The notes under the pieces: generated by a model
Database searches by the model: none
Told to the model about the DNA's origin: nothing
What the model saw: the letters and a program-made list of their open reading frames with translations, nothing else
Shown: piece by piece, positions 1-64,000 of the stretch
Numbering within the stretch: position 1 is the stretch's first letter
How the letters are laid out: each line of letters opens with the position of its first letter
Made by a program: the position numbers and the translations under genes
From: Rhododendron vialii
Taxonomy: Eukaryota; Streptophyta; Magnoliopsida; Ericales; Ericaceae
Direction of reading: 5' to 3'
Length of the DNA: 64,000 nucleotides
Assembly: GCF_030253575.1 (NCBI RefSeq)
Contig: NC_080568.1
Location: 30,717,001-30,781,000 of the forward strand

Positions 1-1084
1 TATGAGCCAAAAAAAAAAATTATTAACTCAAAGAGATAATAGGAATTTGGATACAACGTCCTGACCATTCAAAACCCTCTTTTCCAAATCACATGGAGGA
101 ACTAATTTAGGCCCAACACGCTGAGCCTAAATTATAAAGAAAACCCCTAAAACACCCCTAAAGTTGGTAAGGAACCAACCCAACCCAAAACCCCAGCCCA
201 AAACAACTAGTTCAAACAAACAAAACCTAAAAAAGAAAAACCCTAACCCTAGAAAAACTGCATCAACTGCCAACACACCTTATAACAAATTATCAGACCA
301 GTTTACATGGAACTTTGACTAATTTCGGAACCTTAAAGTTAGTTTTCGATCGAGCAAACATATACTGGTCCCAAGAGTTTTTCGCTAGTGGTGTGAGTCG
401 AACATGCAAGCTCGAGGGTAAGCCCTTTAACTAGCAGGAATTGATCGGACGATCGGGAAAAGTGAAGTATTTTGCCCCATTTTAAAATTTCCATATATTG
501 ACATGAGTGTAAACATTTTGATCAGTTTGTGTTATAGCTTAAAGAGGAACTCCACTCAAAAAAGCAAATTTATTTCACTTTTGTCATGGGATGTTCACTG
601 ATGAAACTGAAGTGGGGGTTTCTTTTTTCCTTTTTTTTGAAAAGTTACCTTTTTCATTTCATAAGTAATTGAACTGATGGAAGGCATAATTTTCTGTTTT
701 AGGGGTATGTTTTAACTTATTCTTAAGAAGGTATCAAGGCCGGTACTGAATCAAGCAAGCAAAACAATGGTAGTAAAAGTTTTGAAAAGAACCGACTTCT
801 TGCAGGGAAAGGTTTAGCCGTTTAGTTGGTTTCGAGTCTAGACCTAGTAGTCTTTGGACTAAATCCTCGATACCTTTGAAAGGTTAATATTTACATATAC
901 CTCAGTCTTCGCCATACTTACAATCCTACTAGTTCCACCGGTTCTTCCAAACACGCGTGAGCGGGCCCACCTCTCTTTTTCATCAGGAAAGTGGAATATT
1001 TTTATTTTTTTTTCATCAGGAAAGTGGAATATTAATCATCTCCAACTGTTCAAGAGTTTCAAATTTGATAATTTCTTCTAGGCT
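1..1084. other. Non-coding flank, nothing recognised
   Basis: AT-rich sequence with short homopolymers. Only short open frames occur and none shows a recognisable domain. A telomere-like AACCCTAACCCTAG stretch near 239 is too short to mean anything. I see no gene or complete transposon in this part. Confidence 0.5.
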
Positions 1085-1477
1085 TATCTACTTATTTGAT
1101 ACCTACAAAATATGCTCGGTTTCAATTTCTTCCTCTTAAAATTTTTAATTTCAATTTATGACGCTTTTCAATGTAATCATTTCCGTCAATAAGTAGACGG
1201 AAATTGCTTAGGGAGGCTGATGTGGAGGTCAATCTCTCTCCCTCTCCAACTCTCCATCACACCTAATCTCTCTCTCACCGCTCTCCATCTGCTAACGTAG
1301 CATCCTCACGTACATCTTAGGCCGATGCCAACTCCGGCCAAAACCATTGTCTCTGTCACGTAATCTTTTTCTCTCTCCCTCCCTTCTCCATCTCACGCAA
1401 TCTTTCTCTTCCTCTTCCTCTCAAGTCTCACCGCTATTCAGCTTGACGCTTACCCAGATGGAAAAATTACAATCTAC

Positions 1478-2480
1478 TAGGGATGGCAAATTGAACCCAG
1501 ATCCATCAACTAAAAAATAGACCCAACCCAACCCATTTATTAGTTGGGTAAGAATGGGTCCAAACCCAACTAACCCATTATTAGTTGGGTCTTAATTGGG
1601 CCTTAATTGGATCAACTTAAATGACCCAATAGGCATGAAAGTAACTCATGAAAAATTCTCCTTTACCCTCCAGAAGTCCCTCTCTTCCTTTCCTCTGCTT
1701 CTCTCTCTCTCTACAACTAGACCTAAAAACACCATGTCCATTCACCCCCCCTCTCTCTCTCTCCTCTCTCCTAACTCTCTTCCTCACCATCTCTACCCTC
1801 CCACACCCATCAACCCCTTCCACCCAATCCTTCCTCTACGGCGGCTGCTCCCAGCAAAAATACTGCCAAGGCACGACCTACGAGTCCAACGTCAACTCGC
1901 TCCTCACCTCCCTAGTCAACTCAGCCTCCTCCTCCAACTTCAACGAGTTCAAGATCTCCGTCCCCGGCTCCACCCAGGCCAACATCGTCTACGACCTCTA
2001 CCAGTGCCACCGCCACCACCTCCGCGCCACCACCACCGCAACCATCACCCCCTACCATGCCACCACCGCCATGCCGCCGCCGCCACCACGCTACCCTCAC
2101 CTAAAAAATTTGACAAAAAACTAACAAATGCGAAAAATATTTGAATAACAACAAAAAAATAAGCCACTTGGATACGTTGCGATTCGGTAATTAAGAGTGA
2201 CCAATATGGTAATTAAGTGTATAGGGGTAATTTGGTCATTTTTGTAGTACAGGGATAGTACGGTAATTTTAGTGTACATATGTATTTTTGTCATTTTAGT
2301 ATATAGTATGTAATTGGGTTAATGGGCGGGTTGGGTTTGCTTATAAATAAATGGGTTGGGTATGGGTATGGGTAATTAGACTCATAATTAATGGGTCTAA
2401 ATGGCTTAATGACCCATTAAAGATCCAACTCACTTACAATTTACCTATTTTGGCCTAAATCCGCCCATTTGACACCCCTA
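1478..2480. mobile_element. Non-autonomous hAT transposon (Pack-hAT type)
   Basis: The left end starts TAGGGATGGCAAATTG and the right end, read inward on the other strand, starts TAGGGGTGTCAAATGG. The element is flanked by a perfect 8-bp target duplication CAATCTAC (1470-1477 and 2481-2488), the hAT signature. The subterminal regions are packed with TGGGTT/AACCCA repeats, as is common in hAT elements. There is no transposase; the interior instead holds a fragment of a DUF26 gene. At 1003 bp it needs a transposase supplied in trans. Confidence 0.88.
1738..2010 (+). pseudogene. Captured fragment of a plasmodesmata-located (DUF26) protein gene
   Basis: The + frame reads a hydrophobic, signal-peptide-like stretch, then FLYGGCSQQKY, YESNVNSLLTSLVNSAS, and PGSTQANIVYDLYQC. 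This is the beginning of a Gnk2/DUF26 domain of the type found in plasmodesmata-located proteins and cysteine-rich repeat secretory proteins. The fragment stops before the conserved C-x8-C-x2-C cysteine motif and lacks the second DUF26 domain and the membrane segment, so it cannot make a normal protein. Local GC content is much higher than in the surroundings. It lies wholly inside the hAT element, which implies capture by the transposon. A full-length parent gene should exist elsewhere in the genome. Confidence 0.75.
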
Positions 2481-3140
2481 CAATCTACTAAGTTAATTCT
2501 CAAGTCTTTCACAAACCCAGTGTAATAATATGTACGAATGCAAGAAACAAATGCCAAAACCATTAGAATTTGAGCTATTGTCTGCAATCTGGGAACCAGG
2601 TGGGAAAAAGTTAAAAAGCTTAAATGTACAAGTTCGTTGTCAATTTTGTCAAAACTAAAATAGAACAATTGAGTAGAGTCCGGATTTGAGCTATTATCTG
2701 CAAAATGGGTTAAATTAGGGATATACTATCATGTACCCAGATGGGGGAAACGAGAAAACTGAAAGCAAAGTCAATGTTCAAGGGTTTTCATGCAACCCTG
2801 TCCACAAATCGAGCTTGTGATGTTTGTAGTGAACGAATTTGGGGAGTTAGATGTTGTTAACTGTAAAGTGGATTTCGGGGAAACGATTTTGCCGATTTGA
2901 GGTTTGGGACCAAAAGGATTTGGAGATTTTAGGATTTAGGGCTTTTGGCCGGGGGTGGGGAAGAAGTATAAAAGCTAGTCCTACAATCCACATCACCAAG
3001 CTGGTTGCCACTTGGGCATTTTCCGTCCAAGTTTCTAACGGAATTGAAATCTGTTAGAAAGTGGAAGGGTAAAATTTTAGGAGGACGAAATTGAAACCGA
3101 GCATATTTTATATGGACCAAAAAAGTAGATAAGTCTTTTT

Positions 3141-3636
3141 TCTACGGTTCTACTTTTTGTTCTAACTATAACCAAGGATGAAGACGGGGGTCTAGTGCAG
3201 TGACCGTCACGACAAGAATTTTAAAAACTACAATTATCATATGTAAAAAAAATTATCCCTAACTCATGGATCCGCCACCGCAAGATTTTTTTCATTATTT
3301 TTTGCTATATACTAGTTCTTAATTCTCTATTTTTTTTTCAAGAAAGGAAACCGAAAAAACTATTCCAAAATTAAATTTAATAGGTTAAAGTGAAATAATA
3401 TAAAGGATGAGGGAAAAAACTCCACACTTTGTTTTTTTTACTCTATATGAATATGACAAGACAAAAAAGAAAGAAAACAAAACTTAAAACAATTTAACCT
3501 AAAGGTGTACACTATTCACGACTCCAATGCCAGCAGTAGTAGTCGTGTGATGTACTGGTATTGAGGAATGGCTTACCGCTCGTCGAGACTTCCGAAAAAT
3601 TAAAAAATTATTTTAAATTCCACAACAAATAATACA
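3141..3636. other. Intergenic, upstream of array copy 1
   Basis: AT-rich, with no coding signal. The last 100 bases lead into the TATA motif of copy 1. Nothing else is recognised. Confidence 0.4.
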
Positions 3637-3645
3637 TATAAATAG
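3637..3645 (+). promoter_or_regulatory. Putative TATA box of array copy 1
   Basis: TATAAATAG lies 75 bases before the ATG of exon N. The same motif and following sequence (ACCACCCCTAACCCTA, then GCAGACTT) recur before copies 2 and 3, so the core promoter was duplicated with the unit. Confidence 0.5.
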
Positions 3646-3711
3646 TTCAAAACCACCCCTAACCCTAACTGCAGACTTGTGTTTGAGAACCCAGCAAGGA
3701 CCTACCGAACA

Positions 3712-3893
3712 ATGGCTCTGCGCCTACTCGGGAGGAAGCTGATGATAGTGAAGCCACAAAAACTAGGGTTCGGTTTCAGAAACATCTCTCACACAGCCGT
3801 CCATGACAATCCACCTTTGGACCCACATGCTCGCATCCGTCGAAGCGTTAATATGGTCTACGTCCTGCCAAACCAATATGAGGATGACGTTCT

Positions 3894-3929
<36 letters not shown>

Positions 3930-6128
3930 GCTAGATGGAATTTCTTTTACTGACGCAAGGGTGGGTAGAATGGAGGCATTTAAAGCAACTGGTAAATTGC
4001 TTTGCCTCATAATGTTATTCTTATTCCACTGCAGGGAGAGAACCGCCGGTTGAATGAAGAGAACCACCGATTGAAGGAAGAGAACAGCCAGTTGATAGAG
4101 AACTGCCGGTTGAAGGAAGAGAACCGCCGGTTGATAGAGAGGCGAGTTGAGTTTATTGCTTTTGATACCTAGCCCTTTTTTTTTCCATTCTCACACTTGG
4201 TTTGTTTTCCTATAGGCTGAAAACAGTGGAAGAAGAGATTATAGGTGATTTGCAGCATGATACAAACAAGGTAATTAGTGCTCTATATAAAAAAAAATGC
4301 TAAAATGAAGCCCTTTCCGGTCATTTTTTTCGCAAGTACTCTTAAAATCACGTTCTGCACACAGCACACATTGAGCGGCTCGGATCATCGAAATTCAATC
4401 GGGAAGGAGAGTCCCGCATTTTAAATTAAAATGCGGGATCCCTCACCAGAACCTGACTGTATATATATATATTTGGTATGCTATATATATTTCTTTCTTT
4501 CTTTTTCTAATCAGAAGTGTTATAAAAGTTTCCTTTTTTCCCAAAACTCCTTGTAAAATAAGTAATTTCGTGATTAATTTATAATGTCTTATGAGTCAGA
4601 GTTATCGTAACTTGTGCAGCACAATAGGATATTATCACGTCTGTTGTCGACTGTAATCTATGCATACCCACTTTCGTGGATCTATGTCCCTATCTCCTAC
4701 AATTAAGATTTAGAGAGCTCTGAGGCTTAGATATGCACTTCCACACCTTGTACTCGTCCTCTCACATATTTGAGACCGGCCCACCAGAAAAAGAATTTGA
4801 AATCATTTATATCCGTCCGCATCTCCATCAAGAGAGGCTCTTTCACACACCCACATCCAGACATATACGATAGGGAACTGTTGTCTTTCGTCAAATTCAC
4901 AACTATATTGATTATTAATGGTGTGAATCGGTGTTCCGTTGTCTATCCAATAGAATTGAATTGGTATGCTAATGACTCACGGCACCTATTCACCTCTCTA
5001 TTCTAAATTGTTGCTTGTGATTTCATCAGCTCAAGGAGTCGTCACGAAAGAAATGAATTTAATGGACATTAGTAAGAAGGAAAATTTGAAGGTTGTTTTC
5101 TTTGCTTATTAATTTCTTGCTAATATGCTTCATCTTTCTGTAATTATGGTTCTCTGATAAGCGGAGGACATATGAAATTATTTTCTTTTTCCTTTGTAGG
5201 ATGATGCATCAAATACTATCAATGAGTCGTTTGAAAAGGTGACGCGATTGGAAGAAAATATTTTCGGTGATTTGCATCGTGATAAACAGAATGAAAGAGA
5301 TGGGTGGAAGCCAGTTGAAACCAAGGTATGTGCTATATTTCTTTCTTCTTTCTCGAATCGATAGTGTTGTACTTAAACGGATATTGTTCGCTTGTGTTTA
5401 GTAATAACTATGGTATTTTTTATTTTTTTTTTCTGTTCGTTTTAGGTTTTTTTTTGGTATTTTTAACTTGAGGTTATGTGTTCCAATATAATGTTGGCAA
5501 TGCGTGGCTATCTTTAGGAGATGATTAGGGCTTTCTGTTTCCTTTTCTTTTCTTTTGTTTCGAAATGTGGTTGTAGGTGTGCAATAGTAATGGTATTAGA
5601 TGTACGGTCTATCTAACCATCGTACCTAATAATATATAACCACACAAAAAAAAAAAAGTCACATTTGATAGTGAAGAGCATTGTTTACAATTGAATCAGT
5701 GTTCTATTTTATATACAATAGAATTTAATTGGTACACTGCCGAGTCATGGGACCTGTTCGTTCTCTCCTCTATCCTAAAATGTTGCTTGTGGTTTCATCA
5801 GCTCGACGAGGCATTACAAAAGATGGAGGAAATGAACAAGGAACAGCATCATTTAAGATGCACTGCGGAGGAAAATCTTATAGCCAAGTTGGAGGTTGTT
5901 TTCTCTGCTTATTTCTTGTTAATCCGCTTCGTCTTTCAATAATTAGCATTTTCTGATAAATAAACGACACATGTAAAGATTTTTCCTTCTCTTTTGTAGA
6001 TTGCATCGAAGACGATGAACGAGTTGAATCAAAGGGAACTGAGGGTGGAGATGCAGAGGAACCATGATCTCTACTGCCGTGACGGCTGTTCCTCTGTTGC
6101 GTATACAAAAGGACAGGCATTTTCTTAA
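3712..6128 (+). CDS. Array copy 1: chimeric MORC-tail coiled-coil gene
   Basis: Exon N (from 3712) encodes MALRLLGRKLM and a basic stretch free of acidic residues, then ends in a Ser-Leu run from a CT repeat. The downstream exons match MORC tail exons. A is 4035-4141, with five NxxL heptad units where MORC has one. B is 4216-4270. D/B hybrid is 5200-5325. C is 5802-5894. The terminal D-like exon is 6000-6128 and ends TAA. A through terminal totals 510 nt in one open frame. A relic C exon at 5030-5091 holds an in-frame TGA and must be skipped. Intron A-B has a GC donor, as in the MORC gene. The exon N donor is unclear: the GTC used in copies 2-4 is CTC here. No ATPase motif is present. The product would be a basic start plus coiled coil; expression is unproven. 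Confidence 0.5.
3897..3925 (+). repeat. CT microsatellite at the exon N junction
   Basis: A (CT)n tract follows exon N directly. Equivalent tracts sit at the same place in copy 2 (10937-10968), copy 3 (19227-19277 and 20104-20174) and copy 4 (28011-28044). It marks the boundary between the foreign 5' exon and MORC-derived intron sequence. Its length sets the reading frame if it is translated. Confidence 0.85.
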
Positions 6129-6265
6129 TGGTTTATTTGGATTGGTGTTTGAATTTTTTTTTTGAAAAATAGTAGGGGTAATAAGTGGAGAGAGATAGAG
6201 AGAGAAATGTTGAAAGTAGGGGAAATTTTTTAAAAAATTCTTTTTAAATTGTAAAGAGAACAAAT
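6129..6265. mobile_element. Small MITE-like insertion after copy 1
   Basis: Copies 3' and 4 read TAATGGTTTATGAATCTC across this point. Copy 1 has about 135 extra bases (TTTGGATTGGTGTTTGAA onward) between the two halves. A related sequence lies at 41105-41215 and 43956-44000, where a long LTR splits it. The termini are not well defined. Confidence 0.45.
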
Positions 6266-6528
6266 GAATCTTTCATCGATGGACATTTTTTTTTATCTTT
6301 TCCTCAAACGTCTTTTCATTCAGGGTTTTCTTTTCTATTTTTTTGCTTCTAAATTTACAGCAGTTTATTTGTTAGGATTTGGATTTGTTTTAAATTAATT
6401 TCGGGATTGAATGCTTGACGCAGCATGGTTTGCTAAATGTCCGTTTCCAAGGAAAATTCTACACGTAGATTTTTCAGGATCTTAGCTTTCAAGAAACAAT
6501 AGTGAGTACTGTATGTACAAAAATGTTA

Positions 6529-6742
6529 CGCCCTCCGTCCCTAAATAAGTGTCCGACGCGCAAACTTAGGCCTTCAAAAAGATGCATTTGTTTCATTAAA
6601 AAAATCAAATTTTTTTCACAAATCAATAGATAGCAATGAGTTTTATTAGATTGTGAAAAAAATTAAATTTTTTAATGAAAAACATACGTATTTTGTAAGG
6701 CCTAGTTTTTCGCGCCGGACACTTATTTAGGGACGGAGAGAG
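6529..6742. mobile_element. Stowaway-type MITE
   Basis: The ends are CGCCCTCCGTCCCTAAATAA and its near-perfect inverted counterpart ending TTATTTAGGGACGGAGAGAG. The element is flanked by TA on both sides (6527-6528 and 6743-6744). The CTCCGTCCC terminus, TA target site and 214-bp length are typical of Stowaway (Tc1/mariner-derived) MITEs. Confidence 0.85.
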
Positions 6743-7445
6743 TACGATTTTATTTATTTTTATTTTTTTGCGGGGGGGTTATAGGGATTCTCAAAAGTTT
6801 AAAAAAAAAAATGGATTTTAGCTGCCAATTGATGACGCTCAACCATTCTGCTATCGGCTATTCGGCTTCTGCTCTTATGATTTTAATCTCACCGGACAGT
6901 CTACATCGAAGCCCTTCTACTCTAATTATTGGATACGTTTATATGGTAGATCTCGTCGAGACACTATACTATGTAAAAAATTCTGTTAACTAATTTACTA
7001 TCATAACACATTTGATTTACCAAAATGGATCACATGGGTTTTTTGATTTTCTTATTTTTTTTGCCAAAACAAATTTGTTCCCATCTTGTGTCCGAAGAGC
7101 ATCAGAATGTGGGAGTCCTTGTGGTGGCATGGGTATTCTATCTCTTCTTGATAGCTTCTTGAATGTGGAGACTGGAGACGTGTTTTGTGAGATGGAGTGA
7201 GAACTATTGTGTATAACTCGATGTTAACTAGCTTTTTGAGCCACGCTGTTAATTAGGTAAATAGTTAACAGGTCAGCTAGCGCGAGTCGGTACATTTGAT
7301 TTCGACGAACCGAATTCCAATAGTTCAATATTCAGAAGTAATTTCATTTAAATGTCTGAACTAATTTTGAAATCGTAGCAAAAAAAATATTGATGTAAAA
7401 AATTTATTAGAGTCGCGTCTTCCTTTTTGTATGAATTGAGCAGGG
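6743..7445. other. Intergenic; right part is a segmental duplicate
   Basis: No gene recognised. Bases from about 7200 to 7445 (GTATAACTCGATGTTAACTA onward, to GAGCAGGGAATCT) are repeated at about 14414-14660 after copy 2. Copies 1 and 2 were therefore duplicated with their 3' flanks. Confidence 0.55.
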
Positions 7446-7454
7446 AATCTAATA

Positions 7455-8420
7455 GGGGGAAAAACCAAAATGGTCCCTGTAGTTTAGCTTTTGTATCAAC
7501 ATGGTCCCTGCAGTTTGAATTGATTCGATTTACACTCTGTAGTTTTCATTTTGTTCTAACTTTGTCCAATTACCAACTGCTGTTAGCCGCCGTTACCCCC
7601 AGACACAAATGGGGTTCCTTTTCTAGTGAATTACCGAACCCTTTCTTTTCTAACCTCGCAGACCTAAAGCCTTTTCCTAAAAAGCAAAACAGAGTCAATC
7701 TTTTCTAAAAATCGGGTTCTCTGGCCCGTGTTCTTTTTTCTAAAATATTTGAATTATTCTTCCGATATTCAAGAGATGACCAGATACACCTAAACTCTAT
7801 GTCCGGCGGAGACTCTAAATTTTTTTCTAAACCCCTTTTGGAGCCCGAACCACAACAAGATCAGATTCTCCTTTACCTGGATATATGTAGGCAGTTTGAT
7901 AAAAGCTCCGTCCCTTTTTAAAATAAAATCCACTTCATTTTCTAAAAATCAAACATTTTTCAAAAATATCCAAACCCCTTTTATAGAACACAAAACTCAT
8001 CATTTTTCCTTTCTTTTCAATAATCACGTCGCAATTCATAATAATCGGATCATTTATCCAGGCCCTAATCCCTCTCGTTCCTTCCCCCAGAAGGCGAACG
8101 AGACACGTTTCGGTCGAAGGTAAAATCCCGGGCGTGACAAATGGAGAATGGAAGCTATGAAAAAAAATAGAGAATGGAACAATGAGGTTATGTGTTTTGT
8201 TTCAAAGGTATATTAGGGTAAGAGGAGAATGGCAGATTACGGTTTTAACCCTAGAAAAGGGGCCCATTCCTAGCTGGGGTTAACGGAATCTAACGGCAAT
8301 TAGTAATTGGACCAAGTTAGAACAAAATGAAAACTACAGAGTGTAAATCGAGTCAATTTAAATTGCAGGGACCAAGTTGGCACAAAGACTAAACTACAAG
8401 AATCATTCCATTTTTTTTCC
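7455..8420. mobile_element. Mutator-like (MULE) element with long inverted ends
   Basis: Inverted arms of about 140 bp (7459-7600 and 8268-8418) carry the core ATGGTCCCTG and the stretch TTTACACTCTGTAGTTTTCA. The 9-bp flanks AATCTAATA (7446-7454) and AATCGAATA (8421-8429) match at 8 of 9 bases, as expected for a MULE target duplication. There is no transposase. The interior has several weak open frames and a stretch near 8090-8140 that resembles retroelement sequence. It sits inside the duplicated flank; the copy 2 flank at 14660 lacks it. Confidence 0.8.
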
Positions 8421-9196
8421 AATCGAATATTATTACCTAATAATAAATGAGCAAGGCAATTCTACCAAGATAAGCAATACTTGTATCCAAACGGCGTCTG
8501 AAATCATGGGATTTGGATGGACAGCAATAACAGCATGTAGAACCCACGTCGAATAAGGAGTTAGTGGGAGCACGAGTGCGAACACGTCATTTGAAGATAT
8601 CTATCTATCTTCTATCTTCTATATGCTATAGAAATGCGTGAGTCTCACAAGTCTTCAAACCATTATTCCCAATTTCCTGGATTTTTCACTTTTTTTGTTT
8701 ATAAAAAGAAAAAAAGAAATGTGGGGAAGTGGGAGATATAGAAAGAGGGAGGGAGAGAGGGAAACGTCGGAGAGGGAGGGAGAGAGAAAAAATATTATTC
8801 TATACCATTGGGCACTGTCACATGATACTCCTAATTCATTTTTCATCACACGTCTTTCAGTGTATATAAAATGAGACCAATACTAGTATACATCGAACAC
8901 GAGACCGGATAAAATATTAAACCATCTTTTTTATTAATTAGCGTTTTTGCCCGTTCGATAAACGAGACTGAAAATAAACCAATGAAAATGCTAGTTTCAA
9001 ACTATTAAAATACTATGTGAGAGCGAGAATTGAGAGCAAAAATATTAGCGGAAGCGACAGGTCCTATAGAATTAATTATGTTAGCTTGAATACAACCCAA
9101 TGAAGCCCAATGGGCCAAATCAAGTCCATATTTGTTTTAGGATTCAGGATTTTGAATTTTCTCACAGCGCACGGTCTCCAATAAATTGGGAATGAG
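8421..9196. other. Intergenic, nothing recognised
   Basis: AT-rich sequence with a purine-rich patch at 8700-8790 (GAGAGGGAGGGAGAGAG). No coding or mobile-element signature can be supported. Confidence 0.4.
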
Positions 9197-9752
9197 GTGC
9201 GAGAATACGCGACTGATCTCCAACGAGCTGCAGCCTTGTTCAACCCACAACTTGTCCAGATGATTACTACCCTCAACAACAAAATAGGCAGCCATGCATG
9301 TCTTCGTTGCTGCCAATACACAGCAAATGCAAACATGGATTTCATCGCTAATCCTCGAGCATATGGTACGCATCCGCTTCTTCTTCTACCTCCAAAATCC
9401 AAGTCTATTCAGACCTAGAAAGAACAATATCAATACCATTTTACAATAACATATCTCTGGCTTTTACCCTTAATTGATTGTTTGGCAGGATTTGTTACGT
9501 CAAAAATAACATGTTGTGGGCAAGGACCATATGTATAATGGGCTAGGACCATGCACACCGGCATCCAACTTGTGCCCTAACAGAGAGCAGTACGCGTTTT
9601 GGGATGCATTCCATCCGTCGGAGAAGGCAGACAAGATCATCGCACAACACATCGTGTCGGGCTCGAACAAGTACATGCACCGCATGAATCTCAGCACAAT
9701 CATGCCATTGGATTCTATGCATGGCATGATGAATAATGTGATTGATCTCTAG
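9197..9752 (+). pseudogene. GDSL esterase/lipase, C-terminal remnant
   Basis: Two exon-like pieces match the C-terminal third of plant GDSL esterase/lipases (At5g33370/LTL1-like). The first, 9197-9364, reads [16 protein letters not shown] to NPRAYG. The second, from 9489 after an AG acceptor, reads [15 protein letters not shown], then [31 protein letters not shown] as separate frame segments. The block V catalytic Asp and His (DAFH) are still present. Four extra bases (GTAT) near 9530 shift the frame at GPY. The N-terminal GDS block with the nucleophilic serine is absent. It is a truncated, frameshifted pseudogene within the flank of copy 1. Confidence 0.8.
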
Positions 9753-10303
9753 CTACAAAAGAAAATCTCTCTACCTCTTTGTTGCCCAATATCTTTGCTG
9801 ATCACTCTCAGTTTGTTCCTCTACTTGTTTTTATTTGTTTCTGTTTATGCTTTCTACAGGGTTATTCCGCTGACTCTAAGCCTATTTCCGACCATAGTTT
9901 TAGAAGCCGAATCATCATTGCCGACTTGTAGCGTTGATAGATGATCAATCTTGAAAAATGCATTTTGGCTTTTTCTTTTGACTATGGAATGCAAGGATAT
10001 TGGCAGGGGTTTTTTTTTTTTTTTTACTTATTTGTTGAGTAAGGAATAGAAAGATGTTGAATGATGAAATTTTTTTGATTATAACTCGGCTCCTCGGGAA
10101 TCTTAATCATAGCTCCACCACTGCACTCATCTCTCTCAGCATGATTTCTAATAAATTTTCTTCCCACCTATTACTCTCATCTCTGTCTACCATTCAGCTA
10201 GAGAAATTATTGGTGGGGTTGGTTTTCTCGGTTAGGAAGGGAATGAAATTTTTTTGGAAAAGGAAATGAAATTCATGACAGCGGAAAAGAGGCCTTTTTT
10301 TGG
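9753..10303. other. Segmental-duplication flank
   Basis: The block 9856-10215 (GTTATTCCGCTGACTCTAAG onward) recurs at about 15265-15600 with roughly 90 percent similarity by eye. It marks the right part of the unit shared by copies 1 and 2. No gene is recognised in it. Confidence 0.6.
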
Positions 10304-10517
10304 GCCCTGCTATTCACAAGGAAGATTTGCAGGGAACTACGTAAGGAAAAACGAGTTTAGACCTATTTCGGCTCCCACAAAAATCTAAAAAAATATCCAT
10401 AAATTTTTGAATATTATTTTATGGACTCCTGTAAAAAATCAGCTCCAACGGACATCGATAAATATTACTTTTGGATTCGTATGGGCAAATTCCCTGCAAA
10501 TCTTCCTTGCGATTGGA
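10304..10517. mobile_element. Foldback MITE
   Basis: CACAAGGAAGATTTGCAGGG at the left is mirrored by CCCTGCAAATCTTCCTTG at the right, about 215 bp apart. The interior is AT-rich and non-coding. The superfamily is not assigned. Confidence 0.55.
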
Positions 10518-10682
10518 ATTTCCGGGAGAAGAACTTACTTACGGAGGGTTCCGTCAATAAGTTTTATGAAGGTGAATTGCTAGTGTCCAAAAGTGTTTTT
10601 GAACGGTCCAAATTTTAAAAAAACTTTTCCGAAAAAGAATTTATCAGAACCATTAATTTTAAATTCCTCAACTAGTAATACA

Positions 10683-10691
10683 TATAAATAG
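10683..10691 (+). promoter_or_regulatory. Putative TATA box of array copy 2
   Basis: TATAAATAG lies 73 bases before the exon N ATG, in the same context as copy 1. Confidence 0.5.
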
Positions 10692-10755
10692 TTAAAAACC
10701 ACCCCTAACCCTAGCTGCAGACTTCTGTTTGAGAGACCTAAGTACCTACCGAACA

Positions 10756-10933
10756 ATGGCTCTGCGCTTACTCGGGAGGAAGCTGATGATAGTGAAGCCA
10801 CAAAAACTAGGGTTTTATTTCAGAAACAGCTATCACACAGCCGTTTTCCATGACAATCCAGTGAATTCACCTTCGGACCTACATGCTCGCATCTTTCCAA
10901 GCGTTCCGGAAGAGTACCACGTCGACGTTCTGG

Positions 10934-10972
<39 letters not shown>

Positions 10973-13900
10973 CCCACCGTGTGTCTCCGTTCTTCTCGGT
11001 AGCTAGATGGAATTTCTTTTTCTAACGTAAAGGTGACTAGAATGGAGGCATTTGATGCAATTTCTAAATTGCTTTGCCTGATCATGTTAATGTTATTCTA
11101 CTTCAGGAAGAGAACCACCGATTGAAAGAAGAGAACCGCCAGTTGATAGAGAACCGCCGATTGAAGGAAAAGAACCGGCAGTTGATAGAGAACCGCCTCT
11201 TGAAGGAAGAGAACCGCCAGTTGATAGAGAGGTGAGTTGAGTTTATTGGTTTTGATAACTCGCCCTTTTTTTCCATTCTCACACTTGGTTTGTTTTCCTA
11301 TAGGTTGAAGCCAGTGGAAGAAGAGATCGTTGGTGATTTGCAGCGTGATACACACAAGGTAAATGCCGTATTTCTTTCTTCATTTTCTAATCAGCAGTGT
11401 TATACTCAAATGGATGTCGTGTGCTTGTGTTTAGTTACAACTATGGGGTTCTCTATCTTTAGTTCTTATTTTTAGTTTTTTTTTTTTTTGTTGTCGGACC
11501 GCTTTTCCACCGTCTCTCCTAAAATCAATTGGTGGTAGAAAAGATTTCAATTAAGTCTTTTATGACATTCGACATCACATCCGCAAGTCTGTCCTTAGAG
11601 CGGTCGCAGAGAGTGGCATTGTGTAACCAAATCCATAGGATCCCTCCCTCACGATGACGCTCCCGCGCCTCAAACCCATGACTTCTTGGCTCTGATACCA
11701 CTTGTCGGACCGCTTTTCCACCATTTCTCCTAAAATCAATTGGTGGTAGAAATGGGTTCAATTAAGTCTTTTATGACATTCGACATCGCACCTGCAAATC
11801 TATTTTTAGAGCGATCATAGGAAATGGCATTATGTAACCAAATGCATGGGATCCTCCAGACCCAACATTTGTTCTTCATACTTTAATGTTATGTATACCA
11901 ATATAATGTTATATTCGATATGCAGTCTGTCCAACCTCCCGTAGTGGAGATTAACACTATAAAAAGAAACTCACATTTGATAATTTACAATGTCTTGAGT
12001 CAAAGTTATTGTAACTTGTGCAGCACAATAGGATATTATGACGTCTGTCATCTATGCATATCCACTTTGGTGAATCCCTTTTAATTGTTTACAAGTTTGA
12101 GCTGTGGATTCCTTTTGATCCTCTGTTATTTAGACCGAGATTGGTTCTTATGTACCGGCATTATCGCGGGGCCTGCTTCGGCAGTAGGTACTTGAGATCG
12201 ACGTTTAGGTTACTTTGATTCTTTCCTGTATTTGTTTTGAAATCTGTTTGCCCAGTGGGCTTTTGATGAATGAATGACCTTTTCAAAAAAAAAAAAAAAA
12301 CTTTGGTGAATCCATGTCCCTATCTCCTACGATTTAGGGTTTAGAGAGGTCTGAGTCTTAGATACACTTTCACACCTTGTACTCGGCCTTTCACATATTT
12401 GAGACCCGCAAGAAAAAGAATTTGTAATCAGTTATATTCGTCCACATATTCATCCAGAGAGGCTCTTACACACTCCCACATCCAGACACATACCCAGAGG
12501 GAATTGTTGAAAACAAAGTTGAAGGTTGTTTTCTCTATTTATTTCTTGCTAATAAGCTTCATCTATCTGTAAATATTACCGTTCTCTGATAAGCGGACGA
12601 AACATGAAATTATTTTCTTTTTTCCTTTGTAGGATGATGCATCAACTACTATCAATGAGTTGTTTGAAAATGTGACACGATTGGAACAAAAGATTTTAGG
12701 TGATTTGCATCATGATATACAGAATGAAAGAGATAGGTGCAACTCACTTGAAACCAAGGTATGTGCTATATTTCTTTCTTCTTTTTCTAATCAGCAGTGT
12801 TATACTCAAATGGATATTGTTCGCTTGTGTTTAGTTACAACTATGGTGTTTTCTATCTTCGATTCTACTCTTTTTTTGATTTTTCTTCTTCTTAATTTGA
12901 GGTTATGTATTTCAATATTAAGTTGGCAATGCGTGCCTTCTACTCTTTTTAAGGTGTTTTTAGATGGTATTCGGAAAATAAAATTGTAACATAATCCGTA
13001 GGGGCATCTTTCAACCTTTTGTTGGAAGATTTGTTTTGTTTTTCTTATAGTTGTGCTGGTTGTCTTTGGCTCCTTGAGCAAAGATATTTCGTCCTCGATG
13101 TACCCCTTTGAAATATATAAAATCTTTCGTTTGCCGAGAAAAAAAAATTTGAGGTTATGTATTCCAATATTAAGTTGGCAATGCGTGCCTATCTTTGGGA
13201 GATGATTAGGTGGAGTTGTTCAAAGACAAGATGAGGGATTGAGCAAGAACATTGGGCCGATTACAATTACATGTTTTACTATTTTGTACCGGTATTTTTA
13301 TTTTGCCTTTATCTGGGCTTTCTTTTCTTTTATTTCGAAAATGGGGTTGTTAGATATTTGCATGTCTAACCACCGTACCTGAGAATAACCACACAAAAAG
13401 AAACTCACAGCAATTTCTATATAAAAGTTTCCTTTTTTTTCCCCCCAAAACTCCTCTTGAAGTAGAGTAGATTCCTGATTAGTTCACAGTATCTTAAGTA
13501 AGAGTTATTGCAAATTGTGTTGCACGTACAATTGAATTTTATGACGTCTGTCATCTATGCATACCCACTTTGGATCCATGTCCCTTGCTCCTTCGATTCA
13601 AGGTTTAGAAAGGTCTGAGACTTAAATATGCTTGCACACCTGATACTCAAATGCTAGTCCTTTTACATATTTGTGACCTGACGAAAGAAATAAACTGAAC
13701 TCATCATCAGTTATATCTGTTGCATCTCCACACCTAAAAGGAGTTGTTGTCTGTTTTCAAATTCCCAGTTGTATTGGTTTTTAATGGTGTGAGTTGGTGT
13801 TCCATTTTATATCTAATAGAATTTAATTGGTACGCTACCTAGTCATGGTGCCTATTTGTTCTCTCCCTCTATCCTAACTAAAATGTTGCTTGTGGTTTCA

Positions 13901-14219
13901 TCCTAAAATGTTGCTTGTGGTTTCATTAGCTCGAGAAGGCATTACGAAAGATCGAGGAAATGAACAAGGAAATAACCAAGTTGAAGGTTGTTTTTCTCTG
14001 CTTATTTCTTGCTAATGCGATTCATCTTTTAGTACTTAACATTTTCTAATAAATGAACAGCACATATAAAGTTTTCATTTTTTATTTTTTTAGAATGCAT
14101 CAAATTCGATGGACGAGTTGATTGAAAGGGTGACGCTGTTGGAGATAACGAGGATAAACAAGAAATCGATGACTCATATTTTTCCCAACAAGCGCTCAAT
14201 TCGAATCGTCCGTCCCTAG
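10756..14219 (+). CDS. Array copy 2: best-preserved chimeric MORC-tail gene
   Basis: Exon N starts at 10756 (MALRLLGRKLM, then many K/R/H and few acidic residues: mitochondrial-presequence-like). Two phase-0 donors are possible, CTG|GTC at 10932 or TCG|GTA at 10998. MORC-derived exons follow: A 11107-11231 with six NxxL heptads, B 11304-11358, D/B hybrid 12633-12758, a short C 13930-13986, and a terminal D-like exon 14094-14219 ending TAG. A through terminal is 489 nt without a stop, so the protein would be about 221 or 243 aa. The first C exon is reduced to its last bases (about 12513-12526). The introns hold a TRIM (11492-11867) and two LINE tails, all outside exons. No ATPase domain. Inference: a coiled-coil protein able to pair with itself or with MORC, possibly in mitochondria. 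Confidence 0.6.
11492..11867 (-). mobile_element. Very small LTR element (TRIM/SMART type)
   Basis: Two direct repeats of about 160 bp (11492-11651 and 11703-11867) both begin TGTCGGACCGCTTTTCCACC. Between them lie only about 51 bp. On the minus strand these include TGGTATCAGAGC (11689-11700), the initiator-Met tRNA primer-binding site, two bases from the upstream LTR. The termini are TG...CA and the flanks are a perfect 5-bp duplication TTTGT (11487-11491, 11868-11872). No protein is encoded. It lies in the B to D/B intron of copy 2. Confidence 0.88.
12078..12300 (+). mobile_element. 5'-truncated LINE tail with poly(A)
   Basis: A 223-bp insertion ends in a run of A and is flanked by the 14-bp duplication ACTTTGGTGAATCC (12064-12077 and 12300-12313). 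Poly(A) plus a long target duplication is the mark of target-primed reverse transcription. Only a 3' untranslated tail is present. Confidence 0.85.
12939..13145 (+). mobile_element. LINE tail with an unusually long target duplication
   Basis: A 207-bp piece begins near the last codons of LINE ORF2 (FKVFLDGIRK is readable in its longer relative at 21292) and ends in poly(A). The flanks 12894-12938 and 13146-13190 are 45-bp direct repeats with one mismatch. It is almost identical to the 3' end of the minus-strand LINE at 21292-21797, so both come from one recently active family. Confidence 0.85.
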
Positions 14220-14413
14220 ATGAACGGTCGGATACCGCTCGACATCCTGCTTGGTACGGGCTGCTCTGCAACATCCCGGATGGGGCAAAGCCAATAATAT
14301 AGTACTTTTCTCTCTTTTGGTTTGCTATAATTTGATTTTGGACTTCAACAAAATTAGATCGCACGGGTGATATATGGTAATTAAATATTGAGCTGATAGC
14401 TGTTGAAACATGG

Positions 14414-14660
14414 AGTGATAGTTATTGTTGTATAACTCGATATTAACTTGTTGGGCCACGTTATTAAGGATAGAGTTAGCAGGTCAGCTAGCGCGGATCG
14501 TTACATTTGATCTCCACGAACCGGATTCCTATACTTCAATATTCGAAAGTAATTTCATTTCAAATGTCTGAACTAATTCAATAATTGTGGCAAACAATAT
14601 TGATTTTGAAAATTTATTAGAGTCTCGTCTTCTTCTTTTTTACGAATTGAGCAGGGAATC
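14414..14660. repeat. Segmental duplicate of the copy 1 3' flank
   Basis: Matches about 7200-7445, including GTCAGCTAGCGCG and GAATTGAGCAGGGAATCT. The duplicate continues without the MULE found at 7455. Confidence 0.7.
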
Positions 14661-14964
14661 TATATTCCTCTGCACAAAGTACATTTCCCCCATAGCTGCT
14701 GCTGCTGCTGCAATGAATTCGCCATTACAAATTCCTGATTACAGCTCCGAAACCTCCCCTCAAACTATCCTTAATCCAAGCACCATCCACGATAATTTTG
14801 TTAAAAAAAACCCGGGCACGGTCGCTGCTGTGGGACGGTCGACTACGTTATCTGCTCTGAAGCTCTCTGAAAATCCCGTTCTAACGGTTGTCAAGTCTGT
14901 CCAGACAGTCGATATGCGGTACAACCGATTTTCGGTTGTATTCTGGACCTCCTCTAAAGATTGA
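14587..14964 (+). CDS. Hypothetical open frame, uncertain
   Basis: A 125-codon frame starting in duplicated flank sequence runs into a stretch with GCT repeats (poly-Ala) and a Ser/Thr-rich region. I recognise no domain. It may be a gene fragment exposed where the copy 1 flank carries the MULE. Its coding status is doubtful. Confidence 0.15.
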   Translation: MANNIDFENLLESRLLLFYELSRESIFLCTKYISPIAAAAAAMNSPLQIPDYSSETSPQTILNPSTIHDNFVKKNPGTVAAVGRSTTLSALKLSENPVLTVVKSVQTVDMRYNRFSVVFWTSSKD

Positions 14965-15064
14965 GTTTTTGATAGAGTTGTGTGAGTAGACAGATTGACT
15001 GAGTTTTTTTTTAACTTACTGTGTTTGGGACTAATTTGGGATTAATCTCGCGGCGGTCGCTCGA

Positions 15065-15350
15065 TGGTGATAACAGGATCCAGTTGTAGTCTTAAAGCTT
15101 TGGAGCTCACTACCATGCATGGGAAGCTTTAGAAGACGATTCTGACTTTAACTGGGATTTGGCTAGTCGATCTCCTAACTCTTCCGATTATTTTACTATG
15201 TGTCGTGATATGCTTCACCATTTACGTACAATCCTCATATTATCTGAACGAGCCTATTCCACGGATGTTATTCCGCTAACTCTAAGCCTATTTCCAACCG
15301 TAATTTCAGAAGCCGAATCATCATTGTCGACTTGTAGTGTTGATAGATGA
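15065..15350 (+). other. Coding-like stretch of unknown origin, ends in a duplicated block
   Basis: The frame ending at 15350 reads WEALEDDSDFNWDLAS, then SSDYFTMCRDMLHHLRT, and finishes ESSLSTCSVDR. Composition looks protein-like, but no family is recognised. The last 90 bases are shared with the flank of copy 1 (about 9856-9942), which suggests a broken gene duplicated with the unit. Confidence 0.25.
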
Positions 15351-16114
15351 TCAATCTTGAAAAATGTATTTTGGCTTTTCTTTTGACTATGAAATGCAAG
15401 AATATTGGTAGTTTTTTTTTTTACACTTATTTGTTGAGTAAGGAAACAAAAGATGTTGGACTTTGAAATATTTCCTGTTATAATTAACCCGGCTTCCCGA
15501 AAATCTTAATCTTAGCTTCGCCACTGCAACCATCTCTTCCAACAAGGTTTCTAATAAATTTTCTTCTCGCTTATTACTCTCATCTCTCTTGGTGGGGTCG
15601 GTTTTCTAGGTTTGGAAGGAAATGAAATTTCATATATGACAGTGGAAAGGAGGCCAGGCTGGCCATACATGGGTAATATGGAGGTTTTTTTTTTTTTTTT
15701 TCCTTTTCCCGTTTGGTGTATAAGAATTGCTGGATGAACGTTAGGAAAAATTCGTAATCCATTGTGATAAATGTTTCCAATCGGTCGATCATCCATTCGC
15801 TCATTGTTTGATACGGTGGGCGGCGATTTTAGGGTTAGATTTTTTGAGTTTTCTTTTGGGCTGGGCTTCCATTGTTGTTTCTGGGCATTTAAGCCTTTTG
15901 CGTATTTTGTCTTATTATTGTTTTATCTAGACATTCTAAGTGTGTATTTTCAACTTTTAGTTGGAATTATTCCCTTCTCCCCTAATGAAAAATGTCGCTC
16001 ATCAATGATTTCTGTCTTTATTAAGAAAGTTGATTTGAAATGCATTATTTTTTTACATGTTAAATTCCTCAACTAATAATACATATAAACAGTTATTTAC
16101 CGAAAACAAATACA

Positions 16115-16123
16115 TATAAATAG
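16115..16123 (+). promoter_or_regulatory. Putative TATA box of array copy 3
   Basis: TATAAATAG lies 76 bases before the disrupted exon N of copy 3, in the shared promoter context. A second, weaker TATAAACAG lies about 31 bases upstream. Confidence 0.4.
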
Positions 16124-16226
16124 TTAAACCCACCCTAACCCTTGCTGCAGACTTCTGTTTGAGAGACCCAAGTACTAGGCTACCCGAACAATGGCTCTGC
16201 GCTTGCTCGGGAGGAAGCTGATCTTA

Positions 16227-16465
16227 GAGCCCGTTCCAGAAATGGAAAAAAGTCCTTATTTTTTAAGAAGGCAATTTCAAACTCAAAAATTATGGGTTTA
16301 TTGAAATTTAAAAATATGCAATATGGATCTTGTTTGAAAGATTTCAATGAGATCTTTAATACGATGCAAAAAAAATTAAAAAATTATTTTTTATTTATAT
16401 TATTTTTGAGTTTGAAAATGTGAAATAAGCTGCTTATTTTTTAAGAAGGTTTCTGGAACGAGGCC
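16227..16465. mobile_element. MITE of the CCCGTTCCAGAAA family, in exon N of copy 3
   Basis: The left end reads GAGCCCGTTCCAGAAAT and the right end is the inverse, TTTCTGGAACGAGGCC. The uninterrupted exon N in copies 1, 2 and 4 shows the empty site. Close relatives lie at 62430-62668, 34953-35165 and 35763-36003. No coding capacity. Confidence 0.8.
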
Positions 16466-16521
16466 ACCAAAACCAGGGTTTTATTTCAGAAACGGCTTTC
16501 GCACAGAGAACCAAGATCTTT

Positions 16522-19197
16522 TTTTGAACAGCAAAGAAAATTTATTAATCTTTGAAAATAGATTACAAAGATTAAAATGATTCATAGCATGAGGCATCAA
16601 AACAGAGCAAAGAGAACTCCGACAATCATATGCCATGCTGCTAAGAACCAGAAGGGAAATAACCACCCATAGATGACAACAAGTCAACCCGGCCCAAAAC
16701 CCAAAAAAGAGCCAAACACACCCAAGATCCAACTACCTGCCCCTGAGATGACTAATGATCGATCATGAGATTACTTAAGACTTCCTCATCATCACCCAAA
16801 TAATCTTCGCCCAAGATTTTCTCAATAGACCGAGTAGCCTTTGCATCATCAAGATGTAACCCGTTAGTGTCTTTGGAAAAAGCGGATAAAGCCGCAGCAG
16901 CAATTGCAGATCTAAACAATACGCATTTTTTCTTCTTTCTTCCTACTTTCTTCTTAGAATTAGGAATGCCCAACATTTTCTCATTCGACTTATGCTTCGA
17001 ATTTCCTTTCCCCATTTCTTTAGTCTTCTCAGTTGGGTCAAGGTCCACAACTAACTGGATGCCATCAATAGATTTAACATGGGTCGAATTAAGTTCAACC
17101 ATTTCCAAATCAGCTTGATTAAAAAAACCCACTTCTGAGAGGTTCCAGAATCCTTTGTCAAACACCCCAACATCCGAAACTGGATCATGAATCAATAATG
17201 GGGTTATATTCTCAGCTGCAATTTCGCCATCTTCCAAGACCAAATTGCTAGAATCACCCATCACTGAATTCACAACCTTGGGACTAAAGTCATCCCCAAT
17301 GAGTCTAGAGTCAGCTCCACCACTTACTGAAGAGTTTTCACAATGGGTTCCACTCTCCTGGACAACATTAAGCTCCACCTCAGAAGATGACCCTTTGGTT
17401 TCACTAACGTGTGATTCCAACAGAGGGAGCTCACAACCTGAAAAAGACCCGTCACTCGTAGATACATCGCCAACCTCTTTATCAACAGTAGTATTTTGAC
17501 CAGACCTACTCCGGACCTCAACACCAAACGCAAGAGGATCTTCCCTAACCTTGACTTTGTAGAGAATACCATCAATGTCGAGTTGAATAGAATCGTCAAT
17601 AGTGGACATGATCTCAGTAGCAACCATAACCCTCCCATTTGTAAGTGATAGACAATGAAGAGTGGAGTCATCAACCTTCATGAAAGCACCCCATTTTTCA
17701 CCAATCTTTCTAAAAGAATCCAAGTTCCAGACATTTAACGGCATCCCTATGCAGTTTAACCAAACAAACCTTTCAGCCATTGCAGCTTCACCTTTCCAAG
17801 GCTTAATTTCACTAAACCACCTTTGAAAGCAATTACCTTTGATCATGGTATCCCTAACCTCAGTAGTTTTAAAAGTAATCAGACAATATCTTCCCCCCAT
17901 GCTTCTAATCAAAGACTCCTTAATATTTTCCTTTTCCAGTTCCCTCATTAGCTCCTCAACCTCCATAAATTTATGGAGTTTGGCCACCCCACTCCTGAGG
18001 AGCCAATCATTACCCATTGGCTTAAGCTTTAGAGAAACTGACTTGACACCACTTCCCAAACCACCTTGGTTGTTGCCTTTCAGCATTTGGGCATATGAAA
18101 AGTTTCCACCCATCAACTCCCCTCTTTTGCTGGATTCGGCACTCGGAATATTAGAATTCCCAATCAATCCGGGATCTTTTCTGAAGCTTTCCAATCCAGT
18201 GACAACCTTGGAGGACCCTTTGTTCAATCTCACATTCCTTTCCTTATCATTCTGATCAAAGCTCGCAATTTTAACAAATAGCTTTCTGTCCTCCATCCAA
18301 AGACCGTTAGCTTTGGATATAGCAACATCAGCAGAAACTGCACAATTATATCTAACAAAACCAAATTTTCTCCCTGTCGCCTTGCTTCTTTTTTCTGGAA
18401 TGAAAACATCCCTAACAACGCCGAATTTCGTGAAGAATTTTTTCAACCACGCATGGCTTGTGTCTTCCGGTAAGTTATCAACAAAAAGAGTAACCCATTG
18501 AGCATCCCCTTTTCCCCCTCTGTAGAGATTTTCATATCCCACTTTAGCATCCAATTTACGTTTGTTACCCAACACAGGAATCCAACCTCCTGCTTCACTT
18601 CTCAGTTTTTCCATTGCCACCCAAAATTATACCATAGACATAATCACACCAAAATCAAAGCCAGCAGGGAAGAACACCAGATAAACAAATGGAAACAAAC
18701 CCCAAAAACAAAACAAGAACGAACACCCACAGAGCCGTGCAAAACCAGAAGCCTCAAAAAGATGGAACTGACCTTTTGTGCTGTTTCTCTCTGCTGCGTT
18801 GCTTCCTCAAGCCCACAAGTTGCGGAGGCTGCCGGCGACCCAAACCCAGAGATTGTAGACGCCCAACGGAACGGCCAGAGAACAATCGGCGGATCTGGAG
18901 GCCAACAGACCGAGAGGTGGATCAGTCAGTCAACGAAACTGGATGAAGATGGTAACCAGAGAGCGGCAAGACGGTGAATCGGCGACGATTAGGAGTTTTG
19001 GGAGCAATAAAGGCGTGGTGAAAAGAAATTGGTAAGGGGTACGGGGAGGGTAGATGTGGGAAGGAGTAGTTCATGGGAAAAGAGGGGGTGAGGGGAGGCC
19101 AGCCGGCATTGGCCGCCGGCGTTACGGGGAAGGAGGTGGAGTTAGGGTTTCATCGCCTATTTCGCCCAAATCGCAGGTTGTCCGAAAGTTGTTTTTT
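16522..19197 (-). mobile_element. ORF1-only LINE-like retroelement
   Basis: A 2676-bp minus-strand insertion begins near 19197, carries one intact ORF1, and ends in an A-run (T-run on the + strand at 16518-16525) soon after a short 3' UTR. It is flanked by a perfect 18-bp duplication CAGAGAACCAAGATCTTT (16504-16521 and 19198-19215), diagnostic of target-primed insertion. No reverse transcriptase is present between the ORF1 stop and the tail, although plant L1-type LINEs normally carry a long ORF2 there. The tail sequence (AAGATTAATAAATTTT, then TGCTGTT) resembles that of the LINE piece at 20500-20990. Confidence 0.88.
16752..18620 (-). CDS. LINE ORF1-type RNA-binding protein, 622 aa
   Basis: An uninterrupted 622-codon frame. 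Residues about 42-118 form an RRM, with RNP2-like LFVDNL (45-50) and RNP1-like RKFGFVRY (84-91). Residues about 205-365 resemble DUF4283, including WLNCIGMPLNVWN and the RKIGEKWG segment. An acidic, Ser-rich region follows, then a basic cluster KKKVGRKKKK near 565. There is no CCHC zinc knuckle. RRM plus DUF4283 is typical of ORF1 in a subset of plant L1-like LINEs (BNR type), where it binds element RNA. The intact frame suggests recent insertion or selection. A retrocopy of a host RRM gene is the alternative. Confidence 0.8.
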   Translation of the reverse strand: MAMEKLRSEAGGWIPVLGNKRKLDAKVGYENLYRGGKGDAQWVTLFVDNLPEDTSHAWLKKFFTKFGVVRDVFIPEKRSKATGRKFGFVRYNCAVSADVAISKANGLWMEDRKLFVKIASFDQNDKERNVRLNKGSSKVVTGLESFRKDPGLIGNSNIPSAESSKRGELMGGNFSYAQMLKGNNQGGLGSGVKSVSLKLKPMGNDWLLRSGVAKLHKFMEVEELMRELEKENIKESLIRSMGGRYCLITFKTTEVRDTMIKGNCFQRWFSEIKPWKGEAAMAERFVWLNCIGMPLNVWNLDSFRKIGEKWGAFMKVDDSTLHCLSLTNGRVMVATEIMSTIDDSIQLDIDGILYKVKVREDPLAFGVEVRSRSGQNTTVDKEVGDVSTSDGSFSGCELPLLESHVSETKGSSSEVELNVVQESGTHCENSSVSGGADSRLIGDDFSPKVVNSVMGDSSNLVLEDGEIAAENITPLLIHDPVSDVGVFDKGFWNLSEVGFFNQADLEMVELNSTHVKSIDGIQLVVDLDPTEKTKEMGKGNSKHKSNEKMLGIPNSKKKVGRKKKKCVLFRSAIAAAALSAFSKDTNGLHLDDAKATRSIEKILGEDYLGDDEEVLSNLMIDH

Positions 19198-19225
19198 CAG
19201 AGAACCAAGATCTTTATGACGATAT

Positions 19226-19279
<54 letters not shown>

Positions 19280-19280
<1 letters not shown>

Positions 19281-19416
19281 ACATCCAAACTTTCTGTTGG
19301 ATGTTTGTTTTACTTTCTTTTTCTTTCGAGTAAGTTCATGTACTTATCTTGTTCCGCCCTCGTGTACCCTTTTCGAGTTTATATAAGTTTCGTTTACGGA
19401 GGAAAAAAAAAAAAGA
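19280..19416 (+). mobile_element. LINE 3' tail with poly(A)
   Basis: Starts directly after a CT repeat and ends in a run of 12 A after TTTCGTTTACGGAGG. The end resembles other LINE tails here, for example TTTCGTTTGCCGAG at 13125. The target was the CT repeat of copy 3, so the target duplication is ambiguous. Confidence 0.65.
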
Positions 19417-20101
19417 ATGCTTCATAAATAATAATTAAGAGTTTACAATTCTAGGGTCTGAAACCCCAACCAAATCCACATGAAACAAACTAGAAAAACA
19501 CTAGAGATATACGGTAGATAAGAAAATCTTCCACCGAGACTGGGGCGTCATTTGCCAATGCATCGGCACACCGACCTTCATGGTAGACGTGCTTGATAGA
19601 GACCACTTCAAGATCTTGAATCAGGGACCTGCAATCAAATCAAATAAGATATTGCCAAATGGATGGTTAACCATATTTTGATTCGAGATAAGTTGAATAA
19701 CCGCTAGTGCATCAACTTCAATTTCCAGACGACATAAGTTATTTTCCTTCACCAACACTAAACCATCTCTCAAAGCCCAGACCTCACAGACTGGAATTAG
19801 TCACCACATTCCTATGGAACCCGCCAATCCATTGGCCACAATGATCGCGAAGAATTCCTCCTGTAGAGGTAGTCCCGGTTATTGAGTTGAAGGTGCCATC
19901 CGTGTTCGATCAGATTTACACAATTGTAGCTTGGAGGAACCCAACCCACAATAATATCATTCTGCAGTTTGGGCTTCTTGGGCTGCACCAGAAAGAACCA
20001 CTCCGCAGATTTGCTCATGATAGTTTTGACCGTATGTAAAGGGTCCGGAAAACTCAAGTTGGAATTATGCTCAAAAAGACATTGATTACGGGCATTCCAA
20101 A

Positions 20102-20103
<2 letters not shown>
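19417..20103 (-). mobile_element. LINE ORF2 RNase H-domain fragment
   Basis: On the minus strand, separate frames give PPSYNCVNL, GDYLYRR-like pieces and LCRLEIEVDALAVIQLI, matching the RNase H (RVT_3) region at the end of plant LINE polyproteins. Frameshifts and stops break the frame near 19800. It is inserted in the CT repeat of copy 3, next to an oppositely oriented LINE tail. Confidence 0.7.
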
Positions 20104-20176
<73 letters not shown>

Positions 20177-20499
20177 AGCTAGATGGAATTTCTTTTTCTA
20201 ACGTAAGGGTAGCTAGAATGGAGGCACTTGATGCAATTGGTAAATTGCTTTGCCTGATGATGTTATTCCACTGCGTGCAGCGAGAGCAAGATTGGTTGAA
20301 GGAAAAAGAGGTTCCCCGGTTGAAGAAAGAGAACTGCCAGTTGATAGAGAGGTGAGAGTTGAGTTTATTGCTTTTGATACCTCACCCTTGTTTTCCATTC
20401 TCACACTTGGTTTGTTTTCCCATAGGTTGAAATCGGTGGAAGAAATTCTTATATGTGATTTGCAGGTAAGTGCTATATCTTTCTTTCTTCTTTCTTCTT

Positions 20500-20990
20500 T
20501 TTTTTTTTAACAGCGAAAAAATTTTATTAATCTTAAAATTGTTACAAGACTAATAGGAGTAAGAAAACAACGTCATGTTAAGAAGAACAGTCGGTCCAAT
20601 TTGAAATCCAAACTTACGATTGACAAGAAACTAATCCAGAACACCCAAATGGGACAAATTCCAAACATCGTATATGGATCTAAAAACCCAGATCAATACA
20701 AATATAGCACAAAGAGGCCTAAAATGTCTAAATCATACAATAACACTCAACAGTGGGCCAAGCCCAGTCCAAATGGAACCAAACCTGGTCCAAACCGCAA
20801 ACCTAACCCTAACCAACAGAAAGCCACCACACACCCCTGCCCCAAACCGCCGACCACCATATATACCCTGGTGAACAACCACCACCAAAGACCCGAACAA
20901 GGCCGTGAGCAAGACCACCAGACGCCGAAGCTGAAGACCTGCGCCCACCCACCAAATCGGCCGGAGACAAGCAGCACGCCACCAAGTCTT
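20500..20990 (-). mobile_element. 5'-truncated LINE, 3' UTR region
   Basis: A T-run on the + strand at 20500-20513 marks the poly(A) end. The flanking TCTTTCTTC sequences at both ends match the empty sites in other copies (TTTCTTTCTTCTTTTTCTAA). The A-proximal sequence resembles the tail of the ORF1-only element at 16522. Open frames inside it are low-complexity and probably not coding. Confidence 0.75.
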
Positions 20991-21291
20991 TCTTCCTTTT
21001 CTAATCAGCAGCGTTATTAATTTCGTGATTAATTTACAATGTCTTAAGTCAGAGTTATAGAAACTTGTGCAGCACAATAGGATATTATGACTTGTGTCAT
21101 CTATGCATACCCATTTTCGTGGTTCCATGTCCCTATCTTCTAGATTTAGGGTTTAGAGAGGTCTGAGGCTTAGATGCACTTTCACACCTTGTACGCGTTC
21201 TTTCTCCATCTAGATAGGCTTTTTTACACACCCACATACACATACCTAAAGGGAATTGTTGTCTGTCATCAAATTCCCAATTAATTGTATT

Positions 21292-21797
21292 TTTTTTTTC
21301 TCGGCAAACGAACGATTTTATATATCTCGAAGGGGTACATCGAGGACGAAAAATCTTTGCTCAAGGAGCCAAAGACAACCAGCACAACCATAAGAAAAAC
21401 AAAACAAATCTTCCAACAAAAGGTTGAAAGACGCCCCTACGGATTATGTTACAATTTTACTTTCCGAATACCATCTAAAAACACCTTAAAATCTTCCACA
21501 GAGTACACTTTGATATCGAATTTTGCCTTCATCCACATCGTGACCCTTGTTTTGATTAGGTCCCCCACCTCCCAAGCCTGAGTTGATGCATTCTTAAAAA
21601 CGTAGTCATTCTGAACCAACCATAAAGACCACAGAGTAGCAAAGAAACATGCTTCCCATATGTGTCTTTCCAGATTGTGGAACCCATGACTGAACCACCA
21701 ATTAGATAAGTCTAGAACCGTATAAGGGCACACCCATTTGACATCCCACCATTTCATAATTACTGACCATACAACCCAAGAGAATCTGACATCCCAT
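21292..21797 (-). mobile_element. 5'-truncated LINE with ORF2 C-terminus
   Basis: Flanked by the 14-bp duplication CAATTAATTGTATT (21278-21291 and 21798-21811). A T-run at the left is the poly(A) tail. The minus-strand frame 21757-21449 gives the C-terminal end of a LINE polyprotein: WEACFFATLWSLWLVQNDY, then FKVFLDGIRKVKL and a stop. Only about 500 bp remain. Confidence 0.88.
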
Positions 21798-21908
21798 CAA
21801 TTAATTGTATTGATTATTAATGGTGTGAGTCGGTGTTCCGTTGTCTATCGAATAGAATTAAATTGGTATGCTAACGAGTCATAGCACCTATTCATTCTCT
21901 TCTCTATT

Positions 21909-22600
21909 TGTAGCAGGCCGAGCAAAATGGCTCGGGCCATTCCGAGCGTGATCTAGTATTACTTTCAACTCCAAGACATCTTTCTTTGGACGTTCGGATC
22001 AGCAACCGTAGCCGAAGGTCCCTGTCGCCGAGGGTTCCTCTAATTACGCCTCCTTTAATGCTTCATTCCCTACACCTGCTCGGGGTGGAGGATACGTTCG
22101 TTTGGATAGCTGCCGAAGGTCCCACAACATGCTCGGTGCCGAGCATGGCTTAGCCGACGATCCAGCTCATCCGCGTCAGAACAGCAACCATGGGTATGAT
22201 GATGGTTGTGACGTCATCCGAACGGTTATAAGAACAATGATGGTGGCACGTGAAGGTGCCAGCTCATCATGAAAACGGTTGCAAAACCCTAAACGTGATG
22301 TAACAGTGACATCAGCCGACGCGTGTCAAGCGTTGGTGCAATCTTGGAGACCAAGAGAAGGTCTTCTTATAAATATCCCATTATGCCTTCTTGGTGCAGG
22401 TACGCGAAAACAAAACCCTAGCTCCCAATCTCTAAACTCTTCCTTACAAGCAAACTGACTCTTGCACCGGAGGGCCATCCCGGAAAACCTCCGGTGTGGT
22501 CTTTTAGTCGTGCTTCGTTTTACAGGACTGATCAAGGAGATAGAAGCTAACCAAGAGCCCACATTCAAGAAGTACGAACCATCCAAAACGGAGCCCCACA
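21909..22600. mobile_element. Solo LTR of an LTR retrotransposon
   Basis: A 692-bp sequence starts TGTAGCAGGCC and ends GCCCCACA. It is flanked by a perfect 5-bp duplication CTATT (21904-21908 and 22601-22605). It contains a TATAAATATCC motif at about 22370, as in an LTR promoter. No internal domain or second LTR is present, so it arose by LTR-LTR recombination. It interrupts the intron just before the damaged C exon of copy 3. Confidence 0.9.
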
Positions 22601-22681
22601 CTATTCTAAATTGTTGCTTGTGATTTCATCACCTCGAGGAGGCGTCACAAAAGACTGAGGAAATGAATTTAATGGACATTA

Positions 22682-23022
22682 AGTCCCCGTTTGTTTGGGT
22701 GTAGAATATTTTTCTTATCTTTGGTGTTTGGTTGTGCAAAAGACAAAAAATATTTTACTAGGTAAAACATTTTACTTCATTTGGTTGAAAATATTTTCTG
22801 CTTGAAAAGGTAGTAAGTCACTTTCCAAACTTGGTTTTGCTGCTCGACTAATAATTACATTATTTAACTGAGCTCTCCTATAGCCCAATCTTATCCACCT
22901 ATTTGACAAATCCTGACATGGAAACGAATTAATCAATAATCCATATTTGACGCAAAACTAAAAAACAAGAAACAAATTTGAATAAGGAAAAAAAAAAAAA
23001 CCTCACTCTGCAAAAAAAAAAA
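22682..23022. mobile_element. Probable MITE between copy 3 and copy 3'
   Basis: Begins TCCCCGTTTGTTTGGGTG, a common MITE-type terminus. Flanks show GACATTAA on both sides (22674-22681 and about 23030). Copy 4 has a related AT-rich insertion at 28355-28715. The right end is unclear because of A-runs. Confidence 0.4.
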
Positions 23023-23544
23023 AAAAAAAGACATTAATTTGCGCGCGCTCTGTCTCTGGAATTTCTCTTCCTTACGGAAGGGTGGCTACAATGGAGGCAT
23101 TTGATGCAATTTCTAATTAAATTACTTCTCCAAATTAATTATGTTATTCCATTGTAGGAAGAGAACCGCCAATTGAAAGAAAGGTGAGTAACGAGTTTAT
23201 TGCTTTTGATATGTGAATACTGAACCTCGCTCTTTTTTCCCATTCTCACAGTTGGTTTGATTTTCCCATAGGTTGAAGCAAATGGGAGAAGATATTATAG
23301 GTGATTTGCAACGTGATACACAAAAGGTAAGTGCTACTACGAGAAAATCTTATTTACGAAAACTTTCCGTGAACAAGGCTTTACGGAGTCTCAATAGCGC
23401 GCGTTCAAAGTGTATTGGATGATCTGAATTTTAAACAATTTTTTTTTAAAGTCCGGACCGTTGATTGCCGAAATGGACGACTGTAATTTAGCGCCTCTGC
23501 AAATGATCGACTTATTTACGGCTACTCTAATTACAATTACATAC

Positions 23545-23690
23545 TTTAGGCCCCGTTCCACTAAAAGAAATAAGTACTTAATTTCTTGAGTTAAAGACGA
23601 TACATTGTGAAAAAATAACCTGTCTCGTAAAACAAAAAAATAAGAATTTAAAAGTTAAAAATTAAAAGACTTAGCAGAACAGGATCTTAC
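23545..23690. mobile_element. Diverged MITE of the CCCGTTCCAGAAA family
   Basis: Starts GGCCCCGTTCCACTAAAAG and ends with AGCAGAACAGGATC-like sequence. It is a worn relative of the element at 16227-16465. Confidence 0.4.
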
Positions 23691-24614
23691 CATTTTGTGC
23701 CGGTATTAATATTTTGCTTTTATGTGGGCTTATGCAGTCTATCCACTCCCGTATCGGAGATTAACGCCACAAAAAGAAACTCACATTTGCTATTGAAGAG
23801 AAATAAAGTAAACTCCTAATTAATTTACAATGTCTTTAGTGCATCTATGACCCGATCTCCTATGATTTAGGGTTTAGAGAGGCCTGATACTTAGATGCAC
23901 TTCCACACCTTATACTCACATCCTAGTCCTTTCACATATTTGAGACTCGCCAAAAAAGAAACTTGAAATCAGTTATATCTACATGCATCTTCATCCAGAG
24001 AGGCTCTTTCACACGTCCACGCCACACCTACATATAGACACACACACCGAGAAGGAACAGTTGTCTGTCATCAAATTTCCAATTGTCTTGGTTGTTATAA
24101 TGGTTTGAGTCATTGTTCCGTTCTCTATCCAATAGAATATAATTGGTACGTTAACGAGTCATGGCTCCCTATTCATTCTCTTCTCTGTTCTAAATTGTTG
24201 CTCGTGGTTATATCAGCTCGAGGAGGCATCACGAAAGATTGAGGAAATGAATAAGGTTGGGGAGAATTTAAGAGATATTCTATCAGAGGAGAGAAAGCGG
24301 CAAGACATTAAGAAGGAAAATTTGAGAACCAAGTTAAAGGTTATTTTTTCTGTTTACTTCTTGCTAATACACTTCATCTTTGTAATTACCGTTCTCTGAT
24401 AAAGGGATGACAAATAAAAATAATTTCTTTTTTTTTTCTTTTTTTTGTAGGATGATGCATCAAATACCATCAATGGGTTGTTTGGAAAGGTGACGCAATT
24501 GGAACAAACGGTTTTCAGTGATTTGCATAATGAAAAAGATAGGTGCAAGTCACTTGAGACTAAGGTATGTGCTATATTTCTTTCTTTTTTTCTAATCAGC
24601 AGTGTTAAACTTAA

Positions 24615-24808
24615 GGAGGCGGCTTCTCTGCAGTTGGACTGTAAAGAGTCCCTGCAGTTGCATCGTAACCGTTCAACTTTTCATTCAACGGTGCAGATTT
24701 TAAAAAACTTTTCAGGGAATCCCCGGAAAAGTTATTTTTTCTTAATCTCAACCGTTAAAATCATTATCCGACGATTGCAATCACTTGGACCGCAGAGAAG
24801 CCAAATTC
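24615..24808. mobile_element. MITE in an intron of copy 3'
   Basis: Inverted ends GGCTTCTCTGCAGTTGGAC and GACCGCAGAGAAGCC. The other copies lack it in the same intron. A repeated ACTTAA motif on both sides is a possible target duplication. Confidence 0.6.
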
Positions 24809-26255
24809 TATACTTAAATAGATATTGTTTGCTTGTGTTTCGTTATGACTATGGTGCTCTCTTTCTTTAATTTTGTTCTTCCTTTTTAGTTTTTGTTCTT
24901 TTTAATTTGAGGTGGCTATCTTTGGGAGATGATTAGGTAGAGTTGTTCAAAGACAAGATGTGGGATTGAGCAAGAACACTCGGAGGATTACAATTTTTTG
25001 CCTTTATCTGGCCTTTCTTTTTGCTTTTCTTATCTTTTGTTTCGAAATGGGGTTATGGGTGTTCATGCATCGGTAATGGTATCAGATATACAATGTCTTA
25101 CGAAAGAGTCATCGCAAATTATGCACCACAATTGAATATTATGACGTCCGTCATCTATGCATATCCACTATGGATCCATATCCAAGTTTCTCCTATATAT
25201 GATTCAGGGTTTAGAGAGGGTTTGGAGAGGTCTGAGGCATAGCTTCGCTTGCGCACCTAGTACTCCAATGCTAGCTAGTCCTTTCACATATTTGAGACCC
25301 ACCTGAAAAAAAGAAATTGAAATCAGTTATAACTTTCACATGTCCACACCACACCCAGAAGGAACGATATATTGTCTGTCATCAAATTCCCAGTAGTATA
25401 ATTGATTGTTAATGATGTGAATCGGTTGTTCCGTTTTATATGCAATAGAATTAAATTGGTACATTAACGAGTCATGACACTTATTCATTCTCTTCTCTAT
25501 CCTAAATTGTTGCTTGTGGTTTCATAAGCTTGACAAGGCATTACGAGAGAATGAGCAAATGGATAAGGCATTACGAGAGAATGAGCAAAAGGACGAGATG
25601 CTTGATATGGCATTACGACAGAATGAGCGAATGAACGAGGAACTAAATAGGCTAAGATGATACTGTTGAGGAGGAAATTCAAGTTGTTTTCTCTGCTTAT
25701 TTCTTGCTAATGCGCTTCATCTTTCAGTAAGTACCGTTTTCTGAGAAACGGATTGCACTTGAAAAGTTTTTTTTTTGTTTTTTTTGGGTCTTCTGTAGGA
25801 TGTGATGCATTTCTTTGCTAATGCATGAACAAGTTGATTGAAAAGGTGAAGCGGTTGGAGAAGATGAAGAACCCCAAAGCGCTAGTTGTTTTGCGGTAGA
25901 TGTACGTCTGCCATTTTCTTAATGGTTTATGAATCTCTAAACTCTATGGACATTTCTATCGTCTCCTGGTTTTCTTTTTTCCTGTAAATTTACAGTAGTT
26001 TAGCTGTTCGGATTTGGATTTGTTTTAAATTAATTTCGGGATTGGAATGCTTGATGCATTATGGTTTGCTAACGTACGTTGACAAGGAAAAATCTAGAAG
26101 TAGATTTCCGGGATCAGAGGGAAAAATATAGAAGTAGATTTCAAGAAACAATTGTGAGTGTATGGGAAAAAAAATGTTGTGAACAATTTTTGGGATTAGA
26201 GGGATTCTTGAAAGTTTTAAAAAAAAATGATCTAAAAGTTGATTTTGGATAAATT

Positions 26256-26455
26256 AGGGAAATTGAATTTCACACTCCCTTTTTTGTCCAAGTGCACTCT
26301 ATTTTTTTGTCTTCATTCTTGTGAAATTACAAAATTGCCCTTCATACATTTTTCTCTCCACACGTGAAAAGGGTAATCATGTAATTCCATATTACCACAA
26401 AACAAAACAAAACAGTGCATATGGATAAAAGAAGAGTGAAAATCAAACCCCAAAG
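26256..26455. mobile_element. MITE with empty site in copy 4
   Basis: The sequence GTTGATTTTGGATAAATTA continues to GATTTGGAATGG at 33695, but here about 200 bp intervene, beginning GGAAATTGAATTTCACACTC. The copy 4 flank is the empty site, so the insertion postdates the duplication. Confidence 0.65.
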
Positions 26456-26639
26456 TAAGATTTGAAATGGTTACGGGAGGATTTTGGATTCTTGTTTAAA
26501 AACCTTTTTTTTTTTTTTTAGCTTTTCTGCTACTATAAAATATGGAGTATGAGATTTAGTAATTATAAGCTCAAGAGCAATAACGGACACGTGTCAAGGT
26601 GTCTTTAGGTACGACAGTCAAAAGTTTAACTTTTCTTCT

Positions 26640-26777
26640 AGGAAATTGATTTCCATAATCTCTTTTTTATATTCAAACTTTTTTTATTTTTAGTGTTGAA
26701 AGTATATGTATTTTTTTTGCTAAAAGACAAAAAAAAGAGTGCGAATATAAAAAATGAGAGTGTGAAAATCAATTTCC
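26640..26777. mobile_element. Small MITE related to the 26256 element
   Basis: Ends GGAAATTGATTTCCATAATC and the inverse GTGTGAAAATCAATTTCC, 138 bp apart. The paralogous flank at about 39760 lacks it. Diverged relatives occur near 40510-40670. Confidence 0.55.
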
Positions 26778-26922
26778 TTCTTTTAATGTGGTAATCTAAC
26801 TATTCTAACAGTACTATAAACATTAGATAAATTTTCGTAAAATACATGTTTGTAGTATGTACTCTTTCGATGCACATAAATTCCCCACGTAGATGTAAAA
26901 TTCACAAAAACCAAACCATTTA

Positions 26923-27054
26923 TACTTATATAGAGCAGGATGTGTGTATGTATTTGTGCAGAATGTGTATGAGACAAACTCCACGTACCCTGATCATTTT
27001 CCTCTCTCATACACATTCTGCACAAATATATACACACATCCTGCCCTATAAGTA
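26923..27054. repeat. Near-perfect 50-bp inverted repeat (hairpin)
   Basis: The left arm 26923-26974 and right arm 27005-27054 are reverse complements except for a 2-nt indel and one or two substitutions. The loop is 30 nt. Core: CAGGATGTGTGTATGTATTT paired with the matching right-arm bases. The paralogous region at about 39850-39960 has the flanking sequence but not the hairpin. It could fold as a microRNA-like or siRNA-generating hairpin; no evidence of transcription is available. Confidence 0.8.
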
Positions 27055-28008
27055 TGAGAGGAATTTACGTACACCTTTACTAATCTGATCATTTTCCAAA
27101 TGAGAAAAAAATGATCATTTTTTGTGTGTGTATGAGAGGAAAAGAGTTGGCTCCACGTACCATGATCATTTTTTATGTTTCTTTTATTAGGTCTCCAGAC
27201 GAATTTACGTACACCTCGACTAATCTCTTTTCCAATTCGGTCAAAGAGAGATCATTCACGTTGAAATTATAAAATTTACAAAAAAATTACCTTCTTACTC
27301 GCTGTTTGACCTCTAAAATTGTACTCTAATTAATTGTTCGGAAAGCCAACTCATTTTTACGATTTTACTTTTTCATGGTTAGCATTTAGATGTAATGAAT
27401 TATACTCCACTATTTGTGGTGCATGTGAGTGTGTTTGTGTCTATACACTTTTTTGAGGTGTTAGACATTTTTTGTCCTTATTCAATTCATCCTCTATTTG
27501 AGAGCATGGTTTTCGGAGGAAATGTAATTCAAACCTATTCTCAATTTCATCTTCTATTTGAGAGAATCAAGTTTAATACTCCAAATCTTATTTTATTCAT
27601 CAAATTAGTTATGATACGTACATTTATTTTCAATAAATTTAATTATGAAATAAATTAATCAATGATAAATGCGAAAAATTTTATCATTGCCTTTATTTAA
27701 AAAAATAATTATGAATATATTTTTTGGCATTTTAGATTTCTCTCAAAACAAACTCATAATTCATAGAAAAATAAATAAAGCAAAATTAACAAATACCAAA
27801 TTTTCCGAATGAATGTAAGAAACAAAACTCCAAACGTATATTTAAGTGAAACCACCCTAAACCCTAGCAGCAGACTTCTGTTTGAGATACCAGGAAGGAC
27901 CAACCGAGCAATGGCTCTACGTTTACTCGGGAGGAAGCTGATGATAGTGAAGCCACAAAAACTAGGGTTTTGTTTCAGTGACAGCTATCGCACAGCCGTT
28001 CCGGCCGT

Positions 28009-28049
<41 letters not shown>

Positions 28050-29638
28050 CGGCCTTGGCCAGATCACTTGTTTTATCTTGTTCGATTTTGATCTCATTAA
28101 TTCCTATTGTTTTCGTGTTCCGACTGAATTTGGGATCTCGTAGAGAACACTTGCAAGAATCGTAAAACCCAAAAGCTGGCCCGAGATCCAATTGGTGAGG
28201 TTCCATATATTGTTTGACATTTTTTGCTTGAAATTTCTTTGCTCTTTTTATAATCCTTATGGGTGTATGTGTGTCTATTATACATACACGGATGATACGT
28301 GTATACACATAATTGCACTGATGAACACTTGTAACTCCAGGTGGCAGCGTCGAACTTAGGGCTTGTTTGGCAACAATAAGCCTCTTAGCTCTCTTTATTT
28401 ATTTTTTCCCTATTGTCTTTATTTAAAATTTGACTCATTTGTTAGTTTCACGTTAAATTTTCGTGGATTATTGATTCGTCTCATCCAGAGGAATCGCAAA
28501 AGTTAAAAATTATGATTGAATAATAAGTTCAAAAGACGTTTTTTTGGCTAAATTTTATCTTTGTTCAAAAAATATTTAAGTATTTTAATTTCTTGATTCC
28601 AGGCATTGAGATGAATCAATAATTCTTATTTGACAGTAAACTAAAAAATGAAAAAAAAATTTGAATAAAGGAAAAAAATAATAATAATAAGCTACTTGAT
28701 TTATTTTTCCAAAAACAGACCTTAATTTTGCGCGTGCCCTCTCCTTCTGTAGAATTTCTTTTACTTAAGAAATGGTGGCTAGAATGGAGGCATTTGATGC
28801 AATTGATATATTGCTTTGCCTAATTATTATGTTATTCTACTGTAGGAAGAGAAAAATCGCCAATTGAAGAAAGAGAAGGAAGACAACCGCCAGTTGGAGG
28901 AAGAGAACCGCCAGTTGAAAGAAAGGTGATCGAGTAATGAGTTTATAAAGCTTTTGATATGTGAATACTGAACCTCGACCTTTTTTCCCATTGAGATCTC
29001 ACGTTTGGCTTGTTTTTCCCATAGGTTGAAGCAAATGGAAGAAGAGATTAGTGGTGATTTGCAGCCTGATACACTAAAGTTGAGTGCTATATATGTACTT
29101 AAATGGATATTGTGTGCTTGTGTTTAATTACAGAAAAGTCATAATTCCCCCCTATGACGTATGTAATCTATGCATACCCACTTTCATGGATCCATGACCC
29201 CATCTGATCTTAGGGTTTAGAGAGGTTTTGATGCACTTTCACACCTTGTACTCATATCCTAATCCTTTCACATATTTGAGACTCTCCAGAAAAAGAACTT
29301 GAAATCAGTTATATCCGCCTGCATCTCGATCTAGAGGCTCTTTCACATCAACACCACACCCACATGTAGACACACACCCCGAGAGGGAACTGTTGTCCGT
29401 CTTCAAATTCCCAGTTTTTTTATTTGGTTTGAATCTGTTTTTCGTTGTCTATCTAAGGAGTAGAATAAAATTGGTACGCTGACGAGTCATGGCATCTATT
29501 CATTCTCTTCTCTATTCTAAATTGTTGCTTGTGGTTTCATCAGCTCGAGGAGGCATCACAAAAGATTGCGGAAATGAATAAGGTTGGGGAGAATTTAATA
29601 GATATTTTATCTGAGGAGAGAGAGAGAGTAGGGAGTAG

Positions 29639-29942
29639 GGCTGTAAATGAACCGAGTAGCTTGCGAACTCGGCTTGGCTCATTTACTAAATGAGTCAAGC
29701 TCAAACTCAAGTTTTTGGGTCGTTTAGTAAATGAGCCGAGTGGAGCTCGGCTCATTACACAAAAACTCGTCTTGTTAAGGGTGGCTCGACTCGATTAAAG
29801 AGGCTTGTTTAGTAAAAGACTAAGCTCGGCGCATTAAAGGCTTGGCTCGTTAAGGCTTGAGTCGAGCTCGAGTTTTTGGCTTATTTAGTAAACGAGCCAA
29901 GCTCAAGCTCGACAAAGCTCGGCTCAGCTCGTTTACAGCCTT
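29639..29942. mobile_element. hAT-like MITE inside a C exon of copy 4
   Basis: Left end TAGGGCTGTAAATGAACCGA, right end GCTCGTTTACAGCCTTG (inverted). The body is made of repeated GAGCCGAGC/GCTCGGCTC motifs. It interrupts the coding stretch SEERER of exon C. The target duplication is not clear, perhaps because a few bases were lost. Confidence 0.75.
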
Positions 29943-30718
29943 GGTGACAAGATATTAAGAAGGAAAATCTGAGAACCAAGTTAGAGGTTGTTTTCCTTGC
30001 TTATTTCTTGCTAATAGGTTTCATCTTTCCGCAATTACCGTTCTCTAATAAATGGACCGCAAAATGAAAATATTTTCTTTTTTCTTTTGTAGGATGATGC
30101 ATCAAACACCATCAATGAGTTATTTGAAAAGGTGACGATGTTCGAACAAAGGAATGTGCTCCGTGATATACAGAATGAATTTAACTCACTTGAAACCAAG
30201 GTACGCGCTATATACTCAATTGGATATTGTGTGCTTGTGTTTAATTAAAAAAAAAAAAGTCATTATTTTTTCCCCCAAACTCCTCTTGAAATAAAGTAAA
30301 TTCGTGATTAAATTATAATGTCTTAATTCGGTGTTCTTGTAAATTGTGCACCACATATAGATTATTATGACATATGTCATATGTGCATACCCACTTTCGT
30401 GGATCCATGACCCTATCTCCTACAGTTTAGGGTTCAGAGAGGTTTAAATGCACTTCCACACCTTGTACTCACATCCTAGTCCTTTCACATATTTGAGACT
30501 TGCCAAAAATGAACTTGAAATCAGTTATACTCCTTTCACATATTTGAGACTTGCCAAAAATGAACTTGAAATCAGTTATATCCACCTACAAAGAGGCTCC
30601 TTCACACATGCACCCACATATAAACACACACACACACACTGAGAGGGAACTGTTGTCTGTCATCAAATTCCCAATATTTGGATTTGGTTCGAATCAGTGT
30701 TCCCTTGTCTATCCAATA

Positions 30719-30933
30719 TTTGGTTCGGTTGAGGAGTTCAAAGGGTTTTTAGATGGTATTCGTTTGTTAAAATTGTAATCCTTGAGGAGCCCTCTTCCAA
30801 TCTCCTGCTGGATGAGTGTTACTTTGTTTTTCTTTTCGCTGTGTTGAGTTAGTTTGCTTCCCAGCATTTCCTCTCGATGTAACCTTTCGAGTTTAACAAA
30901 TTCTCTTTTGCCGAGCAAAAAAAAAAAAAATAG
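30719..30933 (+). mobile_element. LINE tail with ORF2 end and poly(A)
   Basis: Reads EEFKGFLDGIRLLKL and a stop, then a 3' UTR ending TTTTGCCGAGC and 14 A. It is related to, but clearly diverged from, the tails at 12939 and 21292. It sits in the D/B to C intron of copy 4. The target duplication is at most a few bases. Confidence 0.75.
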
Positions 30934-31499
30934 AATAAAATTGGTACGTTAACGAGTGATGGCATGCATCTATTCATTCTCTTCTCTATTCTAAATTATT
31001 GCTTGTGGTTTCATCAGCTCGAGGAGGCATCACAAAAGATTGCGGAAATGAATGAGGTTGGGAAGGATTTAATAGATATTTTATCAGAGGAGATAGATTG
31101 GCAGGACATTAAGAAGGAAAATCTGAGAACCAAGTTAAAGGTTGTTTTCCTAGCTTGCTACTAATAGGTTTCCATCTTTCTGTAATTACCGTTCTCTAAT
31201 AAATGGACAGCAAATTAAAAGAAAATATTTTCCTTTTTTCTTTTGTAGGATGATTCATCAAATACCATCAATGAGTTGTCTGAAAAGGTGACACTGTTCG
31301 AAAAAAAGATTTTGGATGATTTGCAGCATGAAATGCTAATTGAATTTAACTTCCTAGAAAACAAGGTACGCGCTATATAGTAGTGCTATACTTAAAATGG
31401 ATTGTTTGCTTGTGTTTAGCTATAACTGTGGTGTTCTATCTTTTGTTTTTCTTTTTCAATTTTTGTTCTTCTTAATTTGAGGTTATGTATCTATCTATT

Positions 31500-32503
31500 C
31501 TAATACTAGGCCAGGGTATGTCATTGCTACGTGTTACGCACGATCGATCATGCCTGTTGATTCGGTAACATTAATTACTTTGCGAATATTGTCCCGTGTC
31601 ATTGTTTATGCTCTGTATGCAATCTTGACCTACCCTGCCCCACTCCATTGTCATTCCTAAGCCACACCCCGCGTCTTTTCTTGGAGAGACCCAAACCAAG
31701 TTGTTTTTTGTTTTTTTTTTGGATAATCTCATGGTTTGAAATGTTTGACGTACGTGGGAATGGAACCTGTGACATCATAAAAGAGCAGTTATTACTTTCT
31801 CACAATTACTTGGTCAAACCCAGGTTTTCCTAAGTATTATTCTCTCTTATCCGTAATTTTTTTTTCCTCTCCCAACAAATTGGTTGATGTCCACAAAAAT
31901 CTGTGATCCCAGACCCCATCAATTAAATCTGATTTTCAATCCTTGATTATGGGCTTCTCATTACCAATCCTGAGGCCACCGGAAGTATCAAATTCAACAT
32001 CTACGAAATCAAAAGATTTTTGTTACTTATTTTTTCCGTTGGAAAAGTGACTGATGGCTTTCATTTTGAAATTGGTCGGATATAATGAAACTTGCATTAT
32101 AATTTTTTTTGTCATATTAACCGAGCAACAGACAGTTCCAATCTGTATATGCTTAGATTCAATTCGAACCGTTCATGTCGAAATGAATGGGCGGATAACG
32201 CTCGACACCCGCTTGGCAGCATTCCCGGGTCCTCTCACAGTCTCATGTACTCTTGAGAAAATTTATGATCTATTCTTGATGCTTACTTTTAGTTTATTTT
32301 GTGCCCATACTTCCTTAAAAAGACATGCACTTGGACATCATTATAATAAATACCACTGGGCACACGCGATGCGTGTGTAAATTATTAAATTTTTATAGGC
32401 TATGAAAAATCGCTTTCTGCCTATTGTGTGTTTGATTAAATTTGACAAAATATACAAAATTTGACTTACACACATTGCGTGTGTGCCACGGGCTCTCATT
32501 CCA
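31500..32503. mobile_element. About 1-kb insertion of unknown type in copy 4
   Basis: The sequence GAGGTTATGTAT...TTGGCAATG that is continuous in other copies is split here by about 1 kb. Short flanks ATTCTAATA and ATTCCAATA may be a 9-bp duplication. GC-rich palindromes such as CACACGCGATGCGTGTG occur near the right end, as in some Helitrons. No protein is encoded. Class unresolved. Confidence 0.45.
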
Positions 32504-33332
32504 ATACGATGTTGGCTATGTGTGCAGCGTAGCTATCTTCGATCGGGAGATGATTGGGGGGAATTGAGCTAGAACACTGGGCCGATTACAATTACATGCT
32601 TTACTATTTTGTAATGGTATTTATATTTTGCTTTTATTTGGGTTTTCTTTTTGTTTTTCTTTTCTCTTGTTTCGAAATGGGGTTGTGGGTGTTCATGCAA
32701 TGGTATGTCCCTTTCTCCTATGATTCAGGGTTTAGAGAGGATTTGGAGAGGTCTGAGGCTTAGATGCGTTTGCGCACCTTTACTCAAATGCTAGTTCTTC
32801 CACATATTTGAGACCCGCTAGAAAAAAAAAATTTAAATCATGTTGATCTCCAGCAAGAGAGACGCTTTAATTTCACATACCCACACCACACAGAAGGAAC
32901 TATTGCTTGTCATCAAATTACCCGTTGTATCGATTGTTAATGGTGTGAATCATGTGTTCCGTTTTATATTCAATAGAATTAAATTGGTACACTGATGAGT
33001 CATGGCATCTATATTAATTCATTCTCTTTTCTCTTTCCTAAATCATCGTTTGCTTGTGGTTTCATAATTAAGCTTGGGTTGGCATTACAAAAGATTCGCG
33101 GAATTAACGGGGAACCACATCGTTCAGGTTGTTTTCTCTGCTTATTTCTTGCTAATGCGCCTCATCTTTCAATAATTACTGTTTTTTTGATAAATTGACT
33201 CACTTGAAAAGTCTTCTTTTTTTTTTTCCTTTTATTTTGTAGGATCCATGGAATACCAATTTGATTGAAAAGGTCATGAGGCGGTTGGAGAAGATGAAGA
33301 ACCCCTTTCCAGTAAAGTTGATGACGACTTAA

Positions 33333-34108
33333 CCAGGTGAGATGGGCGTTATTTTGCGGTAGACGGCTGCCATTTTTTTATTGGTTTATGAATCTCTAAC
33401 TCGATGGACATTTCTATCTTTTCCTGGTTTTTCGTTTTCTTCTAAATTTACAATAGTTTTAGCTAGCTGTTCGGATTTGGATTTGTTTTAAATTAATTTC
33501 GGGATTGAATGTTTGATGCATCATGGTTTGCTAATGTCCCAAAAAATTAAAAAGTAGATTTTCGGGATTTTAGCTTTCAAGAAACAATTTTGAGTTTATG
33601 GGAAAAGAATGTTACGAACAAATTTTGGGATTAGAGGGATTCTTGAAAGTTTAAAAAAAAATATGATCTAAAAGTTGATTTTGGATAAATTAGATTTGGA
33701 ATGGTTTCGGGAGGATTTTGGATTCTAGCAATTTAAAAGCTGTCTTTCAGCTTTTCTGCAATAAAATACTCCTATGGAATATGAGATTTAGTTATAAGCT
33801 AGCTAATAAAATTCTCCTAGCACAGTTTGTTTATCTCGTCTCCCTTCGGTGGAGGCCGGAGTCTGAGCCTCGTGAGAGGCGGATTTGGAGATCAAGGCTA
33901 TAAATAGACTCCGAATCTCTTGTTAACTAACACTCTAACACCTTGCTAAATCCTGTGAATGTATAAAGTGTTGAAAAAAAAATTCAAAATTATAATTTTA
34001 GTAGCAGGACAAAGTCAATTGGTTCGAGTATGATCGTAAAATTGTGAAAAGCTAATCGACAAAATGCATTCTTTCTTCTTTTTTATAGAGATTATGAATT
34101 CTTTCCAC
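33333..34108. other. 3' flank of copy 4
   Basis: Bases 33360-33760 match the flanks of copies 1 and 3' (GGATTTGGATTTGTTTTAAA, then TTTCGGGATTG). No gene is present. Confidence 0.6.
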
Positions 34109-34466
34109 CGGTAGTGAAAAATCGATCTCCCTCTTTCACCACCACCCTTTTCAGTCCTACCGTATGTTTATTGTTGATCTAAACCGTTCATTTTGATCGG
34201 ACATCGATAGGAGTATCAAAATTGAATTTTGCTTTATAAAATGGGTAGTTTATATTTATTATTATTGACAGAAATCAGATTGTCCATTTTATAAACTAAA
34301 ATTCAAATTTTAATATATCTATCGATTTCCGATCAAGCTGATTTTTTTGAATGACAGTACTATATTGTGGGTCTTAAACTATGAACAACTCAAATCACAA
34401 CAATAGACACTCGATGGGGCTCATAATAGGCAGTAGTAGAAAAGTGAGATTTTACACCGGCAGTAG
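34109..34466. mobile_element. Foldback MITE
   Basis: CCGGTAGTGAAAAATC at the left mirrors GATTTTACACCGGCAG at the right. The interior has a central inverted repeat around TTTATAAAATGG and CCATTTTATAAA. Non-coding. Confidence 0.5.
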
Positions 34467-34952
34467 ATAGAAATTTTTTATTTTTTAATATATCAACGAC
34501 GAAAAAGGTGAAAAACAAATTGTTTTCCATCAGTAGGTGGTCCAGGCTTTGCTGGGCTTGGAGAACTATCCTGAGGCCCATTCCACAACAAATCAGGTCC
34601 GAAAATATTCATATAGCCCAGCCCACTGGGCTTAAACCACAAATCTCAAGCGCTACAAATCAAGGCCGGTTAGACCTAGCTAGACCGGCCTTATGTTTTT
34701 GACGAGCAAGATAATTTTTGACGACCAAGCTAAATTCCGACGTACCCAAAAAAATAAAATAAAATAATTCTAGCGTGGGACAAACTGGTTGTAAGGCTAA
34801 CTTCTTTTCTTTTTTTTTTTGAGAAACGGAAATTTAATTTCATTGCAAATGCTGAAATCTATCTAGAACTATGTACATTGTACGATGGGAGTGCCATATA
34901 CCAAAAAGGGGAAAGGATTCACTAAAATTCGAAGATACAAAAAGTAATTAGG

Positions 34953-35165
34953 CTCCGTTCTAGAGAGGTCCCTTAAAAAATAAGTACATATTTACAATGT
35001 TCAAGTTTAAAAATAATAAGCTTACTGAAATCAAAAAATATGCAATATAGATCTTGTTTGACCTTATAAAAAAATTTAAAAATTATTTTCGTAAACTCAT
35101 TATTTTTAAATTTAAAAATAATTCTTTATTTTTTAAGTACTTATTTGAGTTTCTGGAACGGGACC
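34953..35165. mobile_element. MITE of the CCCGTTCCAGAAA family
   Basis: Ends GGCTCCGTTCTAGAGAGG and TTTCTGGAACGGGACC, with TAAAAAATAAG motifs inside both ends. A related copy follows at 35763-36003 (GCCCCGTTTCAGAAACT to TCGTTCTAAAACTGGGC). Confidence 0.6.
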
Positions 35166-35762
35166 TAAGCCACGGTCTTTCGTGGTTGAATCTGCATTGA
35201 ACTACGGTGATAATAACATAATCAGATCAACTCTTGGGCTAGGCTTTTACCCTTTTCAGATTTTCGGTTATTTTAGGCTTCGTTCACTTGGGGTTTTCAG
35301 AAGTCAGAATCACCCCCTCTCTCAACACGGTTTTGTAATAAATCTTTTATCTCGACACATTACTTTTGTGAGAATTTTTGTTAGATTATTTATTCCGTCT
35401 CGACAAGAGAAGTCGAAAAAGAAAACAATCAGAAGCCGTTCCATTTCAACAGTAAAAAGAATGTTAGAAAAAAAAAGGTTTTTCAAATTCAAAAATCATG
35501 TGTTTACGCAAATAATTTCTCTATCAATATGAATCTTATTTGATAAATCTCATTGCGATCTTTTAAACGGTGCAAAAAAAATTCAAAAATCATTTTTAAT
35601 TTTCGTTATATTTGAGTTTGAAATTACGGTTTTTTTTTTTTAAAAAAGGTTTTTGGAGATGCGGAGTAGGGCCAATCATTAATCAAATTTTTTAATAAAG
35701 ACACAAAAATAATACAATAAATCTGTTTGATTCACCATTTTTTACGTTTACAAGGACTGTAA

Positions 35763-36003
35763 TGCCCCGTTTCAGAAACTTTCTTAAAAAATAAGTAACT
35801 TATTTCACATTTTTAAATTCAAAAATAATGTTAATAAAAAATATTTTTTTAATATTTTTTTATATCGTATAAAAGATTTCATTAAAATCTTTCAAACAAA
35901 ATTCATATTACATATTTTTAAATTTCAATAAACTTATAATTTTTAAATTTAAAATTACTTTATTAAAAAATAAAAATTTAAAACTCGTTCTAAAACTGGG
36001 CCC
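35763..36003. mobile_element. MITE of the CCCGTTCCAGAAA family
   Basis: Second copy within 1 kb, more diverged at its right end. AT-rich, non-coding. Confidence 0.55.
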
Positions 36004-36559
36004 AATACCTTTCGTTTTCGTTGAAACGAACCACTAGTTTAAAAAAATTTGTCACAAAAGTACTGTACTCTGTAAGAAATATGAGTACGAAAAAAGTTGT
36101 ACAAGCTACACCAAAAGCTTGAGAAGTCACATCACTGTGATTTGGGATTAAATGGGTCGCATCTTGGTTTCTGTTTGGTCTGTTCCCTATGGACAAGCTA
36201 CACCAACCACATCCACATGCAACCAGCCCCTTAAATGATGTACTCCAAATCGGAGGCCGAGTCCCCGCCGTGCTTGAAAAGCGCTGGAAAAAGCAGCGCC
36301 TGCAAACGTCGTCGCTTGGGGCCTAGTTAGACAGGCCATTCATTCACCTTTTGCTCCTCTCTCCCATACTCTATCTTTTGCTCCTCTCTTTATTGTATGA
36401 ATTATTTTGACCATTAAAATATTATTTTTATGTTAAAGAGTTATCCATTAAAATATTACTTTTTCTCTCTCCCTATCACTCTCTCATCCTCTCTTATTTT
36501 TTTTATATATTATTAAACAGTTTTAAAAAAATTAAGTGCTCAAATTTACGATCTATTTT

Positions 36560-36785
36560 ATTTCTGAATTTGTAGGGGCGAAATTAAGTAGTTAAGTAGT
36601 TTCGCCTCCACAAATTAAGAAAAAATCCTTACCGATATCGGGTTGTGCTGATTTTTTACAGGGCTCCATAAAAAAATGTTTGAAAAATAATGGGTGGTTT
36701 GAATCATCTTTGTGGGACCTGAGATGGGCCTCACAAAACGGATATGTACATAATATGTACATTTCATATGTACCCCTAGTATTTT
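36560..36785. mobile_element. Partial copy of a foldback element
   Basis: Contains AAAAAATCCTTACCGATATC and TATGTACCCCTAGTA. These match the right arm of the complete foldback element at 59905-60290. Only about half is present. Confidence 0.55.
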
Positions 36786-36879
36786 TGGTAATTAAAATCC
36801 AAAACCCCAAAACGAACAGGGTTAAAATTAGCGAGAAAGAAGAATGAGAAAAGCCACGTGAAAACTTTATATCCATTTA

Positions 36880-37300
36880 AAAACTAATTGTCAATAAGTG
36901 AAGAGGTCTCAAACGTTATCAAGTGATCACGCATCCCACCCCCAAGTAATATGAGACTCTATTTCCTTGAGATCCCCCTCACGTGCATCCTTGTTTTGAG
37001 GTATGCCACGTGTGGTGTAGATTGTGAATATATTTTTTAAAATGTGGAGTGGAATGGATTCCCGCTCTGATACCATGTATAAATTTTGTGTCTATCTCAA
37101 AACTCATTCCAGTCCCAAGCAATATGACTTTATTCGGTTGTGGGATTGGAGATTTGATTTTGGATTCTCTCTACTTTTTACCTATATTTTCAATCATTAC
37201 TTTTATTTTTCTCTTTATCTTTTTCTAATAATTACCTTTATTTTCAATCATTATTTTATTTTTTTCTATACTTATTACGTACAAAATCTAAATTCAAAAT
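36880..37300 (-). mobile_element. Possible TRIM or LTR remnant
   Basis: GCTCTGATACCATG at about 37064 is the reverse complement of a tRNA-Met primer-binding site beside an LTR border. Flanking sequences share short similar blocks (CCCAAGTAATATGA and CCCAAGCAATATGAC). The LTR ends cannot be set. Confidence 0.35.
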
Positions 37301-37378
37301 TCCAAAATGAATCGGCTGGACTCTATTTTCTTAACAAAACGCAGTGTGAAAATTGAGATCGATTGCACATAACATTTT

Positions 37379-37800
37379 AGGCCCGTTTGATAACAATGCT
37401 AGATGATTGTGATTCATAAGGAGATAGAATTATGATTGAAATTGGTAATAAGAATGAATTGGTAAGGAGATGAGATTGGTGATGAGTATGTTTTTTTTAG
37501 ATGAAATTATTAATATCATGTTTGTTTCACATGGGATATGATTGGCTTGATAGTATACATTTTCGTTTTTGCTCTTCACATGGGATATGATTGGTAAGAA
37601 GATAAGATTGGTGAAGGCTATTTTCGTATTTGTGCATTGACAAAGAGGGGATTGGATTGTTAATATCAAATGAGAGAGATCCTTCTCAATATCTCTAAGG
37701 ACTGATAATCCTAACTCATTTTGGATTACTAAACACAGTATTAATAGTCCCATAGAATTGATAATCCAATCCCAAGCGCTAACATGGTTATCAAACGGGA
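37379..37800. mobile_element. MITE with CCCGTTTGATAAC inverted ends
   Basis: The left end GGCCCGTTTGATAACAATG is mirrored by TGGTTATCAAACGGGAGC. The interior has repeated GGGATATGATTGG motifs. About 420 bp, non-coding. Flanks TTA and TCA are not an exact target duplication. Confidence 0.65.
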
Positions 37801-38731
37801 GCTCAAGGGATTATGCGTTCCAACTCCTTTTCATATCCATTCAGCGCACTGGTTTGATAGGATGGCGGATGCTATTGAGGCTGTCTTTGACTTCACTTTC
37901 CAGATCTGTAGATCTTCAGATACAGGAAAAAAGAAAAGAAAAGAAAAAGAAATTAGTGTGAGAAGGGATTATGTGAGAAATTTTTTGATGGAGACAGATA
38001 GATTGAAAAATTTATTAAGGCTTTCCGTTTTTGTAAACTTATTTTTCTCTTTCGTTTTGTGTATTTTGTTTTTTTTTTTTTGAATTTTTGTCATATTTTT
38101 TTGAATTAATCATCCGTCTCGATAAGAAGAGTCTAAAAAGTATGAATTTATAATAGAAAGCAAAAAAACATTCGCTAAAGACAAAAAAAGTCTTAAGCAG
38201 CTGTCTTATTTGTCTAAAGTGTCGTCTTATTTTAATTTTTTTAACATCGGTCCATATTTTTATACTTTTTCGATTATTGACATTTCCAAGCGATTTCTTT
38301 TTCTAATGCTAATTGGGCTGGAACGTCCATGAATTTGATCAATTACTCCTTCGCGCTTTATGAGCGAACATGGATATATGACCTATGTCCACTTTAATAG
38401 CCATGAGTCTAACCTGGCCTTTTTTTTGCACCTCATAGTGAGGATAATCTCCCAGTAGTGTTTAAGGACGAGGTTTTGCGAAAGATAATTGATATATGAT
38501 TTATTCGAAGCTATCACCGGTATCGTAAAAAATATCGAAATAAATTTTAAACTTATAAATTTTCAAGATCGCAACCTAAGAACCGTGCAGAGAATAAAAG
38601 GCTAAGTTTAAAACTTGTAAATGAACAAAGTGGACTCATGTACGATTCTCTCTTGGTTCTATTCAAGGTCTAAAACAACGAAATCTCTAATAAATATAAC
38701 CAGTTCATTTGGACAAACAACTCATTCAAAG

Positions 38732-39328
38732 TAGGGATGGCAATCTCAGTCGATTCGTTCGAACCCGCCCCGTTCCCCCCCCCCCCCCGGAACTTCGGGG
38801 ATTCGTTTGGGGATTGGGTAGGATATGGGGATAGGTCTGTCCCCGCCCCGAACCCTACTCGTCCCCGTTCCCCGTACGTTACCCGCCCCGTCCCGTCCCC
38901 GAATCCCCGAAATATATATATTTATATATAAAAAGTGATAAATATGGCCGTTCCTGATACCTTACTTTATTTTATTTTGTTGATTTTTCTAATTCTGTTT
39001 GTGGAGCTTTGTTGGTTCCTAACTTTCTGGCCAACCGACAACCGTTATTAGTACTGTTTCCTCAGCCCTTTTTCCCTGGAAAAAAATACAAAACAATCCA
39101 AGTCCTTTCGGCTTTCACATGCTAGTATATGCTGTTAGGTGCTGAAATTGTGAAATACAGGTGCCCAAATTCCGAATCCCCGTTTTGGATCCCCGTTCTC
39201 CGTTTGGGTCGGGAATGGAAGAAAAAAACAAATCTCCATTGGAGATCGGGTCGGAGATGAGGATGAGGTGGGGGGTAATGGGTAGGGGTGGAGGTGGAGG
39301 TAGTACCCCGTCCCCATTGCCATCCCTA
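38732..39328. mobile_element. Non-autonomous hAT element, 597 bp
   Basis: Inverted ends TAGGGATGGCAAT and ATTGCCATCCCTA. A perfect 8-bp duplication ATTCAAAG flanks it (38724-38731 and 39329-39336). The subterminal regions are rich in CCCCGTCCCC and GGGGAT motifs, including a 14-C run at 38775-38788. It shares the TAGGGATGGCAA terminus with the Pack-hAT at 1478, but its interior is different. Confidence 0.92.
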
Positions 39329-39639
39329 ATTCAAAGTGAGTGTTGTAAGTCAAAAATATAGTTGCCGTTATTTTTCAAAAAAATCGATTGCCCATAGTCT
39401 CGAATGGACAAAGCCTATAACCAAAAAAGCTTGGCTCAATGTATGATTCACAATAATGATCCAAATAATGATCCATAAAAGTTATTTGACTGAAGATCAA
39501 TATATATTTCGAGTTTATCTCTCCTAGCGTTTTCAATAAAAAAATTCTACATTTTCTTTCCGTTTCGTTAAGCTTTTTATTTTTCGCTTTACGAGACATG
39601 TTATTTTCTAATAACAATACATCACATTCAATTCAAAAA

Positions 39640-41105
39640 ATAACCCTTAGGTACGACAAAGGTGGTCAAAAGTTGATATATTTTCGTCGAATATATTTTG
39701 ATTAGTGGAACATCACCCTTAGGTACGACAAAGGTGGTCAAAAGTTTTTCATTTTTTTTAGGTGCTAATCTAACTATTCTAAAAATAATAGTTTAGAAAT
39801 TTGATACTATTTTCGTAAAATATGTGTTTGGACTCTTCGATGACGTAAATTCCCCACGTAGATGTAAAATTCACACACCAAACCATTTATATAAATCTTT
39901 TATATTTATATTTGTGTGGAACCTATGTGTATATATCTACCTATATGTCCATTATATTTTCCAAAAATCTACTCCTACCGTTCTCGTTCTCGTTCTCATT
40001 TATTGCTTCCATTGTCACTCTTAATCACACCGTCAAAATGTGTTTTGAAGAATTTAGATTTAAAACAAACTATTAATGATCTAAATTATTTATTTCCGGT
40101 CAAATCTTAAAAATATATCTTAACCATTTATCACCGAGAAGAACGATAAAATTAAGCGAGGGGTAAAACAGAGCAGGTAGTCGGACTATTATATTTTTGG
40201 GCCCCAGCCCTAAAATACGGGGGTAGATCATAGATGGCTACTGGCGAGGCAGTTCGCAGACAGAAACTGTGGGCCTCTGCATGCGAAGTTAAAGGAAAAG
40301 TGGACAAAAAGTTCCAACACATTTTAAAAGATTTTTTTCAAACATCTTTTCCTCTCTCTCCTCCCGTTACGACAGGAAGATTGTTTCTTCTCTCTCTGTA
40401 ACGCCGCCCAACCCAATCATCCCACGGACGAGTTTACGAACATCTTGATTATTTTCATTTTTAATTTGATCCAAAACGTTTCATTAACACCGGAATTAGG
40501 CGATGAAACATGATTTTGATAATCCACTCTCTATAATGGCACTTTAAAATTTATCTTTTTATTATGTCTTATTATGTATAATTTTTATTTACACTAAAAA
40601 ATATATTTTGAAGTGTTGTTATAAAAAAATAGAGTGTCAAAATCATTTGTCTAAAGAGACGCATAAGAAATTACTTTCTTACATGCGATTAACCTAAAAA
40701 ATTGTACTCTGATCAATTGTTTGAAAAGCCAACCCTTTTTTATGATTTTACTTTTTCATGGTTAACTAACCTTTAGACAGTGGCATTTTATTTTTTATTT
40801 TATAATCTCACATGATTAAGATGCAAAGTAGAGTGACAGTGGTTAAAACTGGAGTGCTAAAATCAATTTTCTTTTGACCTATTCTCAATTTCATCTTATG
40901 TTTGAGAGGGTCAAGTTTGATACTACAATTTCAAAAAATTAGGAAAAAATAGGGGTTCTTCTTCATTTTTACTACCCAATCACATTTCATCCATCAAATT
41001 AGTTATGATAAATTTATTTGCAAAAAAAAATTAATACCAATCACAAGATATTTTAAAAAAATTAAAAAACAAGATCAACATTAGATATATTTTTGTACTA
41101 ATGAA
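39640..41105. repeat. Segmental duplicate of the flank upstream of copy 4
   Basis: Shares blocks in the same order with 26600-27700: CTTAGGTACGACA, CTAATCTAACTATTCTAA, TTCCCCACGTAGATGTAAAA, GATTTTACTTTTTCATGGTT and CCTATTCTCAATTTCATCTT. A GGTACGACAAAGGTGGTCAA block is repeated in tandem at 39648 and 39721. No gene is recognised. Confidence 0.65.
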
Positions 41106-41215
41106 CGCTTTGTTTGGATTGATGTTTGAAATTTTTTTTGAAAAATAGTAGAGGTAATAAGTGGATAGAGATAAAGAGAGAAATGTTGGGAGTAGGAGAA
41201 ATCTAGGAGGAATTT

Positions 41216-43107
41216 TGTAACGCCCCGATTTTTGGGTACGTTAACGAGGCATTTATTACATAATAAAGAGAATCTGGCTCATAAATACATCATAAGTAAA
41301 TGGTACATTTATTCAACAAGAATGGAAACTAGGGTTCCTAACACTATTTTGCTTGCTCTTCCATCTTAGCAAGCTCATCTGCTCCAAAAGCTTCCACGTT
41401 GAACTGTTTGTCTTGAACATCGATCTACAAGGTCTGACACATTATACCAGCGTCGCCACCGATATAATATGTCAGGGTCACCAAAAGGTAACACCGTGAG
41501 CTACAAAAGCTCAGCAGAACAATCTCATACCCGCTAACCCATAACTTACAAACAACAGGTTATACAATCATCGATTTCCACATGATACATGTATACACAG
41601 CTAACAACGACACATCCATATTCGTTAATCAACTATCGTTGGTGTCCAAGATTTTCTGAGTTTCTGCTATGCGACTCATCGTAGACCGTGTCAACATTTT
41701 CACATACCAATCCATCTTTCAAAAAATTTTTTTTACACACCCAACCTCGGTTCCGCCGTTCCGAGTTCTCGAGTATCCTCACAATGGTTCTGCCGCACTG
41801 GGTTCCCATTGGCACACAATTGCATTGGCTCCTTTCTGCGGATAACCAAGCCACAATTCAAAACCCTTGGTTCCACCGCTCCGTGTTCCCGAGTATCCCA
41901 CAATGGTTCTGCCGCTCCGAGTTCCCATTTGGGTTTTCGAAAATTCATCCCTCGGTTCCGCTGCTCCGGGTTCTCGAGTATCTCCACAATGATTCCGCCG
42001 CTCCGGATTCTCATTGGGTTTTTCACAAATCTTTCTTTTACACACGCACACACACAACTCACATTATGCAACCAAAATCGATCATAATGTAGTTTCAAAA
42101 TATTTCCTTCCTCGAAATACATTTCCTTTCATTGACCACACCCTAAGTGCCATATTTTTACTTTCTCGATTTTCGTGTTTCGTTTTCATACAAATACTCC
42201 GCGATAGGACAAAAGCAAGCATGAATCTAACAAGATCATCCAACTTCATAATATACCACAAGTAACACAATCAATTCACATATGCAACTCAAACTCCTCG
42301 AAATATCAAATGCGAATACTTCGATCCAAATAGTAAGTTTTAACTTTTTCGAAAACCGTTCTTTCTTAGTAATTCAAAACAACAACGTTATACTTGAGTA
42401 AGTAAGTAAATAGGAAGTAAGTAAGTATTTCCTTACCATTCTTCTAGGCGGTAGTAACGGCTTACGGACGGTAATCAGCGGTCGGACGGAGTAACTTCCT
42501 ACAGTATGCCTTCGGGAGTTTCGAAAGAGAATAGTTTCTCTCGAAACTTCTTGACTAACACTACTCTACTTTATGGATCGAAGGGTGGTCGGGTGGCGGT
42601 TTAGTGGCGGCTTTGGATGAATTTCTTGAAGAACTCAAGAATACTCAAGAACAAAGTAAGAACAAACTAGAACACTAGAATTTTCTAGAGATAGAAGTTG
42701 CTAGGTGAAGGTGTGAGTTGAATGAGAAACATAGGGTGCTATTTATAGCCAAAATCTTGGGCTCTCCCTCCCCTCTCATGGCCGGCCCTCTCTCTCTCTC
42801 CAAATCCTCCATGGATTTGCTCTATTAACTTGTCAAATCACATCACATGTCATGCCATGCCTTGTCCAATCGTATCTTAGATGTAAGGCTATAGAATCAA
42901 GTAAGATCTTAGGCTTTTTAGGTGAATCTACGTAATTACAACCTAGGTCTAGCTTGTAATCAAATCTTAGGCTAACAAAGGCTAGGATTGTGTCATAATG
43001 GCCCATCAATAGGTTGTCATTAGGCAAATAGGCTTAGGGCTATTAAGTAGCTTGGAGTGTACTACACACTAGCACACACCTCGCTTTCTCTTTCCTCTCC
43101 CAACCGG

Positions 43108-43139
<32 letters not shown>

Positions 43140-43955
43140 ATGCTAGTATACACACACATATGTATATAACCAAGTACAACTACAATTAAGTACTATATGA
43201 ATCTTTCTAGATTGCAAGTACAAGATTCCCTCATAAAAGAAATCAAATAAGCACATGTTTTTATTAAACTATAATATTAAAGTACAAAATAATCTCAAGG
43301 TACAAGTTAAATCTTCTCGTCTTTCAAGTACAAGTCAATTAAAGAATGACTAATGGTATTAACCAATGGGTAATAATTTCTCTAGCAGGTAAAGACCAAT
43401 GGATAAAAGAAGTACAAGTACTTTTATACTTAAAATAAGATTTATTAAAAGACTATATGCCCTATATGTACTTTAAACAAAATATAATAATGAAAAGGTT
43501 ATTAACCAATGGACAAAAGTTATCATAATATTATGGACCAAAGAATAAAGAATAAAGTAAGTTTGATGAGAAAATTCGAAGTGACAAGATTGGCTTCTAG
43601 AAAACAAGGTACAAGATTCTTTTATTATGACTAGTCAAATCAAATTTATTGGAAGATTTTCTAGTCACATCGGTACTTTATTGGTCATAAGACTCTATTA
43701 CCCAAGGGTTACTAACTTCCTTAACGGTTATTATCCAATGGGTAAAGGATCCAAGGAACTAGGTAGTTGGTTTCTAACTAATCGGTTTAGAATCTAGTTC
43801 TATGTGCTCGGGAAACTACTTAGCCAATGGTTAAAATTTATGGATGAAAATTTAATTATCACGAAATATCGGAAATATAGAAGGAATATAAAAAGTAGAA
43901 ATAAAATTCAAATATTTAACGAAATTTTTATTGACCAAAATTCGGGGGCGTTACA
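41216..43955. mobile_element. Long solo LTR (Ty3/gypsy, Tekay/Del-like ends)
   Basis: Starts TGTAACGCCCCGA and ends GGGGGCGTTACA. It is flanked by a perfect 5-bp duplication AATTT (41211-41215 and 43956-43960). The 2740-bp length and complementary TGTAACGCCCC termini fit the long LTRs of Tekay/Del-like elements. No gag or pol frame and no second LTR are present. Imperfect repeats at 41745-42010 create overlapping open frames on both strands. It splits an older MITE-like sequence (41105-41215 and 43956-44000). Confidence 0.85.
41745..42010. repeat. Minisatellite inside the long LTR
   Basis: Imperfect units based on GGTTCCGCCGCTCCGGGTTC, then CGAGTATC and CACAATGG, recur four or more times. 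The repeats explain the 129-aa and 134-aa open frames on opposite strands; neither resembles a known protein. Confidence 0.75.
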
Positions 43956-44080
43956 AATTTTTTAAAGAATGCTTTTTGAATCTTAAAAAGAACAAGGCAG
44001 AAGTCAAAAAAAAAAAAAAAGAGAAAAAAGAAAAAAGAAAAATATAGAAAAATGTGTTGGAGAGGGTCTTGTTATTTCTC

Positions 44081-44466
44081 CAGAAACACTACAGTCACCG
44101 ACTGGGAGGGTCGGTGACCGGCCACCGATCCTGTGTGAGGTCCACTCCGGGCCTCGCACAAATGATCCGAGCCGCTCAATAATTTAAAAAAAAAATTGAA
44201 TGGGCCATGTGAGAAATAAGCTCAATCCGATATGTGTACGTGCTCGATTCGAGCCGTTCCAAAATCAGATGATCCAAGCCGTTCAAAAATAAAAGTTTGG
44301 AATGAGCACGTACTCACATCGGATTGAGCTTATTTTTCATGCAGACCACTCGGTTTTTTTTTTTTAAATTATTGAGCGGTTTGGATCATTCGTGCGGGAC
44401 CCGAAATGGACCCCACACGCGGTCAGTGGCCGGTCACCGACCGGGGGTCGGTGACTGTAGCACTGC
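44081..44466. mobile_element. Foldback MULE-type MITE in the MORC promoter region
   Basis: Arms of about 120 bp (outer part CTACAGTCACCGAC, inner part AATGATCCGAGCCGCTCAAT) are inverted copies. An 11-bp repeat TGTTATTTCTC flanks it (44070-44080 and 44467-44477). Its right end is only about 250 bp before the MORC start codon. Non-coding, able to form a long hairpin if transcribed. Confidence 0.8.
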
Positions 44467-44477
44467 TGTTATTTCTC

Positions 44478-44714
44478 GTGCAAGTTTGGCGTGTGTGAGG
44501 GGCCCCCACCATCCATCAGTCGCAACGTGCTGTGCGTCTGCGTGTGGTACTAATAGGTAAAAAATATTGATTTTTACTAGATCGAGGTTAATCCACGGGT
44601 GCGCACTATTTACTGTCACAAAAGTCGTCCTTCTTCGGACCTGTTCTTTGAATATCCCTCTCTCTCTCTCTCTCCGGCCGGCAAAACTCCTTCCTCATCC
44701 CAACCGCCATTGAC
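44478..44714 (+). promoter_or_regulatory. Promoter and 5' leader of the MORC gene
   Basis: The space between the foldback element and the ATG has no obvious TATA box. It carries a CT tract (44658-44675) shortly before the start codon, a common feature of plant 5' leaders. The transcription start is not determined. Confidence 0.4.
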
Positions 44715-47700
44715 ATGGACGCCATTCAAGTTCGGGTAAAGCGAGAAGTAGCCGACAACTTAAACCCCCCTAATCTAAATCCGAAACCCCAGCCTTCGAA
44801 CCCTGCTGCCTTCATTGATCTCAGCAGCAGCGACTCCGATTCCGACGATTCCTCTTCCTCATCCTCCTCCTCCGGAACAAACGGGAAGAGGCCCAGGGAT
44901 TCGTGCGGGGAGGGTTCGCTCAGCAAGAAGAGTAAGAAACAGGAGAAGCTCGGTGTTGCCCTGCCGTTAGGGTTTCTGGAGCCCCTGCCCCCCAAGAATG
45001 CGCCGTTGCCGGCTCTGCCCCCGCCGCGGCAGTTGGCGGCGGAGAAGGATCGGGCCGCGCCGCTTGCGAACGGGAATGGGAAGGGTGGGGAGATGGTCGA
45101 TGGCAGTAGCAAACAGTTCTGGAAGGCGGGTGATTTCGAGGACGGGAAGGGCGGCGATTGGGATAGTTCTTCAGGTATGCATGTAAGTTTGGAGTAACGA
45201 ATAGAATGGACTAAATGGTTTCACGGATTCCTAGGCGGGGACCATTTAGCGGAAACTACCAAAATGTTGTCATTCACTTATCTTTCAAATGACATGGAGA
45301 TTGTGCGCTGATTATTCGTGGCGTTTAAATTTCACGGGTTTTCGATTTTTGGAGGATACTCTGTAAATAATAATGTACTTTAAATAGTTAGACGGTGATA
45401 CATTTTCAGGTATGCATGTAAGTTCTGGTATTATTGTAGGCATTGAGGTGTTATTGTTTTATTCGGACTTGGCTGGGGCTTCTCTCACCTTTTTAAAGAC
45501 ATGGAACTCTGAAGATTCCGTGTTGATTATGTCGTGGGATTTAGATTCCATGGGTTTATTAAGAGGATACTCTGTAATTAATACTGTACTGAAGACAGTT
45601 AGATTGATTATCAAGGAAAGTTAAACATCATATCTAAGATAGACTGGCATTGCCTGATCTGGATGATCAAAACAATGAATGATAGTCGAACCATGTTTTT
45701 TACTTTCCTATTTGGTATCTCCAAGTTATTAAGAAATAAGGGATTGCATTTTGGTGGGTTATTTCTTATCAAAGTCTATGTAGGGAATGTAATTAAAGGA
45801 ATTTTGAAGGGCTAGGTTTGGGGGAATGAGTTCTTTGGTGATGATTGTTCTTCAGATTGTTTATTCTGACCTCATCATAGAAGGTTTTTCCTTTTTTCTT
45901 TTTAGGCATCCCATTCTTGTGATAACTGATATGTTGCATGATTGAGGCATTTTTGACGAAGCCCACCTTTATTTGGCTTTGTTGATGACCTTCCATTTGT
46001 TCTTATTACTGTGTTTAAATTGGCAAGGTCAGCAATTTAAGTTAGAAGGGCCAACCATGAGACTTTTGTGGGAATCATGAAGATCAATAGGCTATTAGGT
46101 TATACATGAGTTTAAGTTTTTGGTGATAGAAGGAAGGTATAAATTGCCGAGGCCAGGTATTAAAGTTAGAAGAACTAGACTACAGGACTTCTATTGTTGG
46201 TGTCATCAGATCAATGACCATACATGGTTTAGCTTTTCTTTTTGTGCTCTCTATCACCTTTCAGGGTAGGTAAATAAATGGTGGTTATTGTTTGCAAGTT
46301 TGATTCTAGTGGGGCTGCATTGTTTCACGGCAAAATCTGATCGAGCTGTTGAAATTTTAGTTTTGATTGGCAAAGTAGATAGCTAAATTTGAATCTTAAG
46401 TTATAGGGAAACCTTATTCTTTTGTTATTATTTGGTTTTGGATTGTTAAGGCTAACTTACAATAGATGGAGTATGAATGTAGAAAGATCAAAAGTAGGAC
46501 TAATGGCATAGAGAGACAAGAGATGAGTGACTCGTTGGTCAAAAAATAAAAATAAAAGTATTTATGAGAGTGAACTTTTTTATGTTTCATTTTTTATCTT
46601 AAGTTATGTTGTTGTGAGTATTTGACCCATAGAAACAGTGTAGGATGACTCTTATAAGAATTGCATAGGGAATGTGGGTGATCCTTAGTTTTTATATTTT
46701 AGTGAATTATTTGTCCTTTGGCTTAACTTTTTGCTGTCTTTTTTGTTTTCTTTTAATTTTTACTAGATTCGAGCTAAATTTTTTGTATTTATTGTTCGTA
46801 TCAATGAGAGGAATCGAAAACTTATAAAATTATGACAGGAAGTCGTAAAAAGTTCAATGAAGACGAAGAGAAAGTATGAGAGACAGTTTCACGTCTTTAG
46901 CGTTGTCTTATATATAGGTTTTTTTCAACTTTGGGCTATATTTTTATAGTTTCTTTATTCCACTCATCAATACAAACTAGTAATTCAAAAAAATTGACCC
47001 AAATCTTGGAAAAATTAAGAGAAAACAACCAAAAGGACGGAAACCAAAAGACAGCAAAAAGTTTAGGCAAAGGGACCCTAAGTAATTTGGAATGGATGTA
47101 GTTATGGGTGACTGTTGGCCTGGGCGGTTGCTGAGGTCATTTGGGGATGGGTTGGGGAGAGTAGAGCCAAGGTGACTGAGGGCTTTTTTGTATAGAGACC
47201 GAAGTAAAAGGGCCTTGTGTGTTTGCTTTGTGTTGTTGGTTATTGGTTAATGACTTGGTGTGTTGGCCCTCGGAGTTGGGAGCCTTGCCATGCTGGTGAA
47301 GTCCCAAAGACAACTTGCTAGGGGGATATATGATCATATCAGGTGCATGCCACCTCATGAGGTTGGCACATGGGCCTCTCTGATTGGCTGTGATTCAGCC
47401 ATGTGTCCATGCCACAGGGCTGAGCCCATTAGGTAAAGGTCTACGGTCTACGAAGTGACCACGTAGTTGTGCCACATTGCGGGAGCTGACTCCGTCTAAC
47501 TACCGTTGTCAATTTGCTTCTTTGGTCAATACCATTAATCACAGTTAACCGTTTGCATACAACAATGTAGTTTTGCATTAGTTGTTACTGTGTGAGCTGA
47601 ATTTCTGCACTCTCTTTCTTTCCAGGTGGCATGGATCATGTAAGGGTTCATCCGAAGTTTCTACATTCAAATGCAACAAGTCATAAGTGGGTTCTTGGTG

Positions 47701-50700
47701 GTAATCTTGCTGTCCCGAGCTACAAAACCTTGTGTTTATATATGCAACCGTATATGCTTGATTGGAGGCACTGCCTTAATCTTGGTTTTATTGAAGTCAA
47801 ATGCTCTGATCTACTTGCTGTGTGTGTGTGTGTGTGTGTATATTCTTGCAGCTTTTGCGGAGCTCTTGGATAACTCTTTGGATGAGGTATTCTCTAAGCT
47901 ATAATTTCTTATTCAGACACCACTCTTTTTTATTTAAGAAATATATACGAGACTTTCTTCTTGATACCAGGTTTGCAATGGAGCTACATTTGTGAACTTA
48001 GATATGGTGGAAAATAAGAAAGATGGAAGCAGAATGTTGTTGATTGAAGGTATTTAGTTTTATTCGTTGAATGAAGGTGCTTAGTTTTATGTGATTTTTC
48101 TCTCATCTTTGTTAGTTTCTTGTATGGTAGTAATGTTGATGTAGGACGAGTGTGGCATGCAATCCCACGTATGATGGTGAATAAATTGGTGTAGTATGAG
48201 TGCAGTCTACAAGTGGTGATGGTGAGCCCAAACTTCCCTTAGACGACATGGTAGAACAGTTTCTGAGAAGTGACTGAGTTCATTCTGTGTCCGCTGTTAG
48301 GTTTCATATAGAGTTCAAAACTGAAACTAGTGCAATCATTCTGCAGCAATGTGAGAATATTTCTGGGACTAAACAGGCTGCTCTAGCTTTATAGTGCATA
48401 GATCACGAAGAAGATCACCCATTGAATTTGATCTTTTGTGTGCAGTAATTTGTGGATTGAAACCCAAGTGAACTGGGCTTGTGTTACGATTCTAATAAGA
48501 TATAGCAAAGCTCAACTTGGATTTAAAGGTCTACTTATCAATATTAGTTCCATTCCCATCATGCCTCACTTTTGTTGAAGTCTTGCGCTGTGTGAGACAT
48601 GGTTTCTTACTGTTTTTTAGATAGTGATATGGTGATAAAATATGCATTTTGGGTACTGCAAAGTTACTTTGGATGTTATCTTAACTGGCTTTTGGCTCAT
48701 AGAAGGTGTATTTAATATCTTTTGCAGATAATGGCGGTGGCATGAATCCAGATAAGTTGCGGCATTGCATGTCCCTTGGGTATTCTGTGAAGAGCAAAAT
48801 AGCAGATACTATCGGTCAATGTGTGCCACCAATCTTTCTGAAAGCACTTATTTGATCAATTGGTTAATTCCTTATCTCCCTTCATTTGAATACCATATTC
48901 CATTCTTTTCGGAACAGATGGAAATGGTTTTAAGACTAGTACCATGAGGCTTGGAGCTGACGTAATTGTGTTCTCCCGCTGTGTTGGACAAGATGGAAAG
49001 AGGTTGGCTAGTTTGATCATTATCCAGTTTTGCTTTTCTGTTTGTTTTGCTTTTGTTGTTTGACCGTATAATGTTACTTTCTCAGCTCGTTTAATATTTG
49101 CTAGCTGCTTGCCAGTTTTAAAATGTAGTTTGAAGCAACTTAGTGATCTTGTATTGGCAAAGTTTTTCTGTAGTTTCAACTGCCTTGTTTAAAACATAAC
49201 TTGGCAAATCCTTATCAAAGGAACACTACACTGAATTGGTAGAAGAGTTCTTTTTGCGTTTTCCAGTTATTTGGCTAACTGGTTATCTGAAGTGGATTCA
49301 TGCCGAAATAATTGATCTGATCAGAACCCAGACCGGGATATGACCCAAGTGCAATTGTCTGTATAAGGAGATAGACATTCCAGTTGGAAAGGTGGCACCA
49401 TTTCTTTTCAATTATGTGGAAATGGGCCGCAGCTTGAGACATCCACAATTTGGCTGGTATAGCTGCATAGGTGAGGCTATCAAAGGTACGGAGAGAACAC
49501 AGGGAAATGCTTTGGTTAGAAAAACCCTCGTCACACTTTTGATTCGACCCAAACATGATAATCGTTTTCACTTGAATGTCGTGATGACAATCGTAGTTTG
49601 TGGTGTTTGAGCACTTGTGTAATATTTTGGAAGTGCTTTTTGTTGACATCAGCTTTTATGAGAGTCTTGTGAGATGTTAGGGGAGTTACTCGTTCCAGTT
49701 CTGAGTTTTCCTGTGTCTTGGGCTTCCTATTGGTATTTATGCTTGTTTTGTAATTTACTTTTTTATATTGGTTGTTTATTGAGTGATTGGGATCTTGTTT
49801 TAGGCCAACACAGAGCATTGGGTTGTTGTCATACACTTTTTTGAGGAGCACAGGGAAGGAAGACATTGTAGTTCCCATGGTAAGATATTTCAGTTCCCAT
49901 TATAACTATATGATTTGTGACTAGTATCGTTTTATGTGTAAGATATTGCAGTTCCCATGGTAACAATGTTATTTGTGACTGGTATCCTTGTATGTAACAC
50001 AAGTTTGTTAAATCAAAATTAGGCGGGGGTAGTGTGCTTCTATACATCCATTACGAATCTTTTGGTGCACTAAGATACCATATTGCAATGACATGATTTT
50101 AGACAAGAACGAACAGCCTAATACATAAGCGTGCTACCTTTACAGAGAAAACTGTTATTCCTATTCTCATTTCAAGTGCTAACGTTTAATCATCATCTAT
50201 AGGCTAGAAAATTAAACTAAATTCAATTTTATAGGACACTTGATGTTCTCAAATGGTGTTTTTAGGATGCTTGGTTGATCTTGTGCTTTATTATTGTGGT
50301 TGCAATTCTCTGACCAAGTGTTTGACAGACATTACAGACCTCTCCATTTTAAGAATGGATGGCCTCAAGAAGAGATTTGTAGATACGCCATTCGACTCTA
50401 GTCAAATTTTATACCTCTAAAAAAGTACAGGGCAATTGTTTAAAGGCAAATATCTTGATTTTGTGGCCTAAGCAGCTGAGATTGGTGAAGTTGGATGTAT
50501 GGGATTATGTGCGTGTTTTCCAAAAATTCTAGGAGTAGATTGTGGAGCTTTTAAAAAGCTGTTATCAACTGATTTTGGGTTTCTAGTGATTCCTAGAAGC
50601 TGAAAAATGGTCTGAAATCCCATTCTAGAGAAGTTGGATTTGGATTGCTTTTCGGGGCAAATTTTATTACATTTAAGTTTTTGGAAGCTGATTTCTGACT

Positions 50701-53700
50701 ACCAGCTTTTATTGCAACTTGGTCATAATTTCACAGCCTTAGTAAACAAGTTCATATGTTTCTACAAGTATAATCTATAATTTGAAGCAGAATCTACAGC
50801 TATATTTTAAAATTTGTTCCCATAGGTATTGCAAACAACACCTATGTGTTTCCTGACTAGCACATTCAGTAGTCAAGGTACGATATTAGTCTCACCTTGG
50901 ATGTATAAAATAATGGACCTTGTCTAGAAGATGTTGCTTTTGGTGAGATGTATATAATAATGCGAACCCTTTCTAGCAGATTTAGGTTTCAAGGAATGAT
51001 ATGTGTGTGTGTGTAAACATGTAAACATATATGTATATACGTTTAGATATTTTTCTTGCGTTTTCATGTCCTGTAACTTCCATAGATAAAATTGTTGTTT
51101 GGACCTTGACTGCTTGAACTAGCCCCTTCGCCTGAAGCTTGTTTTATGTAAGCAACAAAAGCTAACAACAAGCAACAAAAGATATTCTCAACTGATGTCT
51201 GTCATCATTTGTTGTATGTGGTCCCTTCCTGCTTCTGGCACATGGTTGAACAAAAAAGATTTGCTGATGAACTCTTTTAATTTTTCGTCGCATGTGAATG
51301 CGAAAATGTAGATTCAAAGTCTTCCTAACAGAGCATATGATGATTTGCTTTGGTAATTTCCCTTACCATAATTGTTGTTGGGTAATATAGATGAGCTTTG
51401 TGGTTAACCTACTGTCTCTCTCTCTCTGGATTCATTATAGTTTGTAGCAATCTATGGACACCCCATTATGGTTTGATTTTACTGTTTTGACAATTAGTCA
51501 CACAGTGAGTTAAGAGCAGTGTTGAGCAACTGCAGTTTGCTCATGTCCATTAGTCAGTATCTTTTCGTTTATGTTGTTATATATGGCCTTTTGACAATGA
51601 GGGTTCTTTTAATGACATGAAAAGCTTGACTACGAAGGTGGGGGACAAGAGTGGAACAGAATGAGAAGATCCTCTGCCAGTGATTGGAACACAAATGTAG
51701 AGACAATTTTGCAATGGTCTCCTTTTTCAAGCGAAGCAGAACTCCTCCAACAGGTATTATCATATCATGTACAGAAGTTGGATTAATGATGGTATTCGTA
51801 ATTCAATGCAAGGAAGACCTAGCACTTTGTTATTGACACCTTGATTATCTACCGAGTGCTACTTCTAGATTTGGTATTTCCTAATTATATGCTACTTTCA
51901 GATTATTTGCTTATTATGGTTGATGAGCATAATTTTTTAATCTGCTTTGTCTTTTTGGTTGTGAAGTTGTATCTTTTATCCCACTGATGAAACATATTGT
52001 CTTCTACTTTGCTTGTTTGTAAACTCCCCCCCCCCCCCCCCCCCACGCAAAAAAGAAAAGAAAAGAGACAATGTATGAATCACAATTATATATGATTGTC
52101 GCAAATGAAAGTTAATAAGGCTGGTATGTTATCCATTTTGTATTCTGCATTCAGCAAACTGAAATTATGTTTCTGAGAAGTCATGTAAGGAGTTCAGTTT
52201 CTTTTGTGTTGACAAGTGCCTATAGTTAGCTTGTGAGAGATTAACTTCCTTTACTGTCTACGCTTCTCTTTCTTCTCTCTTGCACGGATATTGGATTATT
52301 GGATGGTGTGCATTGTGCATTATGTTGGTAACCTTGAATCTCTGACCAAGTTGAATGCTTACCATTGGTTGTATATTGTGTTTTTCACCTTTAGACATGG
52401 CTTATACGCTTTATGAACTCTATGTCTCATGTTTGGTTATTTAATTCTGAGCCTATTGTAATTCAGTTTCCTCAAATTCCTCAACAGTTCAATCAGATGA
52501 AAGATCATGGTACGCGCATAATCATTTACAACCTTTGGGAGGATGACCAAGGACAGCTGGAACTTGATTTTGATACTGATCCATATGTATGCCTTGGGTG
52601 CCATTATATTTTAGTGTGGACCATTTTGTTTCATTTAAGACAATTATCTGATTAATTAATCTCTTTTTCTTTTATTTTTTTCCCGCTTCCGCGGCTTAAC
52701 CTCATACGAGACATTGCTTTGCAGGACATCCAAATTAGAGGGGTCAACCGAGATGAGAACAAAATACTGATGGCAAAACGATATCCCAACTCCAAGCACT
52801 TCTTGACGTATCGACATTCATTAAGGGTAATTCTATCGTTCTGTGTCATGTTGATCAGCAAAATTGTTAGTTTCCCCTTCCTGAATGGATGTTTGGTTGT
52901 TTTTGAAGTGTGAGAATTTCCTTAGAACTTAACATATGCTTCTCGCATTTACTTAATGGTTCCCCTGTTAGCTCAATAGTATTCCTAATTCATGATATTC
53001 TTCCTCTTAATCTCTTTTGTTGTTGTTTATGGCCCTTGGTAATGTCATACTTCGTTGTGATATGATTATTTGATGTTCCTATTTGGAGTATGGGACATGT
53101 AAAGTGATTTAGAGGTATGTCAATGCTTATATGGGTTCTTTATTGGTTTGGATGTGGATATAAAACATAGCCATGAGCTCTTCTTTCTCATCTCTCTTCT
53201 ATTTCTTCTATAACGTTACTATGGCCTGTTTCCTTGACCAAATGTGAAGCGTCAGGATTGAATTCGAGTTTCTTAATAGTCCTCCTCTCTTGTTAATCAT
53301 TAAACTCATCATTTGTCCTTGAGCTGAAGGCCTAGAACTTACTATAGGTCTAGGATCTCCTACATCAAATGTATAAAGGTGGAAAGATACCCTATTGGGA
53401 TGAATTTGAAGCTGGAGGGAACTCGCTTCATCTGTAACTTGTTTTCCAAGTTTGAGCGTCTCTTCCTGTTAACCTGAAGGAAGTAGAGAAGAAAGTTCTT
53501 GAAAATTTCTGGACCCTTTCGATACTTGTAGCATGCTAAATGCTAGAAATGAAATTAGGCAATATATTAAATTTTAAAACCTGCATATGAGTTAGAAAAA
53601 AAGAGTACCCAGTGCATGAGGCTCCCGCTACTGCAGGGCTTGAGATGGGTTGGATACTTGGATGTATGAGGCTCCTGTGACCAACAAGTCACATTTGAGC

Positions 53701-56700
53701 AACCTTACCGTTGTGCCTGCCCTTCTGAAATGGGCGTATGAGTTGTTGCAGTAAATTTTCTTGTTCTGAGGTGATACTTGTTTTTCTTAGTTGTTTTAAC
53801 TCTCATTCTTATTGTTTAAATGTTCAGAGTTATGCATCAATTCTCTATCTCAGAATTCCTCCACGCTTCCGTATTATTCTTCGTGGAAAAGATGTTGTGC
53901 ACCACAACATTGTGAATGATATGATGCAGATAAAGGAGATGACTTATCGCCCCCAGCATGTTACTGATGGGGTTCCAAACGATTCTCAGGTAATGCTTGG
54001 TATTGTTTGATTTCTGTGAATGGTAAGTTCCACATTTGTTGTTGTTGATTGTCTGCCATTTTGTTTATCAGATTCTTGCTGTTGTAACCATTGGGTTTGT
54101 GAAAGATGCTAAATATCATATTGATGTTCAAGGATTCAATGTTTATCACAAGAATCGACTCATTAAGGTTTGTTTCTAGTTCAAGTTGACATTCTCTTTT
54201 CTTTTTAGCCATGCTGCTTTTTTGTTTGACTGACATTTGATCCAACTATCTATTTCAACTATTCTCTTTTTAGCCATGCTACAAATACAAATAGGATAGC
54301 CTTAGCTAGATATTTATATCACGGACTGGACTCCAGGTGTATCTGGCGGTGACGTCACTTTAAAATGAGTGATGCCTACGTGTGGTGGATGTGTTGTAAG
54401 CTTAGAAACTTATTCACATGATTTTTTTCTTCTTTTGTCAGCCATTTTGGAGGATCTGGAATGCTGCTGGAAGTGATGGTCGTGGAGTTATAGGTAACTA
54501 GTAACTACTGTTTCTGGCCTGGAAGTTCTGAATCTCTTTCTATAACCAGCTTAAAATTTCATGAGAGCATCAATTCTACTGCAGGTGTATTGGAAGCAGA
54601 TTTTGTTGAACCAGCTCACGATAAGCAAGGATTTGAGCGTACAACAGTTCTTTCTAGACTTGAGACAAGATTACTGCAGATGCAAAAGGATTACTGGTTT
54701 GTTCACCTTCAAACTTTTGCTTTGGCTTCCCAGTGCTTGTTGAATCATTTGATAATTTGCTATTTGCTGCTTCATCCAGGAGGGCGAATGCCCATACTAT
54801 CGGCTATGCCGCACGCTGTAGTATGAAGGAAAGAGGTATCTGATCTAAGCCAAGTTGGCCAACCTTACATTCTGTAATTTGTGTGGTGTACAATTACATG
54901 ACTAGTTATAGCCAAAATCATCTTAATCTATTCAGTGATACCAATATACCCTTTCTCATTAATATGACTAAATCTTGTAGCGACTTCTCTTGATTATCTT
55001 CCTGGAAAGCCATCTCGATCTTTTAAGAATAATGCTGGCTCAAGCAGCAAGGTACCTGTCTCTGTTTCTGAAAAATTGCGCTCTCCGACGAATCAAAAGC
55101 AAGGAGTATCCCAAAGATATCTCAAAACAGCTGACAAGAGTCACGCGAATGGACATGCTTACACCAATGGGGGAAATGGAACTGAGACCCGTGCTAAACT
55201 TCAGAAAGGATCAAGCTATTTAGAACCATTATCACCTTCTGAAGAGGACGTTAGTGACAATGAGATGCATGCCTTACCCAAGAGACGAGCAAAAGGTGGT
55301 TCTCGAAAGGTATTGGCTCCTAACAAGCCTTATTGACCCTGTAGTGTCTCTTTTAATACTACCATAGATGCTTGATAATATGAACTTCGTGCTGGATGTT
55401 ATGCCCGTTGAATGGATTTGCCATGAGATGTCATTGGTTGAAGCTTTCTATAAGGTACATCACCAATCATTTGATGGTGGTGAGGGATGGACTTTTTATG
55501 GAGCTAACATGTTGCAACATTACCACGCAGTCATGGCATATCCTGATTCGTGTGAAGCATACCGATTTGTGTCTACGTGGGAGATTGTTGATGCAACCTG
55601 GAAATCTAACCCTACTAGCAAACTGCAGTTTTATATTGCATCAAAATTCACTCAAAGTACCTAGAGAATGAAGGATAGAGAGGATAAGAAGGAAGGGGAG
55701 AAACCTAGTTCACTAGGGTCTTTGAAACCACAGGGATTATATAGAAAAAAGAAGCAAGGGGAGAAAACAGTGAAACTCTTGAAACCACAAGGAGATGAAG
55801 AGCGAGAGAATAGGGGGAAGGGATACATGGTTGTAGCCTCTGATTAACTTAGGGTTTTTACATCCTCTTTGCCTCCTCTAAGTTACTTGAGTTCCATTTA
55901 TGTTATCTCATGACCTTAGAAAACATCAGAAAATTAACCGTTACTGAGACGTATGACATAAATAAATAAATTCATTCTTTCATCCTTTTTTTGAAAGATA
56001 ACATCTCATCAACTGATCTAACTCTGATGTTTAAGGATAGGCAAATTATTTGTATTTTGCGGTATTCTTCTGATAATTTCTCAAGTGAGATGGTATTTAC
56101 AATTTGACAGCCTATACATAGGATGATTCATCAATATGCTAGGTATGATTCATCGGATTTGCATCAATATTCGATACCCTTACAAAGTATTGAGTGACAA
56201 AAGTACTGCACCCATTTTGAAGAGTCTCTCTAACATAAGACCAAGTCCGAAATCACAAGCTTGCATGGGGATCTTCGGCATATAATTATGAAAGAACCCA
56301 GATGACAACGATTGGGTAGCCTTTGGATGAATTGCGTGATTTTTAGTCGAGGCGGCGGACCACTACCTAGCGCCTAGGCGCACATTGCCCAGTTGGTACC
56401 CACTAATGGGTGTTTGGGAAGGGGAATGTTGAGGACAAGCCTAACCATGTTAGAATCTCTCTTTTTTTACCGGAAGGGTGGCTAGAATGGGGGCATTTGA
56501 TGCAATTGGTAAATTGCTTTGCCTGATAATGTTATTCCACTGCAGGAAGATGATGTTCATGGCTCCACTTTACATGCTTTAGAGCGGTTGAAGGAAGAGA
56601 ACCGCCAGTTGACAGAAAGGCGAGTTTATTGCTTTTGATATGTGAGTACTGTACGTCACCCTTTTTTCCCAGTCTTATAGTTGGTTTGTCTTCCCATAGG

Positions 56701-58052
56701 TTGAAACAAAAGGAAGAAGTGATTTTAGGTGATTTGCAGCGTGATATACGGACTGAAAGAGACAGGTGTAAGTCACTTGAAACCAAGGTATGTGCTGTAC
56801 TTAAATGGATATTGTCCGCTTGTGTTTAGTTACTTTCTCGGTTCCAAAACCCTATGCTGTTTTCTATCTTCCGTTTCTTCAATTGTGTTATTGTTCTTAA
56901 ATTTGTTATGTATTCTGTTGTGTTGGCAATGGCTATATTTGGGAGATGATAGGGTGGAGTTGTTGCAAAACAAGATGTTGGGATTGAAACATTGGGCCCA
57001 TTACAGTTACATGCTTTACTATTTTGTACCTGTATTTATATTTTGCCTTTATCTGAGCTTTGTTTTCCTGCTTTTCTTTTGTTCCAAAATGGGGTTGTGG
57101 GTGTTCAGACAACGGGTGATGGTATAAGATATATGGTCTGTCCAACCCCTTGTGCCAGAGAATAACAACAAAATAAGGAAATCACATTTCGATAGTGAAG
57201 AGAAATTTCTGTATAGGAGTTTCCTTTTGTCCCCTTAACTCCTCTTGAAAAGTAGATTCCTGAAGTTTAAGTATATTACTGATTAGATTTTGGTGTTTAA
57301 AGTCGAGTTATGGTAAATTGTGCAGCACAATCAAATATTATGATGTCTGTCATCTATACAAACCCATTTTGGAGGATTCCATGTTCCTATCTCCCACGAT
57401 TTGGGGTTTAGAGGTCTGAGGCTTAGATCCGCTTGCACACGTGGTACACATAGTTGAGACCCGCCAGAAAAAGGAAATTGAAATCAGTTATGTCCATCTG
57501 CATCTCCATCCAGAGAGGGGCTCTCACGCGGTGCGCACGCGCACACACACAGGACTTTCATCAATTCCCTGTTGTATTGATTGTTAATGGTGTGAATTGG
57601 TGTTCCGTTGTCTATCCAATCGAATTCAATTGGTTTTGGTAACGAGTCATGGCACCTATTCATTCTCTTCTCTATTCAAAATTGTTGCTTGTGGTTTCAT
57701 CAGCTCGAGGAGGCATCACTAAAGATCGAGGAAATGAACAAAGAACAGGAGAATTTAATAGATATTTTCTCGGAGGAGAGGGAGCGACGAGACATTGAGG
57801 AGGAAAATCTGAGAACCAAGTTGAAGGTTTTTTTCTCTGCTTATTTCTTGCTAATGCGCTTCATCTCTCGGTAATTACCATTTTCTTATAAATGGACGGC
57901 GCCTGAAAAGTGCCCTTTTTTGTTTTTTTTGATCTTTGTAGGAGGCATCAAATACCATCAAAGAGTTGATTGACAAGGTGAGGCGGTTGGAGAAGACGAA
58001 GAACATCCCTCCCAGTAAGGTTGATTATTTAACCTTGGAAAAGGATCGCTGA
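44715..58052 (+). CDS. MORC-family GHKL ATPase (MORC4/MORC7-like), 811 aa
   Basis: Plant MORC proteins are nuclear ATPases acting in chromatin compaction, transposon silencing and immunity. Exons: 44715-45174, 47626-47700, 47852-47886, 47971-48049, 48728-48820, 48918-49002, 49804-49879, 51625-51753, 52488-52586, 52725-52826, 53828-53989, 54072-54167, 54442-54493, 54585-54696, 54780-54835, 54981-55309, 56546-56619, 56700-56787, 57704-57826, 57942-58052. They sum to 2436 nt, 811 codons plus stop. Residues 37-53 are Ser/Asp-rich and KKSKKQEK (71-78) is a likely nuclear signal. ATPase motifs: FAELLDNSLDE (180-190), DNGGGM (217-222), YGNGFKTS (248-255). The second half of the catalytic module spans about 330-500. 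The C-terminal coiled coil is residues 681-800. Intron 17 uses a GC donor. No CW zinc finger, as usual in plants. Confidence 0.93.
45170..45600 (+). repeat. Tandem duplication at the MORC exon 1 donor
   Basis: TTCAGGTATGCATGTAAGTT occurs at 45170-45189 and again at 45405-45424. AGGATACTCTGTAA plus related downstream sequence also recurs at about 45352 and 45566. A unit of roughly 220-235 bp carrying the exon 1 splice donor was duplicated into intron 1. Confidence 0.7.
46711..47080. mobile_element. MITE in MORC intron 1
   Basis: The left end TTGTCCTTTGGCTTAACTTT is mirrored by GTTTAGGCAAAGGGACCCTAA. TTTTTGCTGTCTTTT is present just inside both ends. Non-coding, about 370 bp. Confidence 0.65.
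47818..47840 (+). repeat. TG microsatellite before MORC exon 3
   Basis: A (TG)n run lies about 11 bases before the exon 3 acceptor. It acts as part of a U-rich, GU-rich acceptor region. Confidence 0.7.
52026..52044 (+). repeat. Poly-C run in MORC intron 8
   Basis: Nineteen consecutive C. Such runs are prone to sequencing and length errors; it lies in an intron and does not affect the coding frame. Confidence 0.9.
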
Positions 58053-58194
58053 CCTCTTTTTTTTCATTACCCTAACCTTGTGTTTGTAGTGTAGAGAGAG
58101 TGCTAGTCCAGGAAAAAGTCGATGAGAATGGCATCGATGCCGAGTTTGTTGTAATGAAATGAAGCACCGTAGCTAATACTCTTAAGTTTATTTA

Positions 58195-58550
58195 GCGTGT
58201 AAAGCCGATTTCTGTTGCCTGTGTAGTGTCTGGATTAGCAAAATGATGGCCGAAGGGGAGCCTGTTTCTATGTATCCACAAGGCCCAAGCAACACAGATT
58301 CCAGGATAAGCTCCATGGATGGAGCTTTCTTCACCCAATCGATCAACCAATCCTTCACATCCACTGAATTACCCAGATCAAAGTTAAAGCCCAGATTTGA
58401 ATTGAGGCTCTCCAAATATGTTCGAAAACGAGCAATGAAAAATAGAATGCTCAATAGATTCATCAGCTTCCCCACATCTCAGGCGCCTTCTCAACATACA
58501 TGCGCATATATATTTGTTGCCACGCCAACAAACAATTAAAACCGATTTGA
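58195..58550 (-). mobile_element. LINE ORF2 zinc-finger (zf-RVT) fragment
   Basis: The minus strand reads CGEADESIEHSIFHC, the zinc-binding Cys/His motif that follows reverse transcriptase in plant LINEs. After a frameshift it continues VDVKDWLIDWVKK. About 350 bp remain, with no reverse transcriptase core. It lies about 140 bp beyond the MORC stop codon and may overlap the MORC 3' UTR in antisense. Confidence 0.75.
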
Positions 58551-59590
58551 TAGTATTCCATTAAAGTTACCATAGCTTTTTCACTCTCCCGGTTACGTTA
58601 CAATTAAGTGGAAAATTATTGCTCTGTAAAGAAGCTGTGAGAGGCAAAGGTTGAGATGTTTTCTTCAAGGGAGTAGAAAAATTCTACATAAATTCACCTT
58701 AATAACACGTGAGTTGAAGAGTCACTTGCAACAATTAGACATTTTTTCTTCTCATAATGAGCAGAAACTTTTAATATGGAATAATTAGACACAGTATTTT
58801 GTTAGTATGATCATCGTATTATTCATCGATGAAAATAATGCCGCACAGTCTTGGATAATTGTTTCAAAGATTTAAATGGAGAAGTAACACAACATTTTGA
58901 TTATAGACATTTTTTTTATACAGGATTATTATTTTTGGGTGGAAGTGCAAGAAATTTTGTAGATATTAAAACAGAGATTACAAGAGAGTTCGATAATTAC
59001 AGCTACAAAGAAGTAAAAATTGGATCACTACTAGCTGTATTACAAAAAGGATGGACTCTTGTATCTGTTGGGTGGACAAAAGTAGCCTGTCTAGCAAGAC
59101 GGTGGGCCTGGCGGATGTCCTTGCACTCTAGTATTTTGGTAATCCTGTGAAAAGATAGTCTCGAAATTGCTTGACCAAGTTTGCGGGAAAAAAAAAAATG
59201 CCAGTATGGTGGCACTCATACCGCTCTCCTAATTGCATTACAGCATTTACAGTTAGTAAAAATATATGCAACAATGTAATTATGATGTAATGATCATTTG
59301 ATAGCGAGGAGAATGGCTAAGAGCTCCGTTTGCACAAGATTGGAGCTGTAGTATGAATCAACAAAGAAACCGAGAGTCAGAACGATCTGGACAATGATCA
59401 TGTAGAAGGTTTGAAGGGTAGGAGCATGCATTGTCGGAGGAGCCTCTGCGTTTTGAGTCATAAAGGGACCGGTAACCAGATTAATGGACACCTTCATTGG
59501 TTTGGTGGTTGACAAGAGGCTCGAAACTTTGGTGTTATCCGGGCCAGTGGCTGAGGGGTTTAATGGATGAAGGCATCCGTTTACCGAACC
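58551..59590. other. Intergenic, nothing recognised
   Basis: Open frames on both strands are short and have no domain. AT-rich at 58780-59000. Confidence 0.4.
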
Positions 59591-59766
59591 CGGGGAGGTG
59601 TTGTGCGGCAGCGTGTTGCGCACATTCGAGTCGTTGATCTCAGCAATTAACGGTCCGAATTGCCGAACGATTAGATGGTTGAGATTACGCACAATACCGT
59701 GTAATATCCAGACCGTCAATTGCCGAGATCAACGGCCCGAATGTGCACACCACTGTGTGCACAACC
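59591..59766. mobile_element. Foldback MITE
   Basis: GTGTTGCGCACATTCGAGTC, then GTTGATCTCAGCAATT at the left, is mirrored by AATTGCCGAGATCAACGG and CGAATGTGCACACCAC at the right. The inverted arms are about 50 bp. Confidence 0.65.
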
Positions 59767-59904
59767 CGCCCCCTGGCTGCCATTTATCATGGAAAACATT
59801 GATAGATTCCCCATTGCCAGTGGCCCAGGTGATGTGTCCCTGCAATAACCTCTCTGCCGTAGAGGAGGCTTTTCCATGCCCGGGAGGATTTAATAGTAGA
59901 GTAG

Positions 59905-60290
59905 TGCTATTGCTATGTGTACATATACTATGTATATACAATGTACATATGGATTTTGTGGGGCCCACCTCGAATTTTACAAAAATGATTCGAATCGCCC
60001 GTTATGTTTAAAACATTTTTATACGGAGCCCTGTAAAAAATCAGCTTAACCCGATATCGGTAAGGATTTTTTCTGAATTTATAAGAGCGAAACTGAGCAG
60101 TTTAGTAGTTTTGCCCCCACAAATTCAGAAAAAATCCTTACCGATATCAGGTTGAGTTGATTTTTTACAAGGCTCTATAAATTTTTTTAAAAAATAATGA
60201 GCGGTTCAAATCATTTTTGTGAAACGCGAGATGGGCCCCAAAAAATCCATACGTACATAATATGCACATTCCAATATGTACCCCTAGCTT
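59905..60290. mobile_element. Long foldback element
   Basis: Arms of about 170 bp are inverted copies centred near 60100. Shared cores include CCGATATCGGTAAGGATTTT and its inverse, CTGTAAAAAATCAGC, and TGTACATA-rich ends. A half copy lies at 36560-36785, and the GTAAAAAATCAGCTC core also appears at about 10431, so the family is dispersed. Confidence 0.75.
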
Positions 60291-60719
60291 TATTGTTAAA
60301 AGTATAGGGTCTGACTCTAAGAAGGTGCACTCGAGAACAATATTTGGGCAATTAGACTATGGAGATAAGAAGATTCGGGTTATCTATACCATAAAGTATA
60401 GAAGAAGGACGTTTCGTGAAGAGTATTGATGTGACAAGTGGCGAAACATAACAATTCCTAGAATTTTAATGTTTTCCTCCTCCATAAAAAGCATTTAATG
60501 GAATCAATGGCCAATAATGGCTTAAATGGAAATTTAATTGGATATCTCCCATGATTAATGTTTTCCTCCTCCATAAAAAGCATTCAATGGCCAATAATAG
60601 CTTAAATGGAAATTTATGTTGATATCTCCCATGATTAATGGGTGCTCATGTCCATAACAAAGAAATCAAAATAAATTAATATGAGTTGTACGTGTTACAA
60701 CAATTAACCAGACTTCGGG

Positions 60720-60876
60720 TTGGTGTTGTGCACCTCCGAGCCGTCAGATTGTGTAGCCGACGTCTCGGATCTCATCTCAGCAACCAGCGATTGAGAGTCA
60801 TTCGTTGCCTAGATGAGATCCGAGCCGTTCGATGCACAATCCGACGGCTCAAAAGTGCGCAGCACGGTGCTGCGTA
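60720..60876. mobile_element. Foldback MITE
   Basis: CGAGCCGTCAGATTGTG and TCGGATCTCATCT at the left are mirrored by AGATGAGATCCGAGCCGTTC and CAATCCGACGGCTC at the right. It resembles the 59591 element in style but not in sequence. Confidence 0.65.
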
Positions 60877-62430
60877 TACTACTACACAGCACCATCCCCC
60901 AATTGCAATTAACCTTCCGTAATTTTTGTTTGCAAGTAAGCTAACGCCTGATTTATCATTCCTAAAACATCTAAAAAAGGCAAATATTCTTTAGCCCATT
61001 AAACCAATCATATCCATTACTAGGGCAATTAAAATCCCACGATTTAAGGATTTTATAAAGAATGATACACCTATATATAATTTGTTTGGTATCTGAAAGT
61101 TTTGTATTTTTCATGAACGGCTCCGATCCACAGGTATATGCATCCCTCAATTCATGTATGGTTTTTTTTAAGCTATTGTTTCTGTAGTTCTAAGACATAA
61201 GATGGTTTTGTGCTCATTTTCACGTGTTTTTTTTTTCCCGGTGTTTGCGCCTCCAACCTCTCTTCATGTTGATGATGACCGAAATGGGTTAGTGTTTTCA
61301 TTTTCTTAAGAAAATTCTCTATATTTATAACTTCATCGTTTCTGTATTTTTGACTTTCCTAGCTATCTCTGGATGCCCACGCTGTATTTTTTGTTTTCAT
61401 CAATCACTCTCCGTTTAGTGTATCGGGAATGTTTTGTGGGAAATCGGTTCTTAGAAAAAATAAAGTGAGGTGAAGTAAAAGAAAATGAAATTCAATTTTG
61501 TGTGTGTGTGTTCTGTGTTGACAAAAAATCTTGCAGGGAAACAAGAATTCTTTCTTTTTGACAAAATCTATTTTGCAGAAAAGTATTTTTTAGTGGAAAA
61601 ATTGAAACTGTAAGTCCTACAACTTTTTTGATAACTCAACACACAGGAAATTACAGAAAAACTGATTCATTTTCCGTCATTTCCGTTCAACTGAACGTGG
61701 CCTTCGGAAAGGAGAAAAATGTGAAAAATATACAAAGATTTTCCATTGGAAAAAAGATAACACAAGATTTGTGATAGTGCATTTCAAAGCAAAACAATTA
61801 CTCCTATCCTATGAGAATCTTGTAGGAGGATATTGTGATTTTATGGTATATTTAATGGGAAGTAAAGTGTAATAACTAGGAGAATCTAGTAACGTGTCTT
61901 GGATGTCTGGATTGTCTCCGGACCTTAATTTCAAATTGATAAAACCAGGTGCAGAATAGTGTTAACCCAGGAAACAAACAGTACGAAAAGGGCAACAAAT
62001 AAAAAATCATTGAATCCCTGTGTCGTGCAATAGCGCTTGACACGTGTACCCCCACGTGGTTGCGGTGGGCCCACTTATAAGACAGAATGTTTTCACCCCG
62101 TCCCTAATTAATTATTACTACGAATTTGAATCAATCAACACGCCACGTGGTTGCGGTGGGCCCACTTATGAGGATTTGCTCAGTGATCTATGCTCAGAAT
62201 GCATGTCTAATCCCCAGTGATGTCAATCTTAAGATTGTATAGGAGTAGATTCTTTTCGGATGAAATTATTGTGCAATTTTGTGATTAAAATTTTAAAAAA
62301 ATCAAAAATACAGGACAATTTTTTGTTTTTTCGAGCTGTCAAAAATTCAAGATGGAAAAGATTTGACCTCATGATTTGTGAGCTTTTTTGGTCAACTACA
62401 ATTTAAAATGAAAAATAAAGAAGACTCAAG
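60877..62430. other. Intergenic with a duplicated G-box block
   Basis: No gene recognised. The notable feature is a 27-bp direct repeat at 62052-62078 and 62143-62169 beginning CCACGTGGTTGCGGTGGG and continuing CCCACTTAT. Confidence 0.5.
62052..62169. promoter_or_regulatory. Paired G-box / GGGCCCA block
   Basis: The 27-bp repeat contains CCACGTGG, a G-box bound by plant bZIP and bHLH factors, and GGGCCCA, a TCP site II-like motif. The two copies start 91 bp apart. They lie about 1 kb before the leader of the next + strand gene, so an upstream regulatory role is possible but not shown. Confidence 0.4.
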
Positions 62431-62668
62431 CCCGTTCCAGAACTAAAAAAAAAGTCTTTATTTTTTAAAAAGGTAATTTTAAACTCAAAAATTATGAATT
62501 TATTAAAATTTAAAAATATGCAATATAGATCTTATTTGAAAGATCTTGATAAGATCTTTTATACGATGCCAAAAAATTGAAAAATTATTTTTTATTTACA
62601 TTATTTTTGAGTTTAAAAATATGAAATGAGCTGCTTATTTTTTAATAAGGTTTCTGGAACGGGGCTTA
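62430..62668. mobile_element. MITE of the CCCGTTCCAGAAA family
   Basis: AGCCCGTTCCAGAAC at the left and GTTTCTGGAACGGGGCT at the right. The interior closely matches the element at 16227-16465, including AAAAATATGCAATATGGATC-like sequence. Confidence 0.8.
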
Positions 62669-63149
62669 GTTACGTTGAAAATTATATTCATGAGCTAATG
62701 ATTAGTACTCTCTCTGTCCATGATTGTTGGTTCACTTTTATTACTTCACACAACTTAAAAAATCACATGAAGAAATTTGAGTTCTAATTGATTGTTAGAA
62801 TATTTGGGTTATTTGTCACTCGTAACTTTTGAAACAACTCACATGCACATCGAGTAAATCTCTGAGAGACTAATCCCAACATTAATTTATATGGGGCGCT
62901 TTCTAAGAGAAATTTAACAAGATTTGAAATACGAGACTTTCGAGGTCATTAATATTTGTTTTCTCAACGTAAAATTCTTCTGAAAATCTTAATTATATTT
63001 ATAGCCGATGAACATGATTTTTAAATAATTTCATGATCTCAAAAAACTTTCTTACTACAAAATTAACGATTTCGAACTTTAAAAGGGTTTGGAAAAAGCA
63101 CACAAAAAGTAAATAGTACTAACCCTCCCTCACAAAAAACTCAACAGTA

Positions 63150-63375
63150 CCCACTTTTCCCTCCACAGGACAGAGCGATCGAACCACCGAATTAAAACCC
63201 CTCACAGAGAATGAGACAAACATTCGTTTTCAAAAAAACCCTAATTCTCTCCCTCCCTCTCTCTCTCTCTCTACCTACACACAGGCAGCAGTGAGCACGC
63301 ACGCGTCTCGGAGCTGATTTCTCTCTCTCTCTCTCTCTAAACCTCGATTGTGTGATCATAAGGCGGCAGGCAAAG
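63150..63375 (+). other. Probable 5' leader of a further gene
   Basis: A run AAAACCCTAATTCTCTCCCT, then two CT tracts, ends at GGCAAAG|GTGAGT, a strong splice donor at 63375/63376. This is the usual look of a plant 5' UTR exon followed by a 5' UTR intron. No ATG-led conserved coding exon is recognised before the window ends. A frame ending at 63760 (ALRALFPLLQYERDDSKA) looks protein-like, but I cannot assign it. Confidence 0.5.
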
Positions 63376-64000
63376 GTGAGTCTCCTCTCATCAAACATGC
63401 ATCGCTTCAAATCAGCTTTTTCCTCTGTAGCTCTTCTGCTTTATCATTTCTAGCTAACCACGTTCTCTGCCATTCTTGTCCACAACCTCCTCTTCCATCT
63501 CTCTGTACATTGTCGCCTCTTCTCTCTCTCAGAGCTAATTGCGCTGGATTCTGCTATTTCAATGCTTCCTTGAATATTGCTGTGTGTTGTTCTTTTGTCT
63601 GTCTTTTCCGTTTCCATACAAAGCATTAACTCCTTCTCCACGATTTCGAGAAATTGCACTCAGAGCCTTGTTTCCACTCTTACAATATGAGAGAGATGAT
63701 TCGAAGGCGATGCACATGGCCGTCGACGCGGTTATTTTGAGGCAAGTCAAACTTAGCTAGTCTCGAGTCTCATGGATTCTGCCTGACCAGTAATCGTTCA
63801 TCGCCATGGCTGTTTCGGCTGTACTTCTTTTTTTCTGATTTGAAATAGTTTTATGAATATACGTCTCTCTCTCTCTCTGTCTCAAAATCCATGAGAATCA
63901 TGAGCGAGGAGTCAACTCGTGAGTCACGCTTTTAGAAAAAAGAAAAAGAAAAGAAATAAAACTCGTGAGTCATGAGTCTATCAAAGGATTTTTGCCTAAA

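Follow-up and report, generated by a model that had tools for sequence, protein, structure and literature searches.

Exon shuffling is a route by which mitochondrial presequences have been gained. Published reports describe further systems close to the one considered here: AtMORC1, AtMORC2 and AtMORC3 form a tandem cluster in which AtMORC3 is a pseudogene in Col-0 (PMC4865129); plant fusion genes number 310 in four Oryza genomes (PMC9199173); and a dispersed, expressed gene family of Schistosoma japonicum has a common core promoter and signal sequence (PMC3434034). In the 64,000-nucleotide stretch of Rhododendron vialii DNA analyzed in this study (the window), five partial units (c1 to c5) lie upstream of an intact MORC gene and on the same strand. 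No description of a MORC-tail chimera was found in the literature on microrchidia, MORC duplication and exon shuffling among the matches listed, which is not proof of absence.

The MORC gene and the five units upstream

The intact MORC gene (44715-58052, + strand) was assembled and translated as 20 coding exons encoding 809 aa; 18 of its introns are GT-AG and one is GC-AG, and a Pfam search identified Morc6_S5 (E 2.9e-60) and HATPase_c_3 (E 5.7e-12) domains. Blastn homology between MORC and the units extends at most from 56451 to 58025 (+, ~1.6 kb), a segment containing the end of intron 16, exons A-C and most of D (A 56546-56619, B 56700-56787, C 57704-57826, D 57942-58052; all +), and the left edge of this homology (56451-56460) is common to all five units. 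Chance resemblance is excluded because the best blastn segments against MORC have E values from 2e-46 to 3e-118 (7e-81 for c1, 2e-97 for c2, 2e-46 for c3, 3e-118 for c4 and 8e-77 for c5). When the 809-aa protein was compared with positions 1-44600 (tblastn, E up to 1), all 17 matches fell within residues 692-793, and no match to the ATPase or S5 part was found. None of the 17 belongs to c3, which resembles MORC at the DNA level only, and tblastn of the same protein found no MORC-like sequence after 58060. The units therefore lack the GHKL ATPase and S5 domain that define MORC proteins, while they retain the C-terminal coiled coil, as indicated by the homologous exons and by the heptad scores of c1, c2 and c4. 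The sequence-only reading had described four or five copies carrying only tail exons, none with GHKL motifs; there are five, and the array anatomy that it gave is confirmed.

Unit c1 begins with an upstream region (3610-3711, +) whose TATA-like ACATATAAATAG is common to c2 and c3, followed by a presequence-like exon N (3712-3894, +) with CT at the donor site, compared to GT in c2, c3 and c5. Its tail exons (+) are A 4035-4141, B 4216-4270, C 5030-5091 (frameshifted), DB 5200-5325, C2 5802-5894 and D2 6000-6128. In c2, exon N (10756-10932, +; donor CTG/GTCTCC) is followed by A 11107-11231, B 11304-11358, C 12498-12524 (a 27-nt remnant), DB 12633-12758, C2 13930-13986 and D2 14094-14219 (all +). 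As had been claimed, c2 has an uninterrupted reading frame of 230 aa across N-A-B-C-DB-C2-D2, and all six of its introns carry GT/AG; its C-terminus is repeat-derived, the last codons and stop lying in a repeated segment (14196-14254, +) that is 80% identical to 32159-32216. Unit c3 (16191-22683, +) has an exon N split by a MITE-like and a LINE-like insert, retains A (20281-20351), B (20426-20465) and the 5' part of C (22633-22683), all +, and is without DB, C2 and D2. Exon N is absent from c4 (22928-25899, +), which contains A 23158-23183, B 23272-23326, C 24217-24339, DB 24451-24564, C2 25529-25682 (with an in-frame TGA) and D2 25799-25899 (all +). In c5, a shorter exon N (27911-28009, +) precedes tail exons at 28846-33332 (+) that include an extra C-DB pair (31018-31140 and 31249-31365); the exon B donor is lost after 29079, and exon C measures 443 nt versus 123. 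A 3' flank at 33435-33693 (+) recurs in c1 (6340-6530) and c4 (25975-26257) and has no match in MORC, in a comparison that extended as far as 58700. Units c3, c4 and c5 are broken, and four of the five units are damaged. TE-like inserts and other gene fragments are also present in the region around the units.

Shared rearrangement and the first exon

Exon B is 55 nt long in c1, c2, c4 and c5 (40 nt in c3), which is 33 nt shorter than the 88 nt of MORC, and the same four units contain DB, a D/B fusion exon absent from MORC. A single chimeric ancestor, later duplicated in tandem, accounts for both shared features. The opposite derivation, of MORC from the units, was ruled out by parsimony because MORC exon B holds contiguously two parts that are separate in B and DB. 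The N-to-A joint is in phase 0 in c2 and c5, and exon N has no counterpart in MORC, so that two unrelated parts are joined in phase, as in exon shuffling. These observations support a chimeric origin, in which MORC tail exons were joined to a first exon that is unrelated to them and brought an upstream region of its own, followed by tandem duplication.

Exon N starts alike in c1, c2 and c5 (MALRLLGRKLMIVKPQKLGF) and is unrelated to MORC. In tblastn searches of the window, exon N of c2 matched c1 (3712-3891, 67%), c5 (27911-28000, 87%) and, in two pieces, c3 (16191-16283, E 0.003; 16434-16505, E 0.004); nothing elsewhere was better than E 0.08, and the remaining matches were taken as chance. 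A first exon common to all complete copies had been proposed, which holds for c1, c2 and c5 but not for c3, where it is split, or c4, where there is none. The TATA context was correctly assigned to three copies, with ACATATAAATAGTT located 5' of the ATG in c1, c2 and c3 versus CGTATATTTAAGTG in c5. Neither Pfam (E up to 1) nor PDB (E up to 10) contained a match to the c1 form of exon N. The first 30 residues include six K/R in each of c1, c2 and c5, with no D/E in c1 and c2 and one in c5; this matches the basic, acid-free N terminus of nuclear-encoded mitochondrial proteins. Of 5000 shuffles, between 2617 and 3040 gave a helical moment as high as the best one of exon N (0.44-0.47), leaving mitochondrial targeting by this measure unsupported and an amphipathic helix unseen. 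Only the N-terminal composition hints at a mitochondrial role for the putative chimeric protein. The c2 exon N donor scores 4.3, and 3 of 19 MORC donors score lower. Coding use of the CT repeat after exon N was rejected, as the c1 frame reaches a TAG just past the repeat (by eye) and, in c2, the farther donor at 10998 scores 3.3 versus 4.3 at 10932.

Constraint, drift and competing explanations

Non-exon distances are 0.13-0.20 among c1, c2, c4 and c5 and 0.19-0.22 from these units to MORC, which does not support the earlier description of the family as young (c3 was left out of the distance, indel, stop-simulation and omega analyses). Exon and non-exon distances are equal (0.137 versus 0.131 for c1-c2; 0.144 versus 0.147 for c4-c5). 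Across 214 codons of the four units, omega peaks at ~0.8 and is not separable from 1, which costs only 0.55 log units; this codon model left out D2 and the c5 C2 exon, used the second, uninterrupted exon C of c5 and cut c4 C2 before its stop. Pairwise pooled omegas (n=6) range from 0.37 to 0.77, with the bootstrap range below 1 in three of six pairs (c2-c5, c2-c4 and c4-c5). In the first 20 codons, a limit picked after the alignment was seen, all five variable sites are silent (neutral probability 0.0015), and a free omega is better than omega 1 by 4.24 log units. Over the whole of exon N, omega 1 is not rejected (0.13 log units), and between c1 and c2 the DB exon differs by 1 silent and 13 replacement changes.

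For c1-c2, all five exon indels have lengths divisible by three, as do both of those for c4-c5, compared to 3 of 21 and 9 of 60 non-exon indels (pooled, 7 of 7 versus 12 of 81; Fisher test, 8.5e-4 for c1-c2, 0.0028 for c1-c2 once the indel lying in the repeat of exon A is set aside, and 7.9e-6 pooled). Wider pairs are less consistent, the frame being kept by 1 of 1 exon indels (c2-c4), 5 of 6 (c1-c5), 3 of 5 (c1-c4, broken exon C included) and 5 of 10 (c2-c5, partly in the degenerate 3' end of c5); against MORC the counts are 5 of 13 (c1), 0 of 4 (c2), 1 of 1 (c4) and 3 of 5 (c5). At a distance of 0.065, with D2 cut to 60 nt in the simulation, neutral drift would leave c1 free of new stops with a probability of 0.21 and c2 with a probability of 0.17. 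The heptad test, which covered c1, c2, c4 and the MORC tail and left out c3 and c5, gave scores reached by 1 of 1000 shuffles for c1, 1 for c2, and 0 for each of c4 and the MORC tail. Both lesions and a neutral rate, the features of pseudogenes, are found in c3, c4 and c5 and partly in c1, while c2 has a near-neutral rate and is the only unit without a disabling lesion. From the proposal of a chimeric family formed by exon shuffling, the chimeric origin and tandem duplication stand, and a working family is not supported for the array as a whole (four of five units damaged, omega ~0.8 and not separable from 1).

There are several potential explanations for this mixture of constraint and decay. 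On balance, we think it probable that the unit was born coding, that the array has mostly decayed since and that c2 is perhaps still translated; what was observed is the extent of MORC homology, the rearrangement that units share, the uninterrupted frame of c2, the frame-keeping indels of the closest pairs and the heptad periodicity, from which N-to-A splicing, transcription, targeting and pairing are inferred. A ~1.6-kb MORC piece (exons A-D preceded by the last part of intron 16) would have been copied beside an unrelated upstream region and first exon, after which internal recombination may have created the D/B fusion exon, with the loss of 33 nt from exon B. The product would have been a seven-exon coding gene, N-A-B-C-DB-C2-D2, then duplicated in tandem. 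It was presumably translated for a time, with the N-terminal 20 residues and reading frame held while the coil sequence drifted, and in the mostly decayed array of today c2 would be the sole unit from which the complete 230-aa chimera could still be made. If this protein is made, its basic, acid-poor N terminus would most likely target a self-pairing coiled coil to an organelle, with mitochondria the probable destination. It seems unlikely that MORC, a chromatin ATPase gene, lent its dimerisation coil to a new organelle-directed family in which a selected presequence carries a freely drifting coil into mitochondria and c2 is a live gene.

The whole array, including c2, may instead be a once-coding partial duplication that is now non-functional and drifting, a serious possibility that nevertheless falls short of probable. 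The exon rate equal to the intron rate, an omega not separable from 1, the damage to c1, c3, c4 and c5, and a c2 whose exon C is down to 27 nt and whose end lies in repeated sequence are all consistent with such drift, as is the Arabidopsis parallel of AtMORC3, reported as a whole-gene tandem pseudogene in Col-0 (PMC4865129). However, this does not readily account for the open frame and six GT/AG introns of c2, the frame-keeping indels of the closest pairs or the lack of replacement changes among the first 20 codons. Capture of the MORC tail and exon N by a Pack-MULE, CACTA or Helitron-type transposable element appears quite improbable: while such elements are known to capture gene fragments in plants (PMC1947982) and TE-like inserts and other gene fragments occur in the region, no inverted match bounds any unit in a self-comparison of positions 1-36000 (short terminal repeats would escape), and next to the donor gene the units follow one another head to tail, the arrangement that unequal crossing over produces. 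It is very doubtful that c2 (or c1) acts as a nuclear decoy, pairing with MORC via the shared coiled coil and blocking MORC dimerisation; the retained heptad pattern and the benthamiana evidence cited from PMC5651269 would fit this role, but the acquired N terminus is rich in basic and poor in acidic residues, and the coil sequence has diverged at the same pace as the introns.

Comparison with known systems

Should c2 be expressed, the locus would preserve new-gene assembly in compact form, with donor, rearranged forms and dead sisters together, and would also show a nuclear silencing protein's coil moving into a new setting. If c2 is not expressed, this is an ordinary partial-duplication array whose units annotation pipelines may mislabel as MORC genes.

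The locus resembles the AtMORC1-AtMORC2-AtMORC3 cluster in combining MORC tandem duplication with the decay of a copy (PMC4865129); however, that cluster consists of whole genes with the ATPase, while here the coiled-coil tail alone was duplicated, with a new first exon and an internal rearrangement. Like the Oryza fusion genes, the chimera incorporates a duplicated part of a parent gene (PMC9199173), but here several tandem chimera copies lie beside the donor under weak constraint. The Schistosoma japonicum family is likewise a new gene family sharing an upstream region and a targeting-type N terminus (PMC3434034); its members are dispersed and expressed, in contrast to units that are in tandem and known from sequence alone. 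Finally, as in the exon shuffling of presequences, a first exon of presequence character is joined in phase to an unrelated body, although this body is no organellar protein and the targeting is putative.

Homology to MORC and origin of the array

Judged by its gene content, the window appears to be nuclear DNA of plant type. Reconstruction by splice sites, followed by exon assembly and translation, gave a MORC gene model on the + strand (44715-58052) with 20 coding exons, encoding 809 aa with a single stop, at the end. The product matches the Pfam families Morc6_S5 (E 2.9e-60) and HATPase_c_3 (E 5.7e-12), and the introns comprise 18 GT-AG and one GC-AG, the latter between tail exons A (56546-56619) and B (56700-56787). 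The GC start of this intron, at 56620 in MORC, is also found in c1, one of the five partial units (c1-c5, + strand, within 3610-33693) 5' of MORC; GT stands there in c2, c3, c4 and c5.

When each unit was compared to MORC by blastn, the left homology edge was common to all five (MORC 56451-56460, 86-95 bases 5' of exon A), while the right edge lay inside exon D (57942-58052) in the four units reaching D, the furthest at 58025; homology of c3 stops in exon C (57704-57826). With tblastn (E up to 1), the MORC protein had 17 matches in 1-44600, every one in residues 692-793, and no match 3' of 58060. Because the homology edges and tblastn matches are confined to the MORC tail, the units represent the coiled-coil tail and its introns without any ATPase part, as the sequence-only reading had proposed.

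Exon B measures 55 nt in c1, c2, c4 and c5 versus 88 in MORC, a 33-nt in-frame loss (40 nt in c3), and the same four units carry an extra exon (DB), absent in MORC, in which the start of D is joined to the end of B. A 3' flank without match in MORC (blastn) is common to c1, c4 and c5, and an upstream region together with exon N, a first exon unrelated to MORC, is common to c1, c2, c3 and c5. Since these features are shared among units, they would most simply be accounted for by a single chimeric ancestor followed by tandem duplication. Non-exon distances (c1, c2, c4, c5 and MORC) were 0.131 for c1-c2 and 0.147 for c4-c5, 0.162-0.199 between members of different pairs, and 0.190-0.216 between units and MORC; judged by sequence, therefore, the array is not a young one, and its earlier description as a young family was not borne out. 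Duplicated stretches outside exons (9861-10251 and 15267-15630, 79% identity; 7192-7451 and 14410-14662, 81%) suggest a longer tandem unit. In addition, CT repeats occur in the interval from exon N to the MORC-like part (3895-3925, 10939-10965, 19228-19278, 20106-20173, 28011-28046) and MORC has TCTCTCTT close to the same edge, which suggests microhomology at the joint. The locus is a good, moderately interesting case of partial duplication with exon shuffling.

Condition of the units

Unit c2 has GT/AG in 6/6 introns and a frame open over 230 aa with the exon N (10756-10932) donor at 10932, upholding the claim that this copy is open through all predicted exons; a 228-aa form (donor at 10926) served in part of the analyses, including the Pfam search. 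Exon C of c2 is a 27-nt remnant whose omission leaves an open 221-aa frame, and the last codons and stop fall within a repeat with 80% identity to 32159-32216. A fragment 5' of c2 (9535-9752) shows similarity to the C-terminal portion of a GDSL lipase at E 0.0019, which does not pass the Pfam cut-off.

The remaining units are damaged. In c1, exon C is 62 nt long and frame-shifting, so that the unit is open only with exon C skipped; exon N (3712-3894) is followed by TGCTCTC versus TGGTCTC in c2, c3 and c5, and 3.2 is the highest score of any c1 donor that is in phase and leaves the frame open. Exon N of c3 is interrupted by a MITE-like insert (16256-16464; a second copy at 35764-35973 has opposite orientation and 87% identity) and a long LINE-like insert (16505-19200) with a 622-aa ORF on the minus strand matching RRM_1 and DUF4283, and c3 is without DB and the second copies of C and D (C2, D2). 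By eye only, the short repeat AGAACCAAGATCTTT was seen at both ends of the LINE-like insert. Exon N is absent from c4, where C2 has an in-frame TGA, and c5 has lost the B donor, has an exon C of 443 nt versus 123 and contains one additional C-DB pair. A DUF26 (Stress-antifung) fragment occurs in an ORF at 1648-2124 (E 5.3e-06).

Evidence for and against coding constraint

Among exon indels of the two most similar pairs, 5/5 (c1-c2) and 2/2 (c4-c5) were multiples of 3, versus 3/21 and 9/60 outside exons (Fisher P 8.5e-4 for c1-c2, 0.0028 after dropping the single indel in the exon A repeat; 7.9e-6 pooled). These counts cover only exons within chained alignments; exon C of c1 and c2 falls mostly beyond them, and in c1 this exon is disrupted. 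Wider pairs, which are not independent of these counts, gave 1/1 (c2-c4), 5/6 (c1-c5), 3/5 (c1-c4) and 5/10 (c2-c5), and comparisons with MORC gave 5/13 (c1), 0/4 (c2), 1/1 (c4) and 3/5 (c5). Over the first 20 codons of exon N, a limit fixed after alignment inspection, 5/5 variable sites were silent (c1, c2 and c5, plus c3 for its first 10 codons; neutral probability 0.0015), and a codon model was 4.24 log units better than omega 1. Out of 1000 shuffles each, 1, 1, 0 and 0 reached the heptad score of c1, c2, c4 and MORC, respectively.

Against constraint, substitution distances were the same in exons and non-exons, and omega was approximately 0.8 over 214 codons of c1, c2, c4 and c5 (log-likelihood -1495.77 versus -1496.32 at omega 1); the codon model rejected omega 1 neither there nor for the whole of exon N alone. 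Pairwise pooled omegas among these units ranged from 0.37 (c4-c5; bootstrap 0.19-0.95), 0.41 (c2-c4; 0.19-0.96) and 0.45 (c2-c5; 0.26-0.82) up to 0.77 (c1-c2; 0.56-1.24), with bootstrap ranges including 1 in three of the six pairs. Stop-free frames would arise by neutral chance with probabilities of 0.21 (c1) and 0.17 (c2) at d 0.065. The balanced reading is a formerly coding gene, by now largely decayed, whose N terminus was under constraint while its coil tolerated change.

Possible function and known counterparts

Exon N, earlier described as mitochondrial-like, is basic, acid-poor and low in S/T, a composition that we take to be closer to a mitochondrial than a plastid signal; its helical moment gave no support for a mitochondrial signal. 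The ATG context AACAATGGC is common to c1, c2 and c3 and presumably agrees with the plant start consensus. According to a review, tomato and potato MORC1 depend on their C-terminal region, which contains the coiled coil, to homodimerise in vitro, and transient expression of this region can trigger cell death (PMC5651269); given these two properties, a protein made up of the coil alone could have an effect on MORC.

Known counterparts are the tandem cluster AtMORC1-3, which includes a pseudogene (PMC4865129), the fusion genes that are frequent in Oryza (PMC9199173) and a Schistosoma gene family with a common core promoter and signal sequence (PMC3434034).
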